From: Terebella lapidaria | Lineage: Eukaryota > Annelida > Polychaeta > Terebellida > Terebellidae | Reading direction: 5' to 3' | DNA: 64,000 bases | Assembly: GCA_949152475.1 (NCBI GenBank) | Contig: OX424566.1 | Span: forward strand, 11,183,177 to 11,247,176 | Shown here: positions 1 to 64,000 of the stretch, piece by piece | Layout: each line of letters opens with the position of its first letter | Position numbering within the stretch: the stretch's first letter is position 1 | Position numbers and translations under genes: made by a program | The notes under the pieces: generated by a model | Database searches by the model: none | What the model was told of the DNA's origin: nothing | Seen by the model: only the letters and a program-made list of their open reading frames with translations

Positions 1-1240
1 GTTCAACGTCTCCTCATCATGCTCATGTTATGGACTTACATCTAATGCATATTTCTGACAACATAGTAACAGGCCACGCCGCCTTGGCAATCGCAGGAAT
101 ATGAAAGTGTAAATATTCATGTATCATCGGTACTAGGAATACTTCAAGTATGCGATGGTACAATCATGTATCTTATTGTATTGTTAAAGACGAAGTCCGA
201 CGTCTTCGGCCCATATTGCATTACTATCGGATGCAGGTTTCCAGAGTTTTTATTCGCAATTTGCGTTTATCTCTGGTTTTTTCTGAGTGGCGAGTGGGCT
301 GTATTGTTTTTATAACCTTTTCGTTTTTACATGTTGAATTTATAGGCCTAGGCTTTTGCTTATCATCATGTATTCATGAGCTTTCTTATCCTACGTAAGC
401 CTTGACATGTACATGCCTTCGTGCATCATACCGCTTAAACCAGTTTGCATGTCCAGAATCATTATGATTGTGTGACGCTGGTACATCTACTGCGACTTTG
501 AATGCCGACAGCTCCACACACGTTACTAGATTAGAAGTCATGTTTTCAAACAGTGTGTAGATGTCAGATTCTGTCCTCAGGAGTACTCAGGACAGGCATA
601 TGTTTCTGTGATTGTACATTACCTACATGTCTTGTGTACTTCAAATGAAATAGAGTATACATGTATTCTACTTGTGTGATACATAAGAGTTAGGCACATG
701 GCACTAGAACTACTAGAGTAGGGATGGATTGCTTGTGCTGGTCATTATCATCATACACACCAGGACATAGCTGTGTCCGGTTGTTCAGAAATGTTCATGC
801 AATCGCTGTCATTTCTGCCTTAACGTATACATACAACAACAGTACCACAGTTGCTATATTCTGATAATCACATTGTGAGCATGGTATATCTCTAACTATG
901 GGCACTATACAATAATCAACATGATCAGAAGATCAAGTGCTGCAGCATTTCTATTGTTTCTTCATAGCTTTCTTACAATGATCATCAGCTTGTAAGGTAC
1001 TACAGTACTGGCAGATGCCTCCAATAGAGTGACACTCGCTATATTGACATTACCACATTGTAGCATTGTAACTCACACATGCTCCATCTGGCACTCTACT
1101 TTTGTACAATATGTGCAGTATCTGACAGTATCTCGTGCATGATCACTGTGATACAGCATCCTCATGTTTTCTTCACAGCTCTGTTACGATGAACATCAAA
1201 CCTTGTAAACTAACAGGGGTCAGGCTCTCCTCCAACTTGA
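1..1240. other. Gene-poor AT-rich sequence, no feature seen
   Basis: No convincing coding exon, RNA gene or mobile element is visible on either strand. The only reading frames are short and show no family motif. Several ACATGTA-type words occur, as elsewhere in the window. Confidence 0.6.
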
Positions 1241-1677
1241 CTTGCAGCAGCTCCGCCCACCGGAAGGTCACGATCTGATCTGGCTGCTTCCAACCAGGGC
1301 GGCAAGTCAGACCCGGGTCACGAGCTCAACTCCCCTCTCTCCTGACTGTTGGTTGTAACCACACAATGTTTCATTGCCGCGGCCAAACATGTCAGTCTCC
1401 GCTTACGGGGTCCCGCGCTGGACCTTCGTCGCAGCTACAACCTTACTCTGCATACCCCTATGCTGTAGGTCATTGCCCGTCTGTGGGACACCTCGCCCAC
1501 AGGTCCTCTACCTTCACTTTATATTTATCATGCTTACAGTGGGACTGGATGCCCACTTTCTTCGCTACTAACCCATCTTCTTCTAAAACTATTGGGGAAT
1601 TTCGGCGGATATCCCTCACAACCGGAGCACACCTCCACGCAACTGGAGTCCTCCACTTGGGATATCAGCCTCACTTT

Positions 1678-1826
1678 GGGATTTTCCCCAATAAGTTTAG
1701 ATGTTCTACAAGCAAGTCAAAGGAATCTGGGGGTTGCTTTGAGTGATTAAAGCAGCCCCTAATCGCCAAACATTTTTGTAATTCAGCTCTTTTAATAAAT
1801 TGATGAAGCATATGAAGTGTTGTGAA
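1678..1826. repeat. 149-bp direct repeat, copy 1
   Basis: This segment recurs almost unchanged at 2139-2287, 461 bases further on. It starts with the kappaB-like palindrome GGGATTTTCCCC and contains an AATAAA near its 3' end. The sequence between the copies is unrelated to them. The ends are not TG...CA, so there is no support for calling the pair LTRs. The more GC-rich stretch from about 1240 to 1677 upstream has an open frame but no recognisable family. Confidence 0.85.
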
Positions 1827-2138
1827 TTTGGACCTTTTGTAGGTCAGTTCACAACACAGTATGATTCACTTTGGCTCGCTTGTGTTTCCACCTATCTCCC
1901 CCCAGGATATTCTGGGTACCCAGATCTTGTCCCATAGGTCACACCACTACTTTTTCTGGTCCCTAGATCATGTCTAGCCAGTCAGGGTCAAGCGTTTCTC
2001 AGCTTTATGCAAATTACATTTGGGCCGTCAGACAGTCTTTGTCTAGTCTCATTCTTGCTTTGGACGCCAAGACGCTGGCCCACCCCCACCCCTTTCTCCA
2101 CCGCTGTAACAACTAACCTGTTCCTTTGACTTCCTCAG

Positions 2139-2287
2139 GGGATTTTCCCCAATAAGTTCAGATGTTCTACAAGCAAGTCAAAGGAATCTGGGGGTTGCTT
2201 TGAGTGATTAAAGCAGCCCCTAATCGCCAAACATTTTTGTAATTCAGCTCTTTTAATAAATTGATGAAGCATATGAAGTGTTGTGAA
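2139..2287. repeat. 149-bp direct repeat, copy 2
   Basis: Second copy of the 1678-1826 segment, with only an occasional substitution seen by eye. It is preceded by an extra G, which makes the symmetric 13-mer GGGGATTTTCCCC at its start. Confidence 0.85.
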
Positions 2288-2655
2288 ATGTTGTTTTTGT
2301 AAGTACTGGAATGTTTGCATATATATTCAAGTAGTTTTGTTCAATGATTGCAAATCTATGTACGTATGTTCAATGTTTTTGAGAGATGAGAAATATAAAG
2401 TTGCTAACTGTGCTTTGCCGAAAAATTTGTCCCTTGGCTTCCAAGTTTTAAACATGTTTTACAGCCTGTGGATCATGCATGAGTTTGTCAATTTGGTCAA
2501 AAGATGATACAATGTATGATATATCAAAGATGAAATTTTTTGGCATGGAATAAGTTTGTGCACATTTACTCGCTGGTTTTTTTTAACTGCAACATCTGGC
2601 CGGCCACAATGAGACTGGTTGGCCAATGAATCTTGGAAAAACATCATTACATATA

Positions 2656-2938
2656 CCGTATTGGTCCTAATAGTGACACGCGCCCTAATAGTAGAGCACC
2701 CATCTCTTTTCCTCTAAAATGTTCGATTTTTGTAACCTTGAAATTCACTTCATATCTTTCTAATAAGATCTTGGAATGTTCCAATCGACGCTTTTATGCT
2801 ATTTGAAGGAGATTGAAGGCTATATGTATATTATTCAGTGATTTTCTTAAATTTGACCTCATGTTTGACCTCATTTCTACGCATGCTGCTGCAGGAGGTC
2901 TTGCTCGGACTCGCCGTCGACTATCAGGTCCAATACGG
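2656..2938. mobile_element. Small MITE with about 19-bp inverted ends and TA target site
   Basis: The ends read CCGTATTGGTCCTAATAGT on the left and the reverse complement of CCGTATTGGACCTGATAGT on the right, 17 of 19 identical. Both are flanked by TA, as expected for Tc1/mariner-type insertion. The interior has no coding capacity, so the element is non-autonomous. Confidence 0.7.
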
Positions 2939-2999
2939 TACCTACCACGATGGGCAAGTTTCACACCAAAGATGAATGTGATCTTTTCGAGCTAAATTT

Positions 3000-3534
3000 T
3001 GACAAACTGATGATTGGGACATGGATGTCAAATATATCTTTGTTCGAAATAATCGGTTTGCTATAGATTACAAACCAGTTCATAAATGTATGTTGCTCTG
3101 GAAGCAACAAACCATTTTTCTTGAAAAACATTACTACGGTTCCATCCTGATCAACTTTCGCCTGATATGCCCGAATATTTCGATAACAATTGACAAGATC
3201 ACATTAATCAAGGCATCAAGGTACATGAAACATGGCCATTCATGCACACTGATACATGTACATCTCAGTACCCGATTACCAGTCACTCAACAATTTTATT
3301 CAAAATACATTTAGGCACAGGACTGGAGAACACACAATTGAACTGGTCATTCAAAAACGTATGCACTGATATACAAATCACTTGACAATTTTATTCAAAA
3401 CACAATTCGGTATAGGACTGGAAAACATACAATTGTGTGATATAACATCAAAATTTGCTCAGGCACCTGAATCAGATTCATTCAAAAACATAAATACTGC
3501 AACATACCATACAGATATATAGAACAATTAATAA
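3000..3534. other. Region downstream of ZF-A, no gene seen
   Basis: AT-rich sequence with a degenerate internal repeat: two similar stretches around 3290-3350 and 3390-3440 share a 'GGACTGGA(A)AACA(T/C)ACAATTG' theme. No exon is supported. Confidence 0.5.
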
Positions 3535-3540
3535 TTTATT
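3535..3540 (-). terminator. Polyadenylation signal of ZF-A
   Basis: AATAAA on the minus strand, about 70 bases beyond the ZF-A stop codon, in AT-rich 3' UTR sequence. Confidence 0.6.
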
Positions 3541-3608
3541 TCAATCATGTAGGGAAAATAACAGTTCATTTTTACACCTAGGGAACACGATGTAGTCGAA
3601 AATTTTGT

Positions 3609-6594
3609 TCACTCTTGGAAGGTTGCAATGTTGTTTGTTTCCACGACATTGAACATGCTCGCCTGTTCAACATCGTCAAAACCGCCAGTAACATTGACCA
3701 GCTCATCTAGCGACTGGGCGCCTTGTATGGCGTCCAATCCCTCATTACCGTCATTCAAAACCACGTACATGCTCTCCACACCATTACTCAGCAGGAAGTT
3801 TCCATCGGCACCAGCTTGAACAATCACCATATCCCCAATTTGGTTGTTAGGAATAACATCTGCCGTTTCCATGGCATCCGCGACCTGGACTTGAAGGACT
3901 TCCTCGCCCCCTTCCTCGCCCCCGTCGTTGCCCCCCACTGTAGGCAAGGGAAGCTGGCAGAGGTCTGCGGCAGTGTCCGGGGGAGTTTTGCGCCGAGTAC
4001 GACCACACTGGTGTCCATCCTTCATAGCTTGTCGTCGGAAGCCATGGCCGCAAGTCTCACACTTGAATGGATACTGTCCCTCGTGAATCGTCCGTACATG
4101 GGACAACAGGCCGCTCTTGTCCTTGTAAGCCTTGCCACATGTTTCGCAAGCATGTTGCCGACCTGTATTGTATTCTGAAAAATAAAATCGTTCATAAAGT
4201 TTATGTAAGGTATGTGGAAAAGATGTTCATGAAATACCTGTAGCATTGTGCAGGAAGATTTTCGTTGCACACCATATCTACATCAAGTTGTCATGCAAGT
4301 AGAAAAATCTACCAGTATTGACAGTATGTACATGTGAATTTCGGTCTTACCAATTCAGGAATGACAATTCATATACTATCAACTAAAATATTAGAGTGAC
4401 AGTCTGTGATACTTAGATCAAAACTCACTGTCATGTGTCAGGAGACTGCTCATCTACCAATATTAACAGTACCGGTATGTACATGTGAATTTCGGTCTTA
4501 CCAATTCAGGAATGACAATTCATATACTATCAACTAAAACATTAGAGTGACAGTCTGTGATACTTGGTTAGATCAAAACTCACTGTCATGTGTCAGGAGA
4601 TGGCGTTCAAAGGAACTCTTGCGAACGAACGTCTTGCCACACTCTGGACAGGTTCGGATGTCGAGTGGTTTGCGTTTGTAGAGGTTATGTTTGTGTCGCT
4701 TGTGCAGCGTCAAGCCGGACAAGTTTGTGAAAGTCTTTGCGCACACCTCGCAGATGTACTCGCGCTGTTCTTCCTTGTGTTCGCTGGCTTTGTGACGCTG
4801 GCATTCTGCCAAGTCATAGCTGTAGAACGTGCACATGTGACAGCAATACCGTCGTTTGACTGCATTGTTCGCTGTGCAAGCGTTCTCCACGTGACGTCGC
4901 AATGAACACTTCTTGATTTCTTTGCCGCAGTACGGGCAAGACGTCACGGCAAGATGCTCATCTTGACTCCTCTGGTACTTGTCCTTTGATAACATCTTGA
5001 GAGCCGTCTGATGGAAGTCTTTATAATTAGGCTCCTTGGAGTGGCAGTGCCTTAAGTGTGAAAGGATGCAATGTCCAAAGTAGGTTTTCTCACAAAATGG
5101 ACAGGACTGTTCAGTACCACTCGTAAATTTGGACCATCGATGTTCAAGAATTGCTGTCAGTTGTGCTGTGCCTTTTGCGTTGTCTTTGTGTTTCTTCTTG
5201 AGATGTCTTGTGAGACTTCCCAGTGCCTTAAACTTTGCGTCACAGACCTTACATGGGAAAGCCTGCGTGGCCACTTCATCGTCTGAATCTTTGTCAGCTT
5301 CGGATGTGTCAGCCTTGGATAGTAGGTTCCCATGGAAGATTTTGAAATGACTGTCCAATTCTGAACCTTCACCTGTCAAATAGTCACAGATGTAGCACTC
5401 GAAAAAGTTTGTTGCACCTTCAAAGAGGTCCTCAGAATCATCATCTGTCTCCTGATCAAGGTCATCGATGGCATCTACACCATCAACTTGATTATCACAA
5501 GAGTCGGCAAAAACGTTTTCTGAGGCCACTGTCTCAGCGGTACTCGACGGTTCAGCAAAATCATGTGTCGTTGAGCCTCCAGGTTCATACTTCATCTTTA
5601 GGGTCTCAACTTCAGTTTTGCATTCAGCGCTGTCGACTGAATCGCACTCAGGGTTAGCAAAATATTGTGAAGGAGACTTTGGGCATACAGGGTCAGATGC
5701 TTTGTCATCAACCCTAAGATTGATGGTTTCTGCTGTTTCCAGCCCATCTTGTTGGACAGAACAAATTTCCCCTGGAGAAACATCAGTGAATGAGGATATC
5801 AGTTGGGTATTCCTTGATAAACTTTTGGCATCAAATTGTTGCGATGTGCACTTTACAACACTGTAATTTTGGCCATATTTCTCAGTCAAGCGTGAACTTT
5901 TGCGCTGGGCGACTCCTGTATTTGCTAGTTCATCTTGGAAGACCGTTGTCGGTTGCTGACTTGCAGAGTGACATTCTAGAGAGAACGTTTGTTGTTCTAG
6001 ATTCGAGGTGCTTGGTGCATGTGTACCATCTTTTATCGGGTTTATCTCTCTTTGCGGGAAATATGTGTCTTCAATATTGCAAGATATCGTGCCGTTAGCA
6101 GTCGTAAATCCAGTTTCATCTGAAAAGCATAATATTTCATGTAGGTTTTGTCAACATTTTTCTTAGATATATCAAGTACACACTTGGCACTTGTATGATG
6201 ATTTAAATGCATAAGATGATAGAGTCAGAACAAAGAGAGCGCATATAAAATGTACTAGTACCTCTAACAAGCAGAGAAAAATATTTTCTGTCAATGCATT
6301 TCCCAAGGATGTTGATTTCTTTGCCTGAAAGCAAACAGCATTGTTCATCAAACTTCAATATAAATTTGTGAGAGTATTGACATGTTTCACTGCTTGTTTA
6401 ACAAGTTTAGTGACTCAATGTAGAAATGAATTTCACCAAGTAAACTCACCTTCATCAGTCCTGCCAAAGCGGAGATAGGATTCGCCGTTTGCTGCGCTTT
6501 TAAGATTCTCCAGAATGGAAAGGGGAAACTTGATTTGTAATACTTGACAGTCTGGCACGGACTGTTTACTAATTCTCCTCCTTTTTGCGGACAT
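3609..6594 (-). CDS. ZF-A, C2H2 zinc-finger protein, four coding exons, 769 aa
   Basis: Coding exons on the minus strand: 6594-6450, 6324-6262, 6119-4584 and 4174-3609. All introns are GT/AG, all phase 1, and the total is 2310 bases. The ATG gives MSAKRRRISKQS. Exons 1, 2 and the start of 3 encode a module without cysteines (FPLSILENL, then INILGKCIDRKYFSLLVRG) shared with ZF-B and ZF-C. A Ser/Thr/acidic stretch follows to about residue 300, then seven fingers to about 580, starting FECYIC and ending RTCPECGKTF. The fourth is C2HC (CPYC...HVENAC). Exon 4 adds CETCGKAY...HVRTIH and a C2HC-like finger CETCGHGF...HQC, then an acidic tail with MYVVLNDG. Multi-finger proteins of this kind normally bind DNA in the nucleus; the target is unknown. 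An out-of-frame ATG lies 17 bases upstream of the chosen start, next to a likely 5' UTR acceptor near 6619. Confidence 0.9.
4308..4605. repeat. Tandem duplication of about 145 bp over the ZF-A exon 3 / intron 3 border
   Basis: 4308-4452 is repeated as 4453 to about 4605. The second copy holds the true end of exon 3 and its splice donor (ACA followed by GTGAGT on the minus strand). The first copy carries the same exon end and donor inside intron 3. The copies differ at a few bases and by short indels (CGG and GGTT present only in copy two). Confidence 0.85.
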
Positions 6595-6599
6595 GCTTG

Positions 6600-6960
6600 T
6601 ATCATCATTTGACTATCGACTGTAAAGAACAAATGAGCTTATGCATTGTAATAAAGTTATAATTCAAGTTACAAAACACATTAACAGTTAGGCCATAGTT
6701 ATTTTATTCCCTGGTTTACGGATTTTCAACAAAAATTTGGAATCAGGGGGGTTTGACAGATCCGCGTGGTACTTTCTGTTTTTCTTTCCAAATGCCATCA
6801 ATGAGTGCATTGAATAGAAGCATATTCCTCTATTTTATTTCGAAGGAAAATTGTGTAAATCTTCTTCATCGTTCATACGCACTACTTATTCAAACAACAG
6901 TGTACATTCCAAGATTGTACTCGGCAAACTGAGCATGTCCGAGAATGTCAACATACCCAA
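6600..6960. other. ZF-A upstream region
   Basis: Probably holds the 5' UTR, with a minus-strand acceptor (TTCTTTACAG) near 6619 just upstream of the start codon. The first non-coding exon and promoter could not be placed. No other gene is seen. Confidence 0.4.
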
Positions 6961-6962
6961 GG

Positions 6963-8955
6963 ACTAGACGTCAAGGCCTAGAGATGCCTTGGGGCATTTG
7001 GACTGAAATCAGGGCAAGGCAAAAGTTCATCCATAATATCCCTTAGACATGTTTGTCTAGAGTGAAGAGTCCGAAAATAACTCTACGACACACTGTTTTC
7101 TTGATAACGAAGTAAACAAAAAATGACGACTCGGCAAAAAAATTTGGTGCCAAGGTCGAAGTTCATCCATAATACCCTGTAGACATCTTTGTCTAGTGCG
7201 ACGAGTCCGAAAATAACGTCCGTTTCGCTCTACGATGCACCGTTTCCGAGATATACATTGGGCCTCACGGATGACTCACCAAAACCTCTTTTGACCTCTG
7301 GGTCAAAGGTCATTAGACTGAATGACCCCATAATCAATAGGGTTCCGGAAACCATTTGACAGAAAATTCACCCTCAGTTCCTCACAGACTAATCGGACGA
7401 TGGAGCCGGCTCCAAAACGATTGGGTTCATCTACAAAATATGACTGATAACTGGTGAAAATTTCTCAGAGATACGTCCAGGCGTTCTTGAGTTACATGTA
7501 TCATCTGGAAACCTAAACATAGCACCAAGGGTGCTGTAGCTTACCGGCAATCATGAGAAACGCAGAGTATTGATTTTCCAACATATAAATTGTTACACTG
7601 ATCTTGAACTCTAATTGTCCAAACATGTTCGTAAATGTTGCAGGAAACACATTTTCTGTATGGAATATAATACAAAATCATATTACACATCACAAAGGTA
7701 CATAAAGAGAATCTTATACATGATTTTGGGAAAAACTGTATGAATAGATTTAGACAAAATGGCCACCAAAGACAAACTCATCGTTTTTGACCTTTCAAGG
7801 TCATTGAAGGTCAAATTTGAGGTCATCACTCAAACCGCAATATTTGATTTCCCATTTGAATGTGCCAATACTTAGGCTCTATTTTGAAGTCTTCTATGAG
7901 TTTACTCTGCACAGCTCCCATTATGAAGGGAAAATTGGGTGAAATTTTCTAAGTCCAAAAAATTTTTCAATGGCCAAAAAAAAAAATTTGTTTTTTTTTT
8001 TTGCTGGAAATGGCTCAAAACGAATAGTGACTCGATTTGAGACGAAAAAATTTTTTTTCGCCGACCCATCAAAAAATCAAAATGGCCGCCACACGCAAAC
8101 CGGCAATTCAAGGGGAACGAATCTTATACACATCATAGAGGTACATGAGGGGAATGTGTTTTGAAACAAAAATCTCAAAATTGATCAGACAGTTTTTGAG
8201 AAAATGGCCATCAAAGTCCAAAATTGGTCATTTCTCGACAAAAAAAGGTCGTTTTGACCTTCCAATGTCATTGAAGGTCAATTTTAAGGTCATCACTCAA
8301 ACCGCAATATATGATTTCCCATTTGAATGTGCCAATACTTAGGCTCTATCTTCAAGTGTTGTATGAGTTTACTCCGCAGAGCTCCCATTATGAAGGAAAA
8401 TTTGGGTGAAATTTTCTAAGTCCCAAAAATTTTTCAATGGGCAAAAAAAAAAATTTTTTTTTTTTTGCTGGAAATGGCTCAAAACGAATAGTGACTTGAT
8501 TTGGGACAAACAAATTTTTTTCGCAGACCCGTCAAAAAATCAAAATGGCTGCACTCGCAAACCGGCGATTCAAGGGCAACGAAACTTATACACTTCATAA
8601 AGGTACATGAGAGGAATTTTTTGAAACAAAAATCTCAAAACTGATCAGACAGTTTTTGAGAAAATGGCCACCAAAGTCCAAAATTGGCAAATTTTCGTCA
8701 AAAATGGCCGCCAAATAGGCAAAAACGATTCAATCAAAAAAATTTAAAAAACGTCTTTAGATACTGGCCCAAGGTATGTTCTGACGAATTTATGGGGAAA
8801 TTCATCATGTCAAAAAAAAGTTACAGACCCGGACGGACGACGGACGCCGGACGAACGACGGACGAAAAACCACGACAATAGCTTATCGGCCCAAAGGGCC
8901 GGTAAGCTAAAAATGGAAAACGAACTCTGACCAAATCATAAGGGCATTCGTGCCA
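6963..8955 (+). mobile_element. R-family hairpin-ended element (R2), interrupted by a P element
   Basis: The left end ACTAGACGTCAAGGCC followed by GATGCCTTGGGGCATTTGG matches the left end of R1 at 10277. The body (TCTAGTGCGACGAG, CGTTTCGCTCTACGATGC, CAATAGGGTTCCGG, GGCGTTCTTGAGTTA) parallels R1, but with only one or two repeat units. The match stops at 7520, where a P element begins, and resumes at 8910 as far as the R right-end motif CATAAGGGCATTCG near 8937. The right hairpin is degraded. R was therefore present first and P entered it later. No coding capacity. Confidence 0.75.
7521..8909 (+). mobile_element. P-family hairpin-ended element (P1)
   Basis: The left end is a hairpin, AGCACC-AAG-GGTGCT, followed by TAGCTTACCGGC. 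The right end is a long hairpin, AGCTTATCGGCCC-AAA-GGGCCGGTAAGCT, whose outer arm is the reverse complement of the left motif. Inside are two diverged modules of about 450-490 bases, each with a self-complementary A/T run beside TTTTCGC(C/A)GACCC, an AAAATGGC(C/T)GC word and TGACCTT words. A CGGACGGACGA-type microsatellite precedes the right hairpin. There is no coding capacity. A reverse copy (P2) lies at 26740-27615. Confidence 0.85.
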
Positions 8956-9149
8956 AACCAGTTGCCAGCACCAGTGCGTGCAGGTTTCATGCATGCGCAG
9001 TGTTGCAGACATCAATGGCGTTTGAAAAGATGAACAGAAAATACCACTCGGATCTATCAAACTTCCTAAAACTATAAATAATGCTGGACAGCTCTCAGTT
9101 TTAGTGTGGTATTGTTTTAGAGCATTAATTCCATCCCAAAAGAGGTGTC

Positions 9150-9365
9150 CATCGTACTGCGATGTTCTTCAATATCTTTTGAAACAATCTGCGTACTCAA
9201 ATTTCTTGGTCATATATTCTTTGCCATGCTCGGTAATGTGGCCGCATGTGTGTATCGCCCAGGAATGGCGAAATCAGAAGTTGTGGATTATCATGCTGTG
9301 ATCGAATAAATAAGCACATGACCAAGAAATCTGAGTACACAAGATATTGAAGAACATCGCAATAA
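9150..9365. repeat. Inverted repeat (stem-loop), arms about 55 bp
   Basis: The arm around 9154-9216 (GCGATGTTCTTCAATATCTT, then TTTCTTGGTCATA) is the reverse complement of 9313-9365 (ATGACCAAGAAAT, then AAGATATTGAAGAACATCGC). The loop is about 95 bases. Immediately right, ATAATGAAGGTGAAT occurs twice, around 9368 and 9408. Probably a decayed MITE; no clear target duplication is seen. Confidence 0.7.
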
Positions 9366-9459
9366 CAAATAATGAAGGTGAATCAAAGTCCCCACTGGTG
9401 TGTACGGATAATGAAGGTGAATGAAGTTCCCCATTACTGCATTGTCAGAATTTCTATAA

Positions 9460-9680
9460 TGGCCTGAATCAGATCAGGGTACACCTATCAGCTTCCCCAT
9501 CACCACCACTGAGAATCCTGTTGCAGCAACCGTAATCCTCACCCAGCACCAAGTTTAATGTCCTCTCCGGGCTGAAGGACAACGTATCAGGCGCGAAATT
9601 CGCCGGGGAGCGAGACCTGTGATCGAACCCGAGACCACTCGTTTGTGAGATGAGCGCTCTACCACTGAGCAATTGACACC
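9460..9680 (-). mobile_element. tRNA-derived SINE
   Basis: On the minus strand the 5' end carries an A box (TTGCTCAGTGGTAGAGCG) and a B box (GGGTTCGATC) at tRNA-like spacing. The head is not followed by a tRNA acceptor 3' half. Instead there is a SINE-like body with GATACGTTGTCCTTCAGCC and GAGGACATTAAACTTGGTGC, ending near 9460. The loss of tRNA pairing and the long tail argue against a functional tRNA gene. Confidence 0.75.
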
Positions 9681-9689
9681 CGATATGAA

Positions 9690-10276
9690 ATGATGCTATT
9701 TAGATGACAAATCGATGAGTGGGAAACCTGGGTATAGGATCAAACAAGACATCATGTGAACGTATTCAAAACCGTTCAGCCGCTCAGTTCAGTCAGAGAA
9801 ATTCCCGTATTATCGCTCAGGTGCAAACGGGTGAGAAGGCAATTTGTGTAATGTGTGGTGTATAACTGTCATATTATCACGCGATTCGTATCACCACATC
9901 ATACTCTTCACGTTAGACAATTTGTTGCTCATAAATTTGATCAAATATAAAGATAAACTGAATTCAACAACACACAAGTCTGTCAGATTGGAAAGAAATG
10001 GAATAATATTAAATACCGACCTTCTTTAAATACATTTTCATGGAACAATTTATGGATCGGCTCCTACAGTGCTCTGACATATTTTTGTTGGAACTGTATC
10101 AAGGATACATACAACCCATTTTAACCGGGTGCACCACCTGTAATAAATCTACACAGAACAACAACTACAACAATAAAATACCATCATGTATAGGGGCCTA
10201 GATCTACCAGCTCCCACCTCAGTGAGCTAGGCATAGCTGGAGAACCATGCATGCACCCACGTGGAAAAAAAAAGAA
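9690..10276. other. Intergenic, no gene seen
   Basis: AT-rich sequence without a recognisable exon or repeat family. An A-rich tract just before 10277 abuts the R1 element. Confidence 0.5.
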
Positions 10277-13232
10277 ACTAGACGTCAAGGCCTGAAGATG
10301 CCTTGGGGCATTTCGTGTGAGTTCTATTCCTAGCTAACATATACCTAAGAGACCGTGTCTAGAACCATGGTGACTCTGAAACTGTCCGTGGTCAAAGTTT
10401 AAGTGACATACCCCACCCTAAGGCATCTTTGCGTTTCGCTCTACGACGCACCGTTTCCGAGATACGGCAAACAGGAAGTGCTGAGTCGGTGAAAAAAAAT
10501 TCGACACCAGAAGTCGTCTCGACCCAAGATACCCTCTAGACTAGTTAGTCTAGTGCCAGGAGGCTGAAATTAAGCTCCGTTTCGCTGTACGACGCATCGT
10601 TTCCGACATACAACCAAACAGAAAGTGCTGAGTCGGTGAAAAAACAAATTTGACACCAGAAGACGTCTCAGCCCAAGATACTCCCTAGACTAGTTTGACT
10701 AGTGCCAGGAGGCCGAAATTGAGCTCCGTTTCGCTCTACGACGCACCGTTTCCGAGATACGGCCGAACAGGAAGTGCCGAGTCGGCAAAAAAAAATTCGA
10801 CACCAGGGGTCGTTTCGACCCAAGATACCCTCTAGACTAGTTAGTCTAGTGCCAGCAGGCCGAAATTGAGCTCCGTTTCGCTCTACGACGCACCGTTTCC
10901 GAGATACGGCCGAACAGGAAGTTCTGAGTCGGCGAAAAAAAATTGACACCAGGTGTCGTCTCGACCCAAAATACCCACTACACTAGTTTGTCTAGTGCCA
11001 GAAGGCCGGAATTGAGCTCCGTTTCGCTCTACGACGCACCGTTTCCGAGATACGGCCCAACAGGAAGTGCCGAGTCGGCGAAAATAAATTCGACACCAGG
11101 GGTCGTTTCGACCCAAGATACCCTCTAGACTAGTTAGTCTAGTGCCAGAAGGCCGAAATTGAGCACCGTTTCGCTCTACGACGCACCGTTTCCGAGATAC
11201 GGCCGAACAGGAAGTTCTGAGTCGGCGAAAAAAAAATTGACACCAGGTGTCGTCTCGACCCAAAATACCCACTAGACTAGTTTGTCTAGTGCCAGAAGGC
11301 CGGAATTGAGCTCCGTTTCGCTCTACGATGCACCGTTTCCGAGATACGGCCCAACAGGAAGTGCCGAGTCGGCGAAAATAAATTCGACACCAGGGGTCGT
11401 CACGACCCAAAATACCCCCTAGACTTGTTTGTCTAGTGCCAGAAGGCCGGAATTGAGCTCCGTTTCGCTCTACGACGCACCGTTTCCGAGATACGGCCAA
11501 ACAGGAAGTTCCGAGTCGGCGAAAAAAAAATTGACACCAGGTGTCGTCTCGACCCAAAATACCCACTAGACTAGTTTGTCTAGTGCCAGAAGGCCGGAAT
11601 TGAGCTCCGTTTCGCTCTACGACGCACCGTCTCCCGAGATACGGTTGAACAGGAAGTGCCGAGTCGGCGAAAATAAATTCGACACCAGGTGTCGTCTCGA
11701 CCCATAATACCCACTAGACTAGTTTGTCTAGTGCCAGAAGTCCGGAATTGAGCTCCGTTTCACTCTACAACGCACCGTTTCCGATATACGGTGGAAAAGG
11801 AATTGCCGAAAATAAATTCGACACCAGGGGTCGTCTCGACCCGAAATACCCCCTAGACTAGTTGTCTAGTGCCAGGAGGCCGAAATTGAGCTCCGTTTCG
11901 CTCTACGACGAACCGTTTCCGAGATACGGCCAAACAGGAAGTTCCGAGTCGGCGAAAAAAAAATTGACACCAGGTGTCGTCTCGACCCAAAATACCCACT
12001 AGACTAGTTTGTCTAGTGCCAGAAGGCCGGAATTGAGCTCCGTTTCGCTCTACGATGCACCGTCTCCGAGATACGGTCGAACAGGAAGTGCCGAGTCGGC
12101 GAAAAAAAAATTGACACCAGGTGTCGTCTCGACCCAAAATACCCACTAGACTAGTTTGTCTAGTGCCAGAAGGCCGGAATTGAGCTCCGTTTCGCTCTAC
12201 GATGCACCGTCTCCGAGATACGGTCGAACAGGAAGTGCCGAGTCGGCGAAAATAAATTCGACACCAGGGGTCATCTCGACCCATAATACCCACTAGACTA
12301 GTTTGTCTAGTGCCAGAAGTCCGAAATTGAGCTCCGTTTCGCTCTACGACGCACCGTTTCCGAGATACGGTCGAACAGGAAGTGCCGAGTCGGCGAAAAA
12401 ATACATTCGACACCAGGGGTCGTCTCGACCCAAAATACCCCCTAGAGTAGTTGTCTAGTGCCAGGAGGCCGAAATTGAGCTCCGTTTCGCACTACGACGC
12501 ACCGTTTCCGAGATACGGTCGAACAGGAAGTGCCGAGTCGGCGAAAAAATAAATTCGACACCAGGGGTCGTTTCGACCCAAAATACCCTCTAGACTAGTT
12601 GTCTAGTGCCAGGAGGCCGAAATTGAGCTCAGTTTCGCTCTACGACGCACCGTTTCCGAGATACGGCCGAACAGGAAGTGCCGACTCGGCAAAAATAAAT
12701 TCGACACCAGGGGTCGTCACGACCCAAGATACCCCCTAGACTTGTTTGTCTAGTGCCAGAAGGCCGAAATTGAGCTCCGTTTTGCTCTACGACGCACCGT
12801 TTCCGAGATATGCATGAAAGCCTCAAGGATGAATCAGCAAAAATTCTTCCGAGCTCTAGGTCAGAGGTCGTTCGACGGATTGATCCCAAAATCAATAGGG
12901 TTCTTCCCTGGTGGTATATGAACTCCCATGCATAGAATACTTGCCATTGCATGAATACTTTTTGAGTTATCGATCGGAAACCAAGTCTCAAAATAAACCT
13001 TGATTTCATCCTCACGGACCTCACGGACCCCGGAGCCGCCTCCAAAACAATAGGGGTCTTCCATGTAATATTTCTGACCAGTGGTGTAAATTTGGACAAG
13101 ATCCATTCAGGCGTTCCCGAGTTATTGATCGGAAACCAAAACGGCGGAAAGTAAAAAAAAAAGAAGAAAAAAAAAAAAAAAAAAAAAAAAACCAGACAAA
13201 GCCATAAGGGCATTTCGGGCCGAAATGCCCTA
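10277..13232 (+). mobile_element. R-family hairpin-ended element with large tandem array (R1)
   Basis: The left end is ACTAGACGT followed by CAAGGC-CTGAAGAT-GCCTTG, a hairpin, then GGGCATTTCG. The right end is AGGGCATTTCGG-G-CCGAAATGCCCT, a 12-bp stem built from the same motif (13207-13231). Between them lie a short 5' segment, a tandem array (10420-12800) and a 3' unique segment that matches R2 (CAATAGGGTTCTTCC, GGCGTTCCCGAGTTATTG). An A-rich tract at 13150-13190 precedes the hairpin. Tandem repeats between hairpin ends are typical of HINE/DINE-1/pearl-type non-autonomous elements. Confidence 0.8.
10420..12800. repeat. Tandem array, about 17 units of about 147 bp
   Basis: The word CGTTTCGCTCTACGACGC recurs with small changes about every 145-148 bases, starting near 10431, 10579, 10727, 10873, 11021, 11167, 11315, 11460, 11607, 11755, 11895, 12041, 12189, 12337, 12483, 12630 and 12777. 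Each unit also carries CCGAGTCGGCGAAAA, GACACCAGG(G/T)GTCGT and a small palindrome CTAGAC-TAGTTT-GTCTAG. The unit is close to 49 codons, which explains the long spurious open frames across it. Neighbouring units vary in a mosaic way. Confidence 0.92.
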
Positions 13233-13316
13233 ATAAGAGTTCGACTGGCTTGATATAGACGTATTTTGTCGGTTTATAATTTTCTGCACAATTGAATACC
13301 TATATGCCGGAAATGC

Positions 13317-14836
13317 TAATAATAATAATAATAATAATCTTTATTTTTATATAGCGCAGAAACAATGTCAGCCATTCTCGAAGCGCTGTACAAACATTAC
13401 ACAAGTACACATTATTACAAAGAGTACACAAGATTACAAAAGTATTGGACATTTAATGGTTAAAAGCTTGAATGAACAAATAGGTTTTCAGAGATGATTT
13501 AAAAGACGCTAGACTAGGACTAGTTTTAATGTCATGTGGGAGTTCATTCCAAAGACGGGGTCCAATGACACTGAACGCCCTGGCACCGTAGGCAGTGGTC
13601 CTGAAGCGCGGGACCTGGAGGTTGGTTTGGTTTGACCGGAGTGATATTCTGTGGCTGAGGCGGACGATGAACTCTACAAGGTACGACGGTGCCTCCCCGT
13701 GGAGACACTTGAACACTAGTGTCAGTACCTTGAATTCTGCTCGGTGCTTGAGTGGCAGCCAGTGCAGCTCGCGTAAAACTGGCGTGATGTGTTCGAAGAG
13801 CTTGGTGCGAGTGACTAGACGTGCCGCCGAGTTCTGGACCCACTGGAGTTTGTACAACAGCTTGGTAGGGAGAGCCACTAGAAGGCTGTTACAATAATCA
13901 AGTCTAGATGTGACAAGAGCGTTGACTACCAAACGTGTTGCTGCCTCGTCCAAGTGTCGCCTGATCTTGGCAATGCAGTAGAGCTGATATGACGCCGATC
14001 TGACGACTGCCTTGATCTGTTGGTCCATTGTGAGGGTGTGATCCAGCTGAACACCGAGGTTCCGGACAGAGGAGGAGGGGTCGATCGCACTCTCACCAAA
14101 GAGGACTCGAGGTGTGAGAATAGGTTGTGGTTTGAACCGGGTTGAGAAGTTGATCACTTCAGTTTTAGCGTCGTTAAGTTTGAGACGGTTGAGAGTCATC
14201 CAGAGTCTGATATCACGGATACAGGCTTGCACACGGCACAGCACAGCCGAGTAGCGCTCCGTTTCAACCGAGACGTAGATCTGGGAATCATCAGCGTAAA
14301 ACATATGGCACAGGTCATGAGATCTTATGATGTCGGCCAAGGGTGCCATATACATTGAGAACAACACCGGACCCAGCACGGATCCCTGAGGAACTCTGCA
14401 TGAGAGTTGCACTGGGGTCGACATTGCACCTCCTATGGACACGGCCTGAGTCCTTCCCGAGAGATATGATGTGAACCATTGCAGTGCATTACCTCTGATT
14501 CCGTAGCGAGATTTCAGACGTCTCAGGAGTATGGTGTGAGTATGTCTACCGTGTCGAATGCAGCCGTGATGTCCAGCATTATCAGAACAGTCACCCTACC
14601 CCCGTCGAGAGCGAGTAGGACGTCGTTGTAGACGCGAAGAAGGGCCGTTTCCGTGCTGTGGTGTCGGCGATATGCGCTCTGCCTTTCTTCGACAAGATTG
14701 CAGGCGCCAAGATGGGCAGTGAGTTGGCTGTTGACAATGCGCTCAAGCACCTTCGACACAAACTGAAGGTTTGAGACAGGCCGATAGTTCCGAAAGTTAT
14801 CGGCATCCAATCCCTGCTTCTTCGGGACAGGAGTGA
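13317..14836 (-). mobile_element. CR1-like LINE, 5'-truncated, reverse transcriptase and C-terminal part
   Basis: The minus strand encodes NFRNYRPVSNLQFVSKVLER near 14800, then LDITAAFDTVD, VPQGSVLGPVLF and the catalytic FYADDSQIYVSV. The C-terminal signature follows: LDYCNSLLVALP, ELHWLPLKHRAEFK, YGARAFSVIGPRLWNELP, FKSSLKTYLF. The stop is at 13453. The 3' tail (AGCGCTTCGAGAATGG, GCGCTATATAAAAATAAAG, then ATT repeats at 13317-13338) is typical of CR1 elements. The 5' end is cut near 14836, inside the RT domain. A 5-base insertion after VD near 14540 breaks the frame; the rest, 13453-14442, is one open frame of 329 codons. Recent but dead copy. Confidence 0.9.
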
Positions 14837-14839
14837 AAA

Positions 14840-15500
14840 AATACTAATAACCATCTAATAGGTGTGGTTTGCTGCCAATTAAGTTATCTTGTTTACATGA
14901 ATGTTTTCTGTTCTCTTTTATGTGGCGAATATGCTTTTGTGACGAACAATTCTCTTAATCCATTAGATATTGACTTATTGATAATTCCTTGACGTCGATC
15001 CAGGTCAATGTCCGAGAAAACGGCGGAGCCTATAGATAACACAACTTCCATAATACATGTAAATCTGATGAATGATGGGCCAGGCATACCCTGTACCCTG
15101 GGATAAAATTTCTGCCTTCTCTGAGTCCAGTTCATAATTAAGGCAAACTATTCATCAGCCTTAGCAAAGCAATCTCCCAGTGTAGCTCAGTCTGTTTCCT
15201 GTCTGTACTATTCCTTGCAATATTTTTTATTGGTGCCTATCTGCCTTTTGTCCCCAACGGACAGTGATAGAGTCAGGTGGAGCACTTTCCAATCAGTGAT
15301 TGTGCGGACATCCAGACACCAGAGACGCTTCAATCGAATGACTATGATGAGAGGAATCTCGAGCGACATCATGAGTTGTTGCCCCTCGCAAAGAAATTTA
15401 AAATGGGTTGAGAAGAGTTTGCATGTGACTATGGATGGTAAAAATGTCGTAGCTTGACCAAGAAACTGTGGTGTTATATACGTGCGTGGTATGTGACTGA
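14840..15500. other. Intergenic, no gene seen
   Basis: No exon can be supported. The part after about 15200 may be the decayed upstream region of the LINE fragment that begins near 15585, but no motif proves this. Confidence 0.4.
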
Positions 15501-15584
15501 ATGAGACACAGTACGGAGCTGTTACACGTTTATTAGCCAGAGTTCCTACTGTGTCCTATGACCGTGGCTGGTAGATTATATTTG

Positions 15585-16330
15585 TCTAGATTATAGACAA
15601 TTCCAGCACCTTCCCAAATGGACGTCCAAGGCACCTGTGCATTTACTAATACTCGTGGGCCTGTCACCCATTGAAGGATACATTGACAAGAAGGCCCTGA
15701 TGCTTTTCAGGAATATCAGCAGAAATATTGAGCACATACTCCAATCCCGCCAGCTGGCGATGAAAGACCATTACTCAGCAAGCTGGACCGTGGTCCTTAG
15801 TATGACCCTCCAGTAGTATGACCTCTTTCCTGCCTACGAGGTGATGAAAGATCGACCCACAACACAACAGTGGAAATCCCTGGTGAAGTGGACGGTGACC
15901 TCCCACTGGACACTGCATGAGTCTCGAGGAAGATGCCAGAAACGAGAACTATCTGAAGAATCTGAGAACCATTACATTGCACCATCAGAAAAGCCCACCC
16001 AATCTTGGTCTCTTGTTCTGACGACCCATTCGAATTTTCGATGTTCAACGGACATTGGTAAAAGCCGAACGCCTGGTTGGAAAGTACCCACTGCATTTTT
16101 TGGTAGAGCACTTCTCCGCGACCACCCCACCTGCCTCCTGTGCAGACGACTTCCTCAGACCCGGAAACGTTTCTTCCTTCAGTGTCCCAACCAGCAGGAA
16201 GCAATTGGGACAGAAGGCTCCGGAACATACAAATCTCAGACACCAGTAGGAACGACGAGGAGCAACCGATATCCTCTCCCCCCTGGAGCTCCAACACCTT
16301 CACAAACAACTATACTCTGGTTTTTCTAAC
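15585..16330 (+). mobile_element. Degraded LINE fragment, C-terminal domain
   Basis: Plus-strand fragments in shifting frames read LILVGLSPIEGYIDKKALML, NISRNIEHILQSRQLAMKD, WKSLVKWTVTSHW, LVGKYPLHFL and TCLLCRR...RFFLQCP. This order matches the region downstream of the RT domain in several animal LINEs: a PIEA-type motif, a WK..V..AV..YW motif, then a C-x2-C zinc-knuckle-like end. At least three frame changes are visible. It is not a host gene. The 170-codon minus-strand frame over the same DNA is a shadow. Confidence 0.6.
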
Positions 16331-16337
16331 TAGTTTA

Positions 16338-16840
16338 CACTGTTTTTCGCGGATATTTGTACAATGCTAAACGGTATCGTTCTATAACTTCACATGGGAG
16401 TTAAACGGCAACTCTTTCAGACTTCTATTGCGAAAGTTGAAAAACGTTGGCTATCTATCCCAATGTTAAACTTAGACTTGACATTTAATTTCTGGGTTCG
16501 CACACAATTTGGTGCGTTTGCTCGCTTTTGTAACGGAACAATCTTGAAAAATCAACATGTGTGTGTGTAGAATACACCTCCAATGTGTCTTCTGGTCCGA
16601 AGTTCCAATAATATTTCGAATCCTGATGAATGTAAACAGTACCAAATCTTTGAATATGCACAGATTCTCGTGATCCCGTCTTGGGCTGAATTTTAACATA
16701 GAGGTAGATTGCCAACTTCTTCAATTTTTGCGATGGATGTCTGAAATTTGGTAGAAGATGCCGTTTGACTCTCAGGTGAAGCATGCTGATTTATAGAACG
16801 ATAACATTCATCACCGCAAAAATATCGCCAAAAACCGGTG
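16338..16840. mobile_element. Palindromic MITE (503 bp), TA-flanked
   Basis: The left half is roughly the reverse complement of the right half around a centre near 16590. Ends: CACTGTTTTTCGCGGATATT on the left against CACCGGTTTTTGGCGATATT (reverse complement of the right). Both are followed outward by TA. Inner arms share GTTGGC...CCCAATGTTAAA with the palindrome at 24971-25560, so the two belong to one family. No coding capacity. Confidence 0.75.
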
Positions 16841-16950
16841 TACATAAATCAGAAAAATCAGAGTATACCCGCAGTCACAGAACACCTTGCAACCTCTACA
16901 AACTTCTGCTATGCTCTACATTGTGATAGTATTCTGGTTTTAGAAACTGT

Positions 16951-17105
16951 TGTTCTGAATAGCCAAGCAAATGCCAGCTAGTGTCCAGGCATGTCAGCTG
17001 ACTTTTATCTGTGAACATAGAGGTCAGACTGCCAGCTTTTGTTCTGAATAGCCAAGCAAATGCCAGCTAGTGTCCAGGCATGTCAGCTGACTTTTATCTG
17101 TGAAC
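16951..17105. repeat. Direct duplication, 66-bp unit at 89-bp offset
   Basis: TGTTCTGAATAGCCAAGCAA and the following bases to CTTTTATCTGTGAAC occur at 16951-17016 and again at 17040-17105, apparently identical. This suggests a recent local duplication. Confidence 0.9.
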
Positions 17106-17109
17106 CACT

Positions 17110-17880
17110 GCTTCAAATTTGAAGGACATTATGGCTGGATTTTAACTCGAATCAGAATACGTAGCTGCTGTGGCACTATGGTTTTCCTGAAAGAAGGAAC
17201 ATAGGCAAGTGAATTGACGGGAGTTAAAATGTGGTCGGTGTTCAGATAATCGGTAATATTGTTGCTTTGCCTTTGGAAAATGACAAATTCCGAATATTTC
17301 AGTTCCAAAATGTACACAAATTACAATAACAGGTAATGACACAGATAACAACCATGTCCAAATATTGTTTTAAAAAATAAAACCGTGGTATGTACATAAA
17401 TATCAAAGAGTTGTTCGGTTAACTGTGTCTGCTTGGGCGATAATTGGGTTATTTTGAAGACTAATTTTTTAGTAATTTGATGTTCAACGCTTTTGTTGTG
17501 GATCGTCCGCATCTAGGGCTGACAGTGAGCAGGTAAATCAGGTGATGTTTCAGTGTGATTCTGGTGTCAAACAAACATACTCATTTTGTTTGATAACTTG
17601 AGTAGATCTAGACAAGAGCTAACTCTGGCAAGCGTATTCCATTCTCCCAAAGGCAGGGAATACGCTATGGCGTTTTCGCCGTCCGATTACAGGGAGAATT
17701 TTGGCCCGGTACGCAGGCTGCGCACTTCGCCATTATTCACAAATAAACGATATTTATTCCGGATATAGCTCTGTAATTCACAAGAGGGAATGGTTTGCAA
17801 TCATTTTCTGGAGCAAAAACGAAAATACTGTGTACTTATCGTAAATAACAAGCAAAATATCCCGAGCTGTCAAACCTGCC
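17110..17880. other. Upstream region of ZF-B, no gene seen
   Basis: No coding exon is supported. The words ATTTTAACTCGAATCAG and GGGAGTTAAAATG are loosely inverted around 17185, which may mark another decayed palindromic repeat. Confidence 0.35.
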
Positions 17881-17897
17881 AACTTCGTGTTGATATT

Positions 17898-17945
17898 GCC
17901 GCCATTTTGCCATGGCACTCACGCGAGATTCGCAGAGAATCATTG
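17898..17945 (+). promoter_or_regulatory. Candidate ZF-B first exon with YY1-type motif
   Basis: GCCGCCATTTTGCC matches the YY1 consensus (reverse of AANATGGCGGC), which often lies at animal transcription starts. About 35 bases on, CAGAGAATCATTG is followed by a good donor, GTAAGA, at 17946. A matching acceptor (CCCCATATCAG) ends at 18947, ten bases before the ZF-B start codon. An ATG at 17912 would open a short upstream frame out of phase with ZF-B. Inference only; transcript data would decide. Confidence 0.4.
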
Positions 17946-18956
17946 GTAAGAAGTGGGCGTGTCTGAAACTGTGTTGAAACTTGACACCTACGTGGCATTA
18001 TCACGACGATGTTTTCAAAGGAGTATGGATCAAATTATTATATTATTTGATGAAAGAAAGAAACATATGAATTGCTTTCATTGAATAATCCGATAGAAAC
18101 AAAAAATCAATTCTCTCATTCTCCCAAGTTGACGATATGGTCTACTGCGCATGCGCACTGCAGCATCCGCTATCTTGAAAGGTTGGAAAATAAACAAAAT
18201 GAACGCGCTAAATTGCACTGCTTTGTTTTCACATTTACACAATCTGAATCGATGACATGTCACTCTTTTGATGTCATAAAGGTCAGTTAAAACCAATCTG
18301 CATCATATTTCACGCATGACAATTCTTTACACGCACTTGAATCGAAGTGTCAAAATCGTCTGATGTCAGTGATGAGTTCCGGCTTCAGAGAAAAAACCTA
18401 CATGGCTGAACCTACTGTTAAAACATCGATCGAAAATGCAGGTTCAGCCGTGGAGCAGGGTTAGACAAGAGCTCTTCTCCTTGTACTAGATTTGGAACTT
18501 CAAAGCTTGAAGCATATTTTTAAAATTTTGATAGGGGTATGAATCTTTAATCTTGATTGGAGTTCAGAGTATTAGTGCTAGAAAGAGTATCCGGGTAACT
18601 CATAACGGTTACGAACTCGCCATTAACCGTAGGTCTGGGACGATACGTTTTTTCACAATGCAATACGTACAATAAGATGATTAATGGGGCATAACCAGTC
18701 TGAAAACTATTCAATTTCTTCTGGTTTCTGCTGGAAATTTCTATTTGAATGTACTCCGTTATGAGTCATGCTTTGAATACCAAGTACTCAAGTTAATAAA
18801 TCATGCCTCGTGACTTGTGAGGCCCCTAATTCTTGTTTGTCACTGTAATCACATGATAGTATCACATGACTTTTGGTCCCATGGGTCCATAAAAAAAAAA
18901 CCTATTACATCTGTTATTCACATTTTATCCTTCATTCCCCATATCAGAGACTGAAA

Positions 18957-21900
18957 ATGGCAGAAGTGCTGTCCGTGGAATCTGTGCCCTGGTCCCCAGT
19001 GGCAGAGACCCCAGTAACTAGGGTTTCCATGGGGATGGGTGGCCACGACAACAGTGTCATCGACCTACAACTGCCTTACTCCGTGGTGGATGTTCTCAGA
19101 GAGTTGCCCACTACCAGCAGCACCAACTTCGTTGGTAGAGATATCGCAGGTAAATCATGCCCTGTCAGATGACGCTTTGATTCATCAAATTGATGTACCT
19201 TACGAATAATAATTGCGAGTGCAAAGACTGCATTTTATTCACACTAATACATAGTGCGTAATACTAAATTTCGAATAATCTCTCCCAGTGTGAATTGCAA
19301 GTGCAAAGACTGACATTACATTTTATTCACACTACTAGTAATACATGGTGCATAATACTTATTAGGCCATATCGTGTATCGTGGTATTATATTTTTCAGA
19401 CAATGCAGTGTCACTGATTGGGTATCATATGGATTCAGAATACTTCCGACTCATCGTTCACGTAGCTGGTGAGTGCTAACTACTGTTTAAAACAAATGTT
19501 TTGGTCTATGTTGTGATTCAGTCAATTCTGGATGTTCTAATATGGATCCAGGGACATTTGACATTCTTGGCTATTTTACCCCAGTGGTCAATTCAGATAG
19601 AAAATTATTTACCCACAGCTAGCTTACCTAATACCTATGATATACATGTATATATCTGTGATCACTTCTGCGGCTTACGTTTCTTACATACACCATGTAG
19701 GCCTGTACACTTCACATAGATATATACTGTGTAGGCATACCTACCTAATCAATGTTTATTATTTGTGTTTCACAAGGCACGCAAGGCAAGGAGGATGTCA
19801 TACTATGCCATGTTCGGGAAGCAGAACCTTGCTTCTCGTCCACATCAGAATTAAAGGATGCAGCTGCAAAGTATGATCCAACATCTCCCTTTGATCAATC
19901 GAGTCACCTGGAAACAGACAGATTGGATGACTGTGGCCCATCGGCAAGCAAAGTAACATCCGACGACAGAAAAGTCATGAAACAACCGAAAATACATGTA
20001 TCTTCAGGAAAAATGCAAAAAACTTTGTGCAAGAAGACTGTGTCGCCACGTAAACGCAAGCTGGAAACAATGACGGGCAAACCAACGACTGTCAGAGCTT
20101 CCACAGTAACACAGGTGACTGATGGTGATAACGGAGGTGAAACTCTAAATAATGAGTCATTTGATGTTGAAAAAAGTTTACCAAAACCTGCCAAGCGAGG
20201 GAGGAAAGCACCACAGTTTCAGCACTGGTCAGAGGAGAACACATCTGTGTTGGTGTATCGCTGCCGTCAATGTTCCCTCGAGTCACAGTCCCGTTCCAAA
20301 TTCCGTCGACACGTCCGAGCAGTTCATAACTTGGGCATCGAGGAATACTTGACAGTGTACAACCTCGACCCGGCAGATTGGACCACAGAGCTGCGTGATG
20401 AGTTGCGGGATGAAAATAGAAGCGATGTCTCGAAAGTTACAAAGGATGGCGGTGGAGATGCTGTAGAACCTGAGGCTGGTGCCAGCTCAAGTGAAACACC
20501 AGATTCATCCAAAGTTGTGATGGAGTCTAATTGTCACACTTCCAAAAAAAAAATTTCAGAAAGGGGAACCCCAAGCATACGAAAAGAGGAAGCTCCAATG
20601 CTACATCGCTGTCAACTCTGCAAGTACACAAGTACAGCACGCTATCTGTTTGTGAGACATATCCGACGCAAGCATAAAATGGACATGAAAAGTTACATAG
20701 CAGAGGATCCAGATACAAGGAGCCAAGGCAAACTCAGCTGCGAGGGGTGTGACTACAGTACGTTTAGTTCCAGGGCACTGAAGAGACATCAAAAGACCAG
20801 CCACGTTGTTCCTTCAGAAGTGGAAACTGAAGGTGGGAGTCCCTCTTCCCAAGGAGAGTACTCCTGCAAAGTCTGTACATTCCAGGCAAAAAGCCTGACA
20901 AAACTCCGAGAGCATGTCAAGTGCAGGCATAAAAATCACCCTGACCAAGAGAAATTGATTGCGGATATTGACGACACTCGGCTGTCAAGCATAACTACAG
21001 GCAAAATATTTATTGACTGTCCGTTCTGTAATAAGAAGTATGCTGGGCGCCGTGTTTTGAGGCATATGGATCTTCTGCACAAAGATGAGGCTAATTTCAG
21101 TGAGTTTTATGAAGTCAGCAACAAATATTACATGCGAATGCAGAACATTTCCAGGAATACGCGTATCAAGAAGAAGTGTTTCCGAATTTGTCCATTTTGC
21201 GGTAAAGACATAAACAGTAGCTACTTCAAGCAACACACAGAGCGATTCTGCCGGAAGAACAGCAGCAAAACCTTCCAATGCCCGCTATGCGACTTCACAT
21301 GCTACGACCAGGAAGAATTCAAGAGACACCGCACAGATGTGCACGCGACCATGTTCATGTGCGAGACTTGTGCCAAATCGTTCAACTCGAGTAGTTCGCT
21401 GCAACACCATGTTAAGTTCAAGCATGGTGGCGCGACCAAGAAGCCACTTAAGTACCACGTCTGTCCCATCTGCCAGAGAAAGTTCGAGAGCAAGAGCTGT
21501 ATACAGCGCCATCTCCCTACACACCAGGGTATGTCCCGTCATCTGGATAATAGTGTCAAAGTGTACTTGAGTACTAGCAGAAACCCATAAGAGTCTCTCT
21601 TATGGGTTTCTGGTACTAGTAAGTTTCATAGATGGTGCAGGGATTAATTATAGTAAATCAAATCAAATCAAATGCCAGGAGTCATGGTGGCTTCTATCTG
21701 CCATGCATTCTTTCCCTGGTGGCTGACAGGGTCTATTGTATTGTTTACATGAAAAGATGAATACTTACTGTAAAGAATACCTAATGTTTGCGAGTGAAAA
21801 TTCATGAGAATAGAGTAACATTGTTTTCACATTTTAATAAATATTTGTTCGCAACTTTGCATGCAAAAAAAAAAAAATCCTTTACATGCAAAGAAAAGAA

Positions 21901-22992
21901 ATCTTTTGCTCAAAAACAATAGCCCTTTACGCGCAAACAAAAGGTATTCTTTATTCGAAAAGAAGAGGTGTGCTCTATGTGGAAACAATGATTTGTTTCA
22001 ATGAGGGGTTATCAGAAATATCAGCAATCACCAGCTGGCAGCACTGCTTTATCAGTCTTATGACGTCATTCTACTGTTTTTGCTGGCGTTATCAATATAA
22101 ACGTAATTTTCCCGCCAAAATGTACGTCATTAATGATTACAGACGATATCCGTTTATGATTTTGGCGCCAAAAAGGACTGATAGTACACTGCTGCCCTCT
22201 GTTGAATGATGTTTGATAACCCCCTATTGAAACGAATATTTGTTTACACGGAAACAGTGGACCTATTGGGAATAGAATACATGCCGAAAAGAACCCACTA
22301 AAAAAAAATAACCTGTTTCACAATAAATTATGCCCTTTTGTTAAATATGAATAACTGCATCATAATATAAGCAACTGTAATCCCCTTCCAAAGTTCAAAG
22401 CTTCACTCCCTAACAATTGTTTGTTGCAAACGGCACAAATCAACCTTATAGTTGCAATAGATTTTTCAAACTAGTGGATATGTCACTTGCAGATTACCGT
22501 GACAGATTGCAGGCAACCTGCCCGTTCTGCCAACAGAAATTTCGAGACAAGTTTGGTTTACGTCAGCACATCCGGATGATCCACGAGAATAAGTATAGAT
22601 ATCACTGCCCTACCTGCGGTCATGGTGTTAAGAACCTGACAAAACTAAAGGCCCACCAGTGCAACAGAATCCGGAGAAAACCAAGTTTTGTACACGTGCC
22701 GGAGAGTGTGGACATTCACAAAGTCAAGGAGGAATCCAGCATCGCCGTCGCCGAGATCGAAAATGTCTACGCGGGGGATGTGGTCGAGTCTGGGCTGGAT
22801 GAGTCTAAGGTGGTGGAGCAGGGAGACGGGCAAGGGGAGGGGGTGGAAATACAAGGGGACGAAGTGATGATGATGCAGGCCCCTGGGGATGATAATCTTT
22901 ATCTCATAATGAACTCCGACCAGTCTAAAGTTGTGATCGATGAGACGGAGTACCTCGACGTCAAGCCTGTGGTCGCAGTACAGTACATCTAG
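18957..22992 (+). CDS. ZF-B, C2H2 zinc-finger protein, four coding exons, 837 aa
   Basis: Coding exons 18957-19149, 19400-19468, 19777-21528 and 22493-22992, all joined in phase 1, total 2514 bases. The start (AAAATGG context) gives MAEVLSVESVPW. An ATG further up at 18873 is in frame but lies before a likely acceptor. Residues about 40-105 hold the family module: LPYSVVDVLRELP, VSLIGYHMDSEYFRLIV and VILCHVRE. Exon 3 carries nine fingers, starting YRCRQCSLES and ending HVCPICQRKF. The sixth is C2HC (CPFCGKDI...HTERFC). Exon 4 adds CPFCQQKF and CPTCGHGV...HQC, then an acidic tail with DNLYLIMNSD. Expected to be a nuclear DNA-binding regulator. Intron 1 holds a local duplication near 19210-19350 and intron 3 a MITE. 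Reading past the exon 3 donor gives only 19 or so extra residues. Confidence 0.9.
21570..21621. repeat. Short near-perfect hairpin just after ZF-B exon 3
   Basis: The arm AGTACTAGCAGAAACCCATA plus AGAG pairs with CTCTTATGGGTTTCTGGTAC plus TAGTA across a 3-base loop (TCT). The stem is about 24 bp with one mismatch or bulge. It lies 41 bases into intron 3, over the stop codon used if the donor is read through. Confidence 0.8.
22010..22235. mobile_element. MITE in ZF-B intron 3 (family S, copy 1)
   Basis: The ends AGGGGTTATCA and TGATAACCCCCT are inverted. Inside are TCACCAGCTGGCAGCACTG, TTATGACGTCAT and TTTGGCGCCAAAA. The same words in reverse order occur at 38478-38720 in the GPR107-like gene, so this is a dispersed family. 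Confidence 0.65.
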
Positions 22993-23100
22993 TAAAACTC
23001 ATCCGTTCTCTCAGGGTCACGGTCTGTTCAAGGATCTATTTGTTTCTGTATTTTCCGAGATTTTCTGGCAAGTGTGAGGTACACAACACAACATACCAGA

Positions 23101-23503
23101 TAAGGCCGTGTTGTGTAAAGACTTTGTTTAGCGTCCACCACATTTCGAAAAGGTATCAGGCAGCACGGAATATTAACACATGCATAAATTTTAACATGAA
23201 GGTATATACAACACACAACTCCTGAATTCTTGTGTACATTTCAAATGGAAACATGTTCTACGGATGCCAGAACAAAGGAGAACATTCCTGATCAATATAT
23301 TCAAAAGAAAAAATTGTTTTATTGCTCAATAATTATCTGACATTGAGGGCGATAGAATTTCAAAGACGATCTAAAAAATTATCTAAAAATATCGTTTAAA
23401 CACTGTTAAATGATCAAGATAAATCGTGTGTGTTGATGCCAAATTTCTTCAAAAAGCTACCCGCACGCAGACGCTAAACAAAGTCCTAACACAACATGGC
23501 CTA
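23101..23503. mobile_element. MITE family T, copy 1 (about 403 bp)
   Basis: The left end TAAGGCCGTGTTGTG and TTTGTTTAGCGTC are inverted at the right (GACGCTAAACAAAG, ACAACATGGCCTA). The interior (GGTATCAG(G/A)CAGCAC, TTTCAAATGGAAACATGT, CAATATATTCAAAAGAAAA) matches copy 2 at 26185-26578. It lies just downstream of the ZF-B stop codon and may carry or disrupt its 3' UTR. Confidence 0.8.
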
Positions 23504-23574
23504 AACCATTGTGATAGAGCCATTTAACTGTAGTTGACAAATTTATGAATGAATGTTTGGGGACATATAACATA

Positions 23575-23750
23575 CTGTAAAACGAGTAATTTTGGTGGAC
23601 GATTTATTTGGTGGATTTAACGCTAGGGGAAAAACCGCCAAATTAAATCACCCGCCAAATTAACTAGATATATTATGTTAAGAAATATATGTGGTTTTGA
23701 AACCGCCAAATTCAATGGCCACCAAATCGTGCAAATTAGTCTTTTTACAG
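23575..23750. mobile_element. Small MITE with CTGTAAAA ends, TA-flanked
   Basis: The left end CTGTAAAACGAGTAATTTTG and the reverse complement of the right end CTGTAAAAAGACTAATTTG are closely alike, each flanked by TA. The interior holds repeated ACCGCCAAATT words in both directions. Non-coding, mariner-like by its target site. Confidence 0.7.
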
Positions 23751-23775
23751 TATTAATGTACCAGTGTTGGCTTAA

Positions 23776-24851
23776 AGGGTATATATCACGAAAATATGAC
23801 ATCAGCTTATTTGATGCCACTCGTGGAGCTGAATAGAACAGTCTTTACAGAATGTTGATATCTCGATTTGTTAAAAAGTTATAGCTATTTTTATACTGAA
23901 AATCCGGCAAATTTCTCCAGATAGTCTTGAAAAATCTGTCAGCTAATTAGTATGCAAATGAGATGTGCGACGTCATTGACAGCTTGCTTTTTAATTAGGC
24001 GATTTAACATGTCACAATTAAGCATTTAAGCTCATATTTGGTCACCGAAACTCATCAGATATATTGTTCAGTAGGAATAGTCAGTGAGTGCATATCAATT
24101 TTGGTTGCCATGGCAACCAATGGGCTGATTTGGCCCTTAGCAACCAGGTTGCTAAGGCTGGTATTCAAGTTAAAACACAATATGAAAGTATCAAACCAAT
24201 TTAGATAACAGGGTAGTGACTATATTTTGTGGAATTGATCAATAAAATGTTCAAAATCACACCTTAGCAACCGATACAGGCCTGAGAAATCACTGACGTT
24301 TAGAGCCATTGGAAGGTAATGGATGCTATTACTGCTGGTTTCTCAAGCCTGTATTGGTTGCTAAGGGTTGTGTTCAGACATTATGATGATATATTCCTCA
24401 ATATATTGTCATTACACTGTTGTCTGAAATGGTTTCATATATGTATATCTTGTTTTTAATTAGATATTGACCTTAGCAACCTGGTTGCTAAGGGCCCAGC
24501 CAGACCATTGGTTGCCATGGCAACCACGAATTTCTTGAAATCACTGACTATTCGAACTAAAAATCATAAAAAATGTGCTTTGGTGAACAAATATGGATAC
24601 AAATGGTCTCATTATTCCATTTAAAAATGCCTAATTAAAAAGCAGTCTGTCAATGACGTCATACATCTCATTTGCATATTAATTAGCTGTCAGACTCTGT
24701 TGTCAGATTCTGTAAAAATGCATGTGTTTAAAGTGTCATAACTTTGGAAGGAATCATGATATCAATATGCTGTGAAGACCATTTTGTTCAGTTCAAATAG
24801 TGCTTTCACATACAAAAGAAAAACCAATATCCAATGTTCGTGATATATACC
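23776..24851. mobile_element. Near-complete palindrome of 1.08 kb flanked by TTAA
   Basis: The ends (A)GGGTATATATCACGAA and the reverse complement GGTATATATCACGAA are each bordered by TTAA (23772-23775 and 24852-24855). Matching arms run inward: CTAATTAGTATGCAAATGAG against CTCATTTGCATATTAATTAG, GTTGCCATGGCAACCA on both sides, CTTAGCAACC(A/T)GGTTGCTAAGG on both sides. The centre is near 24310. Arms are diverged, so it is old. TTAA suggests piggyBac- or Kolobok-type transposition. Non-coding. Confidence 0.8.
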
Positions 24852-24970
24852 TTAAGTATCTAAGAGGGTATTAAATGAAAAATTTTCGTGTTGCATTGTG
24901 CACATGGATCGCTGAAGAATTTTCACATTACGGTAGATCTACCTACCGGTAGTGTTCTATGGCTGGGCTA

Positions 24971-25560
24971 AACTCAAGTTCATCCATCAGTAAAACATGC
25001 TTTTTGGCTGTAGTTTTGTTATAAACAATCGTATCAACTTGAAATTTTGTGTGTATTAATTGGGCATCATGCCGTGATTTTTTTCACCAAATTTCAGAAT
25101 TCTATCTCAAAAATTCTATCTCAAAAATTGAGAAAGTTGGCAATCTAACCCAATGTTAAATTTCGGTCCCAACATGGAATTTCAAAGTATGCACAAAAAA
25201 CAACAATTTTTATTCGATGTACAATGTATGAGTTATATATTGCCTCAGAATACGAATATTTACTCAATATAAACCGACTATGCCTTCCGACTCCAAATCA
25301 ACACAATAGGTTCATTCTGTATGGGCATAAACACGATAAAAGCCTTGAATTTGTTGAAATTTACTTCATCACATTTCCGACTGAAATTTAACATTGGGTT
25401 TGATTGCCAACTTTTTCAATTTTTGAGATGGAATTCTGAAATTTTGTGAAAAATTACGGCATGATACTCAATTGAGAAACACAAAATTTCAAGTTGATCC
25501 GATCATCCAAAACAAAACTACGGCCAAAAAGCGTGTTTCACTGATGGATGAACTTCACTT
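24971..25560. mobile_element. Palindromic MITE (590 bp), TA-flanked
   Basis: The left arm AAGTTCATCCATCAGT...GCTTTTTGGC and the right arm GCCAAAAAGC...ACTGATGGATGAACTT are inverted, with TA at both outer borders (24969-24970, 25561-25562). Inner arms (AAAGTTGGCAATCTAACCC and GATTGCCAACTTTTTC) match the 16338-16840 element. The centre is near 25265. Confidence 0.8.
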
Positions 25561-26184
25561 TACTGAATGTGTTTTTGCAAAGTATATCCCTTGCATGTAC
25601 ATATATTGCATCTCTGAGTCTGTACACCTGTATAGATAAAATGAATAAATATGTTACAATCACTGTATGCGTCGGCGTGATTTTGATAGTGTCTACTACC
25701 AGGGGTTGCCAATTCTCTGAGATTTCACAGGCAGGTGAAATTCCATGTTTTGCCGGACCGAATTTATAAGTTTTCACCAGGAAAAGAAATATCGGACATT
25801 GATTTTGGTAATTTCCATCGTTATATCAATTTTCAAAATACTTTACCGGACAGGATAGCAGGTTCAATCAGAAATCGACGGACCGGTGACATGGCAACCC
25901 GTCTACTACTCTGAACTCCCGAATGCCATTGGTGCAAAATTTGAAACTTACATTCATTTAGTTTGTACCTGGTAGGCTTAGAAGAGTCTTTGCTATTTGT
26001 GCAAATGTATTTATGTGTTGAAATGTAATTTGAGGGCATATGACACTGTTTCCATGTGTTACCATGATAAAATTCTTATTTTGAATTTGTTGGAATTGTA
26101 GGGAAATAAATTTACATGATTATCAAGACTGTTTTTTTCTTTTGGTCAGTAATAGAAAACGAGACAATATGTGCATGAGAAGGT

Positions 26185-26578
26185 TAGGCCGTGTTGTGTT
26201 AAGATTTTGTTTAGCGTCCGCCAGATTACGAACAGGTATCAGACAGCACAAAATATTAACACGCACACAAATTTTAACACAAACCAATATACATCACACA
26301 ACTCATTAATTATTGTGTATACCGGTATTTCAAATGGAAACATGTACTATGCACACCAAAACGAAGGAAAAAAAAAAGGACAATATATTCAAAAGAAAAT
26401 ATCATTTCCTTGCACATTAATTATCTGACTTTGAAGGCGCGAGAATTTTTAAGAACTGTCAAAAAGTATTGTTTAAATGACCAATATTTTCTCTGTGTGT
26501 TAGATCCATATTACGTGGAAAAGCTACCCGCATATGAACGCTAACAACCCCTTATCATAAGTTCACAACACGGCCTTA
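26185..26578. mobile_element. MITE family T, copy 2 (about 394 bp)
   Basis: TAGGCCGTGTTGTGTT at the left and CACAACACGGCCTTA at the right form the inverted ends. The interior aligns with 23101-23503 over its full length. No coding capacity. Confidence 0.8.
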
Positions 26579-26739
26579 TATTCGAGAACATATATATGGG
26601 AATCACTTTGATCTTGTAAGTTTTGAAAGAAAAATGTTGGCAACGAGAAACAAAGTATGAAAATTCCAGTCTACAGAAAAAATCCTCTCGAAAGAAATAT
26701 AAAGAAAACTTACATTTGCTGCAATGTCACTAACATTTT

Positions 26740-27615
26740 TAGCTTACCATGCTTACCGGCCCTTTGGGCCGATAAGCTATTGTCGTGGTTTTTCGTCCGT
26801 CGTCCGTCCGGGTCTGTAACTTTTTTTTGACATTATGAATTTCCCCATAAATTTGTCAGAACATATCTTGGGCCAGTATCTAAAGACAATTTTTCAATTT
26901 TTTTGATTGAATCCTTCAATCGTTTTTGCCTATTTGGCGGCCATTTTTGACAAAAATTTGCCAATTTTGGACTTTGGTGGCCATTTCCAGTTTTGAGATT
27001 TTTGTTTTAAAACATTCCACTCATGTACCTCTATGATATGTATAAGTTTCGTTGCCCTTGACTCGCCGGTCTGCGTGTGGCGGCCATTTTGATTTTTTGA
27101 TGGGTCGGTGAAAAAAAAATTTTTGGCCTCAAATCAAGTCACTATTCGTTTTGAGCCATTACCAGCAAAAAAAATTTGAAAATTTTTTGGGACTTAGGAA
27201 ATGTCACCCAATTTTTCCTCCATAATGGGAGCTAGGCAGAGTAAACTCCTAGAAGACTTCAAAAGTATTGGCACATTCAAATGGGAAATCATATATTGTG
27301 GTTTGAGTGATGACCTTGAATTTGACCTTCAATGACCTTGGAAAGTCAAAAACGATGAATTCTGTCTTTGGTGGCCATTTTGTCTGAATCTATTCAGGCA
27401 GTTTTTCTCAAAATCATGTATAAGATTCTCTTCATGTACCTTTGTGATGTGTAATTTGATTTCATATTATAGTCCATACAGAAAATGTGTTTCCAGCAAC
27501 AATTACGAACATGTTTTGACAATAGAGTTTAAGATCAGTGTAACAATTTATATGTTGGAAAATCAATACTCTGCATTTCTCATGATTGCCGGTAAGCTAC
27601 AGCACCCTTGGTGCT
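26740..27615 (-). mobile_element. P-family hairpin-ended element (P2), reverse orientation
   Basis: On the plus strand the element starts with GCTTACCGGCCC-TTT-GGGCCGATAAGC (26753-26781) and a GTCCGTCGTCCGTCC tract. It ends with GCCGGTAAGCTA and the hairpin AGCACC-CTT-GGTGCT (27601-27615). It holds one module instead of the two in P1. TAGCTTACC appears once more just outside the long hairpin (26740), perhaps a partial duplication of the end. Confidence 0.85.
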
Positions 27616-28050
27616 ATGTTTATCAGTTGTGTTACTTTCAGTGTTGGAATGGAAAATTGAGAAGCTTTGTCTACAAACAGCCATGTGCCGGTACATTTTC
27701 TATGTACTCTTTCATTTGTTGAGTGATTTAATGTTTTATAAAGCTATGAAAAAACAGATCCAACACAATTTTCAATAACTTCTTGCACACAAGTAATGAA
27801 CATTACTGAATTTGCTTAAATACTAATATATACTGCAGAATTTACAGTAAATATATAGAGAATTCTTGAACATGTTGAGTGTAAACATGACAGCACAGAA
27901 GCCCTCTCAATGCATACAAGTATCTTGTTTTCATATTTCTGAAGAATACAGTGCATATAAACACATGTACATGTATAAATAAGTTGGAAATAGTTCTACC
28001 AACACAGTAAATTCTTACAGATTTAATATATTACAATACTAAAGTACAAG
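27616..28050. other. Region downstream of ZF-C, no gene seen
   Basis: AT-rich sequence between the P2 element and the ZF-C polyadenylation signal. No exon or repeat is supported. Confidence 0.5.
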
Positions 28051-28051
28051 T

Positions 28052-28057
28052 TTTATT
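28052..28057 (-). terminator. Polyadenylation signal of ZF-C
   Basis: AATAAA on the minus strand about 67 bases beyond the ZF-C stop codon. Confidence 0.55.
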
Positions 28058-28123
28058 AATACAGTCGTGAGAAGTTGTGCCACAATTACGCATATTTTTG
28101 TCATTCAGATCCTTCATCTATCA

Positions 28124-31100
28124 CTATTGAGGATAGTACTGACATATATATTCCACAGCTGCAGAGCTTTCACTCGAGCCTGCCCCAGTTTCTTCATTAT
28201 CACCAGCAGCACGATCATTAACCTTGAGGTATAAATTACCACCAACACTTTCCAAGCTTATGACAGCGTCTGAACCAGAAGGCACAACGAGCGTCTCCAC
28301 TTCTTCTTTGATGACCACTGAAGTCAGTTCGCCAAGTTCCGACCGATCCTCGACAAGTGTATTGTCTTGCAAGGTCGCCTGACCCTCGGTGGAATTCCCA
28401 GGTGTTCGCTTGCGTCTACGGGTGTGCCCGCAGCGATGCTGGAGAAAGGTCTGGCGTTTGTTCATGCCATGACCGCAGTCCTTACAGTGGTACGTGTAGC
28501 GGCCCTGGTGGATGGCCTTCTTGTGTTTGGTGAGCCCTTGTTTCCCACGAACCCTCGCGCCACACAGGTCACAGGTAAGGTAGACACTGGCATCGTTCTC
28601 TGAAAGAAAGTGAATTTATGACATACCTTCTGCTGTAAGTCATGTGCCGTCACGGTGTGATTCTGGTGAATAATAAACATACCCCCAGTGTACACCTTTT
28701 TGAGTAATACTCCATTCAGAACTCAAATTACTTAGATAACACAATAGGTGTATGTTTGTTGGTCACCAGAATCATACCGTGATGGCACAAGACTTACAGG
28801 TCCTACAACAAACACATGTTTAACATATAGGTTAATATATGGCGATGGAATACTGACCAGGAATCCATGGCCAGAATCTGCACGATTGTTAAATTACGGA
28901 TTCTAATCTCAGTAGACAGTGAGGCCGATATATTGCTGAACAAATGATCAATACATCGAACAATATTAGACAAACCTGGATGAACCAGCTTCATGTGACG
29001 ATCATAAGAACTCTTCACTTCAAACTTCTTGTCACATATTGGGCAGATTCGGTACGTCAGCGGCTTCTTGTACTGTATGCCATGCTTGTAACGGACGTGA
29101 TGCTGCATGCCACTCAGCGTTTCAAAGGTTCTACTGCAAATGTCACAGACAAACAAGTCCGAATGTACATTAGCCTTGTGTTGTTTCCACTCTGAAAGCT
29201 CGTTACATTTGAAGTCACAACGGGTACAACTATACTCCCGCGGTTTCTTCTTCTCAGGCGCTAGATCGCAAGCGTCACTGATATGTCGGCTCATGGATCG
29301 AACTTTGACCCGTTTAGCACAGTATGGACACACTGAACGTTCCGATGTGTCCGGCTGATAGACGCGTTTCTCGATGGGTCCTTTCCAGTTGTCATACTGG
29401 GCTTTGCGGACAGATTTCATCGCGAGCTGGTACATGTCCATGTAGTCAGTTTCACTGCGATGCACAAGTTTCAAGTGAGTCATCACTCGATAGCCTGCAT
29501 ATTCCTTGTTACAATAGGGACAGTTAACTCGATAGCCAGGGTCCTTGGAGGAAGCATTGCTTAACCGATGTTCGTTGATTGCGATGATCTGCTCGTCCCG
29601 TTTGGGATGTGTCGCATGATGTTTGTTCGTGTGTCGGATCAGATCAGTGAGCCTGGTATATCTCGCCCAGCACATGCGACAGTGTCCAGGGTTTTTCGCT
29701 GATTTCTGTACATCTTCGTCAAATTTTTCCGAATATTGCGTGAAATCCATCTGATGTCTGGCTTTGATGTGTTTCAGAAAGCCGGCATGTCTCAGAAACT
29801 TGGAGTCGCAGATCTTGCATGTGAATGCAGTGGCTAACGTGGAATGTTCCTGAGTAGGATCTGTAGTAGAATCAGTTTTAGATTTGGAATACTGCTTGTG
29901 TGATAGTCCATGTTTGACTCGCAGATGCTTTTCGAGGCCATATTTTGAACGAGCGGTGAAAGCTTCACAAACATTACACTCCAGGTCAATCTTTATCATC
30001 ACTTTGTTTTGAGCAGAATCAGAATTAGTCTCGACATTCAAATCATGTGCATTCTTGGAATCACCTGCAATCTTAGAATCACCCGCATTCTCTCCCTCTT
30101 GATCTACTTTTGATGTCTGCTGTTTAGCTGATGCCTTTTTTCTTTTATTGGATCCACTTGTTACAAAGCCATCAAATTTCACACGTTTCTGAAGGCGTTT
30201 GGAGCCCAGAGCGACAGGTGAACTAGTCTTCTCTGCATCCACTGAGGACGACTCTGGCGATTTTCTCCGCTCATTCTGCATCTTTTTCTCCACTGGAGCG
30301 GGTGATCGCTTCTGTGCGGACTCACTCTTCTCACAACACGGTTCATCCTTTCCTTCATTGACTACAGGGTGTTCACTGGATGCTTCTACTTTTATTTGAA
30401 TGTCATCGCTGACTACTTGGTCAGGTTTACTAGTCACACTGTCAACCACTGAGGGGCCTATACACGTAGTATCAGACTGGAACACACGGTCAGATGATGA
30501 GGCTGGATCTTTATCATCTGAACACACATCTCTGACATGGCACATTATTACATGTGATGCCTCAAAAGACTGGAAACCTGCAAACATGATGAAAAACTTG
30601 ATATCAACGGAATATTAACTTGTAATGCTGAACATGTGTAAGTAGAGCATGGTAGAGAGAACTCTTTTTATACTATTTGATTTTCAGTTTTGTATGGATG
30701 GTTTTATGTAATCTTTTTTCATGGATGGCCATGGAAACTTTATGATTGATTACCAATACACATATGGTATATAATTTATGAATCCACATTGATACAATGT
30801 ACCTGAAATTATTAGTGTGAAAGTCCCTTCCACATGTTGGCCAAGTATGTCCAACCTGTTATCTGGAATGTACATTGAACATTGTAAACAGTGGTAAAGA
30901 CATGATTTGATGATAATTTCATGATTTGGGAAAATTTGCATGAGATACGGACAAGCAGCACTTCAATTGACATATGATTGCATTTATTATAACTGTAAAC
31001 TGAACAATACCTTCGGGATCTTTTGCTCTGAACTTGGTCAAACAGCCAGGTTCTGCATCACGAAGATTGTCAACGATGCTGAAAGGCAGACTAAACACCA

Positions 31101-31152
31101 CGGTGCTGCCGCTAGTGGCCATGTTCGATAATCCTCCGTCCTCCTCAGACAT
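28124..31152 (-). CDS. ZF-C, C2H2 zinc-finger protein, four coding exons, 759 aa
   Basis: Minus-strand coding exons 31152-31011, 30862-30803, 30577-28976 and 28599-28124, all phase-1 joins, total 2280 bases. The start gives MSEEDGGLSNMATSG. The family module reads LPFSIVDNLRDAEPG, LDILGQHVEGTFTLIISG and VIMCHVRD over exons 1-3. A basic/Ser-rich stretch (about residues 100-250) with KRLQKRVKF and NKRKKASAKQQ could be a nuclear localisation signal. Exon 3 has eight fingers, starting LECNVCEAF and ending RICPICDKKF. The fifth is C2HC (CPYCAKRV...HISDAC). Exon 4 adds LTCDLCGARV...HKKAIH and CKDCGHGM...HRC, then an acidic tail with GNLYLKVND. Finger order and linkers match ZF-A and ZF-B, so all three arose by duplication. 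Expected to be a nuclear DNA-binding protein; targets unknown. Confidence 0.9.
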
Positions 31153-31417
31153 TTGCTCTGGACTTCGTCATCTGATAAACTGAGAGAGACGGAAACAGAT
31201 ATATGGTTCGAGTGTGAAAGTATGTAGGGAAATCCTCACTCAACTATGACCTACAAGCAAGTTTTATTTTTGCATTTGCCGCACCCATACTTAATTTAAT
31301 ACAAACTCTCCAATAATTTTTGCCCGTAACTGACCGTACCAAACGAGAGTTCAGAGTTGTTTGAGTTGAAAGCTGGTAGTTGTCTGATGTAACTAACAAA
31401 AGCAGGTTTCCACATTA

Positions 31418-32038
31418 CTGTGTACAGCGCTGTATTGAGTGTATACATCGCTGTGCCGAGCCAATGGCTCGCGCCTGGCCGGGAATATAGAAAATCTTGA
31501 TCAAAGTATTTGAGGCATAATTATCGTGCAGTGCATTCCAAAAACTGTGCGGTCCGTTCCAGCTAGCGTGCAGCGACATCGCTGCAGTCTTAGTTGGGCG
31601 ATATCTATGAAAAAATATAATGCAAATGCCAATTTATTTCAGCACACATTTATCGAGTTTCCGTTGATATCTCAGATCGCCATATGCCATTGTGCGCATG
31701 CGTAGATCAGCTGAATATTTGCATATTAGGTCGAGGTCACATTAGCTGCCCATGCGCACGAACATACGCAGATAATGTGACCTGACCTAGTATGCAAATA
31801 TTCAGTTGACCTCTGACATGCGTATGCAGAACAGCCTAGAATATGGCGGCAGGTGTCAACAAAAACTTCACTGCACGCTAGCTGGAACAGACCGCACAGT
31901 TTTTGGAATGCACTGCACGATTATAGTGACGATAATTATGCCTCAAATACTTTCATCAAGATTTTCAATTTTCCCGGCCAGGCGCGAGCCATTGGCTCGG
32001 TACAGCGATGTATACACTCAATACAGCGCTGTACACAG
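31418..32038. mobile_element. Palindromic MITE (621 bp) upstream of ZF-C, TA-flanked
   Basis: The left end CTGTGTACAGCGCTGTATTG is the reverse complement of the right end, and the match runs on for about 150 bases (TGGCTCGCGCCTGGCCGGGAA, AAAAACTGTGCGGTC, CAGCTAGCGTGCAG) with few changes. TA lies at both borders. Inner arms also pair (GAATATTTGCATATTAGGTC against GACCTAGTATGCAAATATTC). It ends 266 bases upstream of the ZF-C start codon, so it may overlap the promoter. It contains ATTTGCAT octamers. Confidence 0.85.
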
Positions 32039-32059
32039 TAAGAGCTGTTAGTAACTACT

Positions 32060-33100
32060 TTTTGGGTGATATCTACCCTATTATCGCCCAGTATTGTGTG
32101 AATTGCTCAAGAGCCTGGAGACAATGGTAAATATTTATCGTGAACAGTGACTGGTAAACATCAGCTGAGTAATTATGACAACCCATGCCTGAAATATTCT
32201 GGTGAATTTTGTAAATATTTGGAAATACAACGACAAAACGAAATAAACAATCAAATTCTCACCAAACGAGAACATATCATAAATATCGACCATATATTTT
32301 TTATACACATTGTCGTTCTCACTGGAGCTTGGACGAATTGGAAATATCAGTTTGCCCATTGCAAACTTAGAATATACAAATTTTCTCGAACAAATTATTA
32401 GTTTTGAACAGCGAGCAATATTCACACCAATTCTATTTATTTGATCTAATTGGGACAAATATAGAACAGATGAATAGTGCTAATAAAAATCCGAGGATAT
32501 GAAATTATTCACACAATATGCTGAATAACTGATTGTCAATTGGTTGTTTTCGGTCCGTTAGCCTAACTGACATAGCTATTTCATCAAAATCTGTCCGATA
32601 GTGTTTATTGGATGGGGTGAACAAATGTGCATACAATTCTTGCTTGGCACATCTATTGGTGACCTTCAACTTGACCTCAGGTGACTTCTAGTGCACACAC
32701 TCGAAGTTGTGGATACAGCAAACGATATGGAGATATGAAGTTAAAAACATTGAAGATAGAGCTGGAATGTGTTTTGTAATAATGTAATAAGTATTGTTGT
32801 GCATCTTTTGGAGATTGAAGCTAAAAGTTATGTTTGTCTTTTGAGCATATATAAGAATAATGGCCCAAGCATCATATATGTTTCACCTTAATACTACTAA
32901 CCCACCAAATGAATGACATTTACATGTAATCCGTCTTTCACCATTTTAATTCTTATTGAATAGAGGAAAGTGCAGAAATGGATACTATTTGGTGAATCAT
33001 TTGGTGACCCTGAACTCGACCTGAGATGACCTTGAGTGTTCACACACTAGATGGCTACAGCAAAGGATACTAATTAGCCATTGCAGATAAAGCTTGCATA
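32060..33100. other. Intergenic, decayed repeat only
   Basis: No gene is seen. Two related stretches near 32650-32720 and 33000-33060 share GGTGACC(T/C)T, TGACCT(C/G)AG(G/A)TGA and CACACACT(C/A)GA words and may be relics of a Q-like element. Confidence 0.35.
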
Positions 33101-33149
33101 CACCTTACTACAACAACACTAAGTGTTCCCTGAAACAACGTCTGTGACT

Positions 33150-36100
33150 GGTAGCTATCATGCACCAATAAGTCATTGATCGAGAGATGCAGAAGATGCT
33201 CGAACTAGACATCATTGAACCAGTGACAGCCCTTGGGCCAGTCCTGTGGTGATGGTAAAAAAGGACGGCTCGTGGACATTCTGCGTTGACTATCGCAAAC
33301 TCAACGATGTTATGCGAAAGACTCGTATCCTCTCTCACACATCGAGGACATGTTCAATGCCCTGGTCGGATCGCACTATTTCTGTGCTCTTGATCTGGCC
33401 TCTGGGTATCCTCCAAGTCCAGGTGGAGGATAGTGAAAAGGCTAAGACAGCCTTTGTCATTAAGAACGGCCTTTACCAGTTCAAGGTATTGCCATTCGGG
33501 CTCTGCAACGCCCCCACAAAGTTTGTGCACCTCATGAAAATGATGTTAAAAAGGCATCTTTGGAAGCGGTGTATGGTGTACATTGACAATGTCGTTGTGT
33601 ATGGCTGCTCCTTCATAGAGACCTTGATCAATTTCCAGATGGTGCTGGCCATCCAAGTGTGAACTCTTTGCCAAGGAGATCCTATACAGGCATCGATCCG
33701 GACCCTCTGAAGCTCGATGCTGTGTGAAAGTGGCCTCAACCATGTAACGTGGGAGACGTGAGGTCCTTCTTGGGCTTCAGGAGCTGCCACCGCCATTTCA
33801 TCTGTAGCTTCGCTGAGATCGTGCTTTCTTTTGACCATACTTACGGAAAAAGGAGCCGATTTTGTCTGGGACACTGTGCAGGCAGTGGCTTTCGCTGACC
33901 TCCGTAAGGCACTAACTCTGCTGCAGTGCTCTGGCACCCCCTTCCCGACCTCAAGTTCATACTGGACACGGAAACGAGTAACTTCCCCTTCGGCGGTGTC
34001 CTCTCGCAGGTCGTGGAAGGTGTTGACCGTGTAGTAGCCTATGTGAGCATTGCTCTAAGCCGCTCGCAGATTAACTACAGTAACTGCATTATAAATCGTG
34101 GGCTCCTCACGGTGGCGACCATGACCAAGCGTTTCCGGCACTACTTGTTGATTGGCACTTCCGGCTGTGGACTGATTACAGTTCGCTCTGATGGCTGCTG
34201 AACTACAGCGAGGCCTACGGCTTGGTGGCATGGTGGCTTGTCAAACTGCAGGAGTACGACATGCAGATTGAACACCGTGCCGGGAAGCACCTTGGCAATG
34301 CTGACGGCCTGTCACATTGTCATAAGTGCTGGTAACTAATCCTTAGGCGCAGCGACGATTCGTCTTCATACACTGACCTGGACCTTCCGGGAATACCTCA
34401 TGTCACCACTACCGAGACTACTGCGGCGGCCCGGCCATCAGGTGTCAACCCCTAGGCGCGAATGCGATGGTAACAATGGACCCATCCACCGTTCGATCCG
34501 GGATTGCAGCACAGCCGGAGTGGGACTTCCACGAAAGAGGAATTCTCCTCGTGGGTTCCGACCAAGTCCAGCTCAGACTCTCAGCAGGAGTGACTTTTGC
34601 CAGTCTGGGCAATGGCCGCTTAGCCACCGCCGGATGCTCCAGAGACACCTTACTACAACGAGGCCCCAATCTGACGGACAGGTCGAATGACGGACAGGAC
34701 AGGTCGAATCAATCGATCAGTCTTTAATATTCTGGCGGCCTATGTCAATGATTGAGCGAACAATCGATATGACCACCTCCCGTATGGTGTACCGGTCGTC
34801 GGTCCACACCTCTACCGGGGTAACGCCTTATGCGATTTTGTATGGCTGGAAGCTTAATCTGCTCGTGGATATCATGTATCCTAAGACGGCAGAGACTGGC
34901 CCAATACTGCAGTGTGGACCTGAGTATGTGGGGTGGGTTCACCGGGCATTGGCGAATGCACCTAGACAAGTCCGCTAGAAGGCGACAAGGTGCGGTATTA
35001 CTATCTGCCAGCTACACAGGGCAATAAGTTTCCAGAGCTGTAGATAAGGCATTTCAATGTACTGGAATAGGTGACTGAAGTGGACTACCAGATCTGTCAG
35101 GCCTCTGACCCTAACTGAGTTTTGGTTGTCCATGTCTAGTAGTATGAAGGGCCGCTGAAGCTTGATCTGCGCGTCCAGGACATGGAATCGGTTTATCTCC
35201 CCATATTGGACATATCCAGACACCAACCCCATACGCCGGGAGAGTGCATGTGCCAGATGGAGGTCTGCCGGACCCGACCGACTTGCCCGACAGGTTGTCG
35301 AAAGATGAATCTTTGGTGCTCGCTCAGGATCCGCTGGATACTCCCGACCTTTTGGACCCACCGCAGCTGCGTCTCCACGCGCGTGCGCCATCGCAGTTCA
35401 GATGGGATTAACACTTCAGCCCTTATGGATGTACGATTGGATTTCAGGCAGGGATCTGTGCCACCTCTGTTGCATTCACTATTTAGTTGGATGGCTTGGC
35501 TGGTTTAAGTGGTAGGGAACCGTTTAGGACGTATGCCACAATCGCGCATCACCCCTCTCGCCATTCCTCGTACTCCAAATGTTCGGCAACTCCAGCCGTA
35601 TCTAGTGGACTGATGTCCGGCACAGTTAATCCAACGCATACGCCAGCCGGACCACAAAGGAGACCGGGACTTTATACGGTCCGTGGTGAGGGACGCGTCG
35701 ACCCGACTGTAAATGGTTCTGGCCTTGGCCACGGCAATAGACTCCGGATGTGCGGATTCATGCCGGAGGTTTTTCTGTATGGCCTGGTTCCGGCAAGGTT
35801 GTCGGCCCACCTGCGAAGGAATCAAGCAGGTCTGCACTTCTGGACTCCTCCGATGAAGGAGGACGGCTAGCCATGCCATGCCATCAGTCGTTCACGCGGC
35901 TCTGCCTTGCCCCGACCCTTTGGGTTCCACCGCAGGTAGGGCAGCCGGAACAAATTTTCAGAGGTGCTACCACTTTCGGTCACGGGTATGTTGTTTTTAC
36001 AAAATTTCTAAATTTAAAGGTTAACTGGATCCAAACACTTGGCACACCATCCCTTTCGGCAGATGACCTTCCAATGTCATCAACCCTTGTGGACCACCTC

Positions 36101-36622
36101 GTTCAAAGTTTTAGCTTGATTGTTAAGGTTCATTCAAAATTTTGGGAGCGTAACAGTGTAACTAAGTAAGTCTGAGGGTAGATCCCCCTTCTTCTAAAAC
36201 ATACCCTTAAGGTCTGGTCTATCTGCGTCTTCGACTTTGAGAACGGCTCGACTTGCTTTTCGGGCTTTTGGGCCAAGGCAGAGCATGTTGGGGACCAACA
36301 TTGTAAAGGGGTAATGTGGCGATTTTGCCCAAAGATTAAAACAGGCGTTTTGGCAACTTTCGTACACCGTATTCAGGCCGCTTCAAATTTGAAGCTCGCG
36401 TCACCATAGTGACGTTTGTTATTTATCACCCAGTTTCACTGTTTCAAGTATGATGATGTTTTCCCTCTCGTGCGCTGGCAGTATAAATACTGCCAATGAC
36501 TGAAAATCTGGGAGTTTGGTCTTCCTGACTGCCAGAGAGCATGTCGGTGAGCGCTACTAGCTGCTCCCGTTCCCTATCAGGGTAGGGAGGAACATACTCC
36601 TGGGGTCAACCAAAAAACTACA
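33150..36622 (+). mobile_element. Ty3/gypsy LTR retrotransposon fossil, pol remnants and one LTR
   Basis: Plus-strand remnants follow Ty3/gypsy order: reverse transcriptase about 33180-33640 (FCVDYRKLNDV, LPFGLCNAPTKF, VYIDNVVVYG), RNase H about 33920-34200 (VAYVSIALSRSQINYS), integrase-like pieces about 34400-34980 (STGVTPYAILYGWK), a 3' region without known domains, then a probable LTR. No gag and no 5' LTR are seen, so the left part is missing. The element is broken by many changes and encodes nothing intact. With one LTR it cannot be dated from LTR divergence; the state of decay suggests it is old. Confidence 0.85.
36315..36622 (+). repeat. Probable 3' LTR of the gypsy fossil
   Basis: A purine-rich AAAGGGGTAA (36305-36314) precedes TGTGGCGATTTTGCC, a plausible LTR start. 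A TATA-like GTATAAATA lies near 36480. The sequence ends near CTACA at 36622. Ends are approximate because there is no second LTR to compare. Confidence 0.55.
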
Positions 36623-36716
36623 GTAAAACACCACATGATATGGGTTGAAGTATATTACATTTATTTACAGTAAAACACCAAATGATATGGGTCGAAGTAT
36701 ATTACATTTATTTACA
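36619..36716. repeat. 47-bp tandem duplication beside the LTR
   Basis: ACAGTAAAACACCACATGAT... is repeated once with two or three differences, about 36621-36667 and 36668-36714. It lies at the right border of the gypsy fossil and may have formed at or after insertion. Confidence 0.8.
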
Positions 36717-36719
36717 ATT

Positions 36720-37640
36720 CTCAGAAAGGCTTTACATATATTACACACAATGAAATCTATCTTAATGTAGGGTAAATGTTCGCCACATTCCATGATGAGA
36801 CAACACATAAGGGTTGATTCTTTCTGAACAGTACTATAACTTGATTGCATCTTCAAACATACATAGGTTTCCAATAATTCATGCAAACATAATGAGCATA
36901 TCTTATTGAATATTACCAAACAAATTACTTGGATGACCAGATCAAGACAGATATGGCAATATATTTTTCCTTTGACTATGTTACTGTTTCTTACTTTTAT
37001 ACATATAGCACCAGTATTTGAAGAAACAACTTTCCATTTCGTCCAGTAATTATATATCATTGCACACACACAAACAACAACGTTTATATATATTCTTTTC
37101 ACCTAGGAAATGAAGTTGAACATGACTATAAGCCTGTCCAATATACCGTACATGTAGACCAATGACTTTCACTGATGGAAATGGATATGTTGACAGGCGA
37201 AACTACACTACATTTACCAAATGGGCTCAGTCTTTCATTAAATATTGATGCACAAAGAGAGCAGGCAGACATTCTAACACTCAGCTCATTGCAAAGTTCA
37301 CTTTACGAAATTTCCATACTCTGAAGTTATCAGTGAAGGAATTTTCAGATCTATCTAAGAAATAGCATTTTTTCTCTATTTTTCAATCTTGCACACCCAA
37401 TTTTTTTACCTTTCCACATATTTCCAGCCAACATCACTGGTACAGAGTATTGTCTTCAATATAAAATTGCATGTGCAATAGAGATCTTAAAACACTATCA
37501 CATACAAGTACATTATATTACATATTATCTCTAAAAGACAACATTTCCTCATTGTATCCTGGAATAAACAAGGTGCTGAATAATATGCAATATAATTACA
37601 AAGTGGTTCTCCATCTGAAGCATTCCAACTACGAGCAAAT
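36720..37640. other. Intergenic or 3' UTR of the GPR107-like gene
   Basis: AT-rich sequence with no exon supported. A minus-strand AATAAA (37641-37646) about 220 bases past the GPR107-like stop is the nearest polyadenylation signal. The rest may be intergenic. Confidence 0.45.
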
Positions 37641-37864
37641 TTTATTTCAGGTAAAAGAGGAAATTATACATTATCACTGACAAAAATTGTAGATATTTAT
37701 CCATGCCATGTAGAACATGACTCGCCATCATGTGGAAATGAGCAAAAATGTAACCGCAATTGACTGAAAATAATGTAATCCCAAAAGTCAACCCCACAGT
37801 AGTTTTTTGAAACAGATGAGCTGATAGTGATGTCATTAGAGTTGAGACGATGTCGTCACTAGTG

Positions 37865-48493
<10,629 letters not shown>

Positions 48494-48860
48494 ATTTATT
48501 GATCGCGTAAAAGAATTGTGAGATCCTATCTCATTGGTTAATGTGAGATTGCGCGGACGAATGAAATTGTGTATAACAAAATTTTCACCGGAAGCCACTT
48601 TTCACCAAAATAAACAAAGTCACATGCCATGCCACGTGGAGATGTCGAACTGTTCGCGATGATTGATCGTTACTACACCATTTGAACTATCTGTAACCGA
48701 CCAGGAAATTTAGATTTAAATAAAATCAGTTTTCAGGATTAAAAAAATTGCAGTCGTACACATTTTTTTCCCCAGGAGAAATTCCCCTAAATGAATCAAA
48801 ATTGTCTTAAGGTTAAAAAAGGTCACCAGATAAATTTTCAGCGTTAAACCACACTATTTA
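48494..48860. other. Upstream of the GPR107-like gene, presumed promoter region
   Basis: The region just upstream of the signal-peptide exon. No TATA or other clear core element was seen, and no other gene. Confidence 0.35.
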
Positions 48861-49898
48861 TCAATCAAATCAGTTTATTCAATATTCAACATTCATAAAA
48901 GTGCAGTACAATACAATGATAATATATTTGAATAATGAAAAGGAAATTGTTTGAAGCTCAAAGCTTACAAAGCTCAAAGCTCAAAGTTTTCGTGCACAGC
49001 CACATAGACTACGGCAATGCGCTTTTGTGCGGTATTCCCAAGTATCTGATCGCAAAACTACAGAAGGTCCAGAATACAGCTGCACGCATCCTCTGTGGCA
49101 TTGGTAAATACAGACACGCTCAAACAGCTGCACTGGCTTCCAGTTTGGTGCCGAATTTAAAGTCTCCATGCTGGTGTACAAAGTCCTCTACTGTGGGCCT
49201 TCTTATCTTGCTGAAATGTTGACACTCCAGTCGTCCACCTACAATCTCCGGTCAGCCGCAACACCTCTTCTGGTGGTTCCAAAAACAAGGTGTAAAACTC
49301 TAGGTGACCGCGCCTTCCGCACTGCAGCTTCCAGAATCAGAACAGTCTCCCGGGAGATGTCCGTACAGCCCCATCACTTGACGTGTTCAAAAAAAGACTT
49401 AAAACATTTTATTTTCGTAAAGCGTTCTTGTAATTTACTTGGTTTTAACTCCAATTTATTTCTTTTATGTTTTTACTTTTTTTCCACTTATACAATTATA
49501 TAACTACTAATTTCTATGTTTTGTTCAGCACTATAGAATATGTACTTGTACATAGTTATAGGGCTATATGAATCTAATAAACTTAAATCTAATAAACTTA
49601 AGTAACAATTCCCCATAAAGTAACAATTCCCCATTTTTTTAATTTATTTATTTATTTATTTTAGCAATATTGTTTATTCTTGTTTTGTTTTTTTAAAATA
49701 TTTTTTATATTTGTTAATATACTAGTATAGTAATCTTAATGGTTGGGTGGGATGTAATTTTTGGGTGGGAATTGGGGAATTGTTACTTTATAAGCTTTGA
49801 GCTTCAAACAATTTCCTTTTCATTATTCAAATATATTATCATTGTATTGTACTGCACTGTTATGAATGTTGAATATTGAATAAACTGATTTGATTGAT
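48861..49898. repeat. Inverted repeat pair (107 bp arms) around a LINE relic
   Basis: 48861-48967 (TCAATCAAATCAGTTTATTC through GAAGCTCAAAGCTTA) is the reverse complement of 49791-49898, nearly perfect. The arms end in AATAAACTGATTTGATTGA, which looks like a LINE or SINE 3' tail. AAGTAACAATTCCCCAT occurs twice near 49600 and inverted at about 49775-49791, just inside the right arm. Confidence 0.9.
48981..49600 (+). mobile_element. CR1-like LINE 3' fragment
   Basis: The plus strand reads HSHIDYGNALLCGIPKYLIA and KLQKVQNTAARILCG, then in a second frame LHWLPVWCRI, then in a third FKVSMLVYKVLYCG, STYNLRSAATPLLVVPKT and LGDRAFRTAASRI. This is the conserved C-terminal end of CR1-type ORF2. At least three frame changes are visible. 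The 3' tail GCTATATGAATCTAATAAAC ends in a doubled AATCTAATAAACTTA, a typical LINE tail. Confidence 0.85.
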
Positions 49899-49899
49899 T

Positions 49900-50230
49900 T
49901 ATTTATTTTTCTTTCATCAAAATTGATGTTTTGATCTTTCAAAGTAAATTCAAGATCATTTGAATGTGCCAATATTCAGTTTTTAGAAATTTACTCCATA
50001 AAGCTATATATAACTAACACGTACAATGGCTATAACCATAGAAATATGGCTTACATTTCTATGCTATAACTACTGACACCAAAATTGTATGAATGTCCCT
50101 TTTACCTTTTTCCTAAAGAATATTAGAATCACTCGTCTGAAATATTCCTATTTGGAGTAAAGTGTGAGAAATCCACTTGAGCTGATTAAAATGAAAAATC
50201 AACATTCGCTGATAAGTTATCAGTCGCACT
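49900..50230. other. Intergenic, no gene seen
   Basis: AT-rich sequence. CATTTGAATGTGCCAATA near 49957 is a word from the P family, so a decayed P fragment may lie here. Confidence 0.4.
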
Positions 50231-50234
50231 ATTC

Positions 50235-50900
50235 CGGGACTGCAATTTGACATATACGGGGTCACCGGTCCAGGAGAGAGTCCTTAGGGGGTCGGGAAGG
50301 TCCTGGAACAAGTCCTTGGTGGTCCTGGATCATCCGACCATTTTCGAGAACAATAGACAGTCTGGGGTTATCCTGGGTGGGTCCGTAATGGGTCCGTGAA
50401 GGTCCTGGACAGTCCGTAGATGGTCTTGGCTCATCCTTAAACATCCGGCCATCCCGGCCCCACCACGGATCATCCAGGATAACGCTTCCCCCCCCCCCCC
50501 CCCCCCCCTAGACACAACACTGTCAAAAGAACAATGGTAATGATCCAGAAATGGTATCTCTCTTATATGCAGTCCGTGATCAACCTGGGTAGTCCGGGGC
50601 GGTCCTGGTTCAGTCTGGGACCGTACAGAGCCATCCAGCTTGATCCAGGGTGGTCCCGGGTGGTTCTGGGTGAGTCCTGGGTGGTCCGGGCTCGTTTATG
50701 GTGAGTCCGGGGTCAGTCCGTGGCCATCATGGCTAAGTGTTGGTCCGTGGTGGATCCGTTATGGTCCGGAGTGAACACCTTTTTTTTTACCATCGAACAA
50801 TTCACTTCTAGGATGGCTCCAGTCCCTGGATCACGAAGTATCGAAGTATCTCTTCATCCGGAGTCATCCGGAAACGTCCTGGATAGTTCAGGGCCACTGT
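50235..50900. repeat. GC-rich degenerate minisatellite with poly-C tract
   Basis: Short words of the type GGTCCTGG, GGGTCCG and GGTGGTCC recur irregularly over about 660 bases, roughly every 10-15 bases. A run of about 20 C lies at 50490-50509. There are no coding motifs; the composition contrasts sharply with the AT-rich flanks. Confidence 0.7.
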
Positions 50901-51256
50901 GGCCTTATATAGTAGGATGCTTGATCTTTTTTCTCGGCCCAACCCTACACTTGGACATTGAGTGTATATCGATTCCTCCGGTAACATTTCCTAACACTTG
51001 GAATGATTTTTTACGCAGGTCCAGGATATAATTAAGCTCTCATTCTCTGGTATATATGTACAATTTATTCTGGCATAATATTCTGATATACTAGAAAATG
51101 TAAAGAAGTTTTTTTTTGTGTTCTATTCTTCGCACATTTATACACTCGTACGTGTAGGCCCGTGTAGGCCCCAGTATAAATTTGATTTTAGCGAGGACTG
51201 AATTCTATGTGAATGGAAAGCTAGTCAACTCAGTACGAGACAGCTACTATAAAAAA
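50900..51256. other. Intergenic, no gene seen
   Basis: AT-rich sequence leading to the left end of the Q1 element. No exon is supported. Confidence 0.5.
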
Positions 51257-52782
51257 TTAGCCCAAAGGCTAAGATAGGTTACCGGACAATTTTGGTTTGG
51301 CCATGGCAGCATTGGCATGTAACAGACCTTGAGATTTACCAATCAAGGTTCGCAGTGTAAACATATGACCTTGGGATTTACCAATCAAGGTCATCCGTAT
51401 GAACTTCGATGTAACCATTACATGTATGTGTGCGGCATTTGATATTCTATATGTTGGGTGGAATCGTTTAGGCCGCTCAGGTCAATTTACACATTCCAAG
51501 TCAGGCATTTGGCACTCAAGGTCATCTGACGTCAAGTTCAAGGTCATCATTAGTTGTGCCATATATGTCTTCCTATATGTTCATAATGCAAACAGGAGCT
51601 CTATCTGCAAGCATTTCATCTACAAAGGCAAATCTGGGCATTTTTTGACCCCAAAATGGCTGTTTTGACCTTTCAAGGTCATCCAAGGTCAAATTCAAGG
51701 TCACCACACAAGTCGCCATATATGACTTCCGATTTGAAAGTGCCAATTTCTAAGCTCTATCTTCAAGCGTTCTATGAGTACAGTCCTGACAGCTCCAATT
51801 ATGAAGGAAAAAAGTGCCGAAAATTTTCTAAGTCCAAAATTTTTTTCAAAGGGTGAAAATTTTTTTTTGCCTAGAAATGGCCCAAAATGGATAGTAATGT
51901 TATTTGGGGCGAAAAAATTTTTTTCGCCGACTCGTCAAAAATTCAAAATGGCCGCCACACTGAGATCGGCGATTCAAGGGCAACAAAACTTATACACGTC
52001 GCAGAGGTATATAAGAGGAATCTTTTTAAGCAAAAATCTCAAAACTGATCAGAGAGTTTTTGAGAAAATACAGACCAGGTGCAAATTTAAGCGTTTTTCG
52101 ACCCAAAAATGGCTGTTTTGACCTTTCAAGGTCATCCAAGGTCAAATTCAAGGTCACCACACAAGTCGCCATATATGACTTCCCATTTGAAAGTGCCAAT
52201 TTCTAAGCTCTATCTTCAAGCGTTCTATGAGTACAGTCCGGACAGCTCCCATTATGAAGGGAAAAAGTGCCGAAAATTTTCTAAGTCCAAAATTTTTTTC
52301 AAAGGGTGAAAATTTTTTTTTGCTCTAGAAATGGCCCAAAATGGATAGTAATGCGATCTGGGGCGAAAAATTTTTTTTTCGCCGACCCGCCAAAAATTCA
52401 AAATGGCCGCCACACGAAAACCGGCAGATTTAGGGCAACCAAACTTATACATATCACAGAGGTATATGAGGGGAATCTTTTGAAACCAAAAACTCAAAAC
52501 TGATCAGACAGTTTTTGAGAAAATGGCCGTCAAAGTCCAAAATTGAGCGTTTTTCGACAAAAACAGCCGCCATTTTGAAAAAAATGCGAAAATCAAAAAA
52601 CAAAAAAATACCTCCTTCTCAAAATATTTTTAGGCATTTTTGTGCAAAATTTCAGAAAGATTCGATCGTTAACTTTAAAGATAAAAATGTTAACGACGGA
52701 CGGACGGACGGACGGACGGACGGACGGACGACGGACGCAACGCCATGCCAATAGGTTATCGGACCAAAGGTCCGGTAACCTA
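51257..52782 (+). mobile_element. Q-family hairpin-ended element (Q1), complete
   Basis: The left end is the hairpin TTAGCC-CAAA-GGCTAA followed by GATAGGTTACCGGAC. The right end is the long hairpin TAGGTTATCGGACC-AAA-GGTCCGGTAACCTA (52752-52782), whose outer arm is the reverse complement of the left motif. The body has a left-specific part (51290-51650), two related modules of about 450 bases, then AAAGTTAACG(A/T) words and an ACGG microsatellite (about 52696-52735) before the hairpin. Each module has AAAATGGC(C/G)GCC, a GCGAAAAAATTTTTTTCGCC-type palindrome and TGACCTTGA words. No coding capacity. Confidence 0.9.
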
Positions 52783-52783
52783 A

Positions 52784-53271
52784 AAAGGCATGATTGTCCA
52801 TCGTGTATGTACAGACTCGATTTTGAACTCAAACTCCCGCAAAGGCGCAAAGGTGAAGGTCATCCGAGTTGCACGCTGGTTTTGTTTTCCACCGAAACTG
52901 TAAATTGTCGTCAGCTTGGCTGAAACATCGGTAACATATTTGAAACGAATCATTTATCATTTAATGAAACTCTCTTCCAAGTTTTATGTTCCTAGAATGC
53001 ACCCATCGGACCCATGTCACTCCTGATGTCGAAAGCAAACCGCTGTCACCGGAGCATGATCGGGGGGGGGGGGGGGGAGGGGTGTACCCGGGGTACAGGT
53101 GATAAGGCCGCCCAAGTGTTCAGGCCGCCATTGAAAAATATCAAACTACAGGTTAAGTGATGGATGACGAGTGTTATGACACTCGAACATACTGGTATGA
53201 TAATATGCGGCCTGATCGCTTTGGCGGCCTTATCGCTTGGTAATCGTGTACCCGAATTGTGCATGCTAGCC
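52784..53271. other. Intergenic with a G-rich tract
   Basis: No gene is seen. A run of G at about 53061-53077 is the only marked feature, followed by short words GGCCGC/GCGGCC around 53107-53230. Confidence 0.45.
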
Positions 53272-53734
53272 CAGTTGGGGAAAGGGCAAATTTGGAGACT
53301 GTTGTAAAATCTACCAGCAGTACCCAAATTGGGGAACCAGGGGTTGGTAAATTTGAGTACGTGGCATTGGACCAATATCCAAAAAAATGTTATGACTAAA
53401 TTATATCATTATCAATGGACATCTAATGAAGTTGACAAAATGAAGTCTTCTGCAAGTGTATATTGTCTGCAAGATTATAGATTATCTCATTTGAAGTAGC
53501 AAATAAATTTCTGAGCTTCAGCGTCCAACTCTGTACCAAAAACCTGAGACGTTCCTGTCATTATTAGGTGTTGGACCAGTATATTTAGTTGAAAGGGGAA
53601 CAGTAATGCACCAAACACCGATTACTCCAGAAAAAAGATAAGTTTATTTGAGTACCCGAATTCACCAACCCCACAGTTGTCGAATTTGAGTACTCTCCCC
53701 CAAGAGTTGTCAAATTTGCCCCTTTCCCCAACTG
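53272..53734. mobile_element. hAT-type MITE with perfect 8-bp target duplication
   Basis: The inverted ends start CAGTTGGGGAAAGGGCAAAT and match at the right (ATTTGCCCCTTTCCCCAACTG). TGCTAGCC lies immediately outside both ends (53264-53271 and 53735-53742), a perfect 8-bp duplication as made by hAT transposases. Inner words (GAGTAC, AATTTG) are also inverted. 463 bp, non-coding. Confidence 0.88.
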
Positions 53735-54314
53735 TGCTAGCCCCATCATCATGCATATGTTGAGCGGTATAACTCTTTGGCACGCTGATTGTTGTCATCA
53801 TCGAGAGACCAATGAGCGAGAAAAACGCACAACGTTCACACTTTTGTTTTTTAGGTTACCGGACCTTTGGTCCGATAACCTATTGGCATGGCGTTGCGTC
53901 CGTCCGTCCGTCCGTCTAGCCGGGCAAACGGAACGGAGTTATGGGGATTTCTTAGGGGGAATAAAGCTGAAAACGCCCCACAACCACAGTTTAAGCCGAA
54001 AGTGCGGTCTTATGGGGATTTTTTCAGGACTTATGGGGAAAGTTAAGATAGGAAATTTAACATTGGGTCCGCCCGTAACGCCCATACCGTTCACTCCGTC
54101 CGTCCGTCCGTCCGTCCGGCGTTAACATTTTAGGTTACCGGACCTTTGGTCCGATAACCTATTGGCATGGCGTTGCGTCCGTCGTCCGTCCGTCCGTCCG
54201 TCCGGGCAAACGGAACGGAGTTTTGGGGATTTCTTAGGGGGAATAAAGCTGAAAACGCCCCACAACCACAGTCAACCACAGTTTAAGCCAAAAGTGCGGT
54301 CTTATGGGGATTTT

Positions 54315-56148
54315 TAGGTTACCGGACCTATAGTCCGATAACCTATTGGCATGGCGTTGCGTCCGTCGTCCGTCGTCCGTCCGTCCGTCCGTCCGTCCGT
54401 CGTCCGTCCGTTCACATTTTTATCTTTAAAGTATATGGTCCGATCTTTCTGAAATTTTGCACAAAAATACCTAAAAATATTTCCAGGAAAGGTTTTTTTT
54501 AGTTTTCTGATTTCTGCATTTTTTTCAAAATGGCGGCCGTTTTCGTCGAAAAATGGCCAATTTTGGACTTTGACGGTTGTTTTCTCAAAATCTGTTCAGT
54601 AACTTTTTTTCTTATTGATGCACAACACTCCCCATATGTACCCCTGTGACATGTATAAATTTCGTTGCCCTTGAATCGCTCGAAGTGGGCCATTTTGGGC
54701 CCAAATTCGGCCCAAATGGGACTTTCTCATGTTAAATTCTCCTATGCTTTATAATGGGACACAATAAGCCTGATATCTCACTTAATATTGCGATTAGAGA
54801 CTAGGAATCAATTGTGGACATATAGGAAATGATATATGCTGAATATTCTCGTGACCTTGAATTTGACCTGTGACCTCAGTTTCAAGGTCAGAGAACAAAA
54901 TGGCTAATATCTCGCTTATTATCGACTTTACAGCTCAGGAATCAATTGTGGACATATAGGAAATGATATCAGCCGAATATTCTGATGACCTTGAATTTGA
55001 CCTTTGACCTCATTTCAAGGTCACACGGCAAAATGGCTAATATTTCGCTTCTTATCGACTTTACAGCTTAGGAATCAATTAACAACATATAGGAATTGAT
55101 ATATGCAGATTATTGTCATGACCTTGAATTTGACCTTTGACCTCATTTTCAAGGTCACAGGACAAAATGGCTAATATCTCACTTATTATCGATTTTACAG
55201 CTTAGGGATCATTTGTGGACATGTAGGAAATGATATATGCTGAATATTCTTGTGACTGAGAATTTGACCTCTGACCTTTGTTTCAAGGTCCGAGAACAAA
55301 ATGGCTAATATCTCGCTTATTATCGACTTTACAGCTTAGGAATCAATTGTGGACATATAGGGAATGATATCAACCGAATATTCTGATGACTTTGAATTTG
55401 ACCTTTGACCTCATTTTCAAGGTCAAAGGACAATATGGCTAATATCTCGCTTGTTTCTGGCTTTACAGCTTAGGAATCAATTATGGACATATAGGAAATG
55501 ATATCAACCGAATATTCTGATGACCTTGAATTTGACCTTTGACCTCATTTTCAAGGTCAAAAGACAAAATGGCTAATATCTCGCTTATTATCTACTTTAC
55601 AGCTTAGGAATCAATTGTGGACATATAGGAAATGATATCAACCGAATATTCTGATGACCTTGAATTTGACCTTTGACCTCATTTTCAAGGTCACATGGCA
55701 AAATAGCTAGTATCTCGCTTGTTATCGACTTTACAGCTTAGGAATCAATTGTTAACATATAGGAAATGATATATGCAGATTATTGTCATGACCTTGAATT
55801 TGATCTTTGACCTCTTTTTCAATTTCACAGGACAAAATGGGTAATATATCACTTGTTATCAATTTTACAGCTTAGGGATCACTTGTGGATATGTAGGAAA
55901 TGATATATGCTGAATATTCTCGTGACTTTGAATTTGACCTCTGACCTCATTTTCATGGTCAAGAACACAAAATGGCTAAAGTCTCACTTATTATCGACTT
56001 TACAGCTTAGGAATCAGTTGTGGACATATAGGAAATGATGAAAGCCTAATATTCTGATGACCTTGAATTTGACCTTTGATCTCATTTTCAAGGTCACAGG
56101 AATATAAAACATATTTTGTCCGGTAACCTGTCTTAGCCCTTGGGCTAA
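54315..56148 (-). mobile_element. Q2, innermost Q element carrying a 134-bp tandem array
   Basis: The head is at 54315 (with ACCTATAGT in place of ACCTTTGGT in the loop region) and the tail ends at 56148 (TTAGCCCTTGGGCTAA). The body keeps only part of the usual modules (54410-54720) and is otherwise filled by the 134-bp array. It interrupts Q3 at a T run. Confidence 0.8.
54745..56105. repeat. Tandem array, about 10 units of 134 bp, nuclear-receptor half-sites
   Basis: TGACCTTGAATTTGACCTTT and close variants recur near 54850, 54985, 55120, 55254, 55388, 55521, 55655, 55790, 55923 and 56057. Each unit also holds AAAATGGCTAATATCTCGCT, TTTACAGCTTAGGAATCA and GACATATAGGAAATGATAT. Most units contain TGACCTTTGACCT, the reverse complement of AGGTCAAAGGTCA. 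Confidence 0.92.
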
Positions 56149-58055
56149 TTTTTTCAGGACTTATGGGGAAAGTTAAGATAGGAAATTTAACATTGGGTCC
56201 GCCCGTAACGCCCATCCGTTCACCCGTCCGTCCGTCCGTCCGTCCGGCGTTAACATTTTTATCTTTAAAGTTAACAATCGAATCTTTCTGAAATTTTGCA
56301 CAAAAATGCCTAAAAATATTTTGAGAAGGAGGTATTTTTTTGTTTTTTGATTTTCGAATTTTTTTCAAAATGGCGGCCGTTTTTGTCGAAAAACGCTCAA
56401 TTTTGGACTTTGACGGCCATTTTCTCAAAAACTGTCTGATCAGTTTTGAGTTTTTGGTTTCAAAAGATTCCCCTCATATACCTCTGTGATATGTATAAGT
56501 TTGGTTGCCCTAAATCTGCCGGTTTCCGTGTGGCGGCCATTTTGAATTTTTGGCGGGTCGGCAAAAAAATTTTTTTTCGCCCCAAATCGCATTACTATCC
56601 ATTTTGGGCCATTTCTAGGGCTAAAAAAATTTTTCACCCTTTGAAAAAATTTTTGGACTTAGAAAATTTTCGGCACTTTTTCCCTTCATAATGGGAGCTG
56701 TCCGGACTGTACTCATAGAACGCTTGAAGATAGAGCTTAGAAATTGGCACTTTCAAATGGGAAGTCATATATGGCGACTTGTGTGGTGACCTTGAATTTG
56801 ACCTTGGATGACCTTGAAAGGTCAAAACAGCCATTTTTGGGTCGAAAAATGCCCAAATTTACACCTGGTCTGTATTTTCTCGGAAACTGTCTGATCAGTT
56901 TTGAGATTTTTGTTTAAAAAGATTCCTCTTATATACCTCTGTGACCTGTATAAGTTTTGTTGCCCTTGTATCGCCGATCTCCGTGTGGCGGCCATTTTGA
57001 ATTTTTGACGAGTAGGCGAAAAAAAAATTTTTCGCCCCAAATCGCATTACTATCCATTTTGGGCCATTTCTAGACAAAAAAATTTTTTCACCCTTTGAAA
57101 AAAATTTTGGACTTGGAAAATTTTCGGCACTTTTTTCCTACATAATGGGATCTGTCAGGACTGTACTCATAAAACACTTGAAGATAGAGCTTAGAAATTG
57201 GCACTTTCAAATGGGAAGTCATATATGGCGACTTGTGTGGTGACCTTGAATTTGACCTTCAATGACCTTGAAAGGTCAAAACAGCCATTTTGGGGTCAAA
57301 AAATGCCCAGATTTGCCTCTATAGATGAAATGCTTGCAGATAGAGCTCATGTTTGCATTATGAACATATAGGAATACATATATGGCACAACTAATGATGA
57401 CCTTGAACTTGACGTCAGATGACCTTGAGTGTCAAATGTCTGACTTGGAATGTGTAAATTGACCTGAGCGGCCTAAACGATTCCACCCAACATATAGAAT
57501 ATCAAATGCCGCACACATATTTGTAATGGTAACATCGAAGTTCATACGGATGACCTTGATTGGTAAATCCCAAGGTCATATGTTTACACTGTGAACCTTG
57601 ATTGGTAAAAGGTCTGTTACCTGCCAATGCTGCCATGGCCAAACCAAAATTGTCCGGTAACCTATCTTAGCCTTTGGGCTAATTTTTTATCTTTAAGTTA
57701 ACGATCGAATCTTTCTGAAATTTTGCACAAAAATGCCTAAAGATATTTTGAGAAGGAGGTATTTTTTTGTTTTTTGATTTTCGCATTTTTTTTAAAATGG
57801 CGGCCGTTTTTGTCGACAAACGCTGAATTTTGGACTTTGACGGCCATTTTCTCAAAAACTGTCTGATCAGTTTTGAGTTTTTGGTTTCAAAAGATTCCCC
57901 TCATATACCTCTGTGATATGTATAAGTTTGGTTGCCCTAAATCTGCCGGTTTTCGTGTGGCGGCCATTTTGAATTTTTGGTGGGTCGGCGAAAAAAATTT
58001 TTTTCGCCCCAGATCGAATTACTATCCATTTTGGGCCATTTCTAGGCAAAAAAAA

Positions 58056-60193
58056 ATTTTCACCCTTTGAAAAAAATTTTGGACTTAGAAAATTTTCGGC
58101 ACTTTTTTCCTTCATAATGGGAGCTGTCAGGACTGTACTCATAGAACGCTTGAAGATAGAGCTTAGAAATTGGCACTTTCAAATGAGAAGTCATATATGC
58201 CGACTTGTGTGGTGACCTTGAATTTGACCTTCGATGACCTTGAAAGGTCAAAACAGCCATTTTGGGGTAAAAAAATGCCCAGATTTGCCTCTGTAGATGA
58301 AAGGCTTGCAGATAGAGCTCGTGTTTGCATTATGAACATATAGGAAGACATATATGGCACAACTAATGATGACCTTGAACTTGACGTCAGATGACCTTGA
58401 GTGCCAAATGTCTGACTGGGAATGTGTAAATTGACCTAGGCGGCCTAAACGATTCCACCCAACATATAGAATATCAAATGCCGCACACATACATGTAATG
58501 GTTACATCGAAGTTCATACGGATAACCTTGATTGGTAAATCCCAAGGTCATATGTTTACACTGCGAACCTTGATTGGTAAATCTCAAGGTCTGTTACCTG
58601 CCAATGCTGCCATGGCCAAACCAAAATTGTCCGGTAACCTATCTGAGCCTTTGGGCTAATTTTTATCTTTAAAGTTAACGATCGAATCTTTCTGAAATTT
58701 TGCACAAAAATGCCTAAAAATATTTTGAGAAGGAGGTATTTTTTTGTTTTTTGATTTTCGCATTTTTTTAAAATGGCGGCCGTTTTTGTCGACAAACGCT
58801 GAATTTTGGACTTTGACGGCCATTTTCTCAAAAACTGTCTGATCAGTTTTGAGTTTTTGGTTTCAAAAGATTCCCCTCATATACCTCTGTGATATGTATA
58901 AGTTTGGTTGCCCTAAATCTGCCGGTTTTCGTGTGGCGGCCATTTTGAATTTTTGGCGGGTCGGCGAAAAAAAATTTTTTCGCCCCAGATCGAATTACTA
59001 TCCATTTTGGGCCATTTCTAGAGCAAAAAAAAATTTTCACCCTTTGAAAAAAATTTTGGACTTGGAAAATTTTCGGCACTTTTTCCCTTCATAATGGGAG
59101 CTGTCCGGACTGTACTCATAGAACGCTTGAAGATAGAGCTTAGAAATTGGCACTTTCAAATGGGAAGTCATATATGGCGACTTGTGTGGTGACCTTGAAT
59201 TTGACCTTGGATGACCTTGAAAGGTCAAAACAGCCATTTTTGGGTCGAAAAACGCTCAAATTTGCACCTGGTCTGTATTTTCTCAAAAACTGTCTGATCA
59301 GTTTTGAGATTTTTGCTTAAAAAGATTCCTCTCATATACCTCTGTGACGTGTATAAGTTTTGTTGCCCTTGAATCGCCGATCTCAGTGTGGCGGCCATTT
59401 TGAATTTTTGACGAGTCGGCGAAAAAAAATTTTTTCGCCCCAAATAACATTACTATCCATTTTGGGCCATTTCTAGGCAAAAAAATTTTTTCACCCTTTG
59501 AAAAAAATTTTGGACTTAGAAAATTTTCGGCACTTTTTTCCTTCATAATGGGAGCTGTCAGGACTGTACTCATAGAACGCTTGAAGATAGAGCTTAGAAA
59601 TTGGCACTTTCAAATGAGAAGTCATATATGCCGACTTGTGTGGTGACCTTGAATTTGACCTTCGATGACCTTGAAAGGTCAAAACAGCCATTTTGGGGTA
59701 AAAAAATGCCCAGATTTGCCTCTGTAGATGAAAGGCTTGCAGATAGAGCTCGTGTTTGCATTATGAACATATAGGAAGACATATATGGCACAACTAATGA
59801 TGACCTTGAACTTGACGTCAGATGACCTTGAGTGCCAAATGTCTGACTGGGAATGTGTAAATTGACCTAGGCGGCCTAAACGATTCCACCCAACATATAG
59901 AATATCAAATGCCGCACACATACATGTAATGGTTACATCGAAGTTCATACGGATAACCTTGATTGGTAAATCCCAAGGTCATATGTTTACACTGCGAACC
60001 TTGATTGGTAAATCTCAAGGTCTGTTACCTGCCAATGCTGCCATGGCCAAACCAAAATTGTCCGGTAACCTATCTGAGCCTTTGGGCTAATTTTTATCTT
60101 TAAAGTTAACGATCGAATCTTTCTGAAATTTTGCACAAAAATGCCTAAAAATATTTTGAGAAGGAGGTATTTTTTTGTTTTTTGATTTTCGCA
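58056..60193. repeat. Direct duplication at 1431-bp offset inside the Q nest
   Basis: 58056-58762 and 59487-60193 look identical by eye, including the Q tail with the rare variant CTGAGCCTTTGGGCTAA. Flanking DNA at both ends is related but not identical, so this fits unequal crossing-over between Q modules. A haplotype or assembly artefact is the alternative. Confidence 0.8.
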
Positions 60194-60197
60194 TTTT

Positions 60198-61720
60198 TAG
60201 GTTACCGGACCTTTGGTCCGATAACCTATTAGCATGGCGTTGCGTCCGTCGTCCGTCCGTCCGTCCGTCCGTCCGTCCGGCGTTAACATTTTTATCTTTA
60301 AAGTTAACGATCGAATCTTTCTGAAATTTTGCACAAAAATGCCTAAAAATATTTTGAGAAGGAGGTATTTTTTTGTTTTTTGATTTTCGCATTTTTTTTA
60401 AAATGGCGGCCGTTTTTGTCGAAAAACGCTCAATTTTGGACTTTGACGGCCATTTTCTCAAAAACTGTCTGATCAGTTTTGAGTTTTTGGTTTCAAAAGA
60501 TTCCCCTCATATACCTCTGTGATATGTATAAGTTTGGTTGCCCTAAATCTGCCGGTTTCTGTGTGGCGGCCATTTTGAATTTTTGGCGGGTCGGCGAAAA
60601 AAATTTTTTTCGCCCCAAATCACATTACTATCCATTTTGGGCCATTTCTAGGGCAAAAAAATTTTTTCACCCTTTGAGCAAAATTTTGGACTTAGAAAAT
60701 TTTCGGCACTTTTTCCCTTCATAATGGGAGCTGTCCGGACTGTACTCATAGAACGCTTGAAGATAGAGCTTAGAAATTGGCACTTTCAAATGGGAAGTCA
60801 TATATGGCGACTTGTGTGGTGACCTTGAATTTGACCTTGGATGACCTTGAAAGGTCAAAACAGCCATTTTTGGGTCGAGAAACGCTCAAATTTGCACCTG
60901 GTCTGTATTTTCTCAAAAACTGTCTGATCAGTTTTGAGATTTTTGCTTAAAAAGATTCCTCTTATATACCTCTGTGACGTGTATAAGTTTTGTTGCCCTT
61001 GAATCGCCGATCTCAGTGTGGCGGCCATTTTGAATTTTTGACGAGTCGGCGAAAAAAAATTTGTTCGCCCCAAATAACATTACTATCCATTTTGGGCCAT
61101 TTCTAGGCAAAAAAAAATGTTCACCCTTTGAAAAAAATTTTGGACTTAGAAAATTTTCGGCACTTTTTTCCTTCATAATGGGAGCTGTCCGGACTGTACT
61201 CATAGAACGCTTGAAGATAGAGCTTAGAAATTGGCACTTTCAAATGGGAAGTCATATATGGCGACTTGTGTGGTGACCTTGAATTTGACCGTCGATGACC
61301 TTGAAAGGTCAAAACAGCCATTTTGGGGTCAAAAAATGCCCAGATTTGCCTTTGTAGATGAAATGCTTGCAGATAGAGCTCATGTTTGCATTATGAACAT
61401 ATAGGAAGACATATATGGCACAACTAATGATGACCTTGAACTTGACGTCAGATGACCTTGAGTGCCAAATGTCTGACTTGGAATGTGTAAATTGACCTGA
61501 GCGGCCTAAACGATTCCACCCAACATATAGAATATCAAATGCCGCACACATACATGTAATGGTTACATCGAGGTTCATACGGATGACCTTGATTGGTAAA
61601 TCCCAAGGTCATATGTTTACACTGCGAACCTTGATTGGTAAATCTCAAGGTCTGTTACCTGCCAATGCTGCCATGGCCAAACCAAAATTGTCCGGTAACC
61701 TATCTTAGCCTTTGGGCTAA
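60198..61720 (-). mobile_element. Q5, complete Q element inserted in another Q copy
   Basis: The left flank is GATTTTCGCATTTTT and the right flank is TTTTTTTAAAATGGCGG. The same host sequence without an insertion, GATTTTCGCA-T8-AAAATGG, is present at about 60380-60408 and 57777-57800. The filled site has 5+7 T against 8 in the empty one, so insertion was into a T run with a gain of about four T. Confidence 0.88.
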
Positions 61721-62593
61721 TTTTTTTAAAATGGCGGCCGTTTTTGTCGACAAACGCTGAATTTTGGACTTTGACGGCCATTTTCTCAAAAACTGTCTGA
61801 TCAGTTTTGAGTTTTTGGTTTCAAAAGATTCCCCTCATATACCTCTGTGATATGTATAAGTTTGGTTGCCCTAAATCTGCCGGTTTTCGTGTGGCGGCCA
61901 TTTTGAATTTTTGGCGGGTCGGCGAAAAAAAATTTTTTCGCCCCAGATCGAATTACTATCCATTTTGGGCCATTTCTAGGCAAAAAAAAATGTTCACCCT
62001 TTGAAAAAAATTTTGGACTTAGAAAATTTTCGGCACTTTTTTCCTTCATAATGGGAGCTGTCCGGACTGTACTCATAGAACGCTTGAAGATAGAGCTTAG
62101 AAATTGGCACTTTCAAATGGGAAGTCATATATGGCGACTTGTGTGGTGACCTTGAATTTGACCTTGGATGACCTTGAAAGGTCAAAACAGCCATTTTGGG
62201 GTCAAAAAATGCCCAGATTTGCCTTTGTAGATGAAATGCTTGCAGATAGAGCTCCTGTTTGCATTATGAACATATAGGAAGACATATATGGCACAACTAA
62301 TGATGACCTTGAACTTGACGTCAGATGACCTTGAGTGCCAAATGTCTGACTTGGAATGTGTAAATTGACCTGAGCGGCCTAAACGATTCCACCCAACATA
62401 TAGAATATCAAATGCCGCACACATACATGTAATGGTTACATCGAAGTTCATACGGATGACCTTGATTGGTAAATCCCAAGGTCATATGTTTACACTGCGA
62501 ACCTTGATTGGTAAATCTCAAGGTCTGTTACCTGCCAATGCTGCCATGGCCAAACCAAAATTGTCCGGTAACCTATCTTAGCCTTTGGGCTAA

Positions 62594-63064
62594 TTTTTGT
62601 AAATTCACATGTTATAGAATGTTATAAAAAGCCTTCAACTCTGTATCAGGTGCGAGAAAATGCATATGATGATTTGCGTGTGGTATGGGTTTTCCCGGTG
62701 ACTTGTGCTGGAAAAGTCTTTATCGCACACAAACTTCACAAAACAGTGCCACATGATGCAGATCGGCCGGTGACTATAAATCTTGACAAATTCAAGAAGA
62801 TCAACCGAAGCACCGACCGAGCAATCCACTCAGTGATGTTCTATCGCCTGTATACGAACCACCCGTCTGAAATTCCCCACATCCCAAAATCCCTTGTTCA
62901 TCATATTCATTGTGTTCATGCATTCAAACATTTTTGATGTTTGTAACATTTATTACTGTCATTGACCGTGCTGACAACTGATCAGACACCAGATATTTCA
63001 TCTGCATTTACATCCTTGCATCGTCGATAGTTCGGGCGATACTGAGTATCTGGGGGATACATCC
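62594..63064. other. Upstream of the SURF6-like gene
   Basis: Holds an open frame at 62650-62937 with no recognised family, and otherwise nothing that can be supported. The promoter of the SURF6-like gene is expected here. Confidence 0.35.
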
Positions 63065-64000
63065 ATGGCCACTGTTGCCAAACCGAGAGCGTCTGGTTTA
63101 TTTAGCAAGAAGAAGTTTATGAAGATTTGTATGAAGCCTATGACACTTCTTTAGTTTAAGCCCCGAACTGAAATGCAATTCTCATCTTGTTTTACAGGTC
63201 GTCGTGCAGTAGAGCAACTTATCCCCCGCTACACAGGATCACTGGATATGGTTGAAGATAGCATTCGACGCCAGATGGTGGCGGACAACCAGTACTTCAA
63301 GTCGCTTCTCGACCTGATTCCAACACACTTCTACTTCGACAATGAGACGAAGCAGCGACTTCGGGGAATTGATGAGAGTGATGATGAGAGCGGTGATGAA
63401 TCGGGAAGAAAATCATCCAAAAAACACAAAGGTGGCTGGACACATTTCTTAAATGCATATTACAAGTTTTTTTTGCATTTTACACGTTTGAATTGTGTTC
63501 AAATGTTTAAAATAAATCCACGAAACTCTTGAAAATAATTGGTGACATATGGATGTAACAACACATGTGTAGGATCTTGTAAATATCATGTATTATTTAC
63601 TGTTTACTGCCGCAGGGCTGAAGCGCGAAGGTGAACAGTCAGAAAAGGCGCAGTGGAAACGGCGCAGGTTCGACCCTGATCAGACCAAAACAGTTACAGA
63701 CATTCAAGAGGAACTGATAGAGGCAGAGAGACTCGAAAAAGGTGCATAATATTCTGGTGTATATGACAAAATGAATGATTGTGATGTTGACTGTAGTGCC
63801 ATACAAATGGTGTAAAATGTCACTCCGGCCCCCAAAAAATTTCAAGCAAGCTATGCAATGTAATCTTCCCCTGATTTTGGTGACACTTTGTGTCGATTAT
63901 ATTTTGATTCACTAATTGTTCACTAGTGACCTGTTTAATACATGCTGATTCTGATTTCCAGAAAATTCCAAGAAAGCCAAGTGGAAATCTGAAGATTCAC
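63065..64000 (+). CDS. SURF6: SURF6-like nucleolar ribosome-biogenesis protein, 5' part
   Basis: Supported exons: 63198-63431, 63616-63741, and 63962 to the window end, with GT/AG borders and matching phase 1. They encode DNQYFKSLLDLIPTHFYFDN, an acidic run (DESDDESGDESG) with a basic KKHK, KAQWKRRRFDPDQTKTVTDI and ENSKKAKWKSEDS. The first peptide fits the N-terminal domain of SURF6/Rrp14 proteins, which act in 60S subunit assembly in the nucleolus. A likely first exon is 63065-63128 (MATVAKPRASGLFSKKKFMK, donor GTATGA, phase 1); it fits in phase but has no homology support. The donor at 63432 (GTGGCT) is weak. The C-terminal, basic SURF6 domain lies beyond the window. Confidence 0.8.

Follow-up and report, generated by a model that had tools for sequence, protein, structure and literature searches.

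The window, a stretch of 64,000 nucleotides of Terebella lapidaria DNA, holds copies of three repeat families with hairpin ends, P, Q and R. By our reading it contains R twice (one copy split by a P copy), P twice, and Q as an array in which some copies are nested and some lack a left end. The features are given below by position in the window, with strand and basis of the call.

6963..7505, minus strand: R copy split by P copy 1, right part with body; its short hairpin end is CAAGGC..GCCTTG, GGGCATTT (sequence)
7515..8913, minus strand: P copy 1, complete, within the R copy (motif, sequence, flank alignment)
7515..7548, minus strand: P right end, with GCCGGTAAGCTA as 3′ terminal repeat and AGCACC/GGTGCT as short hairpin (motif, sequence)
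8879..8909, minus strand: P long hairpin, the left end, with the C.A / T.G position kept (motif, folding); a CGTC-type microsatellite comes next inward
about 8935-8965, minus strand: possible remnant of the split R's long-hairpin end, beyond P (sequence)
10273..13235, minus strand: R copy 2, complete, with 147-bp tandem repeats at 10432-12810 (motif, repeat scan)
10286..10315, minus strand: R right end, with CGAAATGCCC as 3′ terminal repeat and CAAGGC/GCCTTG as short hairpin (motif, sequence)
13207..13231, minus strand: R long hairpin, the left end, fully paired (motif, folding)
26738..27621, plus strand: P copy 2, its left hairpin with a partial terminal-repeat duplication (motif, sequence)
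51251..52786, minus strand: Q copy, complete, ~454-bp repeats; long hairpin 52752-52782, ACGG microsatellite 52695-52737, right end 51251-51287 (motif, sequence)
53852..53916, plus strand: Q left end (hairpin and microsatellite) of a truncated copy (motif, sequence)
54131..54204, plus strand: Q left end of a truncated copy; the T-run of a different Q copy comes before it
54315..56155, plus strand: Q variant with 134-bp repeats at 54802-56101 and right end at 56118-56155 (motif, sequence)
56156..62597, plus strand: array of Q copies, several without left end; right ends at about 57652, 58629, 60060, 61690 and 62563 (motif, sequence)
60198..61724, plus strand: complete Q nested in another Q at its T-run, the right boundary uncertain within the T-run
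60198..60228, plus strand: Q long hairpin, left end of the nested copy (motif, folding)

The three short and three long hairpins of P, Q and R are present in the window sequence where the earlier note had placed them, and their terminal motifs occur far above chance. With at most one mismatch allowed, the P motif has 5 matches (0.09 expected) and the Q motif 17 (0.02 expected), while that of R has 3 exact matches against 0.11 expected. In the host genome (761.6 Mb), a pattern search found the P/Q-type long hairpin at 13,616 places (control, 0) and the R long hairpin at 805; T, a fourth family, has its long hairpin at 2,647 places (controls near zero for both). The P/Q clan has a third stem type in the genome, called S and intermediate between the P and Q stems, and the several stem types together account for more than 17,000 hairpin ends. 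P and Q align at 76% identity across 1,150 bp and, judged by this alignment, are homologous sister families. The common plan that had been described for three families holds, but with P and Q as sisters the three are not independent of each other.

At the left end, in P, Q, R, S and T, a terminal repeat and its downstream inverted copy fold into the long hairpin, accompanied in P, Q and S by a CGTC/ACGG microsatellite. At the right end of P, Q, R and T the terminal repeat recurs, inverted and subterminal, with 13 matched bases in Q, 12 in P, 10 in R and 8-10 in T. A short hairpin comes after it, as one also does downstream of the 3′ repeat in an autonomous lineage described below. Central tandem repeats are part of the element plan. 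Seven long-hairpin strands fold better than their shuffles (z −3.7 to −6.4), being equalled by 0 or 1 of 200. By energy the short-hairpin stretches are weak, with 4, 17, 20, 24, 112 and 10 of 200 shuffles folding equally well. P and Q have TAGG/TAGC at the left end, ...AATTTT (Q) or ...TATGTTT (P) at the right, and two hairpins; assignment to canonical Helitrons (Helitron1), which have 5′-TC and CTRR-3′ ends and a single hairpin, was rejected.

Among 26 sites of the P/Q clan, the bases before the left end are TT in 24, TTT in 23 and TTTT in 20; T is preceded by TTG, not by a plain T-run, in five of the six copies seen. When the 159-bp flanks of the nested Q are joined, five uninterrupted Q copies in the window match them at 95-97% and a sixth copy does so at 83%; the sole gap in those five, of 4-5 bases, is at the junction in the T-run. 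At this one clean empty site no target duplication lies outside the T-run, and the objection that the earlier note had set against itself, ordinary terminal inverted repeats with target duplication, is not borne out there. The nesting of P in R is a weak second case: the joined flanks of P copy 1 align with R at 13010-13124 (71% over 115 bp) and weakly at 13195-13224 (80% over 30 bp, E 0.46).

Between P and Q the long stem has changed on both sides at two pairs, pair 4 from G-C to C-G and pair 12 from A-T to C-G, and at no other of 13 pairs, an outcome with a probability of ~8e-5 if positions changed independently at 24%. The unpaired position is the same in both, T.G on one strand and C.A on the other; pairs changing together around one fixed mismatch had been claimed for these stems, and both are seen. 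Across 81 sites pair 4 is paired in 79 and pair 12 in all 81, each in two forms. Departures in single copies mostly break pairs, as in decaying copies, and the changes at pairs 3, 4, 12 and 13 number five in the 81 sites, or ~0.8% per free position. No stem family carrying G or T at pair 12 came out of the genome search (one place, against 18 in the control). The P/Q stem covariation is real, but the test of stem columns yields few events, at two pairs and within one clan of related families, and founder effects could account for both it and the kept mismatch.

The least expected feature is an unpaired position kept in P, Q, S and T, six pairs from the three-base loop. Fully paired stems of the P/Q/S type number 23 of ~13,600 in the genome. 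T, with a different stem sequence, has a C.C mismatch in 48 of 50 listed places and is fully paired in none of them. In P, Q and T the unpaired position sits on the arm other than the terminal repeat. The long stem of R, by comparison, is fully paired, with no mismatch.

Candidate autonomous elements reside in the same genome. Of 234 first-look candidates 150 were scored for a Rep domain, and all 150 exceed the cut-off; many of them lie in frames of 2,200-2,600 codons. Among plus-strand loci, the copies L027, L032, L033 and L034 have Rep domains that are 100% identical. Both proteins tested match Pif1 and have the Rep motif RGSPHxH; the endonuclease is above the Pfam cut-off in protein A and just below it in B (24.2 versus 24.5 bits). 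One autonomous lineage, encoding Rep, a helicase and an endonuclease match, has a right end that is identical to that of Q at 31-32 of 34 bases, with one gap, and breaks off sharply in three compared copies. When 33 of 40 such right ends were compared with 30 of 150 Rep matches, 24 of the 33 lay within 25 kb downstream of a Rep match. The 5′ end of this lineage was looked for and not found, and two exact-pattern genome searches for a 5′ hairpin made of the right-end repeat of the lineage (AGGTTACCGGAG) gave 0 matches. Upstream of the autonomous frame several copies carry a T element, which at first resembled the 5′ end; it was rejected as such, since T has its own right end and copies share sequence upstream of T. 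For Rep group A (L054 and L055), a motif scan of 20 kb showed no P/Q-type ends, and 29 inverted 11-mer pairs included no matching ends. An autonomous partner was found for none of P, R and T. Of the Rep/helicase element with the same ends that the earlier note proposed to look for, a right end close to that of Q is found, and the 5′ end is not.

We consider it very probable (about 90%) that P, Q and R, with S and T, are non-autonomous Helentron elements (HINEs) with Helitron2-type ends, copied by rolling circle through the proteins of the resident Rep-Pif1-endonuclease Helentrons. Rep would nick one end and a single strand would be displaced; the round would end once the right-end repeat pairs with its left-end copy and opens the left hairpin, as was suggested by Bao and Jurka (PMC3627910). 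Any change in the terminal repeat would then need to appear at three places at once, and this would account for the stem covariation. A mismatch in the arm used only by the hairpin could bias the switch, favouring pairing between the repeats, which have 12-13 matched bases in P and Q, over the hairpin, or could mark the strand for Rep.

An origin as MITEs, with terminal inverted repeats recognised by a cut-and-paste DDE transposase and hairpins as a by-product, would account for inverted copies of one motif at both ends, and the related DINE-1 (PMC2374699) and pearl (PMC7492417) elements were once classed so. It is nevertheless highly improbable, given a right-end repeat that is subterminal with a short hairpin after it, the lack of target duplication at the nested Q, and a right end near that of Q downstream of Rep matches. 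The pairwise stem changes have another conceivable source in quasipalindrome correction by template switching as the DNA replicates. Imperfect palindromes are known to mutate in this way, and both arms would alter together with no call for selection on a folded strand. Such correction should erase the mismatch too, yet fully paired stems are as rare as stated above, and the right-end copy 0.8-1.8 kb away has the letters of its family in five Q and two P right ends; we therefore hold this source to be unlikely.

For the mismatch itself, we give about an even chance to plain founder inheritance without function. With P and Q ~24% diverged, chance alone would more often than not leave two positions unaltered (our own arithmetic), and 23 fully paired stems fit the ~0.8% background change per free position. 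What this does not predict is T, which has one mismatch at exactly the same distance from the loop in another stem sequence, there too outside the terminal-repeat arm. We put forward tentatively, as rather doubtful at present, that the Helentron 5′ hairpin is a switch imperfect by design, weaker than the pairing of the terminal repeats, with its mismatch kept. The hairpin would then be weaker on the element strand than on the complement. Either the right end could thereby open the left hairpin and bring rolling-circle transfer to a close, or Rep could read the right strand; the flanking pairs would coevolve in three places. If the mismatch matters, repeat-to-repeat pairing at termination becomes directly testable. 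Helentron-type termination appears only as a suggestion in the portion of PMC3627910 used here, and more than 17,000 hairpin ends of several stem types, with many long open Rep frames, amount to a natural mutagenesis of this end.

The terminal plan is the published plan of Helitron2/Helentron elements and of non-autonomous HINEs. Families that had looked new share a plan already in print. As for the Helentron-derived reading made alongside, they do have the look of non-autonomous elements of Helentron origin, and the long stems of P and Q differ pairwise. In the sections of PMC3627910 consulted, Helitron2 has asymmetric terminal inverted repeats of 8-15 bp, a 5′ repeat forming a hairpin with downstream bases, a second hairpin directly downstream of the 3′ repeat, and one family inserting after TTTT without duplication, traits as in P and Q although the species differ. 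Compensatory changes are reported there in two related elements (Bao and Jurka 2013), and among the matches listed this is the only paper with such change in such ends. A conserved stem mismatch has no mention in those sections, and the main text of PMC4067079 lacks the terms mismatch, imperfect, compensatory and covari-. Among 14 papers matching the letters of six terminal motifs, none is on Helentrons by title. The kept mismatch may be in print elsewhere, the search having covered openly licensed texts without supplements.

Conserved stem mismatches are known from bacterial REP hairpins, where, in the part of PMC8266576 drawn on, one is used by the HUH-superfamily enzyme TnpA-REP; in the case of a two-base bulge, restoring the pairing eliminated or severely reduced activity. 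This is an analogy only, from bacteria, and some REPs are perfect palindromes, like R.

Thomas et al. 2014 (PMC4067079, in part) describe Helentrons and HINEs of mite, Culex and Drosophila with Rep, Pif1 and endonuclease, a palindromic subTIR, a 3′ palindrome and a T-rich target left without modification, HINEs outnumbering Helentrons. RGSPHxH of both proteins here is the Helentron (S) form of the Rep motif given there. By the 11-bp subTIR rule of that paper the autonomous lineage and Q would be one family (TCCGGTAACCT); compared with published Helentrons, the autonomous partner here is known by its right end alone. The Cg_HINEs of Crassostrea gigas (PMC7492417, in part) have a subTIR, its complementary inverted repeat, a microsatellite (GTCC-type in several), satellite-like tandem repeats, a second subTIR and a palindrome. 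By order of parts, the families here are arranged in the same way. The ACGG microsatellite that the earlier note ascribed to pearl did not turn up in the literature consulted. The authors of PMC7492417 could relate no autonomous element to the oyster HINEs; here the right end of Q is nearly that of one autonomous lineage and, for annotation, links a high-copy family to a lineage that encodes Rep.

The hairpin ends that the earlier note had described for repeat families P, Q and R are present in the window (C13:11183177-11247176), with motif counts far above those in shuffled sequence. Read from the long-hairpin (left) side, each element consists of the long hairpin, a microsatellite or tract, tandem repeats, the terminal repeat again in inverted orientation, and a short hairpin, and the long hairpin of each family is the terminal repeat plus an inverted copy downstream of it. 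The long hairpin is followed by a CGTC/ACGG microsatellite in P and Q and by a poly-A/T tract in R; tandem units measure 147 bp in R and, in Q, either about 454 or 134 bp, and the Q right end is AATTTT. A further tandem repeat (47 bp unit, 2.1 copies) lies at 36619-36716. At 26738-26779, P copy 2 opens with its terminal repeat partly duplicated (TAGCTTACC AT GCTTACCGG), which may reflect an imprecise end event. The window contains 55 occurrences of the motif TCAAGGTCA (0.8 expected), 50 of these at 51385-62465 in Q bodies and 134-bp repeats. Its sequence is similar to an extended NR5A/ERR-type nuclear receptor half-site, and Q may be a spreader of such half-sites.

The host genome (761.6 Mb, 438 contigs) was searched with a long-hairpin pattern, TANNTTANCGGNNCNNNGNNCCGNTAANNTA, in which the loop and five pairs of the stem were unconstrained; it matched 13,616 places, against 0 for the reversed control. 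The long hairpin of R was found at 805 places and that of T, a further family, at 2,647 (control 0 for each). Stem types were assigned at the 81 places readable among 100 listed matches, all on contig C1: 68 are Q (pair 4 G-C, pair 12 A-T), eight are P (both C-G) and three are a third type, S (pair 4 C-G, pair 12 A-T), the remaining two having a broken pair 4. Pairing is kept at pair 3 in 81/81, pair 4 in 79, pair 12 in 81 and pair 13 in 78. A pattern requiring pair 12 to carry G or T matched one place genome-wide, versus 18 for the control.

P and Q share 76% identity across 1,150 bp of body sequence, so their stems are homologous. Of the 13 pairable positions, two differ in both arms and no position differs in a single arm. 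Under independent change at 24% per position, such a pattern has a probability of about 8e-5, and 5.2 pairs would be expected to be uncompensated. Across 12 distinct stem rows two pairs show both-side change (0.5 in the shuffled control). As many were reached in 12 of 500 shuffles, and a covariation score as high in 3 of 500; the control ignores relatedness. A right end lay within reach of 10 of 26 left-end sites, three of which have one right end in common and one of which is a decayed locus, L065. The right end is TCCGGTAACC in all five distinct Q cases (51251, 56118 and 61690 in the window, and two on contig C1) and CCGGTAAGC in both P cases. The family letters thus recur in the right-end copies, and a stem change is therefore needed in three places. 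Departures in single copies among the 81 listed sites are mostly pair-breaking, which fits copies decaying after insertion.

One stem position is kept unpaired in P, Q, S and T. Pair 8 is paired in 0/81 stems, the element strand reading C.A in 80 and C.C in one, and fully paired P/Q/S stems number 23 genome-wide versus 13,616 in total. By our own arithmetic this is no excess, since free positions change at a background rate of about 0.8% (five changes at four other pairs in the 81 listed sites). The mismatch may have been inherited from the founders. Six pairs separate it from a loop of three bases in P, Q and S, and likewise in T with its different stem sequence; in T it is C.C in 48 of 50 listed places and fully paired in none, and the long stem of R has no mismatch. 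In P, Q and T the right-end repeat corresponds to the arm adjacent to the terminus, and the opposite arm carries the odd base. The predicted energy cost of the Q mismatch is 4.8 kcal/mol on the element strand versus 3.4 on the other, and the element strand is predicted to be the weaker in P, Q, S and T.

Left ends are preceded by TT at 24, TTT at 23 and TTTT at 20 of 26 sites. A Q copy at 60198-61724 is nested inside another; when its flanks are joined, the resulting 159 bp align at 95-97% to five uninterrupted copies and at 83% to a sixth, and the alignments of this empty site to those five have one gap only, of 4-5 bases, where the flanks meet in the T-run. P copy 1 is nested in an R copy, on weaker evidence than for the nested Q. 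Behind each of the Q right ends at 57652, 58629 and 60060 comes the same stretch of Q interior (a T-run, then ATCTTTAA), pointing either to several insertions into one site or to a junction that was duplicated afterwards.

The Rep domain (PF14214) occurs in at least 150 places (150 of 234 candidates scored), commonly in frames exceeding 2,200 codons, and is identical in four plus-strand copies (L027, L032, L033, L034). The two proteins tested, A and B, both carry Helitron_like_N, DUF6570 and PIF1 and the motif RGSPHxH, the Rep form typical of Helentrons (PMC4067079); an endonuclease match is above cut-off in A and scores 24.2 bits in B (cut-off 24.5). Protein A (L054:4391-10000) has an OTU-like cysteine protease domain as well as DUF6570. 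The features concerning lineage B and family T are:

C14:35154006-35172005, lineage B, 2,514-codon frame
L066:34-1345, family T copy
L057:4607, 7212 and 7911, family T copies

Sequence common to three lineage B copies ends at ...CTCCGGTAACCTTTCTAGCCCTTGGGCTAATTTT and diverges beyond. This right end is identical to three Q right ends at 31, 32 and 31 of 34 bases plus one gap. The identical bases include the 11 bp TCCGGTAACCT, and Thomas et al. 2014 place elements in one family when 11 bp of subTIR are identical (PMC4067079). A genome search with its last 110 bases gave 379 candidates, 40 of them scored; when 33 of these (the other seven being shorter matches) were compared in position with 30 of the 150 Rep matches, 24 lay within 25 kb downstream of a Rep match on the same strand, and 22 within 10 kb. 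The non-autonomous L065 joins a lineage-B-type right end to a decayed Q-like left hairpin. For the Rep/helicase element with the same ends that the earlier note had envisaged, a right end nearly that of Q was found. Its 5′ end was not located: pattern searches found no 5′ hairpin built from lineage B's own repeat, and in the main copy a gap of Ns falls at that place. Family T has the terminal repeat TGTATCCCCC, a GTC-rich microsatellite, repeats of about 132 bp and a right hairpin CGGTCG/CGACCG, and is preceded by TTG rather than a plain T-run in five of six copies. By our reading a T element lies upstream of the lineage B frame in seven copies (e.g. L058:75-3501), and sequence further upstream is also common to them; T elements seem to have been amplified together with the autonomous lineage.

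Bao and Jurka defined the same end plan in 2013, noted compensatory changes, and suggested that the 5′ hairpin is opened, and the end point set, when the two repeats pair with each other (PMC3627910); Thomas et al. 2014 linked HINEs of this type to Helentrons (PMC4067079), and the oyster Cg_HINEs have the same part order as P, Q and R (PMC7492417). On these grounds P, Q, R, S and T are additional families of an already published end plan. Some Fusarium Helitron2-type elements have a hairpin at each terminus (PMC5148889), and in Helraiser the 3′ hairpin is a terminator (PMC4778049). The kept mismatch has a parallel, by analogy only, in bacterial REPs, whose HUH enzyme requires a conserved stem mismatch (PMC8266576).
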